Source: Isoetes taiwanensis (lineage: Eukaryota; Streptophyta; Lycopodiopsida; Isoetales; Isoetaceae). Taken from it: a DNA stretch of 64,000 nucleotides. The DNA lies in NCBI GenBank assembly GCA_021234155.1, contig JAJEKV010000303.1:62001-126000 (forward strand), in the 5' to 3' direction. Positions 1 to 64,000 of the stretch are shown piece by piece. How positions within the stretch are numbered: position 1 is the stretch's first letter; each line of letters begins with the position of its first letter. Both the position numbers and the translations under genes were made by a program. The notes under the pieces were generated by a model. The model had not been told where the DNA came from. It made no database searches and was given only the letters and a program-made list of their open reading frames with translations.

Positions 1-601
1 ATCCAGAATGGGCTTTTGTTTCCTGCTGCAAGGGGGAGCAATAGATTGGTGCAGTAGAAAACAAAGATATGTGAGTCTGAGTACATGGCTTTATGCAGTA
101 CAACCAAAGAATGCATTTGGCTTAGGGTGCTTTCCCATGAGATTGGCGACCTGGAAATCTAGGTCCGTGTCAAAACCTCGCCAAGTATAAGAAATGCGTG
201 ATGATTACTTGATTCAGTCAAAAACCCGAAGTCTTTGAGGTTGAGGTGCCCACGGGAACCTGCACGCCCTTATCTGGACCTCAAGAAAACCTTGAGGTCG
301 AAGATCCATGGGAAAGCACCTTAGAAGATTGTTGCAGGAGATTAATGTGCCTTAGCATAATGCTACTATCATTTTCAATGATAATTCTGCTCCAGTATCT
401 TTAGCTAAACATCCAACTAATTTTTCTAAAGCGAAGCACATTGAGGTGCAGTACCATTTCACACGAGAAAAGATCGTAGAAGGTCATATTCTTATTCAAC
501 ATTTGAGAACTGATAAGATGACTACAGATGTATTTACTAAAGCTCTTGGAAGGAAGAAATTTGTTAAATGTATTGCAGAGCTCGGGATAGTGCAGATCTG
601 A
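1..601 (+). pseudogene. Ty1/copia pol remnant, RNase H 3' end
   Basis: This is the terminal part of a copia polyprotein (RNase H domain). Positions 8-190 encode a stretch containing GAIDWCSRKQRYVSLST, the copia RNase H motif, though the usual acidic residue following it is lost. Positions 362-601, in the same frame, encode KHIEVQYHFTREKIVEGHI and TTDVFTKALGRKKF, the classic copia C-terminus, ending in TGA at 599-601. About 170 bases between them match nothing expected and contain stops and a GAGGTC-rich segment, so the gene is disrupted. The rest of the element lies to the left of the window. The downstream LTR should start soon after 601, but I could not place its edge. Family assignment is secure; activity is excluded. 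Confidence 0.85.
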
Positions 602-3600
602 AGATATTTACAAGTGATGACAATTTGTGGCAGAACTGAAGACGTATGAATGTTTAAGGAAAGCTGCAAAGTTTTGTGAAGACTGCTCATACATGATGAT
701 GCAGATCTTCACATTGGCGAAAGTTACTTTGTTGTTTTGTGTTAAGTTTTTATATCTGAACTGTAAGCTGTTGAACATTTGAGTAGATTAGTGTTTGATT
801 GAAACAAAAGTGATGGGTTTATTTCGAGATGGAGTATTGGTAATTATATCTTTCTTGTCAAAATAAACCAATGGTCGATAATGGACAGATGGAGGATTGA
901 TTTAGAGACTGCTAAAATTAGCTCCTACATCTCAGGATGTACAGAACGGCAGTCCGAAGTTCATGGATCCAGATATATCTGTCATGATTCATCTTGTTTC
1001 AATAAGATTTCCATATAGAAACATGGTCGATCTTTTTGTCCATGGTGTATTCTTGTGTTGACATGTGGCATTGCCAATAACCCGGAATGGAAGTTGGATA
1101 CCCTCATTCGGGGTAACAGCTTCAGCCAGTCACGTTTATTTTTTCAACAAGTTTCATTCCATTCATCCGTCACATTCGAAGCTAAAAAGCACAAAATCCA
1201 TTGTTTTACATTCAAAGCTCAAAAGCCCGAATCTTTAGGCGCGGCAATCCAATGTAATCTGTCTTTAGACCTCAACAATCTTTGAAGCTTGCCTCTCGGG
1301 TGCTTGGAGCTCTTCAATGAATATCCTCCACGTATAACTTCGCCATCAATTTCAGGCGGCCGACAAATTTCGTGCAAAAATGAGCTCTTGGCCAACCGAA
1401 AGTGGAGCCCCCTTTAAAATTCGGCTCAGGAGACAAAAAGCAGAGCATGTTTTTCCCCTTAACTTAGGACATAGCATTTCTTGAAAAAATCAGAGCATTC
1501 CAAAGACTTAGCTTGGAAGATCTCACCCATGTAAGAGCATCGCCATAGTTTCTCTCAGATGGTGCAAAGAAAAGAATCATTTGATACATGGCTCGGCCCC
1601 TTAACCGCCCTCCCTCTCGCAACAAGAAAAAAAAATGAGGCTAGAAGATAAAAATGCTTGCATGCAAAGAAATTTATTTACAGATTGAGAGATACCATAC
1701 CCTAAGCAAAAAACTCACCGTAATAGCTCCTCTTGAACCTGCAAAACAAACAAGGTGCTGCGCACGGAGGGTTGCCCTCCATGGCCGGAGGGTGAAGTGG
1801 CTTAAATCATACTTGAAAGTCATGTTTTTATAGTAAATCAAAATTGCTATTTTAAAACATTGATATTTTGTGAAGATGATTGTACCCATTTGCATCACTA
1901 ACTCCTCCTTAACTTCTTTATAACGAAAGGGCTTGCTAGCCGATTTTGCAGAGAATGCTTTCACATACACTTCATTTTCTGCCTATAAAAAGGTCGACTT
2001 TTAGTTGCAAAACCACAATAAAATTATCGCTTCCTTGCATCTACACAACACATGCAAACACATAGAGACAAAATGCACCAAATGAAGGACCATCGAAAAA
2101 CATTGAACCGGTGAAAATCATAAAGCTCATAGCGGGGACCAACCCAAGAAAGACCGGACTTCATTACTTCATTTTCGGGGATGTACTTGCGCTTATTTCA
2201 TAGTTGCTATGTTCATTTCTACAAGCTTCTTTGGATAAATTGGTTTTCCTTCTCCAATTTCATGGCCTGGGTCGGCCTTACTTGTATTGGGGCTTCAATC
2301 TTGCAATCTTCACACCAAGCTGCCCTTCACAAGTAGGATTTGCCAGACCTTGTGGTACGCCTACACATCTTTGTCGACAATACTCAATTGCATGGTTTTC
2401 GGTCCAAGACGAATTTCCTATTAATTGCAAATTAGGCTAATGCAAGCAGCAAACAAAACTCGATTCATGCTAAATAAGACACCAATAAGACTCCATAAAT
2501 ATGCTTTGCAGGACCACTGTCAAATAGAAACCCTGAATTGCCATGTTATGTACATCACATCATCTAGAAGCTAATGGAAACTCAATTCATGCAGAAATAA
2601 ATCATCAATTAGACTTCTTTATAAACATGCTTTACAGGACCATGCCGAAATAAATCATCAATTGAACTCCTTTATAAATATGCTTTTACAGGACCAGTGT
2701 CAAATAGAAGCCCTGAATTGCCATGTTATGTACATCCAGCCTTTTCTCTTAGCAAACTCTTCTTTGGGGAAATCTTATTAGCCCATTTGGCTTTGAGACA
2801 AAGCTTTCAAAGTCATGCTATATAAGGGGTTGGCTTCCTGCTTTTTCTAGTCTGGATTAGGTGCCAATATTAACACAGTGGAGGCGAGCGTTCAAATGAG
2901 CAAAGATCCGATATGTACATCAGGATCCAAGTATTTAAAGCATTTAAATAACTTTCAGATGCATCGATAAATTCTTTTTCTAACAACACCGCGAAGCATA
3001 GATCTAAAGTATATATACTGAGTTAAATGCTAAGACCCAGCATCCAAAGTATAATAAAAAAAGGTAATGCTTTGAGTTGAAGCATTATCAGAGTTATTCA
3101 GACCAGTAGCATCAGAGAAAACTAGGTTGTGCAGCAGCAAAACGGGTCACAAGATTATAGTGGATCGGAGCAGGGCAGAAGAGGTCCTAAAGACAAATTA
3201 GGACATAGTTGAGACATCTTGAAGTGCTGCTGGACGCAGGCTCTTAACCCTGACACCTTTGTCACTTCAAGTTGTAGGGCTTCACATAATTTTCAGCAAT
3301 CGGTATCACGAGGCAAAGAGAATTTGCTTGAAGCCTGTAACTCAAGCCATTCGTCAGTCCACGAATCAACTCCCCCAAATTATGATCGCTCCGAATAAGT
3401 CCTGGTGTCTTGGCATCATTTGTTTCCTGACATGTTTCCAGTTCTGAAAAGACTGTTTTGTGATGTTACCAGTGGATACGAGCTACCATCATTTGCAAAA
3501 AAAACTGTTCAAAAAGCACCAATATCGCACACATAGAAAACCAAAGACGTGAATCATCTTGATTCATGCTTCCCTTGCCGATCTACTTAAAGCGACTCGG

Positions 3601-5250
3601 AGATCAAAGCTAGCACATCGAAGACAGCTCAAATGTTGCCTGGCTTAGTATAAAGCCTTCAACCACGTTTATTATCACCACCTATCCAAGAAAAATGAAG
3701 CTACTTGTGAGTGAACAATCGCAGATCGACACATTTGAAGAACCATTGTCCCTTCAAAACCATAAACTTTAGAATCAAGATAAAGAACTCACCACAAACA
3801 ACCTGCTAGTATTTGGTGATGAAACGAAAGGGATGATCAAAGATGGATGTAGCAATTCATTATTACCTGCATTTTCCACACAAAGAGTACCTCCACCATC
3901 ACAAAAACATGCTTGAAAACTAGCTCGGGATAAAAGAAATAAACTCAAGATCAAATTGCTATGTTGCCATGTTGAGCCTCAGCTATGGCAACTTAGCACG
4001 GGAGTGAACAGCCTCTACATTATTCTATACAACTAGCTAGGCACAAGGCATGCAGGAATGAATTTGCCCCAGAGATTGAGACCGAGAGCATTCCCTCAAA
4101 ACATTGACATAAGTAGCATCATCGGCAAAGGTCATATCACGTTGCTTATGGCCAATCTTCGCAATTCTCATATACGCCTGTGCCACCAATCACAATTGTC
4201 CATGTAAACTATCTCATTCAATCATTGTATCAAAGAAAATGTGGGCATTCCTAACATCTTTTGCATGAAATTGTTTGGCATTCATCAATTATTTCCTCTC
4301 TTTCGTTCGAACGGATACTTTAAAGTTTACTTTTAATGATGTAGATATGAATTTATTTGGCATTCACCAACCGGATGCATACTTTTAGATGAAAAAAAGT
4401 ACAGAATTAGACTCGTGGACCAACAAGTTCCACGCTTCTAAATGAATCTTTTGTAAGAAATGCTTTGGGGAGAGATTTTGCACTTTTCTCCATCAACATT
4501 CTACTTGAAAAAAAAATACATGTGATGATTCAACTCTTTTCTCAGATAATCAACACCGATCTCGAGCGTTGTTGTATAATATTCAGGTGCATCTAACATT
4601 CAAAAAACATGTTTTGTTGATAGGGTAAAAAGCATGCTATGGTGTACCACTTTGCACCCTAAAAGTACCCATTAAAACATTCAAACCGGCAACTTTTTTT
4701 CTTTCCATTAAAGTTCAAATTTTTTGAAGAGAAGGTTTACCAATTTGTAGTAAAGGATAACATTACTATTAGAGACTAAAATAAATGGAACTTATTTTTT
4801 ATTGCAAGAGGCGGTACTTTTCGTTTTGCAAAGTTAGTTTTAGTATGCTTCCGTTGTTTTGCATAGTTTTTTGCTTTCGGGCCAAAAGATTCCTTCTTTA
4901 AAGTGCGGCGTTCCCGTCCAAACTTGGTACTTTCAGGTTCAACCTACTCTGACGCACTGATAAGTTTTGAATTGAGCCTATATTTGTAAAAGACCAGATT
5001 CTTAGTATCTTGAAAGCTAAGAAAATAAAAAAAAGAAGTGGGTTGTTACCGATAGAGGAGAGCCGGAGCTTCAAAGATGCCGAGATCTGAACTATGGCAG
5101 CAGGTAGCCAAGTGGCAAGAATGGGCCAAAAATGTTGTTTTAGAATAGAATGAAAATACCTTCAATGAAGAAGCAAGCTTCGATCAGGAATGCCACGGAC
5201 AAAAATGAAATTGCAATTTGAGCGTGCATGTGCATCCGCTCATCGGCCGA
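602..5250. other. AT-rich intergenic stretch, no gene seen
   Basis: I found no protein domain, RNA gene or LTR pair here. The open frames are short and without recognisable motifs. The left end probably includes the 3' LTR of the copia remnant that ends at 601. One local tandem repeat is listed separately. Confidence 0.6.
2455..2745 (+). repeat. Three-unit imperfect tandem repeat
   Basis: Units of about 65-110 bases start near 2455, 2575 and 2645. They share AAATCATCAATT, TTTATAAAYATGCTTT, ACAGGACCA and, in the first and third, CCCTGAATTGCCATGTTATG. The middle unit lacks the second half. No coding capacity was recognised. Confidence 0.75.
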
Positions 5251-6020
5251 GAGAAAATGAAAAAAAAAGACCCTCCTGTTAGCCGGGTTTCGAGTTTGAG
5301 CCCGCCCACCAGTGTAAGTGACCTAGCATTTACGACCAATCATAAGTTTTTAGCAAATCACCCAAAGATATCCTATGATATTCTAGCATATACCTAGGAT
5401 ATGCTAAAAGCCCACATAAACAAGGGTTTGCCCCTAGGGCAACCCAAAACCTTACCACCCTAATTAGGCTAATTAATGTATTGATTAGTAAAGATCACTA
5501 ATTAAGGAGTGCCATCTAGCCCAAATCGATTGGCAGAGAAAACTTGCTAATATTGGGGTCCAAATTGGGTCCCTACCCCCAATTCTTCCTCAAATCGATT
5601 TGGGAAGAATTGGAGGAAGGAGGAGCTACTAGCCACTGCAACTAGACCAGAAGAAATGGGAGCCTTTCGTGATAACGGTTCTAGCCAAGAGACTGGTTAG
5701 TCTCTAGATAGCTTGTGCTTCAGTTAACCCTTGTATGATTAGATGGATGGTTAATTTCTCTATTATATACTGTTAAGACGACTTAAGCTAAACTACCCCA
5801 ATTCTATAGCTAGTAGGTGTGTTGGCTTACTTATGAGAGGATTAAGCTAGTTAGGGATTAGGGTGTGGATTATTAGGATTAGGTATGTTAAGTTCTTGGA
5901 GAGAAGGAGGTCTCTTGTTTCCATGGGCCATAACTTTTTCTAGGTAACTCGGATGGAGGTAATTCTTGCATCAACATGTCGGGGACAATTCAATTAACTA
6001 AGGGGCATAGGTGGCCAGTG
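5250..6020 (+). repeat. LTR-like remnant sharing a block with the gypsy 3' LTR
   Basis: Positions 5458-5545 closely match 14192-14278, inside the 3' LTR of the gypsy element; both carry CTAATTAATGTATTGATTAG and CCCAAATCGATTGGC. The rest of the two sequences does not align by eye. The segment ends in GGCCATAACTTTTTC-type sequence resembling the end of the remnant at 63590-63850. I read it as an old LTR of the same or a related family, possibly the 5' partner of the gypsy element, although no primer-binding site could be placed. Confidence 0.5.
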
Positions 6021-7710
6021 TCAAAACGGCATCAAATGGGCACAGGAGTAAAGGGACGTGATCGGAAAAATATCGACTCAGAATTTGAAAATAAACACGT
6101 ATTTTTCCTATCATGCCCCCTATAAAAGTGCGTATAAAAATACACGTATATTTCGCCATATAATTTTTTCAAAAAAAATTTGAAATTTAAAATTTGAAAA
6201 GTGATGGTTATTTTTTTTATTTTCGTTTCTCTTACGCACTCGCCTTGGCCGGCCCCGCCATAGCCGGGGAGAACCTTGCTTGTAGCGCGGACCTTGGTTG
6301 TTGCCACTATTACCGTACGGGGCCCTCTTCGAGCTTTGCCCCGCATAAATGAACATGGCTTGTACTGGGGTAACCTCGGTGTCCACTAGATCTTTGCCGA
6401 GCTTGGTGAGCAACTCACGGGACTTCGGGCAAGGTAGAGCTCCTTTAACCGAGCTAGTTCACAGTTTCTTGAAATAGGGGCACCTTTACCCTATTTTCCA
6501 TCGACGGAGTGCTTCCTCCCTGTTTCCAAATGCCTTAGGAGAGACTTGCATGGTGGGTGGAGCGGAGCCAAGTCGATGTTGGTCAAAATTCTACCCTCCT
6601 TAGTCGTGCGGAAGTTGTTGAAGATGAGGCCATCCGAAAGGAAGCCCTAAAGGATTATGGGGCTAGCCCCTGAGGAGATTTTGCGTCTTGAAATGAGAGG
6701 GGAGACCCAAAAGCCAGTATGTGGAGTATGTCTACCTAGGAGACGGCAAGCCATGTCAGCGGGAAACCCATTTAATCTCCCCTAAGCACTATGATGAGGC
6801 GACCCAAAGTTTTTATTTGGGGCGACATTCCATAGTATCTTGAACAGGTAGTACATGATAGCCATCCAATTTAGACATGCAGACTTAGACCGGACGAGAT
6901 AAAAAGACGGAGCTGCTCGAAGGATCACCGCCGTCACCTCGCCAAGGTGGAAGAGTGCACGGTAATCGCTCATGCCGCTGTACAACAAGAAGTTGAACGG
7001 GCGAAACAATAACGACAAGTTGAGCGGCATGCTAAGGGAGGTCTTTGGCGTGAGACCCACCATCGAGACCCAACGGGATGAGGAGCATCAAATGATCCAG
7101 GATCACGACTAGGGGCTTGAACCCCTATTCCCAAACAAAGGCTTAAAGTTCACAAGTCTGAAGTTGGGAAGTGCCTACAAGAGAAGCTCAAGGCGATGGG
7201 GCGGTCTCCAGCCAGACCCCACGAAGTTTTGTACCAAGAGGGACCGTGTGGATGCCACGCGACCTCGCCCGTGTCGGGGGCAAGACCCTTCCTAAGAGGC
7301 CGATTCAAAGAATGGAAGCCTCATAGGTACAAACTCCGAGATCGCGGGCACCGGGAGGAAATCAAGAAGTATCGAAGACAACAGAGCTTCGCTATAGAAG
7401 CTTCCCTTCTAGCCTTTGGTCCGGTGAGATAGCACGAGTTATCGGACCGATCTTCGGTTCCAAACCTTTGCTATGCTCGCTCTTGAGGAGGCCACCATCT
7501 CGTGGTGTGCGATCCACACTAAGAGGGTTACCTCAATGTCGAAGGACCTGGCCTTGGTGCAGCGGGTTCGAGGAGACCGTAATTGACTTGACAACTTTTC
7601 TTCTCCAAAGTCATTTTGTTGTATATATTTTGAATAGAAATACAGAAGTTTTGATCTCTAGACTACAATATTTTATATAGTTTTTATTTTTTTTATTATT
7701 TGTCTATTTT
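6021..7710. other. No secure gene; GC-richer unassigned sequence
   Basis: Several open frames of 70-105 codons occur on both strands (6032-6413 and 6782-7063 on minus, 7196-7680 on plus), but none shows a recognisable domain or gives a consistent frame. A minus-strand stretch at 6240-6410 is rich in basic and Gly/Pro residues. This may be decayed internal retroelement sequence; I cannot assign it. Confidence 0.4.
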
Positions 7711-7714
7711 ATGA

Positions 7715-7750
7715 CTAATGCTGACGTCAGCATACTTATAAAATAAAGTG
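7715..7750 (+). promoter_or_regulatory. Promoter-like palindrome plus TATA box
   Basis: A perfect 12-bp palindrome, GCTGACGTCAGC (7720-7731), contains the TGACGTCA core bound by bZIP factors of the TGA/CREB type. A TATA-box-like TATAAAATAAA follows at 7737-7747, six bases later. The first ATG of the decayed ORF is at 7831, a plausible 5' UTR length. This arrangement suggests a pol II promoter driving the ORF at 7831-9178 or the retroelement it belongs to. No transcript evidence is available. Confidence 0.5.
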
Positions 7751-7830
7751 GCACTAAAAACAATTTAGGGTTTCATTTCCTTTTTGTTTTCCTTGCTCTT
7801 TCGCTGCTCCTCTATGACTCTCCTACGCAC

Positions 7831-9178
7831 ATGGATGCTCCTAACCTCCTCCAGTAGTACCAGGATGGTGAACATTGGGATTCTCAGGTCCCATTCGACC
7901 TCCTTCACCCCTACTTGCTTCAGGAGGTTGACGTAATCACCAATATGCAGGCCCATCTAGACTATACTACGTTCCTTGAGTTCTATACTCAGGAAATGGT
8001 ATCCCTCTACATCACCCTAGGAGAACCACCTCCCCTTTACTTAGAGAGGGTGATTGTGTGTGACATATTGGGGGTGACTTCCCATGCCACTAACATCCTC
8101 AAAGGGCTTCGAGATGGGGAAAGAATCCACATGTTATAATACATGAAGTAAACTTTGCCACGGGCATACTCATGGATCGATTACATTGAAGATGAGGTCT
8201 TGCCTGCAGAAAAGGGCAAAGCGCCAGCTATCTTGTAAGAGGAAGATGACAAGCATGTCAAGGAGGATGACTTTGTTCATTGGAAGCAATTAGCAGAACA
8301 GATGCCCCTACACCGAGACCAAGGAACTCGACTTACCCGACTGGATACTCTCCCCGTTAATGACCACCAAGGTCAGCCTCCTTTCGGAGGATATCTTGTG
8401 GATGTACCATATTATTGCTGACCTTAAGTTCAAGAAGAAGATGCATGTTCTATATGAGCTCGAGTACTGCATGGACGATTTTATCGACTTCACCCCGGTT
8501 GAGCTCCCAGAAGAGGTACAACAACTGCTTCAGTTCCAGTAGGAGACCATTGAGTCAGTTGATGCCCTCTTGTGCTTGCGACATCTTATGTTGCAAGAGG
8601 CACCATCACAACCATCGGATGAAGCTTTTGTTGCCATGGGACCTCACGTCCCAAATATTAACATGGTCGATATTCCCTCAGAATCAGATGAGGAAGGGAG
8701 AGATCTTTGTGATAACAAAGAACATATCAAGGAAGAAAAGCAAGAAGCTAAGGAAGAGGAGGTCACCATTGACCTCGGAAAGGAGGTGGTTACCTCTGAC
8801 ATTCTGGAGGTTAGTGCTTTGGGAAATCATACTACCCGCTTCTTCCTTTCAGCTTTTAAACAAGGACAGGTCCTTTTTGTTGCATGGGATCTAGTGCCAG
8901 AGGCCGAGGCATCATGGTGGGCACTCCGTACTCTATCCACCTTGGCCGGCCGTAAGAAACTCCAGCCTCGCACGCTCACATATGTGCTCGTGCGTCGGGA
9001 TTTTGCTTTGACACCCCTAGGGCAGGATATTGCGCCATGGATGAGCATGAAGCTCTTGATGGCTGCTCCATTGGCCACGGCTTTTCCACTGGAGATGCTT
9101 CCGAGGATGCTCTCACCAATAGCCCCGGCCTTACCTTATTCTGCCATCGCCAACCACTGCCACCGCCTACTCCGATAG
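7831..9178 (+). pseudogene. Decayed ORF of about 450 codons, function unknown
   Basis: An open frame can be followed from ATG at 7831 with in-frame stops at 7855, 8137, 8149 and 8236. It shifts by one base near 8360 and continues, with one more stop at 8540, to 9178. The two parts read as one acidic protein: a helical N-terminal half containing KAPAIL and HWKQLAEQMP, then an acidic Asp/Glu/Lys stretch (near 8690-8770) and a C-terminal part with WWALRTLSTLAGRKKLQPRT. I do not recognise the product. It lies just upstream of the gypsy gag-pol remnant and could be an extra or gag-like ORF of that element, or a separate gene. A promoter-like motif precedes it. All five in-frame stops are TAG or TAA where CAG or CAA would fit. 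Confidence 0.45.
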
Positions 9179-9499
9179 ATGAAGATGCAGGACCCAGTTC
9201 CTGAATGTTATTCTTTTTGTTATAAATGTATGGCCTTGCCATTAACATATATATATTATAAAAAATGGGCACGTGTATGTCATTCCTAATATAACTTTTT
9301 GATAGTATATCTTATCCTCTCCTCTCTCTGATGAATGCCTTGCATGCAAATTGTAAAACAATGCTTATATATCTCGCTTATCTCTACTCTTCATTTATAT
9401 TTTAGATGGTGCACGTCCCCCATCTTAGACAACCCCCGTGCAACCCAGTCGTCTAACTCTACAGTAAGAGCTCATACTTATGAAGCGTCAGCTTACTGA

Positions 9500-10045
9500 G
9501 CTCCAAGCTTATGTACTTTAAAATAACCCGCCAGCAATACTGCAAGAATACGATTCCAAGATCCCTGTTATTGCCAACCATCAGCCACCACCGCCACCCG
9601 CACCATTACCTGCTCCAGCTACATCCACACGCTCAAAGCGTGCACGGAGCAGTTCATCATCTGATGCAACTTCTGATTCTTCAGAGTCATCTAATTCCTC
9701 TGTGTCCTCAGGAGATCATGCTAAGTCCAGGAAGAAGGACTACCAAAAGACCGTGGACTCTGTTATTATAAGCATTTGGAAGAACCGTAAGTTGACCCAG
9801 TTTTACGGGTAAGACCAGGTCAGGGGTGGATGCCAAATCCTGGTTAGATGAGATGCATGAGTTCGGCAAGTCCTACGGACATTTTGCAAGCAATTCCAAA
9901 GGAAGCTCCGGCGATCATGAATACACAAGGCTTTGTTTTCGGTGTTTCACACCATATGCAAGATTGCCCCTATATTACTCAGGCTGCTCAAGCTGCCCTT
10001 GCCAAAGGGGATTGGGATGTTCTTTTGGCCCCATATGAACCTCTA
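9500..10045 (+). pseudogene. Gypsy gag-like remnant with zinc-knuckle trace
   Basis: One frame near 9560-9780 encodes a Pro-rich then Ser/Asp-rich stretch (SSSSSDATSDSSESSNSSVS) and KNRKLTQFYG, as seen in linker regions of gypsy Gag. A second frame at 9930-10045 carries CxxC-like and HHMQDCPYITQAAQAALAKG residues that resemble a CCHC zinc knuckle, with the first Cys pair displaced by a frameshift. It directly precedes the protease. The Gag core cannot be traced with confidence. Confidence 0.5.
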
Positions 10046-10049
10046 GCTG

Positions 10050-10440
10050 TTGCTGATGATGAGGCACCATACTATATACAAGGTGAGTCCCACATTTACT
10101 CTGCTATTGAAACAGGCCAAGCAGAGTCAACCTTCTGTCATATCCACGGTTGGCCAAGTAGACTGTAAACCTTTTGTCATCCTTATGGACACGGGTAGTA
10201 CGCACAATTTTGCCTCACCTAGAATGGCAGAAGTTTTACAGCTTCCTCCGTTCAAGTCAAAGCCACGTCCAGTTATGCTGGCTAGTGGAGTTGTGCATCA
10301 CACTGAACGTCGACTCATTAATGATCTCATTGTAGGTATGGAATTCTTGGCTGCTGCAAAGGCAAACATTCATTGTGAAAAATGAGAAGTCACCTTTAAC
10401 GTAGCTAATGGAGCTCGTGTCACTATAGCAGGTAAACCAG
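10050..10440 (+). pseudogene. Gypsy aspartic protease domain
   Basis: The frame 10050-10385 encodes the retroviral-type aspartic protease. FVILMDTGSTHNFASP carries the catalytic Asp (codon at 10198-10200), and the flap and core continue with PVMLASGVVHHTERRLINDL and GMEFLAAAKANI. The usual C-terminal sequence follows TGA at 10383, where the frame goes on (EVTFNVANGARVTIAG), so a single nonsense change interrupts it. In the family this enzyme processes Gag-Pol. Confidence 0.85.
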
Positions 10441-10789
10441 TTATTCCAGTTATGCAGTGTATTTCATTGCGTCAGTTGGATAAAGCCATCAAGAGGTATA
10501 AAGTTTCTTGCATTGTTAGACTTTGCGTCAGTAGAGGCCAAGTCCAAAAAGGAAGATTGACAACTTGCCCAAAGCAATTGCTGCTATACTTTGGGAATTC
10601 CACGACCTTTTTCCGGATGAGATTCAGAGGTTGCCACCTTTCCGAGGCCTGGAATGTAAAACCACCTTGGAACTAAGTATTAAACCTACCAAAATGCTCC
10701 ATACCAAATGAGTACACCAAAATTGGTAGAGCTTAAGAAACAGATGTAGGAGCTTCTTAAGTTGGGATTCATTCGGCCATGTGTTTGGG

Positions 10790-11515
10790 GCTCCTATTTT
10801 GTTTGTAAAGAAGAAGGATGGTATCGTACGAATGTGCATTGATTACAGACAATTGAATAAGCACACAATCAAGAATCGATATATACACTTTTTTAGATGA
10901 TTTGATGGATCAATTACAAGGGGCCAAGTACTTTACAAAGATCGATATTCGCTCAAGATATCACCAGATAAGAATGAAAGAGGATGACATCCACAAGTCC
11001 GCCTTTCGGACATGTTATGGGCACTATGAGTTTACTGTTATGCCATTTGGTCTAACTAATGCCCCTGCTACATTCATGAGATTGATGAACGACGTCTTCC
11101 TGAATACCTCGATGACTTTGTCATCATTTTCTTCGATGATATCCTCATTTACAGCAACACCTTAGAAGAGCATGAATGCCATCTTCGATTGGCTCTGCAA
11201 AAATTGAGACACCATCAACTTTATGCCAAGTTTTCCAAGTGCAGGTTTGCGACCACCAAGGTTGATTACTCGGAACACATTGTTTCTGTTGAAGGGATAG
11301 CAATGGATCCAACCAAGATTGAGGCAGTAAAAGATTGGCTGGTCCCAGCTAATGTATCCGAGGTCCGCAGTTATCTAGGCTTGGCGGGCTATTACCGCAA
11401 GTTTGTTAAGGAATTCGCCAAGCTTGCAGCGCCTCTTACCAACCTCACAAAACATGCGAAGGTTAGGGATTGGATGGCACATTGGAAGGAGAAAGTCCAG
11501 GCTAGATTTTAGTCA
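10790..11515 (+). pseudogene. Gypsy reverse transcriptase
   Basis: Sequence blocks of a Ty3/gypsy RT appear across three frames. [20 protein letters not shown] starts near 10797. After a shift, [40 protein letters not shown] and [16 protein letters not shown] follow (10902-11100). After another shift the catalytic box reads FFDDILIY, with Asp-Asp at 11135-11140. The thumb and connection region (11189-11512) contains SEVRSYLGLAGYYRKFVKEF, typical of gypsy. TAG at 11510 ends this part. The pattern is diagnostic of the family; at least two frameshifts kill it. Confidence 0.93.
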
Positions 11516-11950
11516 TTGAAAGATGCCTTGACAATTGCTCCAGTTCTTACCTTGTCAGATCCTCAAAAGGATAAGTGGGTTGCCATAGACGTCGGTAGCA
11601 TCGTTATAGGCAGCGTACTAATGCAAGAAGGTAGGGTAATCGCATACGATTCTGGGAAGATGAACAATGCGGAACAATGATACCCCATGCATGACCAGGA
11701 GTTACTTGCCATCATGCGTGCCTTGTATATATGGAGCCCATTACTTGCTTGGCAGGCGATTCTAGTTGGATACGGATCACCAAAGTCTCCAATACATTTT
11801 CGCGCAACCCCACCTCAATCTTGGACAGCGGCGATGGATGGAATTTCTGGAGGAATATGACTTTGAATTAGTCTATAAGCCAGGCAACCATAACGTTGTT
11901 GCCCGATGCACTATCGAGATATCCATTGGTAACCCACACACATTATAATG
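11516..11950 (+). pseudogene. Gypsy RNase H
   Basis: After the stop at 11510 the same frame continues with SLKDALTIAPVLTLSDPQKD and WVAIDVGSIVIGSVLMQEGR, the RNase H start with its first catalytic Asp. A TGA then falls where the conserved Arg of the EQRYP motif is expected (near 11679), followed by PMHDQELLAIMRAL. A shifted frame at 11766-11948 gives DTDHQSLQYIFAQPHLNLGQ and RRWMEFLEEYDFELVYKPGN, the C-terminal half. The order and spacing fit gypsy RNase H. Confidence 0.88.
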
Positions 11951-12021
11951 CGATTTCAACTTTCACCCGGTGAGTTTGGTAAGCAGATCGGCGAGACTCT
12001 TCCCTACGGATCACGAATTTC

Positions 12022-13130
12022 GTGAAATATGGCAAAAGTCTATCCAAAGAAGCTTTAGCGGATATGGAGATGGAAGCTTTCCGCCATTATAAGAAGGAAG
12101 ATAATCTTCTTTATTGTAAGAATAAGTTATGTATCCCCGAGACATCAGGAGTTCGCAAACTCATTCTCCACGACACACATAATAGTCATATAGCAGGGCA
12201 TGCGGGATTTATGAAGACGTATTTTAAAATTCGCTCCAGCTATTTTTGGCCAGGGATGAAGAAGCACATTACGCGATACATTAAGCAATGTCAAGTATTG
12301 CAACGAATAAAGGTGGAAATTGCGTATTCCAAGGGAATTGCGGCCCTTAAATGTTCCAAATGCAAAGTGGGAAGTTATGATCAGGGATTTCATCATGGGG
12401 CTTCTACGCACTCTAAGGAGGCTTTGATGCATTGATGGTTGTGGTCGACAAGCTTTCCAAAATGGCACACTTCTTACCATGTCAAACCACGGATACTGCA
12501 TTAGGTACCGCCTTGTTGTTCACAAGGGAGATATTCCGTCTCCATGGGATGCCCCGTACCATTATATCGAGACCGGGATCCTCGGTTTGTTAGTGCATTT
12601 TGGAAGGTTAGCACTATTTAAACTAAGCTTGCCATGAGCACAACTTACCACCCGCAGACGGATGGCCAAACAAAGCGTACCAATCATATAATCGAAGATA
12701 TGCCACGTAACTATGTCTGGAACAAGCAATCTCAATGGGCAGATTATATCCATTTCGTGGAGTTTGTGTATAACAAATACTAAATAGGAGTCTTCAAGGA
12801 TGTCTCCTTTTATGATCAACTATGGCTACCAATACCTCACTCCAGACACGTGGCATAATCCGGTTTCCAAGGTGGAAGTTTCTCAACAGTTGCTTATAGA
12901 TATGCAGAGCCCAATCGAAGAAGTTCGAGTGTGTTTGTTAGCTACCACAACTGGGCAAAAGAGCCTCGCGGATAGGCATCGGACAACACGAGATTTTCAA
13001 GTTGGTGAGTTCGTATGGCTAAAGATTAAGGTGAGGTAGGCCAAACTCAAAATTGGCAATTGCAAGAAGCTAGCACCTTGATGGGGGGATCCTTTGAGAT
13101 AATCAAGAGGATAGGTTCTCAGACTTACCA
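12022..13130 (+). pseudogene. Gypsy integrase
   Basis: The N-terminal zinc-binding region is at 12090-12310 (HDTHNSHIAGHAGFMKTYF, FWPGMKKHITRYIKQC); the second Cys of the terminal CxxC is lost in QCQVLQ. The catalytic core appears in another frame from about 12420: [20 protein letters not shown] with the first catalytic Asp region, then [18 protein letters not shown], where the second Asp is altered. The segment 12800-13039 matches the C-terminal part (SLADRHRTTRDFQVGEFVWL). Multiple frameshifts and stops are present. Confidence 0.88.
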
Positions 13131-13410
13131 GTGGAATCTACCCACATATTTGAAGATCCGTAGTCTTTCATGTTAGCCTTTTAAAGAAGCATACACCCGA
13201 TCCGAAAGAGATCCTTGATATGCCCACACTTCTGGAGATGACGGAAGATCAATTAGAGATTGTGCACGAGGCTCTCCTTGATCGTGCATATAAGCGGACC
13301 AGGACTCAAATATTGCAGTATTTGGTAAGTGGAAACACTTACCAACGGAAAATATATCATGGGTTCTTAAAGTGGATTTGGATAAGGCTTACCCAGACTT
13401 TATGTGGTAA
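13131..13410 (+). pseudogene. Chromodomain remnant at integrase C-terminus
   Basis: After the integrase tail (FHVSLLKKHTPDP-like, near 13165-13205) the frame from 13220 encodes ALLDRAYKRTRTQILQYLV. A one-base shift then gives KWKHLPTENISWV and a stop at 13408-13410. The order Ile/Leu-x-x-R ... YLVKW..LP.E..SW is the chromodomain signature of plant chromoviruses. In the family this module is thought to direct integration to particular chromatin. It is broken by a single frameshift at about 13327. Confidence 0.8.
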
Positions 13411-14018
13411 TGCCAGGGACGAACCATTCATGATGCGATCGACTCCAACTCTAATGTAAGCACTGCATTATGGATCCGGCAGGGGTCATGTGAGTGTTCG
13501 ATCCGACAAAGCTCATATAAGGGGTTGGGTTAGATGCATCCTAGACGAGAAAATGGGCATATAGGCATTCATGATAGGACACGTTCGTCTACGACTATAA
13601 TGGGGACATTGCCATTCCTTACGCCGACACGAAACACAAGCCTTAGGCATGATAGAATTCCCTTCATTCCTATTTCCTTTTCTTTAAGGGGGTGGTCCCT
13701 TCAATCACACTATTTTAATTATGCATAAGTACTGATGTACTGTAATTCTGCAGGCCGGTAGCATCTACTGTGGCATCTGCAGAAGATTTTAGGCCTCAGT
13801 CTGAGGGCCATCTCTTGTTATTCGAGTGTTGTGTTACATGTCTGCTCCTATATAATTTTCTCATGTGGTGTTTATTATTTGTTACCAATGGACTACGATC
13901 CTAAAAACTTGATCACTAATCATTTTCTGTAACTTTTTATCGCCTGATGAAGTAAGTTTATCTTATAAATTAATTATTTTCTTATTAACCTAACCCCAAT
14001 GCTGAGGACAGCATTATT

Positions 14019-14284
14019 CCAAGGGGGGGGAATGTGATGTTCCATGTATTTATATGGTATATATATATATATATATATACTATGACACGTCACCAGGGTA
14101 TAAGTAGACCCTTCTGGGTCATTAGGAAAAAACTTGGTTTGACCTAAAAGAGCTTTTATTAGCTATGCTAAATTGTTAGTAAGTTAAATAACCTAATTAG
14201 GCTAATTAATGTATTGATTAGTAAAGGTCAGCTAATTAGGGAGTGCCACCTGGCCCAAATCGATTGGCGAGGAGGAACTTGCTA
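14019..14284 (+). mobile_element. Polypurine tract and partial 3' LTR of the gypsy element
   Basis: The purine run AAGGGGGGGGAA (14021-14032) is a polypurine tract, and TGTGATGTTCC directly after it (14033) is the likely LTR start. The LTR contains a TA dinucleotide run (14056-14080) and the block 14192-14278 shared with 5458-5545. It breaks off near 14284, where the S1 repeat begins, so no LTR end is seen. Confidence 0.75.
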
Positions 14285-14560
14285 TGATGGACGCGCCACC
14301 CTTTGCGGTGGTATATTATTTTCTATATGATTGCTAGGTGCTAACATGTATGTATGCTTCCACTGTATAGGATTCTCATAGAGGACGTGGGCTGAATGAC
14401 ACCTCCGTGTTCCACACCCAAACGCTTGGCCATCCCAAGTGGTCCGAGTTAGACGGAGGTCCTGTCCATGGTGATGTAGTCGCCATGGGAGGGGAATTCT
14501 CCGTATTTGTATGATGGGAGCATCGTATAGATTCTAGGAGTGTCACATTCCTTTCATTTG
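14285..14560 (+). repeat. Dispersed repeat S1, copy 1
   Basis: This segment aligns with 63250-63510 in the same orientation. Shared landmarks include GGTATATTATT, TTGCTAGGTG, ATGTATGTATGCTTC, CAAGTGGTCCGAGTTA and ATGGGAGCATC. The copies are diverged. It lies between the gypsy LTR and the DIRS-like RT and may be part of one of them. Confidence 0.7.
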
Positions 14561-14569
14561 CTCTCTAAT

Positions 14570-15265
14570 AGGAATGGTTCCAAAAGCTGCAAGTAAACTC
14601 CATTTGATGCTCGACCTTTAGTTTGTCAAGCAATTTTTGGAGCAGAGACCTTTAGATATAAAGGCATCAATGAGTTTACAGTGGTAAGGAGGGGCGATGT
14701 CTTGGTTACTCTTGATTTTCACTCTGGTTATCACCATGTTGATATGAATCCTTTAGCATGGCCTTATTTGGGTTTTCAATTCCAAGGCAAATTCTATATG
14801 TTTATAGCTCTTCCTTTTGGCCTTTCCACCGCTTGCCATGTTTTTACTAACCTGATCTGTCAGATTGTAAAGCATTTTAGAGAAAACTATATTTCATGCA
14901 CCCCTTACGTAGACAACATCCTTTTTGCTATTGTTGTTGGGTGCGTGCTTTCATTTTGCGGACTTTCGATTCCACAAGTTTCCTCATTGCTCCATATAAT
15001 TGGATAACTATGCCTCCATTACTTCTTGGTCCCAATGGTACGTCTGTGCCCGTTTGCCCTAGTTAAGATTAATGCATCGCTGCTGAACTTTGCTTATATT
15101 TGGGAGCCAGTCTCTCCGGTGGTTTTGTTATCTTATGATGCTAGTAGTTCAGGTTGGGGGGTTTGGGTTCAGTTGTGGCATAATAAATATGATGTTGAAG
15201 ATAATCAGATGTTGAATGCGCATGGATGCTTAGGGTACGTACACAAAAAAGGAAAAATTGGATGA
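14570..15265 (+). pseudogene. DIRS-like reverse transcriptase / RNase H fragment
   Basis: From 14681 the frame encodes GDVLVTLDFHSGYHHVDMNP, YLGFQFQGKFYMFIALPFGL and STACHVFTNL, then the catalytic box as YVDN (Tyr codon at 14906). The motif set D-x-x-SGYHHVDI ... LGF ... LPFGLS.A..VFT is characteristic of RT in DIRS-order elements, which use a tyrosine recombinase instead of integrase, and differs from gypsy RT. Just upstream, 14575-14680 gives MLDL and FVKQFLEQ in a second frame. Downstream, 15026-15265 gives PVVLLSYDASSSGWGVWVQL, matching the RNase H start. The second catalytic Asp is Asn. No tyrosine recombinase or terminal repeats were found. Confidence 0.75.
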
Positions 15266-15765
15266 TAGGGCATAATTGTATGGTATATCTGAGTCTAAAG
15301 GTTAACGAATGTATGTACTAAGTTCTCATAAAATTCTTATAAGAAGGGACGACAAATTTAATGAGCTTGCCTTCAATGCAAATTTCAAAAATAAAAGGTA
15401 ACTTCTAAAAGAAAACTTGTACATGATAATATCATAGAAATAGATGAGTTAAAAGAGGACGATAAAGATGAACGACAAGAAATCAATACAAATATAACAT
15501 ACATTTGGATATAGAAGTTGCAGAAATAGAATCACAAGTAGTTGAATATGTAGCATAATAACAGGGGGTTTTTTTTTGGGTTTTTTATACGCTTTTCATT
15601 AAGGTTTTCCTATGATTTGGATGATGTATTCACGTGCATGTACTAAACAGTATTTCTAGAGTGCACCCCATTTTTAGCCATTGATTTTAAAGAAGAGGGG
15701 AAATCGTGTGGTTGTTGGTGTTTTAGTGTTTGCATGTTTTTTTAGTGACTGGCATATTAGGTTTC
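15266..15765. other. No gene seen
   Basis: This stretch is AT-rich with stops in all frames. It might include the decayed remainder of the DIRS-like element, but nothing recognisable remains. Confidence 0.5.
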
Positions 15766-15882
15766 AATAATGTACAAAGGATTCCACGATTAGGTTAGGG
15801 TTCCAGATTTGCTAACAGGCAGCAGGCCAGAAACAGGCGATCCAGAAGCAAAGGATTCCATACAAAGGATTCCGCGACCCAA

Positions 15883-16050
15883 ATGGGGATTTCTAAAGCT
15901 GTAAGTACTCCGGCAGTTCTGATCTTTGCAATAGCATTTTCACTAAGAAACAGAGCATCCCTTGTTGTTCTTTTCCCGCTTATTCATTGTGCACTTACTG
16001 GATTCATTGTAGCCTTTTGTTCCGGATTTGCTATGCAAAGCGGGCCATAA
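15883..16050 (+). CDS. Short ORF, signal-peptide-like, copy 1 (55 aa)
   Basis: The product begins MGISKAVSTPAVLIFAIAFS: one Lys followed by a hydrophobic core, as in a secretory signal peptide, then an unremarkable hydrophobic tail with three Cys. I do not recognise the family. The first 20 residues are nearly the same as in the copy at 16201, which suggests the duplicated unit may be a first exon. Both copies also carry GTAAGT (15901 here), a strong 5' splice donor, at codons 7-8, so the real exon could end there. Equally, this may be chance within a noncoding repeat. Confidence 0.3.
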   Translation: MGISKAVSTPAVLIFAIAFSLRNRASLVVLFPLIHCALTGFIVAFCSGFAMQSGP

Positions 16051-16200
16051 ACAAGCTATCCGAAGCAAAAGGATTCCATACAAAGGATTCCACGATTAAG
16101 TTGGGGTCCCGCATTTGCTTGAGCGGCAAAGGCGAGGCTTGAGCAACTCATGTAATGGAAGAACGTGCGCAAAGAACCTAAATCTCGAACCTTTGCCCAA

Positions 16201-16305
16201 ATGGGGATTTCTAAAGCTGTAAGTATTCTGGCAGTTCTGATCTTTGCAATAGCGTTCTCATCCATCAATAAACTATACTCCTCTCTTTCAAAAGAAGGAA
16301 GATAG
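16201..16305 (+). CDS. Short ORF, signal-peptide-like, copy 2 (34 aa)
   Basis: The product begins MGISKAVSILAVLIFAIAFS, a better signal-peptide profile than copy 1 because the Pro in the core is Leu, and then diverges to SINKLYSSLSKEGR before the stop. The change after residue 20 coincides with the end of the duplicated block. No downstream exon could be recognised; the next open frame (16315-16524) matches no family I know. It could be a gene fragment captured and duplicated by a transposon. Confidence 0.3.
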   Translation: MGISKAVSILAVLIFAIAFSSINKLYSSLSKEGR

Positions 16306-17855
16306 AACATTTTCATGGTGGTCATATTTATGTTTAGATTGGTATCAAATATACAGCGGCGCTGGCAGTTATGGACATGGCATCACCAGAAGGTTTACTT
16401 CTTCTTTCCATCTCCAGTTATGTCCATAACGACAGTTCCAGGTTCACTCCCTTTTCCATCTAGAAATTGCTTGGTCAACCAAGACACAGGTTCCTACTCT
16501 TGGCATACAAGTCGTCAAGTGTAAGCTTTTCTTTACTAGTTATTTAGCAAGCAAAGGCTAAAGCATGACATTTGATTCAAATTAATAGTAATAGTAATTT
16601 GAGTCAGCTTGAAATGTTGTTTGCAGAATGGAAATCCTTAATAACTACTAATAACTACTGGAAGGTAATTCTAGGAGTGGAATACAGAGCTCGGGACAAT
16701 TTGAAGCCTGTGATGGATTAAGCATGATGGATTAAGCAGTTTGAGAAGATGTGGATTGTGCACTTGCAGGTTTTAATGTCTCGCCATGCATACCATATCT
16801 TATTTCTTATTTAGCATTGTGACAAATGAAATTCTTCATTGTAGTGCTTGTAAGAACACTGCCATTTATTTCATTGTAGTGCAAGTTTATGTGATGGTTT
16901 CCATCAAGGATTCTATTTTTCAATTTGGCTACATGAATACCAAAGCTATGCATCACATGTAAAAGCGCTTTTGAAGGTCATGGAACCTTTTACATTAATT
17001 GCATCCTCTACTCTTGTTTATAAATTAAATTGGTATATCAAATTAGGACATCTGGTATTACATGGTTATACATGAAAAAGGTGTAAGCCTTGGCACTTAT
17101 ACTTACATAAACAACCTCTATAGTGTATATTTCTAGGCACTTACACACTTACATAAAACAGGCTAACTGGCCCATAAAGTTTACCTAGGCTAACTCGCCC
17201 ATAAAGTTTACCTATGTTTGCTTTAGTTAGGGCCCGAAGGGCCCAAAATTTTTTTTAATATAACAATCAACACACAACTACCATTAACATTATTAACACA
17301 AACCATTGCATTTAAAACATTTAAATGAAAATCCCCCTTAAACCCCCATTGGTTTGGGTGCATATCACACGAGGGGTTACGTAGGGGCGAGAGCCCCAAA
17401 AATATATTTACAATACATGTACAAAATTAACACCATTAAGTACATTCTCTCAAACCTTATAGTATTTTGCAAACCTTAATATACAGTATACAAAAACTTG
17501 TACATGCATACCCCACAAACGAGGATCGCTATGTACGGTCCAGATCTTGGAATAAAGGACAAATATGCCCATCCGAGCGACTCTCGTTCTGGAGTAACCC
17601 CGGTGAACACATCGCCACAACCAATTGCATCACAACTAACTCAGCAAGAGCAAGAACTTACAGGTGCAATGAAGAAAAGAAAAGGTGAGATTGAGAAATT
17701 ATAAGAAATGGTTAAGCATGATCTGTTAATAGGGAAAAGCAAGACAAACAAAAAGGCGTTAGCAATCATGATGATATTTGCGATGAATTTTTGAAATAAA
17801 GATCTAAAACGGCAAATTTAGGCCTTTAAAGCAGTTCCTTGTAATGGAGGCTTTA
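16306..17855. other. No gene seen; one 28-base tandem duplication
   Basis: No domain was recognised on either strand. At 17160-17215 a 28-base unit (GCCCATAAAGTTTACCTA core) occurs twice in direct succession with one change. The open frames at 17467-17704 overlap each other and show no motif. Confidence 0.5.
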
Positions 17856-19262
17856 AGAATAGAATAGAATAGAATAGAATAGAATATGATTTTATCGTCC
17901 ACTTTGAGACCAACCGGGCCTATGGGACCCAAGTACAAAGAGAGAAGCAGCGATTACTACCGGGGATTAAACCGGGGAAAACCTTAGTAGCAATAAGGAT
18001 GCCGACATACCGCATGCTTATATACATAATCACAAGTCTGGTGAGGTTAATGCCGGACGAGGGGGCATAACCCGAAGTCCAGCGTATCCATTACCTCCCC
18101 GAGGTAACGATCCCAACAAGCCTACGATGCCGCGGCTTTAGGGGGCTCATACGAGGCTGATGGGGCACAACTAACGGAAGCATCTACCGGCCGGATATGC
18201 TTTCATTATCTGCCGAGCCCGAGGGCGTGACTTTCATCCTCAATGGCTCCCTCGTTGACAAAGATCGATAGACTCTGTCCTCACGTGGCTCCCCGAATCC
18301 ATCTCCCTGTCTCAATGCGGAGGTGGTGTGCACCTCAGGCGAATGGAAGCAATCACCCTAGCGCTTTTTCATGGGTAGATGGGTGCGAGGTAGTGGTGTG
18401 GGCCCCTCGTGAGCATGGGATTAACCCGATGTCGATAATTTGCCACCTTGACATGTGACAGGGCCTCGGTGCATCCCAAAGCTTGGCCATGAAGCAAGCA
18501 TCCAAATCTTGCTTCAAGGCGCCGCGTTCCTTCGGGTATGCACCGGTCCACATTTGTGTGCCCGCACATTCCATCGCGAGAACCATCGGGCTTGCTTGTC
18601 TTTCCAAAGAAGCTTTGAGTGAGTGCCGGGCCCATCGCCACCCGCCAAAGCAAGGTTGGGCAGCCGGGCTTCATCCATAGCCACCACCTTCCTCGAAGTA
18701 AATAATGTGACGTTCCGCAGCCCTCCAGAATGGAAGGAAGCCCTGTCTCCTGGAGCAAGATCTCGATATGGGACCGCGGGATTTCACTCCCGCGTGCGGG
18801 CCAAGAAGGCCTTCATGCACGCCTAGATCGTTCCAAGTGGTGAGGGATATCACCGCCCCCACACCACGCCCCATAGGAGGACCGGTTCAACCAAGGCCGA
18901 ACAACAAGTGTGCTCGGTGACCCCATGCATCTGGCTTCGCCTTGTGATCGTTGTTTTGCATTGCATGGGGCTTTCCGGCTGATGACCCGAACCCGATGGA
19001 TGCATCGTGTGTGTGGTAGTAGAGAAACTCAATGCCCAAATACTTATAAGACGAGCCACCTCCACTACACCCTCGGTAAGTGAATGAGGGAAGGCGTGGG
19101 TGCCGGATGATGGGACCAAAGAAGCACCCTCGTCTTGGCCAAGTTAACTCTCATGCCGGTGAATTGGCGTAAAGTGTCCAAAGCATCCGGTGGCGCTGCA
19201 TGTCCTCCAGGGGTATATGGGAGCAGGTCAACATCATCAGATATATGAGTTGCCGGATTATG
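17856..19262 (-). mobile_element. LINE copy A, 5'-truncated, with pentanucleotide tail
   Basis: Read on the minus strand, this holds the end of a LINE reverse transcriptase and the C-terminal region. Near 19232 the catalytic box region reads LIY-DDVDLL, with a one-base deletion at the Ala of YADD. QFTGMRVNLAKTRVLL follows, then C-terminal blocks matching LINE copy C (GVKSRGPISRSCSRRQ here, VKSIVPYRSCGRN there). The 3' UTR ends in repeated TATTC (17856-17885; AGAAT on plus), shared with copy C together with GGGTCCC-AGGCC sequence upstream. It is truncated at 19262 and full of frameshifts. Confidence 0.8.
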
Positions 19263-21710
19263 TTAAAGCTAACTCATCGCAAAAACCATGGTAATATTTT
19301 GAGAAATATGGAGAATGCAAATAGTGCGAGTACTCCATTGGTTCTAGGGCAGAAGTTACCATTAGAATAATGCCCTATTATGGAGGCAGAGAAGTTAGAA
19401 ATGGAAGAAACACCCTAAAAAGCTAATTGAATGTCTATTACATGTACCTACTATTTCTAAGTGTCTGGCGGTGGAGAGCTAGACACTTTTTTGGAATCTT
19501 TATCTGGCTTCGATTCTAGGCTAGAAGCTTCATCGATGCTCCCAAAATTAGAGATAGAGAGATTAGTGTAAGTGGAGTTAAGGTGGGTATCTGACTTGGT
19601 TCGAGAAATCTTGAGGCCCCTTGTTATCTACCGTGTAAATCAGAAAACTCACACTACAATTTAGAAATAGTAGGAAAATTTCCTGTTAAAAAATAACGAT
19701 TTTTCTGGTTACTTTCAGTAGGAATGTTGTGCAAATATGTAGCTGATAGACTGGGCTAGATCCAACATGAAATGTGCTAACTGTGCTTAAGAAATTTCCC
19801 TAACCAAGGTATCTGGGAAAAATCTCGGTTGAAAACATCAATTCCAGCAGTTCATCAAACTTTTTTTATTCTCTGTTATGGCTGGTTCACGGAGTCTATA
19901 TTCTTGGATTGAATGTTGTCCATGTGACACACTGCGATTGCCTTAGACACGACACCTCACCCACTATAAACAATGTTGGAAGTTTTTTTCTTCTCAATTT
20001 TTGTTTTTTGTTTCATTCAGAAAACTTTTATCCTGGGGGAGCCGAAACAATGATGCCAGATTAATATTTAATAATATTTAAAGGACAATAAAATATTAAG
20101 AAACAATTTTAAGACTCAGTATTTCTATTGTTCACAAAAAAAAGTCAGTATTTCTACTGTTCAGAAACATTTGAGTTCACAAAATCAAGTTCTTATCATG
20201 ATAGAAATGTCCAGAGAAGTTCACAATGGTAGAAATATCCAAAGAAATTCAGATCTTCGAGTTCTTCTTGTAGTTTTGCAGCATAGCTGCTAAACACGTA
20301 GCATCGGTAGTAGATACAATCACACATTGGTTTATAGTAGCAACCCAAAAATACCCTAGATGTGCAGAACTATCATCGTCATCCTCATAAGCACTGAGAG
20401 CTTGATTTCCAATAATCTCACTAGAAACATTTTGCAAAGCTAGACTACTAACTGAAATACCAACAGTAGCATCAAAGAAACAGATACAATCGCACATTGG
20501 TAGCATCAGCAACAGATATAACCACACATTGGTTCATAGTAGCAGCTCAAAAATACTCCAGATGCGCATAACTATCATCGTCATCCTCATAAGCACTGGA
20601 AGCTTTGATTTTCAATAATCTTACTGGAAACATTTTGCAAAGCTAGACTGCCTACTGCAAAATTGAAAATTTTTTATGACAAAAAAGAAATTCTAATTCA
20701 ATACCAATTGAAGCAAACAAAACATTCACAAAATACGTACCTTCAATTATAGTTGTACTTTCCTTTTCCTCAATACCAACAAGTACAAAACTTTTCTTTG
20801 CTTTATCACCTAGCATTAACTATCATGTATTACCAGAAAGAGACAATAAAAACACGAATAACGTACCAGAACCTGCGGCCTTTTTGCTCAGATCAATTGA
20901 CTGTAAAACTTTTGAAGACGACACACCAAGAAACTTTTTTCTCTTTCTTCTTTGTTTCTTCTCTTAGAACTTTCTTATACATCCTCAAAGTACCATTCTC
21001 ATGGTATGGACAAGCATTAATGCTCATAGCTACATTTCATTGAATGTCCTATGATCGATTATACCTGTAGAACATATTGAATATTAGAAACATTCATATA
21101 AACATAAACTTAATTACAAAAGAAATTACTTTTGATATAACTCCATGCTTCTGTACCCTCTAACGAGTTGCGCAACCTGTAGAGGTACACCAGCCAGTGG
21201 CATCCGTGTAACAGCAGAGTCTCCGCATCTAGGACCTTCCCCAGGGTCTTCAACCAAGAAGATAATTGATTCACCCCAAGCCTAGTCTTTGAATACCATG
21301 CATGAAAGAATAAACAGTCAGAAATAAACAAACAAAACAAAATAAAATAGAAACGTTTCTTGACCTGTCAATCGGTTGCATAAAGAATAGATGAGAGTCT
21401 CCAGATTCTTTTTGAGATAAATTGCGAATATACTGCTTAGATGTCATAAGGAAAATGTTCCTTATAGCTTCATATAGGAGGTCTAAAGTGGTTGTTATCA
21501 AACTTGTTATAAGTTGTGCACCAATTCTTACTAGTCTTCTCATTATATAGGAGAAACTCAGATGAACCATCAACTTCAACAGTTAAATCAACATCCATCA
21601 CGGCATAAATTTTCTGTGCACCTCTAATAGCTAGTTTAGAACACAAATAAAAGCACAACCTCTTATGGCAATCCCTACTATAACTAATTTCATAGACGTA
21701 ATCGCGTTGA
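19263..21710. other. No secure gene; possible decayed minus-strand coding sequence
   Basis: Minus-strand open frames at 20249-20527, 21110-21340 and 21271-21988 have non-repetitive composition, including an acidic stretch YEDDDDSSAHLGYFW. They could be exons of an old gene or retroelement, but I recognise no family. A direct duplication inside is listed separately. Confidence 0.35.
20285..20660. repeat. Direct duplication of about 165 bases
   Basis: Segments beginning near 20301 and 20505 share CACACATTGGTT, ATCATCGTCATCCTCATAAG and ACATTTTGCAAAGCTAGACT in the same order. On the minus strand each unit can encode the acidic Asp-rich stretch seen in the frame 20249-20527; the second copy is broken. 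Confidence 0.75.
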
Positions 21711-21714
21711 CAAT

Positions 21715-22647
21715 CACATTGATTGTCGCGTATTGCCCATCTAATAGCGATAAATTGGAAATGTTGGATCTGGGGGAGGTGATAAGAAATGGAAGGACAA
21801 AGGCCTATGTTCCTGGTGGGCAATCTGAATGCCAGGACGAGGCAAGAACAGGCACAAGTCATGAACATCAATGAGATAAGTGGGCAATGGACGCAGACAG
21901 TAAGAACGAAAAAGTGGAAAAGATACACGGAGGACAACTGGGACATGAATGCCAAGGTTTCTGCTGGTCGAGATATGCACCACAACATGGGTAATCATAA
22001 GGAATGGCCTATAGGTGGGACAAGTCAGGAGAGTTCACAAGTCAAAATACACATAGTAAGAGCATAGTATATAATGTGATTCTATATGAGAAGGTAGTAG
22101 CAGACGTTTTACAGATAAGGCTCTCAGAATAGCCAATAGGGAAAAGGGAGAGTCATAGACCAATCCACATAATAATGATAAGCAATTAATTTGGAGACAG
22201 AGTCAAAATGGAAATAGGTAACTGGAGATGGAAAGAACACAGCGCAAATGAAAATGGAAATAGACTCAATGACATTCTAGTATGGACAGCTATGGAGATA
22301 TTTGGTGAAAAAAGGAGTGGCAGGAAGAATCAGACATTCAATGCATCTGTGTGCTATGATGATGAGTGTAGGGAACATAAAAGAAAGGTGAGACAACCTA
22401 AGAGATTCTGGATGGGAATGAAAAGGAAAAGAGGATGTCAAAATAAAGGGGCCGAACCATCGCATGACCAAGAAGGGATTGACTGGGAGCAATACTTAGA
22501 AAGGCTGTATAAGACAGCTTCATCACCAATAATTGTACCAAACGGAGGACAAACATCTCGTTTCAGTGGACATGAGGTCATGATTGCGTTATAGAAGATG
22601 TCCAATAACAAAGCTCCTAACCTATATGGCCTTACAGTGGAGATGGT
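21715..22647 (+). pseudogene. LINE type 2 fragment: endonuclease to RT start
   Basis: The plus strand encodes parts of a non-LTR retrotransposon ORF2. At 21789-22067 the frame has PMFLVGNLNARTRQEQAQ, matching the APE-type endonuclease motif GDFNART with Asp and Phe replaced. At 22208-22647 it gives VCYDDECREHKRKVRQPKRF, then WEQYLERLYKTASSP, then HEVMIAL and KMSNNKAPNLYGLTVEM (stop TAG between them), corresponding to the linker and RT block 0/1 where KAPG.DG is expected. The sequence stops abruptly at 22647, where the LTR of element X begins, so X probably inserted into it. No overlap with LINE copies A-C allows comparison. Confidence 0.8.
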
Positions 22648-23525
22648 TGTGATGTTCCCCACCAAATATACGACGCCCGGTCGTACATCTCTTGGGAAAT
22701 CCCACATCCAGTCCTTCGGCCGCATGGGCCCTCCGTCTATCCCGCACCCAAAGTATCCCTAGTGGGGGAAGGGGACACGAAGGTGTCTTGCGCGCCTTTC
22801 CCCTATGTGCTCCTATAACAACAGAAGCATAACATAATGTCAGCACTAACAATAACAATACATCCAACTACCTCGAAGGGTAGCACATCCATACATCCAT
22901 AGGTACATCAAAGATATCAACATACTATAAAACATGAGAGCTCCTACCCAGGCTCAGACTCGTAGGGAAAATAGACTGACGGCTGGGCCTCAAAATAGAG
23001 TAGATCGAGATATAACAATGGTGAGGCTGGCTATAAACAATGGCTAGGGTTGACTACTCCATCCGTTCCTCCCATTGCATACTTTGCGGCGGCCTAAATC
23101 GGACTCGTGTGACTATAACCTGCCAGAGACGTAATCCTATGGTATCACCCATTGGGACTACTCCAAGTTGCATCTCCCCGGTCCGATGGGGTAGGAAGGG
23201 TTCATCTCCCCTTCCCGAGGTCTAGTGGCTCCATGGGTGGCTAGAGGATCGTGGCGACACACGATCGATTGAACCTCCCCAAACCAAGAGTCGGGCCAAC
23301 ACCTACAACTTTTAAGATGCAGGGCAACACCATTGCCCCAGGAGGTGTCGGACCCATACCGGGCACACTCAAAGTGACTGACTATAGGCGTAGCCCGCTA
23401 TTTTAGATAACGGCTACTAGGTCTCTACCCACCTTTCCAAAACACAAGAGGTGCAAGCATAAGATCAACCAACATTGTACATCAATATAACATGATAGAA
23501 GATAACATCTATTAGCCTAAGTTTA
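22648..23525 (-). mobile_element. Element X, left LTR (minus orientation)
   Basis: Positions 22648-22933 match 23684-23969, and 22929 to about 23180 match 52617 down to 52345 on the opposite strand, so this copy shows the uninterrupted form of a sequence that is split elsewhere. On the minus strand it ends GGGGAACATCACA at 22648. Its other end is placed at about 23525 because GTGGGGGGG (polypurine-like on minus) lies just beyond; that boundary is uncertain. It contains the empty site ATAAAACATGAG (AAAAC at 22929-22933) of element Y. Confidence 0.65.
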
Positions 23526-23683
23526 TGACCCCCCCACTACTTAGAAGAAAAATATTTCCACCATTTCTCGAGGTTCAATGCTGGAATTTTCCGTTCCATG
23601 CTCTACTAGGCCAATTAGACTACTTAGCCAAGATATGGTCAGTGCTAGCTCTTGATCAACCAAGAACATTGCTTTGATATCAT
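23526..23683 (-). mobile_element. Element X, very short interior with primer site
   Basis: On the minus strand TGATATCAAAGC (23671-23682) lies directly after the LTR end and resembles the Met-initiator tRNA primer site TGGTATCAGAGC with a few changes. At the other end a G-run (near 23530) can serve as a polypurine tract. Only about 150 bases separate them and nothing is encoded, which is the layout of terminal-repeat retrotransposons in miniature (TRIM). Confidence 0.5.
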
Positions 23684-23969
23684 TGTGATGTTCCCCACCA
23701 AATATACGACGCCCGGTCGTACATCTCGCGGGAAATCCCCTATTCAACCCTTCGGCCGCATGGGCCCTCTATCTATCCCGCACCCAAGGTATCCCTAGTG
23801 CGGGAAGTGGACATGAAGGTGTCTTGCGCGCCCTTTCCCTATGGGCTCCTATAACAGTGGAAGCATAACATAATCTCAACACTAACAATAACAATACATC
23901 CAACTACCTCGAAGGGTAGCACATCCACACATCCATAGGTACATCAAAGATATGAACATACCATAAAAC
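23684..23969 (-). mobile_element. Element X, right LTR, proximal half
   Basis: This is the second LTR copy, matching 22648-22933, with differences spread throughout. It breaks off at the AAAAC target duplication of element Y (23965-23969). Its continuation is found at 52345-52617 on the opposite strand. Confidence 0.8.
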
Positions 23970-24286
23970 TGTCGAGATATATGATATCAAGATCACCAGC
24001 TTGATACTAGATGTGATTTATCAGCGCTTACAGTACTTATAGCACTCAACACATAAGTGCTGACTAAGCATATCAGAGTCTAGCAACAGCCCACCACTTG
24101 TCATAATTAGCTACGACATAATTAGGAGTGGTTGGTAACGGGAGAAATTAATATTGTCGGCCCTTCTATATATCTTGTATTCTCACATACGTTCAATACA
24201 ATTCCATTTTTGTCTTTATTTTGGGAGTTGCGCTCTTGGATATCAGTGTGCATCCCCTTCTCTCCCTTTCTTGGTGCAACTTGACA
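23970..24286 (+). mobile_element. Copia element Y, 5' LTR
   Basis: A 317-bp LTR begins TGTCGAGATATATGATATC and ends GCAACTTGACA. It matches the 314-bp LTR at 52618-52931 in reverse orientation, at roughly 90% by eye. The 5-bp duplication AAAAC precedes it, and the same AAAAC flanks the far LTR. The LTR contains several copies of TAAGTGCT or its complement. Confidence 0.9.
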
Positions 24287-24298
24287 TGGCATCGAAAG
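24287..24298 (+). other. Element Y primer-binding site
   Basis: TGGCATCGAAAG directly follows the LTR end, where the minus-strand primer site must lie. It is a diverged version of TGGTATCAGAGC, the initiator-Met tRNA complement usual in plant copia elements. Confidence 0.6.
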
Positions 24299-24305
24299 AC
24301 TAGGT

Positions 24306-24945
24306 GTGGCCGAGATTGATTCAAGATCAACACGTAAAGAATGGAGAAGGATGCAAGCTACAACCAGATACCTTCCCCGCAGTCATCCGATTCAAATCTT
24401 TGACGGACAGGTGTTTGAATGGAAAAGCGGAATGATCTTCATTCTCAAGGATGAAGAAGTTTGGGGAATTGTCAATGGCCAAGAACCGCGACCGGATGCC
24501 AAGAATATTGCTGATTTGCATGCTTGACAAAGCCCAGATGACAAGGCAATGGCATATATCGAGGGCCTCTTTAGCCGACTCTATCCTTGATGGGTTCCAA
24601 AGAAGAGAATAGCCACGATTTGTGGCATGCTCATTGAGAAGCATGACCAAAAGACCCATATGATTGGGCATTTGCATGTTGAAGCTGGCCCGAATATGCA
24701 CCGGAAAGAGATTGAGAGTCTTGACCAAGATCGCGATGAAGCACGCTTCCAAAGCCAGATTGAAGCTTTTAAAGAAGAGCATCGATCTCAAAGTTGATGC
24801 AACTAATTTTCTTCCTCAGGTCACTACCTAATGCATTTGATTCTTTGTCGCACTTCATGCAAGACAAAGATATGGGTTTCCATCAAGCAATCACTTCTAT
24901 TAAGGAAGAGATCATGATGAGGCAAGATCTGGTGTAAAGATACTT
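24306..24945 (+). pseudogene. Element Y copia gag fragment
   Basis: The frame from 24306 gives IQIFDGQVFEWKSGMIFILK and DEEVWGIVNGQEPRPDAK, the start of the copia Gag (UBN2-type) domain: FDG..F..WK..M...L....W..V.G. After a stop at 24525 the frame continues with weaker matches, and a shifted frame at about 24800-24935 has LPNAFDSLSHFMQD, the helix that usually follows. The coding region stops at about 24945, where the R array begins, so the rest of gag-pol is missing here. Confidence 0.75.
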
Positions 24946-27608
24946 GTTCGAGAGAGGGAAGTTGCCCGTCCGTCGTGCTGAGGGGCCTTCGGGGAGAGGA
25001 CTTTTGGGGTAAGCCGCCCGGGATTGTTTTTAGGTCCGGTCAAGGCCAACACCCCCCCCTCTACATCAAGACACGGACACGCCGCAAGGTCCTAGTCGAA
25101 CCGACAAGGATAGAGCCTCTCAAACGTAAAGCCTATGAGTTGCCGTGTTCCTAGTGGTGGTTTGCGCTTTGGGTGCGAAGTTTTGGTCTTTTGCACTTGG
25201 GGGGCGGGCCGATCACATGCGCTTGAGAACACGGGCAAGGGGAACCCACGGAATGGAGTTTGGACCTGTACTCCTCCTTGTGGCGCTTAAGTCAAGGGCC
25301 GCTTTTGGCAGAGCAAGACATTCAGAATTAAAGAATTAATGCATAGTACGGACTTAAATTCTGATTTTTTCTCAGCTCCTTCCTAAGTCATCACCAACAT
25401 ACAGGCCAACTTTCAAAAATTTTGGATAGGGTTTAGAAATAGTTTGCATTAGAAACTGGTACTGTTGTTGGGCACCGAAGCTAGGCACACTTGCTCAAGT
25501 CAAACAAGGCGGGACCTTGCAAGGCCTCATTAGAGGGGAGAGTCCCAACCCCGTGAGGCGAGCAGCCCAAAAAGCTCCCCGAGGGCCCCTTTCTCGCTTC
25601 CCGCGGGGGGGCGACGCTAAAGACCACACTCCCGCATCTCGGCTCCCATATCCGACCGTTGAATCCTTTGTTCAAGGAACCCGGGTTCGAGAAGGTCCAA
25701 AAAAATCCAACATCCGTCCGGAGAACATATCAAAACCGAAGCGCCCCGGCGACAATGTAGAAACCAAAGTGTTTTGTCGTTGGACATTATGAGGTTCTAA
25801 ATGGCGATTCGGGACCGGCCATTATCCGAATGCCAAAATTACCCTAGGGACAAAGTTACACGGTCAATTTTGCAAAAGAAAGAAACACTTACAACCTACA
25901 TTGTAAAAGATTCAAGCCAGCCCACCTCCTAGGCCAATTGACTATGAGTGTGTTGCACATGAGATAGTTTACGCTTCTTCGAGAAGGGGGTGGGCTTCTG
26001 GCCACAAAACTTGGTCCCTGGGGCAACATCAACGCTCGAGTCCATTGGTAGAGACTGCATCACAGCCCGGAGAGGGGAAGTTGCTCGCCCACGCTGTGGC
26101 CTTCGAGAGGACTTTTGGGGCAAGCTGCTTCTGGGTGGTTTTAGGGTCCGGTGGCTCAAGGCCAACACCCCCTCTACATCAAGACATCAACAAGGTCCTA
26201 GTCGAACCGACAAGGATAGAGCCCAAATGTAAACCCTATGAGTTGCCGTGTTCTGGCAGTGGTTTGCGCTTTTGGGTGTCGAAGTTTTGGTCTTTGCACT
26301 TGGGACATGGCCCATCACATGCGCTTGAGAACATTTTAAGCAAGGGGACCCGACGGAATGGAGTTTGGACCATACTCCTCCCGCCAGGCGCTTAGAAGTC
26401 AAGGGCCGCTTTTGGCAAGAGCAAGACATTCAAATTGTAATTAATGCATAGTACGGACTTAAATTTGATTTTTATCAGCTAGCTTCCTAAGCCATTGCCA
26501 ACATACAAAGCCAACTTTCAAAAATTTTGGATAAGGTTTAGATCAAATAGTTTGCATTAGAACAACCGGAACTGATGCATTTGGCAGCCGAAATGGGCAC
26601 ACTTGTTTCAAGTCAAACAAGGCCAGGACCTTGCAAGGCCTCCTCATTAGAGGGGAGAGTCCGAACCCCCGTGAGGCGAGCCCCAAAAGCTTCCCCGAGG
26701 CCTTTTCCCGGCAAAGACTCACGGGGCGACGCTAAAGACCACACTCCCGATCTCGGTTCCCCGATCCCAATTTGAATCCCTTTTGTTCAAGGGCCCCGGT
26801 TCGAGAAGGTCCAAAAATCCAACATCCGTCCGGAGAACATATTAAACCTAAAAGCCCCCCAAGGCGACAAAGGTAGAAACCAAAGTGTTTTGTCGCTTGG
26901 ACATTGCGGAGGATGGCGATTCGACCGCCACATCATCGGAATGTCAAAATTACCCTAGGGACCAAATTACACCTGGGCCGGGTTTTGCAAAAGAAAGAAA
27001 CACTTACGCCCTACATTGCAAGATATTCAAGCAGCCCACCTCCTAGGCCAATTGATTCACGAAAGTGTGTTGCACGTGAGATAGTTTGGCGCTTCTTCGA
27101 GAAGGGTGGGCTTCTCGCCACAAAACTTGGTCCCTAGGGCAATGTCGCCGCTCGAAGTCATTGGCAGAGACAGATCACGGTTTTGAAGAGGGAAGGCTGC
27201 CCGTCCGCCGGGGCCTTCGGGAGAGGACTTTTGGGGTAAGCTACTTCCGGGTGGTTTTAGGGTCCGTGCTCAAGGCCAACACCCCTCTACATCAAGACAC
27301 GCCCAAGGTCCTAGTCGAATCGACAAGGATAGAGCCTCCCAAACGAAACCCTATGAGTTGCCGTGTTCCAGCGGGGGTTTGCGTTTTGGGTGCGAAGTTT
27401 TGGTCTTTGCACTTGGGACGTGGCCGATCACATGCTTAAGGGGAACCGACGGAATGGAGTTTGGACCCAGACTCCTCCCATTGTGGCAGTTAGAAGTCAA
27501 GGAACGCTTTGCAGAGGGAAGACATTCAGAATTCAGAATTAATGCATAGTACGGACTTAAATTCTGATTTTTGTCACCTAACTTCCTAAGTCATCGCCAA
27601 CATACAGG
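24946..27608 (+). repeat. R array, about 2.4 tandem units of 1.1 kb
   Basis: Three successive copies carry the same landmarks in order (for example GAGGACTTTTGGGG, CAAGGTCCTAGTCGAA, GCATAGTACGGACTTAAAT, CATCCGTCCGGAGAACATAT, CCTAGGCCAATTGA). Equivalent points are near 24950, 26070 and 27185, giving a period of about 1.115 kb. The third copy ends at 27608. No conserved protein frame runs through the units, and open frames differ between copies. Small indels are common. The same unit occurs in reverse orientation at 53895-55458. Confidence 0.92.
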
Positions 27609-27609
27609 C

Positions 27610-27830
27610 ATGTTGAGATAAACTACATCTTTGCATGTTGGTAAGGTATTAGTTCTCATAGCAGGGGACAAAATTAAAAAAATATATATATATATATGTC
27701 GTCGTAACAAACGAAACTATTGGTGGAAACCCTTTTTAAATCTAACAAAATAAAATTTTAAGATAAACTACATCTTTACATGTTGGTAAGGTATTAGTTA
27801 TCATAGCAGGTAAGGTATTACTAGTTATCA
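27610..27830 (+). repeat. Direct duplication of about 50 bases
   Basis: A unit with GATAAACTACATCTTT, CATGTTGGTAAGGTATTAGT and TCATAGCAGG occurs at 27612 and 27760. Between the copies lie a TA run and GTCGTCGTAACAAACG, which resembles sequence inside the CACTA-like element at 48440. Confidence 0.75.
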
Positions 27831-29437
27831 TCATCGTATTATATACCTCATAGCTCAACGGATGTACCACAAAACATTGAACATTCTCATGGTAGTATAT
27901 TTCATAACTTTGACGGGTGTAACAAGTCAAATAAACCCCTATCCAGTTAAGTAAACCCATGTATCAACTGTACATGCATTCTATACTATAATTTTTTTTT
28001 TCTATTTATTGATAATTATTGGCCTTATAGTTGAGGTTTTATTGAATGTAACATCCGGGTTGTTGGTACTATATCGAGCCAATTTCTAACCAATATAAGC
28101 GGTAGAATAGTGTGGTAAAACCAATGGTCATATGATACTAATACTAGATGTAATTTGAGACCTATTATAGGATAAGCCACCGCATTAAAGAATAGGTAAA
28201 GTGGCGGGCTTAAAATTATGAGCACTCACCAACATTTGAGGCCTTGATGTGGGCCTTTAACCCAAGACTCAATTGAAAGGATATGGCATTTATGGTAGTC
28301 CGGGAGAGCGTTAAAGGTAAATACCTTTGTATAACTATGGGACATGATTCTGATTAGGAAAAGTCTTAGTGCTTGTGGACTGAATGAGCGATACTAAACC
28401 AAGAGTTGGAATGGTGTTCTATGAATTCTGATCAGTGGAGAAATAACACTAATAAAATGAGTCGTGGTAGAGGCTTTGATGCCAAAAGAGCTTTCCATGA
28501 TAATAACAGTGGGGAGTATAGCAAGAGGCCGTCGTCCTTTAACAGGAATAAACAAATGTAACCACAAAAAGTGTGGCACATCTAGTGACTTTGTCCCGAG
28601 ACAATGATTGATCTAATTGTTTGAATATGACAATGACGATTTCCAGGTATTTAGAATAACTAAATAGTTGTAGTAAGGGTTCAACACCTTAAAAAAGAGT
28701 CTTAAGCTGGAAGTAGCCGTAAGCTGATGTAGCTGAATAACGTAAGAAAAAGTAAAGGATTATTTAATATTTATGCTTAGAATGCATGATATAACACTCC
28801 AGTTGGAGAGGGTATGATGTCTACATTGACCGCTTCTAGCCAGCTAGTTCATATCATTAAGATAATCTAGACTGTAACAAATGGTTTAACAGAATGGTTG
28901 CTCATGGTTTTTGGTATCTAATCTTCTTGGAAAACCTATGCTATTGAAGGATACCGAAATATAACTTAGTAGCATGACATTAAATATGAAATGTATCTTA
29001 TTTGATCTTTCAAATGTGCTTAAATGGCATCTTATATCCATTTGACATAGCTCACGATAGTTGAGCAAAGAGCAAAAGTGTACAAAAGGTGAAGGGGCGA
29101 TAGCCGAGAATCACCTTATGTACCTTTTGGCCCTTGCCTTGTTACCAAGATTATTGCTAACATTGGCTTGATTGGCTGCAGTGCGCGTGTGATTCTCCTC
29201 CTTTTTGTATCAGTTTTTTGTCTTTACGCTCCAACTATAGTAAGTCATGGTGGATGAGGATATCTTGAAGAATATGGTTTGCCTCGTGACCAAGTATATG
29301 ATCTTGGTTAAAACCTTTGTCAAAAGAAAGTGATGGTTTGCTGAAAAGTGAGATCAAGTATGAATTATAATATTCGAAAAACGTAGCCAAATGGGGAAGG
29401 TCCTTTTTGTGTATCTTTGTCTTAAGTACATACATAT
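27831..29437. other. No gene seen
   Basis: AT-rich sequence without recognised domains. It ends at the CTTCT duplication (29438-29442) that marks the left edge of element A. Confidence 0.55.
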
Positions 29438-29442
29438 CTTCT

Positions 29443-29972
29443 TGTTGGAAATGACAAAATTATGTGTCATGTGATATTCTAATCTATGAGAAGCAGTGGC
29501 AGTAGATTAGAGTTGTTAAATGGTGTCATGTTATTCAAAGTAATGCAGTTGAATGGGGAAGACCTATGAGAAGCAATGGGCGTGAGGTCAAAGTCAAAGT
29601 CAAAGTCAAAGGTGGCGGGCACACCCCACCCGGATATTCTTGGGCTCGCTAGAAAACACCTAGACCCCTGCCCGCCACACTTAGGTTTTTAGGTTGGTAG
29701 TCAGTCTGGTCAAAGTCAACGGCAACCTGGAAAGATAAGGATGCTAGGCATCCTATTATTTAGGCAAGTTGAAAAACTTTCTATATGAAGGGCATGCACG
29801 ATTTGACAAGTGGATATATCCAGGTTAATAAGAATATAAATAAATGAATGATGTATGAGCGGTGTGTAGATACAAAAGGCAGTGCGTGTATCGACTTTAG
29901 GAGCGGGTGGGTTTGAAGGAGACAGAGTCTTGGCATACTAATGTAGGGAAACCCAAGCTCCTGATTCTAACA
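29443..29972 (+). mobile_element. Element A, 5' LTR (530 bp)
   Basis: It begins TGTTGGAAATGACAAAATT and ends GATTCTAACA. It matches the 3' LTR 45842-46308 plus 47636-47683 and shows the uninterrupted site GGGTTTGAAGGAGAC of the LINE there. It contains GTCAAA repeats at 29585-29610 and 29708-29722 around a GC-rich inverted repeat. Confidence 0.92.
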
Positions 29973-29973
29973 T

Positions 29974-29985
29974 TGGTATCGAGCT
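29974..29985 (+). other. Element A primer-binding site
   Basis: TGGTATCGAGCT lies two bases after the LTR. It differs from TGGTATCAGAGC, present in element B at the same place, by a one-base loss and small changes, consistent with decay. Confidence 0.8.
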
Positions 29986-30000
29986 ATAAGATCAGTAATC

Positions 30001-30880
30001 ATGACAACTAGATTTGGTGCAAATTTGCTGAATACAATTGAAGTTTTTAAAGGGATGGAGGGTTTTCAAACCAAAGGAAAGTATTAGGGCGTGCTTTCGA
30101 GTTTGAAAAGTTATGGTATCTGATTGATGGTAGTGCGGTTGCAAGTGCGGGAACAACTAGTTCGGGGATTCAAACTTCGGCTGCTAGCTCTGTGCCACAT
30201 CACGTCAAGGTGCAGCGTTGTCTCTGCGGGAGGGGAAACCGCTAGCTCGAGGAGACGCAGCCTAAAAAATTATGGAAGCTCAAGCCATAATATGTGCAAG
30301 GTAGGGAGACGCCTTAAAAGTTAAAACCGAGGTATGAAGCCTAAAGATATGTGGGACTATCGATTAAACATTATGAAAAAAAAAGAGTTCCTCACGGATA
30401 GATATGTTGGAAAAGGAGTTAAAGGAAGATGAAACATAAAAAAAGATAACCTAACTAATTTTTTTTAGAAAGGTTTGACTCTATTATTGCAGATCTTGAA
30501 GGTGCTGGAAATATTCCTCGAGGAGGTATCAAATTTTGGCTTTAGCAAGGTCAGTTTCTCATAATAGTCATTTAGCAACTTTGCTTTCGAATGTAGCTAC
30601 TTCTAAGGAACATGCTATCGACCAAATACATAGCGAATTTGACAATCTAATGTTGTACAAGAGGAAGTCGTGGAACAAGCATAGAGTATTATACACTTTG
30701 GTAAGGCTAAGAAGGTTGGTTTTAAAAAATTTCACAAGACAAAGTAGAGGCCTTGCTATTTATGTATCGGTATGGTCATTTGAAGAATGAATGTCCAAGT
30801 AACAAGTTGAAAAAGAATTGAGGTGTTTTAATTGTGAGGGCAAGGGCCATTTCTCTTTCAATTGCTCAAGTCCCTAAAAA
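30001..30880 (+). pseudogene. Element A copia gag
   Basis: It starts MTTRFGANLLNTIEVFKGME, parallel to the gag start of element B. A later block, FDSIIADLEGAGNIP (about 30475), matches the copia Gag helix before the zinc knuckle. The CCHC knuckle is at about 30803-30870 as CFNCEGKGHFSFNC, complete in its Cys and His residues. Several frameshifts and stops separate these parts. Confidence 0.82.
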
Positions 30881-31084
30881 CAGGGAAGAGGTCGTGGTAG
30901 ATCTCGGGGATTCTGAGGGGAAGAGGCGAGGACAAGTTTGGGGGGTTTGCAAGTATCAATATAATGGAGAAGCATGAAAGTAGTGAAGGAGAGATAGAAG
31001 ATGACACCTTTGAGGTCTAAAAAGTGACACACACCTTGGAGGTAATGAAAAAAGCTTAACTTGTAATGTTTCTATAAATCCAAC

Positions 31085-32400
31085 AAGAAATAATAACAAG
31101 TTTGTGGTTATAGATTAGGGAGCAGAGAAAAAGTGTAATGTGTGATATGCACATGTTAAAAATGTGGAAAAGAAAGAAGGTCCACGTTCAGCTTGGTGAT
31201 GGAGGCACGGAAAAATAGAAGACTACGAGTTTTGGAGTTGTTTGATTTGAATGGAAAAACCTGTTATGCTGAAAAGAGGTTTTGTGTGTACCTAGTCTTG
31301 TAAGAAATCTCATATCGCATGTATTCGGTTAGTGGATATGGGATACAAAGTTTTATTTGAACAAATCAATGTAAAAGTATTTACGAATGATGAATTAAAG
31401 TTCATTGGCAAAAGAGTTGGAAACTTGTTTTGGTTTTAATATTGATCATCTTCATGAAGTTAATCTGGTAGAATATCCGGATAAAACTGCGGGCATAACA
31501 AAGGCTATGTCATGTGAATCCTAGCGAATTGAAGCTCTAAAAACAAGGGTATAATATCCGCAAAAAGTAGAAGAAGAAGGAAAACTTTTGTGGTGGGCAT
31601 CGAAGCTGGAAAACAACCAAGATTACCATTCAAAAGGTCAAATAAAAAAGAGCAAAAGGGCATTTTGGATTTGGTACACACGGATCTATGTGGTCCTATA
31701 AATGTTACCCAGTTTAAGTGGACATAAGTATTTTATGACCTTCATAGACGATTTTAGTAAGAAGGACAAAAAGTTATATTTTGAAAACAAAAGATCAAGC
31801 AAGTGAGGCCTTGAAATTATTTATTGCTGAAATCCAGGCTAGAAACTGGAAGGAAAAATTAGTGTATAAGATCGAGGGCAGGGGGTGGTGAGTATATATC
31901 TGATGAATTTAAGTTTTTGTGCAAGGAGAGGAATCAAGAGGCAACTAACTTGTAGATACTCACCACAACAAAATGGAGTAGCTGAAAGGAAGAACAGGAC
32001 CTTACTAAATCTTGTGAGGATCCATGTTAAAATACTCACGGCCTACAAAATTTTCGTGGATGAAGTCAGAAGGCGTGATCTATATTCAAAAATTTGTTAC
32101 CTTCTACAAGCATTAAAGGTGCCATTCGAAAATGCTTTTGGCGGTAAGCTTCCATCTTATGAGCGATTTAAAGCATATGGATGTTTTATGTTTTGTTCAT
32201 GTTCACGAAGAATTAAGAAAGAAATTGGATGATAGGGCATATATAACATATCTTGTAGGATATGATTCAAGCTCAAAAGCATTCGGACTATATGATCGGC
32301 AAAGGAGAAAAATCATAGTTAAGTGGGGATGTTATTTTTATGAGAATGAGTTTTATAGAAGGATTCCCTATGAAACTCAAACTCCATGTGACAAATAAAA
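31085..32400 (+). pseudogene. Element A copia protease and integrase
   Basis: Protease is represented by KFVVID-GAEKK near 31105, where TAG replaces the expected Ser of DSGA. Integrase begins near 31670; GHKYFMTFIDDFSKK (about 31722) carries the first catalytic Asp region. GIKRQLTCRYSPQQNGVAER and KNRTLLNLVR follow (31933-32020), holding the conserved Glu of the DDE triad. Then come FENAFGGKLPSYERFKAYGC and, in the next frame, RAYITYLVGYDSSSKAFGLY, the standard end of the copia integrase region. The reading frame changes several times. Confidence 0.9.
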
Positions 32401-32714
32401 GGAAAGATGTTATTTCCGAAATACAACAAAGAAATAAATAAAGAAGAAGATAAAACTGAAAAACTTGAAGGCATTTAAGTGATTCCGACAAAATGTGGAA
32501 ATTAATTCGAAGGAAGTTGTTGAGTACGAAATGGAACCTGGTATTGAACATCAAGAGTTAGAAGTTGATCATGGTATTAAAACTCAAGAGAAAGCCAAGA
32601 GAATCAAGCTTCGGATTTTGGCGAGGAGGAAGCTAAACATGTTTTAGAATCACATGGGAGAAATGAAAGCTGGAAGAAGCAAAAGACTTCAGGATCTGTT
32701 TGCAGGAGAAATTA

Positions 32715-32884
32715 TTTGATTTGACATTTTGATTTTAGAAAATGATAAAATACCTCAAAATTATGATGAAGCGATTGCATGATTCTCATGAAAAAAAAAG
32801 CGGTTAAGTGCCATGGAAGAAAAGAAATGAGTGCTTTTAAGAGAACAAACACTTATACCGTAGTAGATATGCCATTGAATAAGA
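32715..32884 (+). pseudogene. Element A, start of the RT region
   Basis: NYDEAIA (near 32761), then KEMSAFKRTNTYTVVDMPLN, match the conserved copia segment leading into RT (EEM.AL..N.TW.LV.LP). It is cut at 32884 by the LTR of element B. Element A sequence resumes at about 44773, after a gap of roughly 150 RT residues. Confidence 0.85.
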
Positions 32885-33333
32885 TGTTAAATGGTGTCAT
32901 GTTATTTGGGAGACCTATGAGAAGCAGTGTGATAGGTCAAAGTCAAAGTCAAAGTCAAAAGTGGCGGGCACCCCTACCGGGTGTTCTTGGTCTCGGCTAG
33001 AAACATGAGACACCCCCTTGCCGCCACTTAGGGGTTTCGTTGACCAGTCAAAGTCAAAGTCAACTAGGGCCAAAATTTTAGGAGAGCAAGTCTATCTACT
33101 CCGGATTTTTAGGCAAGTTGGAGAACTTTCCATATGAAGGGAGATGCACAATATGACAAGTGGATGCTTCCAGATTGGAAAGGAAATATGGACATAAATG
33201 TGGGGTGATGGAAAGAGGGGAGAGACTTGCAGGTCGAAATATAGAAGCAGGAGATTGTCTGAGCGCCTGATTGATCTTGTTGTCAGTGTATTGTGTATCA
33301 GTTTATTGAATACATCATCTTCAAATCCTAACA
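32885..33333 (+). mobile_element. Element B, 5' LTR (449 bp)
   Basis: It begins TGTTAAATGGTGTCATG and ends AAATCCTAACA. It is very similar to 44315-44759, the differences being mostly transitions and short indels in G/C runs. GTCAAA arrays lie at 32935-32960 and 33038-33063, flanking an inverted repeat (GTGGCGGGCA at 32961, TGCCGCCAC ending 33027). Confidence 0.93.
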
Positions 33334-33334
33334 G

Positions 33335-33346
33335 TGGTATCAGAGC
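33335..33346 (+). other. Element B primer-binding site
   Basis: TGGTATCAGAGC, one base after the LTR end, is the exact initiator-Met tRNA complement typical of plant copia elements. Confidence 0.92.
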
Positions 33347-33347
33347 C

Positions 33348-34137
33348 ATGTCAAGCAGGTTTGGAGCAGGGTTGTTGAACTCTATTGCAGTGTATGAAGG
33401 GGGACCAGGTTTTCAGATTTGGAAGGAACAAATCAAAAATGTTCTTGAAAATGAAGGGCTCACGGGGAATTAGTTCAAGGAACTAGTTCAAGTGGGGATG
33501 CGATCTGTGGCTGCAAGAAGAAGTTCTACCTGGGGAAAGTCGGTGACCGAAGAGTGCAGTGAAGTAGACTCAAGTAAAAGTGGTAAGGATGAAGTTGTTA
33601 AACCGTGAAGCATATGGTATTTTGACCAGCAAAGTTGGGGCTTCAATTTTTTGAAGATAAGGAAAGTCACCTAGTGATATTTGGAAGTTCCTGCTCAAAA
33701 ACTATGAGGAAAAAACATCATCTCAGATTGATGTTCTTGATAAACACTTAGGATGCTAAGGGTAAAAAGAAGGTGATGACTTACAAAGTTTTTCTCTAAG
33801 TTTGATAACATTGTGGCAGACTTAGAAGGTCTTGGGGTGTATTCTTTGATTGAACAACAAAATTGTTGCATGTGGCAAGAGCGGTTAAGGGAACAAAGCG
33901 ATTTGTCAACTCTTATTAGGAATGTGGCCAAAACCGAGAGGGGCCGAAGAAATGATTGAACGAGTTTGAACAAAAATAAGGTATTGTATGATGATGACAT
34001 TGAAGATAATGTTGAAGTGTTGTATCGAGGTAAGGGCAAAGCAAAGTTTTCAAGAAAAAGTGCTAAAAATAAGAGTGAAATAGGTCCTTGTTTTTCAGCG
34101 CAAAACAAAAGGGCATTTAAAGATAAGTTGTCCTAAA
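33348..34137 (+). pseudogene. Element B copia gag
   Basis: ATG at 33348 opens MSSRFGAGLLNSIAVYEGGP, followed by FQIWKEQIKNVLENEGL, the copia Gag start, and then a stop (33471). Later blocks such as KFDNIVADLEGLGVYS (about 33795) and TLIRNVAKTERGRR match Gag helices in other frames. Its zinc knuckle lies at the start of the next, intact frame. Confidence 0.82.
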
Positions 34138-34968
34138 TTGAAAGAGGTTGAGTGCTTTAACTGTGGAGGCAGAGGTCACTTTGCAAACAAGTGCTCAAGC
34201 AGCAAAATGAATAGAGGCAGACCAAGTAGAGGAAGAAATTATTCTAGAGGTCGAGGAAGAAATCCTGATACCCAAAGGTCTGCTGTAAATTTGGTGCAAG
34301 ATATTGAAGAAGAATCAAGTGAAGAGGATGAAGATGCTGAGGTAAGTAATTATGACATTTTGGTTGTTTCAAAAGAAAAATCTAATAATGATGATGAAAT
34401 GTTAATATTAGATAGTGGAGCAGAAAAATCCGTGACCAGTTCAGCCAAATTATTCAAGGAGGAAAAAGAAGGAAGAATTAAGCATATCAAGTTAGGAAAT
34501 GGGAAGTTACAAGATGTTCAATGCACGGGAATGTTAGAATTGTTTGACCTTCAAGGGAGAGCAGTAAACTTGAAGGATGTTTTGTGTGTACCTTCACTAG
34601 TCAGAAATTTAATTTCTGTTGCACAGTTAGTAGACATGGATTACACTGTTGTTTTTGACAAGTATCAATGTAAAGTGCTTTTGAATAATGAGATCAAATT
34701 TCTTGGAAGAAGATTTGGTAATTTGTTTGCATTGGATAGTGGTTGTTTGCCCTGTGTTAATTCTGTTATGATTCCAGATATGGACACTTGGCATCTGAGG
34801 TTATGTCATGTTAATCATAGCACCATAGATACTATGATTAAACAAAAAATAATCAAAGCAAAAAATGAAGTTGATGAGCCAAGAATCTGCCTAGGTTGCA
34901 TGCTAGGAAAACATGCAAGATTGCCTTTTAAAAGGGCAAAAGAAAAACCAAAGGGGTGTTGGAGCTAG
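34138..34968 (+). CDS. Element B open segment: CCHC knuckle, protease, pre-integrase (276 aa)
   Basis: This is the longest intact retroelement frame in the window. Residues 5-18 are CFNCGGRGHFANKC, a perfect CCHC knuckle. A basic Arg/Gly region (about 20-45) and an acidic linker follow. Residues about 88-100 are MLILDSGAEKSVT with the catalytic Asp of the aspartic protease. LKDVLCVPSLVRNLISVAQL is the usual copia segment after it. The GAG-pre-integrase domain contains DTWHLRLCHVNHSTIDTM and CLGCMLGKHARLPF, the His2Cys2 zinc site. It ends at a stop where integrase should continue. The intact part is a fragment of a Gag-Pol polyprotein. Confidence 0.92.
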   Translation: MKEVECFNCGGRGHFANKCSSSKMNRGRPSRGRNYSRGRGRNPDTQRSAVNLVQDIEEESSEEDEDAEVSNYDILVVSKEKSNNDDEMLILDSGAEKSVTSSAKLFKEEKEGRIKHIKLGNGKLQDVQCTGMLELFDLQGRAVNLKDVLCVPSLVRNLISVAQLVDMDYTVVFDKYQCKVLLNNEIKFLGRRFGNLFALDSGCLPCVNSVMIPDMDTWHLRLCHVNHSTIDTMIKQKIIKAKNEVDEPRICLGCMLGKHARLPFKRAKEKPKGCWS

Positions 34969-35640
34969 TGCATGGAGATCTCGTGGCCCTCTTAATGTTA
35001 GAGGAATATCGGGGAAAAAGGTATTTCATTACCTTTATTGATGACTTTAGTAGAAAGACAACATGCATGTGTCTTAGAACTAAAGATCAAGCCTTTGAGG
35101 CTTATAAAATGTTTGCTAACTTGAAGTGGAGTTAAGCAGGGAAAAAAAAAGTGAAATGTATTCAATCGTAGTGGTGGAGAGTTCATGTCATCGAGTTTAT
35201 CAAGTTTTGCAAGGTAAGGGAATAAAGAGCAGTTTACATGTAGTTTTTCTCCACAAACTAATGGCATTCTGAAAGAAAAAAATAGGACAATTTTAAATCT
35301 TTGTCGAGCTATGATAAAAACACACGGGGCTACCCAATTATTTGTGGGAGGAAGGCTGTCTTAACAGGTGAGTGAAAGTTGAGAATATGTTACCAAATAG
35401 AGTGTCGATTGGAATGATCGAGAGATGAGCTATGGTCAGGAGTTAAACCAAACTATGAGACACGAGAGTTTTTGGTTGTCTAAACTTTGTTCATGTACCA
35501 AAAGCAACAAAGGTTAAAGTTGGATGATCGAGCAAGAATAGCCTTTCTTGTAGGATATGATCAAGAATCCAAGGCATATCGATTATTTGATCTACAAAAG
35601 AAAAGATTTTGATCGGTAGAGATGTGGCGTTTGTGAATCT
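34969..35640 (+). pseudogene. Element B copia integrase core
   Basis: After the stop the sequence continues with VHGDLVALLMLEEYRGKRYF and ITFIDDFSRKTTCMCLRTKD, including the first catalytic Asp of integrase. Degraded traces of the rest follow in changing frames, including a match to QTNGI..KKNRTILN near 35255-35300 and RIAFLVGYDQESKAYRLFD-like sequence at about 35530-35590. At least five interruptions occur in 670 bases, far more than in the preceding frame. Confidence 0.8.
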
Positions 35641-36004
35641 CAATCTTATAAAAACATAAAGTTTTTCTCTGTTAATCCTAAAAGAAAAGGAAGTTGTAAA
35701 TTGAATCTGAACTTTATTGATGATGATGATGATGAGCAGGATGCCAACAAACTCTCCTCTCAACAAGTTGGTGCAAGAAGGCGCTTGAGATAGTGTGGCG
35801 GATGCCATAGAAAAGAGGTAACACCCAAAGGTGGTAGAAGAAGCGGCAGCTCGGATCTTGCAACAAGAGGCTAATGTTGATCATGAAAGGTTTGGAAGAG
35901 ATAACGTGTAGAAGTAGGAGAATACAAAGTGAAGCAGCAGGTGTAAACCTTATTGAAATCCTTGCCTTCTTTGGATCTTTTGAAAGTACCAAAATCTTAT
36001 AGAG

Positions 36005-36576
36005 AAGCTATAAGTGTGGGTGATGCAAAAGAATGGAAGAATTGCCCATGAATGATGGTGGATGCATTTAAGAGAACGAGGGGCGTATGAGCTTGTAAAC
36101 TTACCTGAAGGTAGACATGCGATTGGGGTGTAAATGGATATTTAAAATCAAGCGAGGAGTACAACCTCACTCAATTAAGTATAAAGCTTCGATTAGTAGC
36201 ACGAGAGGGATATACACAGAGAAGAAGGGAATTGACTATGAGGAAACTTTTTCCCCTATAGTAAAAATGACAAGTATCAGGATGTTGTTAGCAGTAGCAA
36301 ATGCAAAGAATTTTGAGGTACATCATATGGATGTCTCTACTGCTTTCTTGAATGCTGACTTGGAAGAGGATACCTTTATGATGCAACCTCCTGGCTTTGA
36401 GCAAGGGAAAGATAAAGTGTGGAAACTTAAAAGGCTGTATATGGCCGAGACAGTCCACCAAGACAATGGTATATTTGCATGGACTCATATTTAAGGGAAC
36501 AAGGTTTTATAAAACTAAAGGATGATGGAAATATTTATTTATTTAAGGATGGGAATGAAGTATGCTATATTGCATT
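36005..36576 (+). pseudogene. Element B reverse transcriptase, first half
   Basis: From YREAISVGDAKEWKN (about 36000) the copia RT begins. The frame 36117-36494 gives GCKWIFKIKRG, GIDYEETFSPIVKMTSIRML, FEVHHMDVSTAFLNADLEED with the first catalytic Asp, and MQPPGFEQGKDKVWKLKRLY. Later sequence (DDGNIYLFKDGNEVCYIA) runs into GCATT at 36572-36576, where the composite insertion interrupts it one residue before the expected YVDD box. The RT resumes at 43338. Confidence 0.92.
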
Positions 36577-36999
36577 CCTAGGATGGGTCCTATGATAGGC
36601 ATATACTGGCCGATAAGTGAAGTGGTGTTCTCATTGAGCTTTGTAAAACATTGAGTACAAATGGATCCCTCACTAGGGATAAATAAATTTGGAAATATGA
36701 ACTTTAAATGCTCCGAAACTAGACAATCATCGAGAGCATGAGAAAACTGAAGAATACAACATAAAAGATGGTTTTATCCGCCACTTGGTCGATGCAAAGG
36801 TGAAAAGACTTCGGTATTTTGCTCCTCATTGGGAAGAAGAATCACGCCTTCTTAGGTTTCTAAGGAAACCCAAGCAAATAGGTGAAGCACTCCGACCCAC
36901 GCACTATGGCAACCACAAGACCTTAAACAATCCTACGCGAGAATCAAGGCTGAAAGAAAAATAACCCCGTCAATGAGTTAGATGTCATAGGCAAGAAGA

Positions 37000-37360
37000 C
37001 CAGGAGGCTCGAGGGGCTACGCCGAGAAAGAAACAACAGCCACTAATCGAAAACCGTCCGCTGGAATGACCATCGCAGGGAAAAAACAACCGATTAGTGT
37101 TTTGCTCACCCGAGAGGCTACAAATGCTTCACGAAAAAACAATAAATATGATCTCCGGAGGGCAACCGCCCGCACGAAAAAACAATAAATATGATCTCCG
37201 GAGGCAACGGCGCCACGCCCCAGAGAAACCATGAATAATAAATATTGACTTCAGAGGCTACAATGTCACAATGAGAGAAACGCGGAAAATACTAGTGCCA
37301 TGCCGAGAAAGAGTAAACCAATAAGTATGCCTCGGAGGTTAAAAAAGCCACGAGGAAATA
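37000..37360. repeat. Minisatellite-like repeats in E1
   Basis: Units of about 45-60 bases share ACGAAAAAACAATAAATATG and ATCTCCGGAGG; two copies at about 37131 and 37178 are nearly identical, and flanking copies with GAGGCTAC and GAGAAA decay outward. The region is purine-rich on plus. Confidence 0.7.
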
Positions 37361-37639
37361 AAGAATGCAAATCTAAAGGACATAGAAAAGGAAATAAATC
37401 TAAAACGATCAAAATGAAAAAAAAAAACCATCAAGGGAGGGAGGGTGAGGGAAACCGATAGGATAGAGAAGAAGGAGAAATCTAGCTCAAGAGATGGGTG
37501 GCGATAGAACAATGAAGAGAGGTCAATAAATAGGATGAGTGAAGGATCTTCCCCATCCAGGAACAACCGGTTCTATTGTCAGTCGCGAATAGAACCGCGG
37601 CATTCCTAAGGATGGGTCCCGTGATAGGCATGGGAGCGC

Positions 37640-40600
37640 CGATAGAAGAGGAACAAACTCAAAACTACTCAAAGATGAAAACCGAAAGGAAGAGAAGCTA
37701 AAGAGAAATATAGTATAAAAGAAAGGGAGAAACGAGTCCACAAGGTCACTGGAAAAGAATGCATAGATAAGGCCGGACAAGAATCGAGTAAAACGAAGGA
37801 AGAGGAAACTAAGAAAAATGGAGGAAAAAGGGGGGATAAAGAGAAGACAAGAGACAAAAGGAACAATGAAGAAGCGGGATAAGAGCAAGTAATGCCTGAA
37901 TGCAAACAATGGAATGAATAGGAGAACACGATGGAGTGAAATGCTATGAGGGACGAACGGGAACATAAGAATGAAGAAGACAATGGAATAGTCTGCAAAG
38001 AAGAGATGAGGGAAGGAACTTTATGGGACAACCTCAGATAGAGCTACCTTAACATGATGTCATCATCAAAAGTAACGATCCCAAATGACTAATGTCCAAT
38101 ACTACATTAACAAAGAAAACTATAAAGCAAACTATCCTAACTAGCAATAGAAAAGGAGCAAGAAGACAAAGAAACCAAAGAAGGAACCAATGTGACTAAT
38201 ATAGTAATAATGACGGAACAATAAGCTAAAGAAAATAAATCAAGGAAACAATGCAAACACAACCAAATAGAGAAATGATATTAAATAGAGCTACCGAGAT
38301 AATGAGGAGTGTATAGCAAATGGAGCGCACCAAACCCATAATGAAGCATGTAGAATCTAATGGAATAAAGAAAGGGAGGAACGAGTCTACAAAGGTCACT
38401 GCAACAAAATAGAATGCACAAATGAAGCTGATGGGACACATGGAACAAGTGGAGTGAATTCACAAAAAGAGACAACAAAGGATCAATGCGAAAGACATAG
38501 AAACAAACACTCAAGTGACCCAAGTGACCCAATATAAAACACCTAGAAACAAACAAATCGGCTGATAGACTATAATAAATGGAGATAAAGGCACCAAGTA
38601 CTTGGAAAAAGGGAAAATATGGAAAAAGATGAGCAAAGAAGGGAAAAAAGCACATGCAAATGATGAAGCAATGGCAAATGGATGGATTAGAATAGCAAAA
38701 ACATGTCCGGGGAATCTGAGAATATTTGGAATGATGATATCAAGAAAAGAAACGAACCTAGAGCAAAAATGACAAGCGGATAAACCGGACTAAGCATAAA
38801 ACGTTTTTTGTGCACTAATAAATGTGCACAACTTCAGATTAGAAGCATAGAAAAAGTTATGCAAAAGCGAAAGTGAAACAACCAAAACGACGACATCAAA
38901 GGAGCTAAGAGGTACCAACCACCAGTTAATCCGGCGACAAAGGGATCAATATCTATGAAGCAAAAGTTAAAGCGAAGCAAAAGGACTAAATGTGGCATGC
39001 AAAAGGATCAAAAGAACTTATGAAAGTATAAGGAAAAAAATGCCATAGGGACAATGGGTTAATGAAACAATGTCATGAACAAGAACTACCAAGCAAAGGA
39101 CAAAACTAGAACCCATATGGCCAATTGAATATTTGCACAAAATGCAACCGAGAGACGAAAGCTATTGCGAAATGCTTAGAGGTAACATCAAATGTGCATA
39201 CAAAGGTACGAATGATTGGAACAACAAAACCACTTAACAATATACATGATAACATGTACAAAGCCTAAAGTACAACAAAAAGCCATGTAGTACAAGGATT
39301 ATCCACCGATGCATATGACCAAAAATATGCATTAAACTAACTGTGTTGAATGTTGAAGGCCAAAAGGACCTAAATGAACGAAACTACAAAAGAAATGACG
39401 AAGAGAAAATATGCAATGCCACATCACCCACCAAATATAATCATCATGAATCCACTAGGACGCCTGGAGCACATAGGGCAAAGCAAAGGGCCAACAAAAC
39501 AAATAGGAGTAAAAAGGAATAGAACCATAGCAAAGTGTACATGAAACCGTAAATACTACTAATAAAACTAAGAGCCACCGAGGCAAACCATGACAAAAGG
39601 ACAAAATGCAAAAAGTCGGAAGATGGAGGCTAAAGAGACTAATGGACCAAATGGAGTAAAGAATGGACAACCATCACGAATGAACGAAAGTGGAATATCA
39701 AGAACAAAAAGGGAGAAAACGAAATGAATCATGAGAATAATCACGAGGACTAAAGAAAACAAAGGATGCAAAAGAATAAAAAAACTTAGACTAATGAAGG
39801 AATACCACTGAAATGGACCCACATAACCAAAAAACTTCATAAGAATACCATGTAACAGTAATCACGAGAATAAATAAAACGATGTAAAGCAAAAAGGAAC
39901 AACAGGCACAAAGGCATTAACCTAGCAAAGTGATGCAAAAGACAAAGCTGAGGGGAATAACTAGAGAAATGGCACCAAATGAGCTAAAAAAGGGTCCATC
40001 TAGAGCAACATCCGCGAGGGCCCAAGGGCACTAAAAATCCAACAATGTGAAGTAAAAAGTCAATGTGAAGCAAAAAGACTAAACCGACAATTAAGCTTAA
40101 AAAAGAATAATGAAGAAACTTATAGCAATGGAACTTGTGTAAACAAAAGCAAGGAACGAAACAATGGGACTAAATGGAGCAACGCAAGCGTGATAGAGTA
40201 AGGATACGACTGAGGTGACCAACAATAATCTGAAGTAACGGTGAATCACGCGCAAAATCATGAAAAGTGGAACATATGGAGCAATAGAACAAATGGAACT
40301 ACAAGAAAAATTAATAGAAAAATGAAGCAAGTGGACCAAATGAGACAATGAAATGAACGAATTTCATGGGCTAAATGAGATCCAACTATATCACAAGCAC
40401 AGGCTGTTGAAACCATGAACCAAATGGCATGAAGCCATGTAAAGGAAAGTGAACCAAACCATGTGCACCCTTAAGTCTTGAAACATGGTGCCGACAGGAA
40501 ATAACAAATGAAATGAAAGCTCGTTAGGAAATATCATAAGAGATTAAACTCATAAATGCATCACGTTCATGCGATAGAAAAATAAAAGGGTGTGGAACAT

Positions 40601-41900
40601 AAAGGTTCACATATCAGAAAGATACGAAACAGAGTGTTTGCACATGCCAAAAGCGACAACAACGAAAATTTTCAAGTATAAAAGGACGATCATAGAAAGC
40701 AGTTTTTAACTATAAACAAGCAGTTTCCGATCACAAAATGAGGTCCCGACAACAGTATCTTAAAATTGAAAACTATGGTGCAAAGAATGCAAATGTAAAA
40801 TGGTCAAAGCTCATATCCACAAGATTGAGATTTATGGTACATATGCAAAAAGAGGGAATGTAAGGACTAATTTTGTGAAAAAGCAAGAGATGGAAGATGC
40901 ACCATAGCTAGACGAATAACTTTAAAGAAGTGAAGGTCACATCCTATGAAGAAATTACCAAGCTAAGTAGGAAGAGGTATCCCCTATGCCTAACAAGATG
41001 AACAATGAAAAGTCGAACAAAATAACTGCGTGAATACCTCCAATGCCATCGAGAACTTGCAGTCTAGTACATGGAAACTTGTGCTTAGGAGACAAAACTC
41101 TACCGGTGATCCTATGTATCATGGCCTCCAAATGCGTAAAAACATTTCGCCATAAGGCACTCATCAAACTCTGTGAGGGCAATACAAAGAGTCAACCACG
41201 ACACACGAAAAACTTCGACACCATAGCCAAAGAATAACAAATGGATATGCGGGCAATGGCACCAAAAGCATGGACAATGTGTTATGGAGCCATGGAGTAA
41301 ATAAGGAGAAGAAAGATTAGAAATAATAGAGATATACAACGAAGTGGAAAAGACGAGGCAAAGGAAAAAAGTACCAAATGAAAAAATACAAGCACGTCAA
41401 AGGGAGAGAGTGGGCCATCAACGGAGACATAACTATGTCCAGGGAGATTCTTGGGCTCCCAAGCGACCCCAAATGGTCACTTAGTCTTGTCCAGGCATGT
41501 TACTGATGCAAATACGCCTGAGAAGCTCATCCAAACAAGGAGTTAGAATAAATAAAACATTGATGCGAAATGTACCATAATCACGCCACAAAAGAGATGC
41601 AATCAAGCCTCGGAAATGGCAAAGAACTAGACTTGAACCTACATACCTCAAATCGTAAAACAGCAGCTATCCCACAAACTCGAGACCCAAGGCACCGGAG
41701 TCTAGAAAATCTTAAAACATATCTAGAAATGTATACTGTGATGCAATAGTAGTAGAAAAGGATTGTAAAAGGAACAAGAACCTTGTTAATCCGAGAACGA
41801 ACTTTGAAAAAAGGCTGGCAGGAATTCAATGTTAAAAGAAACCATATGCCAGACATAAGAACAATATGACACATGTACAAGAACCAAGGGCGTGAACAAA
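37640..41900. repeat. Strand-asymmetric, purine-rich degenerate repeat tract in E2
   Basis: For about 4.2 kb the plus strand is dominated by A and G, with recurring words such as CAAATGGA, GCAAAAGGA and AATGAAGCAA, and few pyrimidine runs. Some longer words recur: CACTGGAAAAGAATGCA near 37745 and CACTGCAACAAAATAGAATG near 38396, each next to AACGAGTC. Long minus-strand open frames here (for example 37523-37966) translate into Ser/Phe/Leu-rich low-complexity sequence, expected from composition, and are not credible genes. Confidence 0.7.
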
Positions 41901-42479
41901 TTTTAAAGGGAGCGACATGGAAAAACCTAAGCAAAAATAAAACCGAAGAACAAAGGAAGGCAAAAGACCATAAGAAAAGGCCAAGGAATAAATTTGTAGG
42001 GGAAACGGAGACCCGGTATCCCCCGCCAAGAGGGGAACAAAGGAAATCAATTGCTAGTATCCCTCAAGAGCCTGAACCCGACACAGGCGGAAGCGGTTGT
42101 GATCGGTTGTGATCTTGCAGCCACAGATCGATGGAGCAAAGATATTATACACGCACAAAATCAAATTGAATACATAAGCACAAACAATGCAAAAACCGCG
42201 CTTACCTCTTTGGATCACAAGAATCGAAATGAAGAAAATGATTATATCTTCCTGTCTAACCCGAACTGGGCATGCATACGAGCTTTTTGACCTATATGAT
42301 CCTTGAACTAAGTAACCTCCAACAAACCGCATCCCCGCTACAAAATCAATCCGATTCCCAGCCCCGGTGTGAGGAAAAAGCCATCAAGTGGAGCCCCGAG
42401 CACGCCGCCATGTGGGAATCAATTCAAAGTCCAACTCGGACCTGGAAACTAAAAGCAAATAAAAGAGTTTGACAAGCAA

Positions 42480-42970
42480 ATCTGATTAAGTTAATAAGCC
42501 CAACTGTGTATCCCAATTTGTAGAAGAACCGCATCCGCATAACGAAGCCGCCCCTCGAATTTCTGGCAACTCAGAAGAATTTCTGGAAAGCGATCTTACT
42601 CTATGAAGCACCCGGATCTTATAAATAAAAAGCCCGACAAAATAAGAACAATCAGAGGTTTTCGATCCCAATGGTGGGATCCCGGGATCATGCAAAGAGA
42701 CTACGATTAGCATTAAAAACTCCGGTACTAATAAGGCCAAGAATACCACACGGAAACTATTGTGGTCGCCATAGCATAGCGAGGCATCAGAAAACTCCAT
42801 CCGTCTCTCCCCGAGCTCAACAAGGTACTGGATTGGGATTGTCGGCAAGAAAAAGCTTTGTCTAGGGCATGCAAGATTTTAACCCTGGCCATCAAAGACT
42901 CGGAAGCAACCATAGCAGCCATGCCGTGCCCCCAAACATCCTGCAATAAATCTCTGCACACTTCATCCAC
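42480..42970 (-). other. Possible captured gene fragment in E2
   Basis: On the minus strand sequence complexity rises here. Frames at 42728-42970 and 42486-42848 encode non-repetitive segments (VWGHGMAAMVASESLMARVK, GWSFLMPRYAMATTIVSVWY) without a known domain. This differs from the monotone tract to the left and could be host sequence carried by the element. No family is recognised. Confidence 0.25.
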
Positions 42971-43337
42971 AAGGATCGCAAAGTATGCAACAAGCGCTCA
43001 ACTCCACAGGCCAGAGCCCAAACTCGATCCAGACAAAGGGGGAAATTCACGGAGAAAAGGAGGTTCTACTCTACAAAGGAAAGGGGAAACTATCGGATCC
43101 AAAAAGCTAAACAAATGATTAGATAGAAGTAACGCTTGATTGGATAGAAGCAAAGCTGCAGATTCAATCTGGTGGAGAAGTGAAGAAGAAACCGATAGGA
43201 TAGAGAAGAAGGAGAAATCTAGCTCAAGAGAACGTAGACGATAGAACAATGAAGAGAGGAATAAAATAGGATGAGTGACAAAGGGACGCCCCCATCCAAA
43301 GGAATGTCGGTTCTATTGTCATTTAATAGAACCGCGG

Positions 43338-44310
43338 GCATTATATGTGGATGACAATGTGATGGTTAGTAGCAACCTTGATGTGCTACAAAAATGCAAA
43401 GACATTCTCAAGAATCGGTTTAAAATGACAGAGACTTGGGCTTAACTTAAAAAGTTTTTAGGAATTGAAGTCTTGAGAGATAGAGACAAAAGCGGGGTTC
43501 TTACTTTGACACAAGGTGAAAAATATTGAGCATGCTCAAAAAGATTCAATATGGAAGATTGTAAGGTGGTAAAACTCCCATGGTTCAGGTAACAAACTAA
43601 CCTTGAATTTGAATGATGACAGGTCGAAATGGAAAACATTCCATATCAAAGAGTTAGTTGGTCGCTTACTATATTTATCTAGGCCGACAAGACGAGATTA
43701 TTTCATTTGTAGTCCAATATTCTAAGTAGATCTTTGTCATAACTTTGGAAAAGAGCTTGGCCTGGGCACGCTAAGAGGGTTCTAAGATATTTGAAAGGAA
43801 GCTGTAGATTATGGGATACAATTTAATTCGATAACATGGAGTTGCTATCATCTTGTGATTCAGTTGGGGTGGAGACCACGATGAAAAGAAAAATCAACCG
43901 GGGAATTATTTGCATGCTAGGAGGAGGGCCCATTTCATGGAAATGCAGGAAGCAAAAGGCAATAGCACTGTCGTCTGCAGCGAGAATATGCAGCTACAGC
44001 CCTTGCTGCTAAGGAAATAGTATGGAGTGAAAGGTTGCTACAAGAAATAGGTATAGAAAAAAAAAACTTTTGAAATTGTTTTCGGCAGTCTCGATTGCAT
44101 AGGAATGACGAAAAATCAATACAACATGAAAGGACCAAGCATATCGAGTGGAGATGCATTTCATAAAGGGATCTAGTGAAGAAAAGAATCATTGCTGCAA
44201 TATGTTCAAACCGAAATGCGGTTGGCGGAATATTTTGACAAAGGCTTTGACGAGTTAAAATTTAGTAAAGCGAGACATATGATCGGGGCAAGGAAAAAAA
44301 CATGAAAGGG
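43338..44310 (+). pseudogene. Element B reverse transcriptase, second half, and RNase H
   Basis: Directly after the insertion the frame reads LYVDDNVMVSSNLDVLQKCK with the catalytic YVDD box, then KNRFKMTE, and after a stop KKFLGIEVLRDRDKSGVLTL. RNase H follows with ISWKCRKQKAIALSSAA (about 43937) and INTT-KDQAYRVEMHFIKGSS in shifted frames, and the terminal ILTKALTS near 44235. A purine tract (GAAAGGGAAAG, 44304-44314) abuts the 3' LTR. Frameshifts are frequent. Confidence 0.9.
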
Positions 44311-44314
44311 AAAG

Positions 44315-44772
44315 TGTTAAATGGTGTCATGTTATTTGGGGAGACCTATGAGAAGCGATGGCGATGGGTCAAAGTCAAAGTCAAAGTCAAAAGTGGCGGG
44401 CACCCCCTACCCGGTGTTCTTTGGGCTGCTAGAAACACCACACCCCCCGCCCGCCACTTAAGGTTTGGTTGACCAGTCAATGTCAAAGTCAACTAGGGCG
44501 AAATTTTGGGAGAGCAAGTCTATCTACTCCGGATTTTTAGGCAAGTTGGAGAACTTTTCATATGAAGGGAGATGCACAATATGACAAGTGGATGCACCCA
44601 GATTGGAAAGGAAATATGGACATAAATGTGGGGTGATGGAAAGGGGGAGACTTGCAGGTCGAAATATAGAAGCGGGGAGATTGTCCCGGCGCCTGATTGA
44701 TCTTGTTGTCGGTGTATTGTGTATCGGTTTATTGAATACATCATCTTCAAATTCTAACAGTGGTATCAGAGC
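44315..44772 (+). mobile_element. Element B second LTR (44315-44759) followed by its own primer site
   Basis: The LTR is very similar to 32885-33333 and begins TGTTAAATGGTGTCATG. A 3' LTR should be followed by target DNA; instead TGGTATCAGAGC (44761-44772), a perfect primer site, follows. So this LTR is flanked as a 3' LTR on the left and as a 5' LTR on the right. No 5-bp duplication can be matched between 32880-32884 and the right side. A tandem or recombined copy followed by deletion would explain it. Confidence 0.88.
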
Positions 44773-45377
44773 AAGGTTTTGAAAAGCTCAATTATGATGG
44801 GAATATTTACAGATTTAAAATGGGAAATGACTGGTGCATTATTGCTCTGTATGTTGATGACAACATTATGGTAGCTAATGGAAGCAGAGTACTAAACCAT
44901 TGCAAAGATATTTTGAAAAAGAGATTTCAAATGAGTGACCTTGGAGAACTCAAAAGATTTCTGGGAATTGATGTATACAGGAATAGAAGTCAACGGATAC
45001 TAACTTTGAGTCAACAAGGGCATATTCAAAACATGTTGAAGAAATTTCATATGGAAGATTGCAATATGGCAAATACTCCTATGGTTCCTGGTCATAGAAT
45101 TTCTGCAGATATGAGTCCAAAGACAGAAACAGTAAAAGCAAACAAATGGAGAAAATACCTTCATGTAAGTTTGATTGGTTGTTTGTCCTATGTAGCCAAT
45201 TGTACTAGGCCTGACATTGCATTTGCAGTTAATATTCTCAGTAGGTATAATGACAAGGCTGGTAAAGGACACTGGAATGCAGCAAAAAGGATTCTCAAAT
45301 ACTTGAAAGGTACAATGCATTTTGGTATAGTATTTAATAAAACCAACTTGCAATTGCAGGCTTATTGTGATCTTTGA
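44760..45377 (+). CDS. Element A open segment: RT second half and RNase H start (205 aa)
   Basis: From about 44773 the frame encodes GFEKLNYDGNIYRFKMGNDW, ALYVDDNIMVANGSRVLNHC with the YVDD catalytic box, GELKRFLGIDVYRNRSQRIL, and LIGCLSYVANCTRPDIAFAV, all standard copia RT thumb and connection motifs. It continues into LSRYNDKAGKGHWNAAKRIL and stops at 45375. Compared with element B it is clearly related but a distinct sequence, matching the outer element A. The first codons derive from the primer site, not from a real start. The RT N-terminal half is missing. Confidence 0.9.
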   Translation: MVSEQGFEKLNYDGNIYRFKMGNDWCIIALYVDDNIMVANGSRVLNHCKDILKKRFQMSDLGELKRFLGIDVYRNRSQRILTLSQQGHIQNMLKKFHMEDCNMANTPMVPGHRISADMSPKTETVKANKWRKYLHVSLIGCLSYVANCTRPDIAFAVNILSRYNDKAGKGHWNAAKRILKYLKGTMHFGIVFNKTNLQLQAYCDL

Positions 45378-45841
45378 TTGGGGAGGAGATTTAGATAAAC
45401 TTAAAAATCAACTGAGGGGTATGTTGTTTTATTAGGTGGAGCCCGGTTGCTTGGAAGTGCAAGAAAAAGCAAAGCATTGCTTTTATCTAGTCTTGAATTT
45501 GAATACAACTCGTGACCACATTGACTAAGGAACTTATTTGGGAAAAGAAGGCTTATGGCGAATTTGGATTTGCTCAAAGAGGACCAACAATCATTTATTG
45601 TGATAATACTAGTTGTATTGCCATGACAAAAATCCATTTTGCAACGAAAAGGTCAAAACACATTGAAATGGAAGTTCATTTTATCGAGAGATATGGTCAA
45701 AAGAAATCAAGTGCATTTGACCTATGTTAGTCTGATTGATCAAAGAGCGGATATTCTTACAAAGGCTCTACCTTTATCCATTCGGGGAAATAAGGAAATT
45801 GTTACAATGTGATGACGAGGGGAATATCACATGAAGGGGAA
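45378..45841 (+). pseudogene. Element A RNase H end and polypurine tract
   Basis: QAYCDSDWGG is broken at 45375 by a TGA-producing change. The sequence goes on with STEGYVVLLGGARLLGSARK, the RNase H core in a shifted frame, ATKRSKHIEMEVHFIERYGQ, and finally HLTYVSLIDQRADILTKALP near 45718-45773, the copia C-terminus. A purine tract (GAAGGGGAA) immediately precedes the 3' LTR. Confidence 0.88.
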
Positions 45842-46308
45842 TGTTGGAAATGACAAAATTATGTCATGTGATATTCTAATCTATTAGAAGCAAATGGCGA
45901 TGGAATTAGAGTTGTTAGATGGTGTCATGTTATTCAAAAGTAATGCGATTGAATGGGGAAGACCTATGAGAAGCAATGTGGCGGGAGGTCAAAGTCAAGG
46001 TCAAAGTCAAAAGGTGGCGGGCACACCCTACCCGGATGTTCTTTGGGCTCGCTAGAAACACACAGACACCCCATACCCGCCACTTAGGGTTTTGGGTTGG
46101 TAGTCAGCAGTCAAAGTCAACGGCAATTTGGAAGATAAGGACGTGAGGCATCCCTATTATTTAGGCAAGTTGAAAAACTTTCTATATGAAGGCATGCAAC
46201 GATTTGGAAGTGGATATATCGGGTTAATAAGAATATAAATAAATGAATGATGTATGAAGCGGTGTGTAGATACAGTGCGTGTATGCGGCTTTAGGAGGCG
46301 GGTGGGTT
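45842..46308 (+). mobile_element. Element A, 3' LTR, left part
   Basis: It begins TGTTGGAAATGACAAAATT and matches 29443 onward, including the GTCAAA arrays (45986-46012, 46108-46122) and GC-rich inverted repeat. It is interrupted at GGGTTTGAAGGA by LINE copy B; the last 48 bases of the LTR follow at 47636-47683. Confidence 0.92.
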
Positions 46309-47635
46309 TGAAGGAAGGAAGGAAGGAAGGAAGGAAGTATATTTTAACGCGTCGGTGGCCAAACTTGACCTATGAGAGGCGGTACGCAAATTTTACTGGC
46401 GAGATAAAACCACACCAAAAAGACAAATGCTACTATACAATGTGTCCCTACTGGGGATGAAAAAACCCCCATGGGAGGAAAAACCCGGTAGTAGGTCGCC
46501 GAGGCTCTTGTCCCATAAAGGGATTCTCTAACGGTGAAGACTTGCAAAATGTAGGATGCGAGGCGTGCAACCATTGGCGATCACCGACAATTGATCTTGT
46601 GGTGCCTCGAGCATCTAAGATCGGCATGTGTTGCTCGGATATGCATTATATTGGGACGCTCGCGAGCATGGTGCTCATCCTCTCTTGTCGCATGTGTAGC
46701 CTTACTGGCATATTCTCTCATCTGGGGGATTCTCGCCCTCCTCTGTAGTCCAACGACCTGTTTCAATTGCGAGATGATGGGACCCGTCCTCACGGAGGCA
46801 ATAGCTCTCCGTTTCTTCATAGATATATGAGCTTTCAATGCTTGGTGTGGGCCATGTTCCGGTGTTGGATTAACTGCGTGTGGTAGTGCTTTGTTTAGGC
46901 TTTGCCGCGGCGGTTGCATGAAGTGGTGGCAGCGCTCATTCAGTGCAACTTTTGTCCACGGGCATCGAGGCATAGCCCAATCTGGCTGGTAGTCTATAGA
47001 CCCGTTCGCGAACCACCCACGGCGATTGCTCTGCCATACCCTCTTGATCGTTGTGGCTCTTGTGCCAATAACAAAGCTCTCGGGGAAGGCGTTATTGCAT
47101 CCATCTTTGGTGACCTTGTGGAAATATGCAAGATGTCTGGCGTATAGCGGAATGTTGCGGGGGCGAACCAGTCTCATATAGCAAAATCGATAAGGCACCG
47201 TGTCCTTGATACCTAGGCGTATGTTAAGAAGGCCTTTTGCACCCTCTAGCTTATCCGGTGTTCTTGCTAATAATTGGAGCCGGACCTCTACCCCATACAA
47301 CAATCTTTGGTTCAGCGAGTGCTGCGAGCGAGGTGTGCTCGTGCCTATCCACATAGGTCTATTCTCAGCGGCTATTACGCATAGCATCACGAGGGCTCTC
47401 CATCCATGGCCCGACCCGTCTTTCCACCTGATCATCCCATAACATGCTAAGTTAGCGCAAAAGTGATTCCGGATACTTGAAGGTCCTTACAACATCCACC
47501 TTACGTCCTCACGTAATAGAGATCACGGGATATCATCTTTGAGAGGAGAGAGGGCTGCCGGGGAGCTTAGTTTTCTCGGAGGTTCACCGTCATTCTGTTG
47601 TGTCGAGAACCCACTAAAAGCGTCCAAATGAAGGA
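46309..47635 (-). mobile_element. LINE copy B inserted in the LTR, tetranucleotide tail
   Basis: TGAAGGA at 46309-46315 and 47629-47635 is the target duplication; the 5' LTR of element A shows the empty site (TTTGAAGGAGAC near 29916). On the minus strand the insert runs from 47628 down to a 3' tail of repeated CTTC (GGAA on plus, 46313-46336). It is about 1.3 kb and 5'-truncated. It contains the C-terminal part of ORF2 and a 3' UTR with CCAGTAAAATTTGC and AGGTCAAGTTTGGCC, weakly resembling the 3' UTR of LINE copies A and C. Confidence 0.88.
46581..47435 (-). CDS. LINE ORF2 C-terminal region (284 aa, open)
   Basis: This intact minus-strand frame carries the region downstream of RT in the LINE family. 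Residues 45-51 LLYGVEV correspond to the LYG.E.W motif, residues 74-83 LGIKDTVPYR to the following block, and residues 134-142 WQSNRRGWF to a conserved Trp-rich block. Residues 208-218 KRRAIASVRTG and residues 252-267 EDEHHARERPNIMHIR correspond to the terminal RTG...C..C...EDE.H....CP.Y..IR zinc-knuckle block, but the Cys pairs are not all kept (for example IPQM in place of C..C). RT catalytic domains are absent because of 5' truncation. The start Met is simply the first in frame. It is unlikely to be functional. Confidence 0.82.
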   Translation of the reverse strand: MIRWKDGSGHGWRALVMLCVIAAENRPMWIGTSTPRSQHSLNQRLLYGVEVRLQLLARTPDKLEGAKGLLNIRLGIKDTVPYRFCYMRLVRPRNIPLYARHLAYFHKVTKDGCNNAFPESFVIGTRATTIKRVWQSNRRGWFANGSIDYQPDWAMPRCPWTKVALNERCHHFMQPPRQSLNKALPHAVNPTPEHGPHQALKAHISMKKRRAIASVRTGPIISQLKQVVGLQRRARIPQMREYASKATHATREDEHHARERPNIMHIRATHADLRCSRHHKINCR

Positions 47636-47683
47636 GGCGAGTCTTGGCATACTTGGGTTCAAACCCCAAGCTCGATTCTAACA
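47636..47683 (+). mobile_element. Element A, 3' LTR, right end
   Basis: GAGTCTTGGCATAC to GATTCTAACA matches 29922-29972 and ends at the CTTCT duplication (47684-47688). Confidence 0.85.
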
Positions 47684-47689
47684 CTTCTA

Positions 47690-48430
47690 CCTTTTGTTTG
47701 AGAGAAAATAGTAGTAGGCGAATGGCATGGGGCGGTATTTAAAACTTCATGCTTTTATTCTTGAAGTATATTGGTTCAACAAATGATCGGAAAACAATTA
47801 TGTGGCTTTATATTTCGGATAAATAATAGTACGAATATAAATTTGATATGTTGACTCATTATTAGACATGTTCTATTGCAAGTAAGTAGGTGTCTTTTAA
47901 GAAAAAGAAAGGGACTCTTTTAGAGATAAAGAATCAAAGCTAAAAATTTGTAGATGGGTCTAAAAATGGGTTCCCATCTTAAAATGTGCATTGAGCACGG
48001 AGCTTAGGATAAAGATACATTAAGATGAAAGCAAAGGCAGAAATATAAGCATTAACAATAGTTCTATTGTTATGAAACAAGTACATTGTAGTCTAAAGGA
48101 TATATTAAAATTTGTAGTTGCTGGAATGTAACCTTAATGGTTAAAAATGCAGCTTTAATGGACTTACCAATAAATAGGTAAGCTTTGCACGTAATGAGCT
48201 TTTGGCTCGGACCTAGTATATGGTGACCATGAATGATTAAGGTTAGGGCAGATGGTATTTACATATAACAAAGGTACAATTAAATATTAAAACTTGAGTT
48301 AGAATTTCAGTTCTTGGTGAAGGTGTGCCATTGCAAATGAGCTTCGGTTTGTATATGGGAAGTTAACGATTACCAAGGGATTGACCAAGGTATGTAAGCG
48401 CTAGTTGGGCTGTTGTCATAAACTAGTTTT
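47690..48430. other. No gene seen
   Basis: AT-rich sequence to the right of element A with no recognised motif. It leads into a 16-base T run at 48427-48442. Confidence 0.5.
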
Positions 48431-48431
48431 T

Positions 48432-49966
48432 TTTTTTTTTTGTCGTCGTAAAAACAAAAGCGTCGTTACAAGCGATCATTCAACAACGTTTTGTGTCGTC
48501 GTTTAACGGCGTCATGGCGTCGTTAAGCGGCGACTGTGATTTCATCGATCCCGCTTATTTTTCGAGCAAAGCAAAGCTTATGGAGGAGCATTTTTGGCGA
48601 TTTTTGGTGGATCTACTTTGGGGTCTATTCTAAGTGTAAAGACAAGCTTCATAAGATATGTTACGCGGATCAACCAACTCATTTTTTGAATCTAAACTTG
48701 TTTTGGGTAGATTTAGGGTTTGTTCTTCCTTCAACCTTCATTCTTCTTCTTCCATTCTTGCATCCTTCTTCCATACATATTCTTCCATTCCCTTTGTCAT
48801 CTTCTTCTTGATTCTTCCTCCTCTTATACTACTTCTTCCTCCTCTTATTCAAATTCTTACTCTTAATCCTCCTTTTTTGGCTTCACCTTCTTAGTATTCT
48901 TTCTCCCCATTTTTGGGTTCCTCCTCTTCTTCTTAGCCTTTTCTTCTTGAATTCTTCCATTCTTCTTCTAATTTTTTTCCCATCTAAGAAGGCGTCGTTA
49001 AAGGCGAGACCCTCTTCTTTCCAAAATTTTCCCTTATTAGTTTTTTTAATACTATTTCTTTCTAATCATTGAATTTTTTGTTTTGCATGTACACTCCTAG
49101 CAAAATGTGTTGTTCTTGCAAAACAACTTGGCACCTCTTCCAGGTAAGGATTTAATTTTTTCAATACGCTAATAAAATACTAATGCTTTATTTAGGTTAA
49201 ATTGTTATCCAATAAGGGGACGTCATTGAAACCACCCCTCCCCCATTGCTTTTTCCATATTTTTTTTTTCCTTTAAGTTGTTTATTTATACTAATATTTT
49301 ACTAATCATTGAATTCATTGTTTTGCATGTATGCTCCTAACAAAATCGTTGTTTGTGCAAAACAACTTTGCCTTTGCACGTATTCCGGGTAAGCATTTAA
49401 TTTTCAATAAGCTTAATGTATTGATTAATGTATTTAGCTTAATTTATTGATTAATGTATTTAGCTAAAAAATTGGGGGGCTTCATTTATTTTTGTATTTT
49501 TTAATATATTTAAGCGGCGTCATTTAATGGCGTTAAAATCTTATATTTCTTTATTGGTTAAATTCATTTTATAGGCTTTAATATTAAATGTATTAACTTC
49601 ATTCATAATAAATGTATTATTATTATTTTTTCAATTTATAAAAAAAATAAAAAAATAAAAAAAATAAAAAAAATAAAATTTTTTTTAATACATATAACGG
49701 CGTTTATACATTGGCTCTTGCACGGCGTCATTAAGCGGCATGACGATGCGTCGCTGCCCACGTCGGCAATGGCGCATGCAACAGCGCTGGCCTTCGGCGG
49801 CGTGGAAACGCCATGTGTGTTTGGCGTCGTTGAACGGCGTCAAAACGATATTTTACGTCGACAACCGCTTCATGCCGGCGCCGCGGCGGCCGCCCGACCC
49901 CGCGTGGCCGCCACGCGTGTGCGTTGCATCGTCTGGACGTCATAATAGGGCAACATTTTTGTAGTG
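48432..49966. mobile_element. CACTA-like nonautonomous DNA transposon (tentative)
   Basis: The right edge reads CAACATTTTTGTAGTG, whose complement CACTACAAAAATGTTG is a typical CACTA terminus. Both ends hold clustered GTCGTTTAACGGCGTC-type words (48443-48530 and 49695-49870), like subterminal repeats. The left terminus is not recognisable; a T run takes its place. The interior is pyrimidine-rich (48720-48980), with a duplicated block of about 120 bases (49080 and 49312, sharing GTTTTGCATGTA and GCAAAACAACTT) and an A-rich tract at 49640-49690. No transposase is encoded. Arg-rich frames in the GC-rich end are composition artefacts. Confidence 0.5.
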
Positions 49967-49969
49967 TGT

Positions 49970-52340
49970 AATGTAGCCCTTTTGTAGGCATATCGTATCT
50001 TAGTCCTATATGATACCTGCACCTCGCTTATAATTGGCTTCATGGCCATGCGAGAGTGCTTGGTTATCACCAGATTTGAGTTGTACATATTTATGGGCTC
50101 CAATGTCCCACTTTTGATAGCAGGTCCTATTATGAGATATAATCAAAGTACTGCTCTTGTCAACGACTTTCTTTAAGGTCAAATGCAATGTTGTTGTAGT
50201 TCATAGTCTATGGAAATGCATCAATTGTAGCGACTGTTTAAAATATAGACATTACAAGGCATTAATTCACATGTCCAAGGAATTACCTTTTGTAATTTCT
50301 GTGATATTAAACTGCTAGACTTTAATACAAAGTTGTGGAGCAGTCATGTAGTGATATATGTGGTTCTTTTGATAGGTGATTGGCTTTTCTTTGGAATTAA
50401 CCATTATGCATGATAAAAGGATTCGAATAAGACCATGGTTCCATGTCTAGAAAAGCAAGCAAAATCTGTATGGAGATGAGAATGCCTCAAAGTCAGTCTA
50501 ACAGATGCTCTTACGCATGGACATGGTATCGGTGCCTTGGGCCACTTTTCATTGGAACTTTAGCCTAACGATTCCAACCTTCATGTTGGATCCTTGAATC
50601 ATCTTATTTGAAAACTCGAGAATGCATCTAATGACGCCATTTGAGAGATGTAGATCGACCTAAAAGTTGTTGAACAGAAGCAATTCTAAACACCAGAGCT
50701 TTGAGGACAAAGGAAGCCAATCACACTAGAAATGATTTCTTGCCTCCTCCAAAAAATTATGGAAACAAAGAAGCTACCTAGGAGGCCCTACTTGCAGCTA
50801 GATAATTGCTCATGCAGAACAAGAACAAATATATGTTCTTTCGCTTATCATACCTAGTTTGGTTGGGTGCCTTTGATCAAGTGCAGATGGAGTTCATGAT
50901 AGTCGAACACACCCATCAGCCCCTTGTCTTGGTGCACCTTTCGGTGTCTGTCAGTCATCTCTCTAATTGCGTCTGCCAAATTTAATATTGTACTGTCTTG
51001 TGCCATGAGGATGTGTATCGGGCGGCTCCTTCTTATCCTATTGAATCTGTTTCTTATATCTGTGTATGTTGTGCATCAGTTGAGCATATGGCTCTCATCT
51101 TTAACTTCACCAGTATCGCAAATTCGACATATGCGATCTTCCCTGTTCACCTTCCTCCGACTGCCCTTTTCGATACTTAGATCATGACTTCCCATTATAA
51201 ATCTCGCTATGCAGGGAAAATTTTAAGGGACCTATAATTTTGTATAAGTATAATGAATTGGCCATTCCTTGTAAAATATGCCCCCAAAAGTGTAGCCTGA
51301 ACTGGCCATTTTTCCTATTTTTTTCTAATGTGGCTGCAACCCAATTGGCGATTTTTAAACCAACTATCTAATAATGTGTAGCTCAAATGACAATTTTTAG
51401 CTAGATTCTTATTAAATATAGAGCGAGTTGCCCAAACATAAAGAAGTCGCTACCCTATATAAATGTGTTTTCCATGTATGAATTTGAATTTATACCCCAT
51501 GTATTTCAATAATGCCTGGATCATTTGGTAGGGAGAATCGAAAATGGGATCTTGGGAGTCTTCGTAAAAAGAGGATTGAAAAGTGCCTCGACATTTGATT
51601 TTCCAAAAGAGGAGGATTATTCTTAGTTGGTAGATATATTTAAGAATAAAAATTTCTAATAATGTTGGCCCCCCATAGGTGACAAACTTATGAGGGGGAC
51701 CTCTTAATGAGTTAAGATTTGGCGAACTTAAGGCATTACAGGATTTGGCCAAGTGGCCTAAATGGCCATTCCATAAGCATATCTAGTTCTCACTTGGGAC
51801 TAAATTGGCCCCAAAGTCGATACCACTTCAATTAGCAAACATCTAATTGGCCATTCTAATGTTGTAATAGGCAATAAAGTGCTACGAAATGGCAAATCTA
51901 CAAGTAGTCTGTAGGTAAGGCATCCTACTCAAGCCGGCCGTTGCATTTTGCTTGAACCTGTAATTAGTGGCCAAATGGCCCACGGAAATACTAAAATTTT
52001 ATTTGTCGCTATGATGTCCCTTCTGGTCTTCCCTATTCGGCTGTCTCTGTAGAGTCTTTGGCCTACTGTTAGCTTGGGTTAAATACTTCCAATAACCATG
52101 ATGTTTTTGGGTCGTTGGGTCTTCCTACCCTTGTGTGCATGGTGTTCACTATCCATTCCTCATTCTATTTCCCTTCTTTGAGTATATCACTTAGGTTCAA
52201 ACTTAGATTTTTGGTTCAATGTGCTACATCCCTGAACCAACCTAGACCTGTGGTCATGCGTTGCTTTGCCGATTCTCAGATTGCTATCATGGACAGTTCT
52301 TTGAGGTTTTTGCTGCTATTATCCCTTAGTAAGTATCTAA
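49970..52340. other. No gene seen; TGGCCA-rich segment inside
   Basis: No recognised domain on either strand. The overlapping plus-strand frames at 50924-51187 have no family match. From about 51240 to 51990 the words TTGGCCATT, TGGCCAAA and AATTGGC recur at irregular spacing. Confidence 0.45.
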
Positions 52341-52344
52341 CTAT

Positions 52345-52617
52345 TTTAACCCTTCCTACCTCATCGGACCGGGGAGGTGCAACTGGAGTAGCCCCAATGG
52401 GTGATACCATAGGATTACGTCTCCCCAGGTTATAGTCATGCGAGCCCGATTTAGCCTATTTAAAAGTATCCACAGGAGGGGCGGATGGAGTGGTCAACCC
52501 TAGCCATTGTCTATAGCCAGCCCTGCCATTGTTATAATCGATCTGCTCTATCTTGAGGCCCAGTCGTCATTCTACTTCCCTTACGAGTATGAGCCTGGGT
52601 AGAAGCTCTCATGTTTT
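52345..52617 (+). mobile_element. Element X, right LTR, distal half (inverted)
   Basis: Read on the minus strand, this continues the X LTR exactly where 23969 breaks off: AAAAC then ATGAGAGCTTCTACCCAGG, matching 22929 to about 23180. Its orientation is opposite to both other X copies. The match fades beyond 52345. Confidence 0.85.
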
Positions 52618-52931
52618 TGTCAAGATTGCACCAAGAAAGGGAGAGAAGCGGATGCACACCGATATTCGAGAGCGCAAGCTCCCAAACAAAGGCAAAAATG
52701 GAATTGTAATATGTGAGAATACAAGATATATAGAAGGGCAGGCAATATTAATTGCTCCCGTTACCAACCACTTCTAATTATGTCGTAGCTAATTATGACA
52801 AGTGGTGGGTTGTTGCTAGACTCTGATAAGTGCTTAGTCAGCACTTATGTGCTAAGTGCTATAAGTGCTGTAAGTGCTGATACATCACATCTAGCATCAA
52901 GATGGTGATCTTGATATCATATATCTCGACA
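52618..52931 (-). mobile_element. Copia element Y, 3' LTR (inverted)
   Basis: On minus it begins TGTCGAGATATATGATATC and ends TGCAATCTTGACA, matching the 5' LTR 23970-24286. GTTTT at 52613-52617 is AAAAC on minus, the same target duplication as at 23965-23969. A purine tract (CATCAAGGAGGAG on minus, 52932-52944) lies on its inner side, so this is the 3' LTR. Confidence 0.92.
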
Positions 52932-53890
52932 CTCCTCCTTGATGAGAGATCGCCATCTCCATGCTCAGCCTCCTCCTCCTGGAGATAAGATCTAAATTTT
53001 GGTCAAAATGGTCCCTTAACCAGGGTCATCTGAAAAGCTCAAAAATCAAGTTTGCATGAAGAGATCAGACTTATTCTCTCTGATAGGTAAATAGACCTGT
53101 TGATCACCACTATATCAGGAACAGTAAGTCGATAGAGTTTGTCTTTGATATCCATAATTGTTTTACCAAGAGGAACATGAAAATTATTAGGCAAGAGAAG
53201 CATCAGATATGATTATGTCGTTAAGACTTATGGATTCAACAACCATAAATGCAGCTACTCCAACAATGTTAGGTCGAAATTCTTCATGAAAATCAAACCT
53301 TAGTATCTTCGCTTGACCTTGATCAAGTGTTGCTAGAAGTAAAGAGTCAACTGCTCCTCCTTGCTTTGGAATCATGATCATATATGATGCATTTGCAACT
53401 CCTTTACGATTAAGTAAATTAAGATCTCCTCCTTGATCTAGTAATAGAATTGAGTTCAGTGCCATAACAGGTGCTAGAAGTGTTGGAAGTGCTCTAAGTG
53501 CTGGAAGTTTCATAATCCGAACAGAAAAATCAGTTGATCAGGTGTTAGAACCTGAGTGCATCCTTGCATAAATGCTGCCAAAGTATCAGAAATGAATGCC
53601 ACTTGATGAAGTGTTGCTACATTGCCTGAAAATGGGAGAATGAAGGCCACATCAAGATATCCTAGCTCAATGGCTGAGGTATCTATTAATTCTTGTTTGG
53701 AAGGTACTGCAATATCAGAAATTGATATCCATTTATTGGGTGCTACTACATCGTCTGATATCCAGAAAGTAGGATCTAAATGCACTACTTCATGCTTACT
53801 AGGAAGAGATAATCTGCTGCCAATGTGCTTTTCCTCCTCATCATGCTCATCCCCATTCAAGGTAGATTGATTCTTTGAATGCCCTGCTGC
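52932..53890 (-). pseudogene. Element Y 3' interior, coding identity unclear
   Basis: Between the Y 3' LTR and the inverted R array the minus strand has two adjoining open frames, 53510-53860 (116 aa, starting MNGDEHDEEEKHIGSRLSLP) and 53187-53513 (108 aa). They do not show copia RNase H motifs. They could be a derived or captured segment that replaced pol, since gag on the other side is also cut by R sequence. Words like AAGTGCT recur near 53470-53510, as in the LTR. Confidence 0.4.
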
Positions 53891-53894
53891 AAAG

Positions 53895-55458
53895 AGAGTG
53901 GCATGATCGCCAATGGACTCAGAACGTCGACATTGCCTTAGGGACCAAGTTTTGTGGCCAGAAGCCCACCCCTTCTCGAAGAAGCGCCAAACTACTCGTA
54001 GTCAATTGGCCTAGGAGGTAGCAGTTGAATACTGCAATGTAGGGCGTAAGTGTTTCTTTCTTTTGCAAAACTGGCCGTGTAACTTGGTCCCTCGGGTAAT
54101 TTTGGCATTCCGGACGATGTGGCAAAGTCGATTCGCCATTTCAGAGCCTCCGCAATGTCCGAACGACAAAACACTTTGGTTTCTACACCGTCGCCCGCAG
54201 GACGCTTCGCGGTTTGATATGTTCTCCCGGACGGATGTTGGATTTTTTTGGACCTTCTCGAACCAGGGGCCCTTGAATAAAGGATTCAACGGTCGGATAG
54301 GGGAACCGAGATCCAGGAGTGTGGTCTTGGCGCACGCCCCGGGAGGCGATGCCAGGAAAGGCTGCCTCGGGATGTTTCTTGGGGCTCGCCTCACGGGGTT
54401 GGACTCTCCCCTCTAATGAGGAGGCCTTGCAAGGTCCTGGCCTTGTTTGACTTGGGCAAGTGTGCCAGATCAGCTGCCCAACAACAGGCTACCCGGACCG
54501 TTCTAATGCAAACTCTTTGATCTAAACTTTAACCGAAAATTTTGAAAGTTGGCCTTATGTTGGCGATGACTTAGGAAGCCAGCTGATAAAAAATCAGAAT
54601 TTAATTCCGTACTATGCATTAATTACGAATTTACGAATGTCTTGCTACTGTAAAAGCGGCCCTTGACTTCTAACTGCCACAATGGGAGGAATACATGTCC
54701 AAACTCCATTCCGTCAGTTCCCCTTGCTTTTGCGTTCTCAACTGCATGTGATCGGCCACGTCCCAAGTGCAAAAGACCAAAACTCGGCACCCAAAATGCA
54801 AACCCTACTAGAACGTGGCAACTCACAGGGTTTACGTTTCGGAGGCCCTATCCTTGTCAGATTCAACCAGGACCTTGCGCCATGTCTTGATGTAGAGGGG
54901 GGGTGTTGACGCTTGAGCACGGACCCTAAAACCACCCGAGCGGCTTTCCCCAAAAGTTCTCTCCGGAAGGCCCCGGGCGACGGGCGGGCAACTTCCCAAC
55001 TCGAACCGTGATGCGTCTCTCGCCAATGGACTCGAGAACATCGAAATTGTCCTAGGGACTAAGTTTTGTGGCAGAAGCCCACCCCCCTTCGAAGAAGCCA
55101 AACTATCTCATGTGCAACATATACCGTAGTCAATTGGCCTAGGAGGTGGCTGCTGAATACTGCAATGTAGGGCGTAAGTGTTTCTTTCTTTTGCAAAATT
55201 GACCGTGTAACTTGGTCCTTAGGGTAATTTTGACATTCAAACGATGTGGAAGTCGAATTGCCATTTCGAGACCTCGCAATGGCGAGCGACAAAACACTTT
55301 GGTTTCTACTTTCGTCGCCCTTGGGACGCTTGTGGTTTGATAAGTTCTCCCGGACGGATGTTGGATTTTTTTTGGACCTTCTCGAACCAGGGCCCTTGAA
55401 CAAAGGATTCAACAGTCGGATAGGGGAACCGAGATCCGGGAGTGTGGTCTTTAGCGTA
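53895..55458 (-). repeat. R array, about 1.4 units, inverted
   Basis: The same 1.1-kb unit as 24946-27608, on the opposite strand. The landmark GCCAATGGACTC occurs near 53909 and 55022, a period of about 1.113 kb. It ends at about 55458, after AGTGTGGTCTTTAGCGT. The inner edge abuts the Y 3' interior. Confidence 0.92.
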
Positions 55459-55459
55459 C

Positions 55460-56012
55460 GGCCCTGGGGAATGACGTCTGTCACCCAAAATCAATAGGAA
55501 ACACTCATAAATTTGTCAATAAGGCTCGGATTTTCATTTAACTCAGGATCACATAGGCAAACAATGACAATCCCAAGCTCTAAGTCTTGGGCACATGATC
55601 AAAAAGGTATACAATCAAGAAAACAACATAAATCTGTCAATAATTCATGCAAAACATCAGATCTGGAAGGCAGAATCAAGCTCCAAATATGTGAACCGGT
55701 CCCTTTTCAAGGTAATCGATCTATCTTTCACCTCAAAACCCTCAAAAATCTTTTGAGCACAAAACCCCTTTCTAAAATTCCCCTGTTTCGCCCCGTTCTT
55801 GGCTAATCTGGCTTAATGTTTTGTTTTTTAGCTTCTGCGATGAGTTCTTGGTGTTAAACAAGACAATTCGGCAGCTCAGGGTAATGATTGGGCAGTTGCT
55901 TCAAGCTAATTGGCCGGATCTTGGCAGTTCCGAGGATTAGGGTTCTTGGCAGTTTGTAGAAATATCCCACAGGCTGAATTCAAATGGGAGGCCCAAGGTA
56001 TATAACAACAAA
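55460..56012. other. No gene seen
   Basis: Unassigned sequence to the right of the R array. The 97-codon frame 55513-55806 has no recognised motif. Confidence 0.5.
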
Positions 56013-56015
56013 CAA

Positions 56016-56268
56016 ATTCAATATTATTAAGAAATAACGTGTAATATCCACGTGGGCCTCAGTACCTCCACGCCCCCTGCCTGGGATATTCCACGTTTTG
56101 GGGAGGGGGGGTGATTGGCGAAGGAATCTAGGCTTGTGGGTGATTCAATATTATTAATAAATAGCGTGTAATATCCCGTGGGCCTAAGTACCTCCACCGC
56201 CCCTGCTTTGGATATTCCACGTTTGGGGGAGGAGGGGTGATTGGCTAAGGAATCTATGCTTGTGGGTG
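56016..56268 (+). repeat. Two tandem units of about 127 bases
   Basis: Both units run from ATTCAATATTATTAA through CGTGTAATATCC, GATATTCCACGTTT, GGTGATTGGC and AAGGAATCTA to GCTTGTGGGTG. The second starts at 56143. Differences are single bases and G-run lengths. Confidence 0.88.
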
Positions 56269-56269
56269 G

Positions 56270-57480
56270 GGTTGTTGGGGGTTAGATAGGAAACATTTTT
56301 GCAAAAATAAGGTCGGCACGATTCCCAAGAAGCCATATTTGAAGGCCAAAATAAACGAATTTTTTGATTTTCTTTTTTTTGCAAAAAGGATCTTTTTGAT
56401 GCTCTAGAGGGCGGTGGAATCTTTCTTTGCAAAGGAGCCCCTTTGGATTTTGGCCTTGAAAAGGGGTATATGGATGGTGATGTGGCATGTGGGCATGATG
56501 AGTTGGCAATGTGAGGATGACATGGCAAGTAAGGGTGATGAGGTGTCAAGCAACTTGCTAAGAATATTTTTTCTAGTCAAAGCATGGGATGAGGTGAACA
56601 TGATGTGTATGACATGTGGATGATGATGTGGAGGTGTTGGTGATGATGTGGCAAAATGATGTGTCTCCCTTATGGATTCAACCATGTAATTTGAAGAACT
56701 TTTGCAAAAGATAGAATTTCAATGGGGTGACACGTGTATAATGTGACATGGCAACGCAGATGACATGTATGGTGACTAGGCCTTTTTGAGTGATGTCATA
56801 GGTCAATTTTCTAGGCAAATTTTGACTCTTAAGTGCTTCTCTTAGGAATTTTGCACTCTCTCTCACTTTTTGACTTTTAGAGAGAGGAATTTGATCTTTG
56901 ACCATGTGTATGACAAGTCAAGTGGAAATTTGTGCTTCAATGAGATGGTGATGGCATGTAAGTGTATGTGGAATGTGAGTGACATGTAAAGGAGAAGTTT
57001 TGACTAGAAAAAATCTTCTAGGCCAATTTTGACTTGGGAGATGAAATGTAAGCATGGAACTTGGGGTCTCATGGGCATATCTTCATGGTAAGGGGTGTGG
57101 AGGGTTTAGGATGGGAATCAAAGAATGTAATTATGCCAAGAACTCAAATAGTAGCATCACATACCAAGAACTCTTCAAGGGGTCTTCAAATCTTCAACAC
57201 TTGCTTGAATCAGCTTCCATGACTTGCTTGTGTGATCTTTGTCAAATGTCCTCACCTTGGTCTTCAAGTCTTCTTAACTAAGTGTGAAAAGATGCATTCT
57301 CCTTGTATATCTATGTACAAATCAAAGTGTGAGCATGAGAATATGAAAATGTGTAGCATGGCAGCAAGCTTCATTTTCCCAGAGAGATAATAGAATAGAG
57401 TACTTGAAAATCTTATTATCTCCACCTTTACACATTCACTCCCTTCACACTAGTGGTAATTAAGGCAAGTTATACAATCC
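56270..57480. other. Low-complexity ATG/GTGG-rich stretch, no gene
   Basis: From about 56460 to 57010 the plus strand is a loose mixture of GATGATGTGG, GGCATGTG and GACATG words, like an old minisatellite. Open frames reflect this composition. Confidence 0.5.
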
Positions 57481-57499
57481 CTTGTTACTTCCAGGCGGA

Positions 57500-58900
57500 A
57501 GGACCGAGGTTTTCGATACTTGATTAGGCATTCATATCTTTATGCAATGGAGCTTAGCAAGGAGCTGATTCATATTGGCCCAAAGAGATGAAACCAAGAG
57601 GCATATGGAAAACTCGTTGCAACCAGAAGGAGGTAACTTGAGATCTTGAGATATTTTAAAGGAGATAACATTGAAATGTAGCCATTTTAGAGACATCAGT
57701 CCTTAACTTTGTAAGCTGCTTTGCAGTGAGTGCAATGATTCCAACTATAGTTCCTGATGCCATTGAAATATCACATTGAAGCATTGAACGTGAAAACTGC
57801 ACCAAAATAAAGTAGCTTCTCCATCAATAGCGACAGTTAGGCGTATGTTTGGTTGGCGCCTAATTGCCGCTATGGATGGACAAGGCTCAAAGCACTTTGG
57901 CTTGAGATTAGGGAACATTCTCACCTTTGACATTATAGCAGATGGCATACGGAAACTTCTACCTTTAGAAGGAACCTCCGCCTCAGCTTTGGAGCCTCTT
58001 TGTGTAATGTAACTTAGTAAATAACTAAGCTATATTGATCCAGAGAGACATCCAAAGGGAGGGTGGAGCAAAGTTCACTCTTTCAAAAGGAAACAACAAT
58101 TCTCAATTGTTACCCTTGGGAAAATGCAACCTAGCTAGTCGACAGGCTTCACTCCAACAAAAACTAGTATATCAAGACAAATATTAATCACATTTAGTGA
58201 ATTGATTTGGGATCGTGATTTCCCATCCTTGCTTTCGTGCTTCTCTCGAATAATGGAGCTTGGGAAGTGACTAAGCAGCATTCATCCAGGGAGGCAGAGA
58301 AAGATTGGAAAATCTTGCTCACTTCAATCTGAGATGCAATGAGCCAATCTTAAGCAACACCATGGCTTAAATTTAGGGGATTCTCGAACCAATGATCGAG
58401 GTTTCCCTTTGCTCTTAGCCTCTCTACCAGGCAATAGAGCTTAACAAGTAATTAGCGACATGAACATAGAGAGATGACTAAATAGAGGCATTGGAAAACC
58501 CACTCGTTCTAAGAGAGATAACATCGGCTTCGACATCAGAGGACCACCTAGCTCAAGCCATGATGCTAATTAAGATTATCCCATTGCAAAGGACGTAACT
58601 TCGGTATGCATAATTGCCATTCAAAGTGTCAAATGCCAATTAATGCAAAACAAAGTTACAACTGACTAGTGCAATGGGGCAATCTTAAGCAATATCATGG
58701 CTTAAAATTGGAGGACCGATTGATGCATGCACAATAAATTTCAATGGCATCTATCCCTCTGATGTCATGGCCTTCTTTGCGGTGGCTATTGTGGCTCTGC
58801 CATAGAGTCCAAACGAAAGAAGGCCTGATCAAAAGTCCAGATGTCATTGCCTATGCACTTTTCCAAGGACAAAGCTTAGCAAGCAACTGAGCTTCTATTT
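57500..58900 (+). repeat. Strongly diverged repeat cluster
   Basis: Words of the form GAGCTTAGCAAGNNNCTGA, then AGAGANATGA/ACATCC, then GGAAAANCTYGYTC recur near 57550, 58010, 58255, 58435 and 58865. ATCTTAAGCAAYAYCATGGC occurs at 58346 and 58681. Spacing is irregular (about 180-460 bases). This looks like an ancient tandem or segmental amplification; no frame is conserved. Confidence 0.5.
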
Positions 58901-58928
58901 CGTGCCAGTCTTTTGTGATGTTCCTGTT

Positions 58929-59110
58929 TAATGTATCTAAAATGCCACCTACAATAAGTCAACAAACTTATTGCATGGGATGGGGCACTTTAGATACATC
59001 AAATAGAAAAATAAAAAAGAGATATAAAGAGAGCCCTAAACCAAATATGATGTAAAATGCCACCTACAATGAGTCAGCAAACTTATTGCGGGAGGCACTT
59101 TAGATACATC
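58929..59110. repeat. Two tandem foldback units
   Basis: Unit 1 (58929-59000) starts ATGTATCTAAAATGCCACC, and its far end GGGGCACTTTAGATACATC is nearly the reverse complement; the inner arms CAATAAGT and ACTTATTG flank a short loop. Unit 2 (59048-59110) repeats this with a damaged left arm. Each could form an imperfect hairpin of about 70 bases, as in a MITE or a microRNA precursor. Confidence 0.75.
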
Positions 59111-60235
59111 AAACAAAACAATCAAAGAGATATAGAGAGAACCTTGAATCAAACGGGACATTTAGAGACCAAACTCATATACAAAAAAAACTAATCGACG
59201 ATGGTGACCATAAATAAACTTTTAAGGTTAAGAGTTCAGAGTTAGACATGAAGAGTTGACAAAAAACAAATGTTTCAGTTTCCATTTTCTTCATCTTCAA
59301 TCAGATCCTCCAGCTATACATCTTTCACCTAGGAGCTATCTAAGATGTTCAAACATTTGTCCAAGCATCAGACAGAGGTATAACACCGAAGTAGGTCCAG
59401 CAAAGTGCCTCAAGCATCCTCTTTCCGTGCTCAGAGTTTCTGAAATATTAGCTTCAGGCATTGCCATGTCCTGGCATTTTTAGCAGCCTTCTGACAGCCG
59501 GCCTAGAAGAAATCATTACTTTCTTCAAACATATCGACTTCTCTTCTAGTTCATGATCTGAAATTGGCTCGTTAGATCCTCGAACACGCCCGACTGTTAG
59601 AAATTTAGATTCAAATTTGGCGAATTCAGCTTTCTTATGGCTGAATTCGAGATTCAACAAGTTCTATTGAATCTGTTTACATGATCCAGCACATATAGAA
59701 CAAGATGAAATTGCAGTTCAATCGTTCTTATTATTTCTTATAAAAGTTTGACCAAGCAGAGTCTAAAAGTTTAGCTACAAGTAGATCCTAAATAAGTCTA
59801 CTCTACTTCCAAAAGTAGGTCTTTAAAAAGGTCTTTAACTAGTCTAAAAGCAAGTCTTTAAAAAGGTTTGGTGTACATGTTTTCTTTTTCACTCACAAAT
59901 TGTTCGAGTGCTAACCTCCATGTACTCCAATTCCCAATTTAATAATGGACATTAGTACTCAGTATTACTAAGAGCGAGGGCATAAGATGGTAAATGCTCT
60001 CGAAACATCATCAAGACGACGTCCACACACCATATAACATCACCGGAGCAGCTCACAATAATGCTAGGTAGTGTAGAGCTCAATCTTAGAGCCACTAACT
60101 GACCCTATCCACTAAGTTAACATGGTCAAGCCGCCCATGCTTAATGGCACACTAGATAAATCACAGTGGAACCAAGCTAGTCCGACCTATATGACTTAAT
60201 GGGCGACTTAGAAAAAAAAGGGGGTAAAAAACAAG
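59111..60235. other. No gene seen
   Basis: AT-rich sequence. Around 59750-59880 short words such as AAGTCTTTAAAAAGGT repeat locally. No domain recognised. Confidence 0.5.
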
Positions 60236-60284
60236 AATTTTGACTCAAAAAATAAGCCACATTCGTGCATCTTATATAAATAAT

Positions 60285-60560
60285 GTTGCGGTCACAATAG
60301 ACACATTTGCGGCTGCAAAAGTAACAGTGCGGCCGTATATGCGGTGTTGGAATATGCATTATGCGGCCACATTTTTGAGGAATGCAGCTGCAAACTACAC
60401 ATAGTGGCTGCAAATTAAAGCTATGCAGCCACAAATAATTTAAAAACTGCATCCATAAATGGGGAAAACGTAACCGCAATTGATGATTAGCGGCCGCATG
60501 TTGCAAATTTGCGGCCATGATATTTAGCATCCACTTATTGAATGGTTGCTTGCGTTTCAA
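60285..60560. repeat. Cluster of GCGGCCGCA-like words
   Basis: At least ten variants of TGCGGCCGCAAA / TGCAGCCACAAA occur in both orientations within about 270 bases, including full GCGGCCGC at about 60491. Such clusters are typical of subterminal regions of DNA transposons. No terminal inverted repeat was found. Confidence 0.6.
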
Positions 60561-60753
60561 ATTATACGCTTCCATGCCGTGTGAACGATGCAGTTGTGCC
60601 AGAATTTTTTTTTTCGGTCAAGGTATGAAACTGCGAAAAAAAATACGTTCTATACTTCCAAAATAGTTTTTCTGGAAAAATACGTGCCGAACTTTAAACT
60701 TCTGGAATCTATCCCTGGTTTGGTCTTGAGCCTATTCTTCTATTGCATCCAAA

Positions 60754-60972
60754 ATGTTATCCTCCAGCATAGAGCACTTCCTCAAAGGACATTTTGCCAA
60801 TCTAACAGATGCAGTCTTAGTAGCTGTGGCCTTGGCAACCGCGGCCTTAGCAGCTGAAATTCTAGGCATAATAAAAGGAAAATGGAAAGGAACTCTAGCT
60901 AGAATCCCCATAAATCCCAATAAATGTGACATGTGCATAAGAGCCCACCTGTCTGTAGATTCTTTCTATTGA
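60754..60972 (+). CDS. Unassigned 72-codon ORF
   Basis: The frame encodes MLSSSIEHFLKGHFANLTDA, an Ala/Val-rich stretch that could span a membrane (AVLVAVALATAALAAEILGI), then a basic tail with two Cys (CDMCIRAH). I do not recognise it. The opposite strand is also open (60732-60938, Ala/Lys-rich), which is common for repeated GCN-type codons, so this may be chance. Confidence 0.2.
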   Translation: MLSSSIEHFLKGHFANLTDAVLVAVALATAALAAEILGIIKGKWKGTLARIPINPNKCDMCIRAHLSVDSFY

Positions 60973-61009
60973 CTAAGAACCAAACAAGGGGGAGGAGGAG
61001 ATTATGGAG

Positions 61010-61325
61010 GGTAGGGCCTTGTTGAGCACATGTATCGGGGCCTTTAGCAAGCTAGACTTATAATCGGGCCACCGAGTGTGGGGCGTGAATGAGCCCGGCA
61101 TCCCCGAGTCGCAGTGTGTTGTCCTAGACTCAATAGGCGCGTGCAGGTGACCTGGCCTATGGATTTTGAGGGATTAAGTTGGGTATGGACGAGTGATCCA
61201 GGTCCTCTAGTTCACCCATAATCTCATTATCTCTTAGTAGGAACTTGTCCCATTCCTACCTCATCAGACTAGGGAGATGCAACTTGGAGTAGTTCCATAG
61301 GGTGACTCCATGGAATTACATCTCC
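61010..61325 (+). repeat. Element X-family LTR remnant
   Basis: 61251-61325 matches 52350-52425 (CATTCCTACCTCATC, GGGAGATGCAACTTGGAGTAG, GGATTACGTCTCC-like). The part to the left resembles 23180-23525 on the opposite strand only loosely. LINE copy C begins directly afterwards. Confidence 0.6.
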
Positions 61326-61795
61326 GGAAGGCCATACTCACTATTCAACATGTTTTCACCACACAAAGTGTGATTCGGCCGAGGCACTTAACCATAGATC
61401 ATATCTTTATGTCGCGGACTCGATTGAGAACAACAGAATTGTCTGGCGTCAGAGGCTTCACCAAGGCTTTTGACAATGGCCTCGTGAAAAGTCTGTGGGC
61501 AAGGTCGCAGCAGCCTAGATCGCCCCTCGCCGAACCGCAAAACGCGGGTGTACAAAAGTTATATGAGACATGCACCTACCGTAACCAAACTGGCCAACCA
61601 TTCGAGAGAGCAAAGACGGGGTCCGCCAGTGGATGTCTCTCTCTCCCACACTATTTGGCCTCAGATATTGATCAGCCGGAGAGATGGCTCACCGATAATG
61701 GAGACATTGGAGCTCACCTCCCGCACCAAATCATCAGGCAGTTGATCTATGCTGATGACATGGACCTCCTAGCACACACCCAGGCAGACATGTAA
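61310..61795 (+). pseudogene. LINE copy C reverse transcriptase palm
   Basis: The frame encodes GFTKAFDNGLVKSLWA (the D..KAFD block with its first Asp replaced), VQKLYETCTYRNQTGQPFER, SGCLSLPHYLASDID (from the QGCPLSP block, with QG lost) and IIRQLIYADDMDLLAHTQAD. Here YADD is intact (Tyr codon 61748, Asp codons 61754 and 61757). A TAA at 61793 interrupts, and the same frame continues with RHLDAVDIFCG, and shortly afterwards HAGVNLSKTKVV. The motifs identify LINE RT without doubt; missing residues in two blocks make it inactive. Confidence 0.92.
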
Positions 61796-63130
61796 CGCCA
61801 TCTTGATGCCGTGGACATATTTTGCGGTGTGGACCGACATGCTGGCGTCAACTTATCCAAAACTAAGGTAGTTCTCGATATCGCCTTGACGCCCGCCCAA
61901 GGCCTCCAATCCTCACTTATCGGGGCCAAAATGTTGAAGTGGTGTCAAGCATAAATCTCGCTGGCTATGAATCGACAATTCCATCCAACATGCGAAGCAA
62001 AGAAGTTGGAAGGTTCTCTATGCAATGGAGAACAATAGCCACAAGACAGAGCTGTATGATTAGGCCCACCAATAGCACCTATTCAAGATGCTAGTAGAAC
62101 TTGTGCTTTTGTACGGGTCAGGTCCGGGGCGGTGATTTCCCTTGCCACTTGGAATGGCTTGGAGCAGGTGCAGAAATCTTTCTTGGCACGGGCCCTCGGG
62201 TGAAATCTATAGTCCCATATCGATCTTGCGGCAGAAACATGTTTCTTGCCTCTTCAAAGAGAGGCCTTGACACATCGCCTACTTCCGGAAGGTAGGGTAG
62301 ATGGACGATAGTCATCTCCTAACCTCGCTTTACACTATGGCAATGGGGCCTCAACCCTAAAAAGCCTTTGCCAAGGGAAAAGAGAGCTCGCTGGTGGCCG
62401 ATGGAATGTGCGAGGAGCGGGTGCATCCAAGTGCAAATGAAGGCAGTCGCGCTAGCCTCGGTGCCAATTACCTTGATGCATGCTTCCTCAAGAAGCTATG
62501 GGATGCCAACACCCTTGAACAGGTCAAGACGGCACATTATCGATGCCACATCAATCCCATATTGGAGCGGGGCCTGCAATGCTACCTGCGCCCTCATCTA
62601 CTCATGAAAAAATACAGCATCCATTGCCTATATCCAAGACAGTGTGCACACCATCTCCGCATTGAGACGAGGAGATGGATTAGGAGTCAACGTCGGGAGA
62701 GGCTTTGTCAACGCCGCCAGGTTGAGTCGTGGAAGACTTAATGCCACATCCTTCCGAGTTGTCCAAGATATGATGACATTCCGGATCACGCTTAAGCCGA
62801 AGTTGGTCCGTCCTGGCCAGCCCTTGCATGAGATGCTGAGCACGAGCTCGGCACGGAGGTTGGGCTCATACATTCAAGAGATCATGGATCACCGTGATCA
62901 GCTCAGTCCTCGGGCACTTACCTGATACATGTACATAGTTCCATCTATATTTGTATTTGTATTTGTACAGTTTGACAGCAAACCTATTCCTGTCACAGTT
63001 TTTCCTCCAAACAACCCTTTGGGGGGACGGGGTTTTTTAACCCGGACAGTAATATGCTTGTTGTGCCTCCTGTTTGGGTCCCAGAGGCCAATTGATCTCC
63101 GTGGACAATCTATTTTATTCTATTCTATTA
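61326..63130 (+). mobile_element. LINE copy C, 5'-truncated, with pentanucleotide tail
   Basis: A 1.8-kb non-LTR element: RT palm (61440-61795), C-terminal region in several frames to about 62920, and a 3' UTR with GGGTCCCAGAGGCC ending in TATTC repeats (63113-63130). The C-terminal blocks and 3' UTR match minus-strand copy A. It begins inside RT, so 5' truncation occurred on insertion. No convincing target duplication was found. Confidence 0.85.
62090..62925 (+). pseudogene. LINE copy C C-terminal region
   Basis: Several frames carry the region after RT: FLARALG- and VKSIVPYRS-like sequence (62185-62230), RGLDTSPTSG, SVADGMCEERVHPSANEGSR near 62390, and FLKKLWDANTLEQVKTAHYR with CHINPILERGLQCYLRPHLL (62488-62610). 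The last block, L....H...H..P.L..G....L, also appears in minus-strand copy A (ANYRHRVNPMLTRGPHHYLA). The terminal zinc-knuckle block is not clear. Confidence 0.75.
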
Positions 63131-63230
63131 CTATGTCAGTTGTTATCTGGAGATCTTGACCATCGATTGACCCCCTTTAAGTCTGATCCCGGGGTAGAAT
63201 CCTCATTTCTGATGCATTATGCATATCTAT

Positions 63231-63510
63231 GATGATGTTCAGCATTGATGATGGATGAGCCATCCTCTTGGTATATTATTATGTATTGTTGCTAGGTGTT
63301 GATATGTATGTATGCTTCTGCGGTGTAGGATATCCCAGAGGAAGAATGGAGCCAATGACACCACCGTGTCGTTTGCTCAGATACTTGACCATCACAAGTG
63401 GTCCGAGTTAAACAAAAGGCCTTTCCTAGTGATAGTGTTGCTGGAAAAGGGGATTTTCCTATATTTATACCATGGGAGCATCAGATAGGTCCGTGGAGCC
63501 TCACAATGGT
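63231..63510 (+). repeat. Dispersed repeat S1, copy 2
   Basis: Aligns with 14285-14560 in the same orientation (GGTATATTATTATG, TTGCTAGGTGTTGATATG, CAAGTGGTCCGAGTTAAAC, ATGGGAGCATCAGATAGG). Here it is followed by LTR-like sequence, whereas at 14560 the DIRS-like RT follows. Confidence 0.7.
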
Positions 63511-63589
63511 ATCGACCATGAACTTGGTAGACCGAATCATAGCATTAGCCATGCTCTATTTAGTTAGGTCGAATGTGTTGTATGAGCCT

Positions 63590-63850
63590 TAAAATAGAAA
63601 GTCTCTCCAAGTTTTTTTCATAGTATGGTAGTTAAGTTATGTATGTGAATTAGGGGTTATTTAGGAGGACCAAAAGTGGATGAAAAATAAAAGACAAGGT
63701 TAAGTTTCGGGTAGGATAAGGGCTCTCATTCTTGAGAGCCATAACTTTGTGTAGAAAGCTCAAATAGAGGCGATTCCAGTGTGTTTGTGTAGAGGACATT
63801 ATATTGACCAAAATCCTTAAAAAGCCCCATCGGAGGGTGCTTCATGTAAA
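63590..63850 (+). repeat. LTR-like remnant at the window edge
   Basis: GAGAGCCATAACTTTGTG and CTCAAATAGAGGCGATTCCA resemble the end of the remnant near 5925-5965 (GGGCCATAACTTTTTC, CTCGGATGGAGGTAATTC). This is probably the 3' part of a related LTR. The rest of the window to 64000 is AT-rich without features. Confidence 0.4.
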
Positions 63851-64000
63851 ATATTTTTACAGTTTCTAAAAGTGTTGCGTGAAGGACGTTTCATACTCCT
63901 AGAATTGAAAAATAAGGCGTATAAACGCCTATCACGCAATAATTCGACACATATTTCCACCATTAAAAAAAAAAATTAAAAAAGAGAATAGAATATAATA

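Follow-up and report, generated by a model that had tools for sequence, protein, structure and literature searches.

A decayed LTR retrotransposon with an internal repeat array, apparently cut in two by an inversion of about 28 kb in Isoetes taiwanensis

The window, i.e. the whole stretch of 64,000 nucleotides of Isoetes taiwanensis DNA that was analysed, is repeat-rich eukaryotic DNA without N. By comparing it with itself and by reading it directly, we find two blocks of a decayed element, Y, which lie about 28 kb apart and face each other, as the preliminary description of this DNA had claimed. Three inverted pairs in the self-comparison tie the blocks together, namely sequence of the host element X, the LTR of Y, and a repeat, R, that forms an array in either block (Table 1).

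Table 1. Coordinates in the window of the two Y blocks, of the host element X, of the R units and of the putative inversion.
Feature	Position	Strand	Remarks
X1 (X 3' LTR)	22648..23204	-	TG..CA ends on the minus strand; matches X2; uninterrupted Y target AAAAC at 22929-22933
X interior, short	23205..23683	-	purine tract at one end, PBS-like site at the other
X2 (X 5' LTR), part left of Y	23684..23969	-	ends in AAAAC; 91.6% to 22647-22933
X2, remaining part, in inverted position	52348..52617	+	minus-strand reading from 52617 starts with AAAAC; 85.8% to 22929-23202
Left Y half	23970-27609	+	LTR, gag-like pieces, R repeats
Y 5' LTR	23970-24286	+	pairs with the 3' LTR
Y 5' interior	24287..24945	+	decayed gag-like reading frames
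Left R array	24946-27609	+	units of 1123 and 1117 bp and a 424-bp part
Unit A1	24946-26068	+	
Unit A2	26069-27185	+	
Unit A3, partial	27186-27609	+	cut at phase about 461
Right Y half	55467-52618	-	R repeats, 3' interior, purine tract, LTR
Right R array	53912..55467	-	about 1.4 units
Unit B1, partial	about 55457-55467 to 55007	-	starts at phase about 669
Unit B2	55006-53912	-	ends at phase 1101 of 1123
Y 3' interior	52932..53911	-	two open pieces of 134 and 116 aa; purine tract before the LTR
Y 3' LTR	52618-52931	-	pairs with the 5' LTR
Inverted pair, X	22929-23202 with 52617-52348	inverted	self-comparison
Inverted pair, Y LTR	23970-24286 with 52931-52618	inverted	self-comparison
Inverted pair, R	24946-27609 with 55457-53909	inverted	self-comparison
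Putative inverted segment	27610..55467	.	about 27.9 kb
Left inversion junction	27609..27610	.	R similarity stops
Right inversion junction	55467..55468	.	R stops; position uncertain by several bases
Near copy, 56 bp	27610..27665	+	of 27755-27810, 93%, K2P 0.075 ± 0.038; starts at the junction

The host of the insertion, X, is a small LTR element on the minus strand. A purine tract (GGGAAGGGGAGA) precedes its 3' LTR, X1, and at the other end of its interior a PBS-like site (23671-23682) lies one base from the 5' LTR, X2, with two mismatches to the motif that we take to be the primer-binding motif of plant tRNAiMet. As five sites in the window lie within two mismatches of this motif, what supports the one in X is where it lies, one base away from the LTR. 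The five bases directly outside X mismatch, and only a shifted reading, made by eye, gives a near match (ACCAT/ACTAT). A third, partial piece of the X LTR is found on the minus strand at 61250-61341; its similarity to X1 stops at the X LTR end, give or take a few bases, and it shares with X2 a further short stretch past the LTR end, which was seen by eye and which BLAST did not report.

The element Y itself fits an LTR retrotransposon, with paired LTRs that have TG..CA ends and are 91.0% identical over 321 columns (E 3e-121), with a 5-bp target duplication, AAAAC, on both outer sides, and with a polypurine tract (AAGGAGGAG) directly before the TGTCGAG of the 3' LTR. At 24287, after the 5' LTR, there is no match within two mismatches of the tRNAiMet motif, which is the only tRNA motif that was tried. 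Of six pieces scanned, one in the 5' interior (24773-24934) matches Retrotran_gag_2 (PF14223) with E 0.02 and 14.8 bits against a cut-off of 27. The two open pieces of the 3' interior gave no family above its cut-off (DUF7465 reached E 0.27 for the 134-aa piece), and none of 11 candidates was a homologue of most of the 134-aa piece (53513-53893) at E 0.001. A pol domain, sought as integrase and RVT_2, was found in none of the nine frame translations (24287-25000 and 24950-27610 on the plus strand, 52932-54001 on the minus strand; 0 families), a scan that did not take in the right R array beyond 54001. The label copia, under which Y had first been described, has the sub-threshold PF14223 match as its basis, and integrase followed by RVT_2, as expected of Ty1/copia, is absent from the scanned frames. 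Judging from the sequence, we consider Y likely to be a copia element, in which case it would be non-autonomous, as no pol domain was found.

Two further elements, A and B, are copia elements with SH3, Pol_BBD, gag_pre-integrs and RVT_2 domains, and for a gag-pol piece of B one homologue was found among 468 candidates (E 9.9e-8). At 44315-44790 a perfect match to the PBS motif named above (44761-44772) comes after the right-hand LTR of B, with RT coding directly after it. Since a PBS does not normally come after a 3' LTR, the nest of A and B may itself be rearranged. Two RVT_2 matches about 8 kb apart, at 36123-36440 and 44748-45086, cover complementary parts of the profile (16-121 and 133-243); one lies in B, the other where the right-hand LTR of B ends and beyond. 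A LINE had also been placed in the inverted segment. This is neither confirmed nor disproved, as the frames scanned from 27.6 to 52.3 kb, where the scan took in 27610-36450 and 44300-46320 on the plus strand only and did not take in 29443-29919 and 46001-46319, yielded no LINE domain at E 0.01. A match to DUF7869 extends over two plus frames at 50720-50919 (E 5e-7, and E 4e-5 below its cut-off), and this stretch is a decayed gene or transposon piece within the inverted segment. Outside the segment, a decayed Gypsy-type element lies on the plus strand at 8000-13000, with aspartyl protease, RVT_1, RNase H and Integrase_H2C2 spread over three frames.

How the two Y blocks relate to each other can be read from their flanks. 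The 5' LTR of Y abuts X-LTR sequence that runs to 23969 and has AAAAC at its end, and beyond the 3' LTR the X sequence resumes on the minus strand at 52617, again with AAAAC, so that both junctions are as they had been reported. The proposal that X1 represents the empty site is borne out as well, since the flanks, joined with a single AAAAC, show no gap at the join when aligned to X1; in the self-comparison they overlap on X1 by exactly 5 bp (22929-22933). The blocks are complementary, with the 5' LTR and the gag-like pieces on the left only and the purine tract and the 3' LTR on the right only, and R is the sole sequence in the self-comparison that is common to both interiors. Based on the empty-site alignment and the AAAAC overlap, the two blocks are best read as the halves of one insertion, and the LTR pair, the 5-bp duplication and the empty site together establish that Y inserted a single time into the X LTR.

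The two R arrays indeed have opposite orientation (82% over 1611 columns for the inverted match of 25614-27165 to 55457-53909, for example). They had been described as sitting at the inner edges of the halves; this has to be corrected, as they lie inside Y, between its LTRs. Once the inversion is undone, both have the same orientation within one Y, and the phases at which they are cut, 461 and 669, together with the end of B2 at phase 1101 of 1123, fit an array of four units in which the third is broken and lacks about 200 bp, or the same with whole units lost in addition, a phase gap this small being expected by chance in about 1 of 5 cases (208/1123). The partial unit B1 is nearest to B2 (K2P 0.127, versus 0.231 to A1 and 0.197 to A2), as expected of neighbours, and a query of one unit found in the window the two arrays and otherwise short matches at chance level (14-22 bases, E 0.21 or more). 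The arrays hence look like pieces of one internal array, inverted by the flip; their opposite orientation would most simply be a consequence of the flip, since they run in the same direction once it is undone, the phases fit, B1 is nearest to B2 and no R is found elsewhere in the window.

One exact 31-base pattern of R had no match in viral contigs and none in prokaryote genomes, and one unit had no match in plasmids by distant blastn. Rfam gave no match at gathering level in the window and a single match of E 0.88 in 22600-27700. Hairpins in R as a cause of breaks were rejected, since shuffled sequences fold just as well as the eight segments that cover A2 (z -0.78 to 0.45). The variation in R shows clustering, with a variance/mean of 1.7-2.5 and 2.1-3.6 gaps per 100 bp; that of the A LTR pair, which is not tandem, is no less clustered (2.7; 3.0 gaps per 100 bp), and that of the Y LTRs is not significantly clustered (1.0 gap per 100 bp). 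Poor base calling may play a part in the variation in R, but the idea was dropped, given that the non-tandem A LTR pair shows the same pattern.

Dating by the divergence of the Y LTRs, which had been proposed as a check, gives a K2P of 0.086 ± 0.018, with differences in 34 of 320 columns (10.6%). The corresponding values are 0.091 and 0.146 for the X parts, 0.140 for the A LTRs and 0.072 for the B LTRs; neither X value is below that of Y, as must be the case if Y is nested in X. Divergence from X1 is unequal in the two parts of X2 (24/284 versus 35/270 sites, Fisher p 0.098), weakly hinting at different histories of the two parts. Between R units, K2P ranges from 0.127 to 0.231 and thus lies above the Y LTR value. 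All five comparisons between the halves (0.158-0.231) exceed it, with at most 0.5% of bootstrap replicates reaching it, and the comparison of B1 with B2 within the right half exceeds it less clearly (5.4% of bootstrap replicates). No stretch of 200 columns in the comparisons between the halves is less than 14.5% different, gaps counted, and a comparison of full-length units across the two arrays gives differences at 15-18% of sites. If rates were equal, most of the array divergence would predate this insertion of Y and, as R diverges more between the halves than the Y LTRs do, no long piece of R would have been duplicated by the inversion. This argues against both an inverted duplication and a staggered-break duplication of R, and the divergence test rejects the two for any R stretch that reaches about 200 bp; likewise, down to a length of about 200 bp, no inverted duplicate of R was found that is no older than the inversion, the mark of staggered breaks. 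The inversion postdates the insertion of Y.

At the left junction, the 56-bp near copy is a candidate for filler DNA, i.e. a repair scar. It may also be an older and unrelated repeat, and the filler reading is weakened because the stretch holds other short repeats. No repeat was found around the right junction (55467/55468). The abrupt stop of R at both junctions, the about 200 bp missing from a unit and the 56-bp duplicate at one end fit a simple end joining of two breaks. About 550 bp past the right junction, at 56016-56268, a 126-bp unit is present in two tandem copies that are 91% alike. Two other inverted pairs in the self-comparison span the region, both off the breakpoints (18293-18502 with 62684-62475, 70% over 213 columns, and 23109-23200 with 61341-61250, 80% over 92 columns).

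The gap-free empty-site alignment, the complementary halves and the lack of a post-insertion duplicate in the R overlap support the reading that a single Y insertion was cut in two by an inversion. From our point of view, it is fairly likely that this came about by two breaks, one of them in the array of Y, which were rejoined in reverse, perhaps with the 56-bp filler. In this reading, a decayed LTR element with an internal array of about four R units of 1.1 kb inserted once into the X LTR; two double-strand breaks would have occurred later, one in the R array and the other about 28 kb away in DNA without R; and end joining would have repaired them with the segment facing the other way. The break would have cost about 200 bp of one R unit, or this and whole units, a copy of nearby sequence would perhaps have been added at the other end, and the inverted R arrays and LTRs now present at the ends would be by-products of the flip.

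In the preliminary description, the split had been ascribed to recombination between inverted R arrays. The inversion as such is supported, given the empty site and the complementary halves, but the recombination is not supported in the form proposed, as in the un-inverted order both arrays have the same orientation, and only with a further R array at the far breakpoint would there have been an inverted pair to recombine. One could imagine such a second array, in opposite orientation, with which the array of Y underwent non-allelic homologous recombination so that the present arrays are hybrids. This would account for R at both ends in opposite orientation, and by our own arithmetic the same total of about 3.8 units would result if the second array had measured about 0.8 unit, or this and any number of whole units; moreover, exact inverted matches of up to 54 bp persist between the arrays. 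It would, however, require an additional array of which the window holds no independent sign, turn the small phase gap into a coincidence (about 1 in 5), and have to accommodate full-length units that differ by 15-18%, above the divergence of the Y LTRs, and we thus regard it as rather unlikely.

An assembly error, in which the chromosome holds Y whole and the assembler placed the segment backwards, had been raised as well, and repeat-rich plant DNA is prone to misassembly according to the part of PMC2773423 available to us. This concern is weakened, since the un-flipped order that we deduce would confront an assembler with an inverted R pair only if a hidden R array existed. The assembler would also have had to misjoin twice, each time within unbroken sequence; the window is without N, the joins show neither a gap nor a long repeat of near identity, and the longest exact inverted match between the present blocks measures 54 bp. 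In our view, an assembler flip is quite improbable. Even less credible, and to us very improbable, is that the composite of X and Y was duplicated in inverted orientation and then lost complementary halves, or that two separate Y copies entered the same X site. The unequal divergence of the X2 parts (p 0.098) would fit such separate histories, but the losses would have to be exactly complementary, and a post-insertion duplicate would share R at or below the LTR divergence, which none of the five comparisons between the halves does. For two independent insertions, the chance of hitting the same base in the same orientation is near 1 in 1100 by our own estimate (2 x 557), if targets are uniform.

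Overall, the locus looks like a well-preserved case of ordinary genome rearrangement and not like an assembly mistake. It illustrates that a nested insertion together with its target duplication can reveal a small inversion, and date it relatively, without a second genome. It further illustrates that an inversion may itself give rise to the inverted repeats found at its ends, and need not have been caused by them, which calls for caution where recombination or an assembler error is deduced from nothing but inverted repeats.

Inversions linked to mobile elements, by recombination or by breakage, are reported in the accessible portions of PMC2603318, PMC12368964 and PMC6861252. The retrotransposon-associated inversions between human and chimpanzee, as summarized in PMC2603318, resemble the present case in having mobile-element sequence at the junctions, through recombination or breakage of elements; they differ in that here a single element is split, with its own internal array at both ends, and host and elements are unrelated. 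The end-joining inversions of Drosophila, of the cut-and-paste or the staggered-break type, share with it the two breaks rejoined in reverse, but the staggered type, as outlined in the text seen of PMC6861252, leaves a duplicated fragment at both breakpoints, whereas no R duplicate of about 200 bp or longer is present here. Filler DNA at sites of break repair in plants is, according to the excerpt of PMC7156093 at hand, more often copied from the same molecule, and the copy of nearby sequence at the left junction, a candidate only, would be alike. With regard to the array, Ogre/Tat and Retand elements (PMC7004042; PMC11963269) carry, like Y, a tandem array inside an LTR element. In the passages of these two papers that we could draw on they are Gypsy elements whose array is part of the 3' UTR or separates pol from the 3' LTR, whereas Y has a weak copia-type gag match, no pol domain that was found, and its array after the gag-like part; its unit of about 1.1 kb compares with 32-660 bp in the satellites that PMC7004042 treats there. 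One could speculate, although we hold this to be unlikely, that Y belongs to an LTR lineage which has lost pol and in its place carries a multi-kb array of 1.1-kb units right after gag, that this array is copied whole by retrotransposition, as is suggested by the units being more diverged than the LTRs, and that such arrays act as break sites which seed local inversions. As a whole, the case is of a known kind, element-linked inversions and tandem arrays within LTR elements both having been described already; the features worth a look are the break within the element's own array and the array of 1.1-kb units after the gag-like part.
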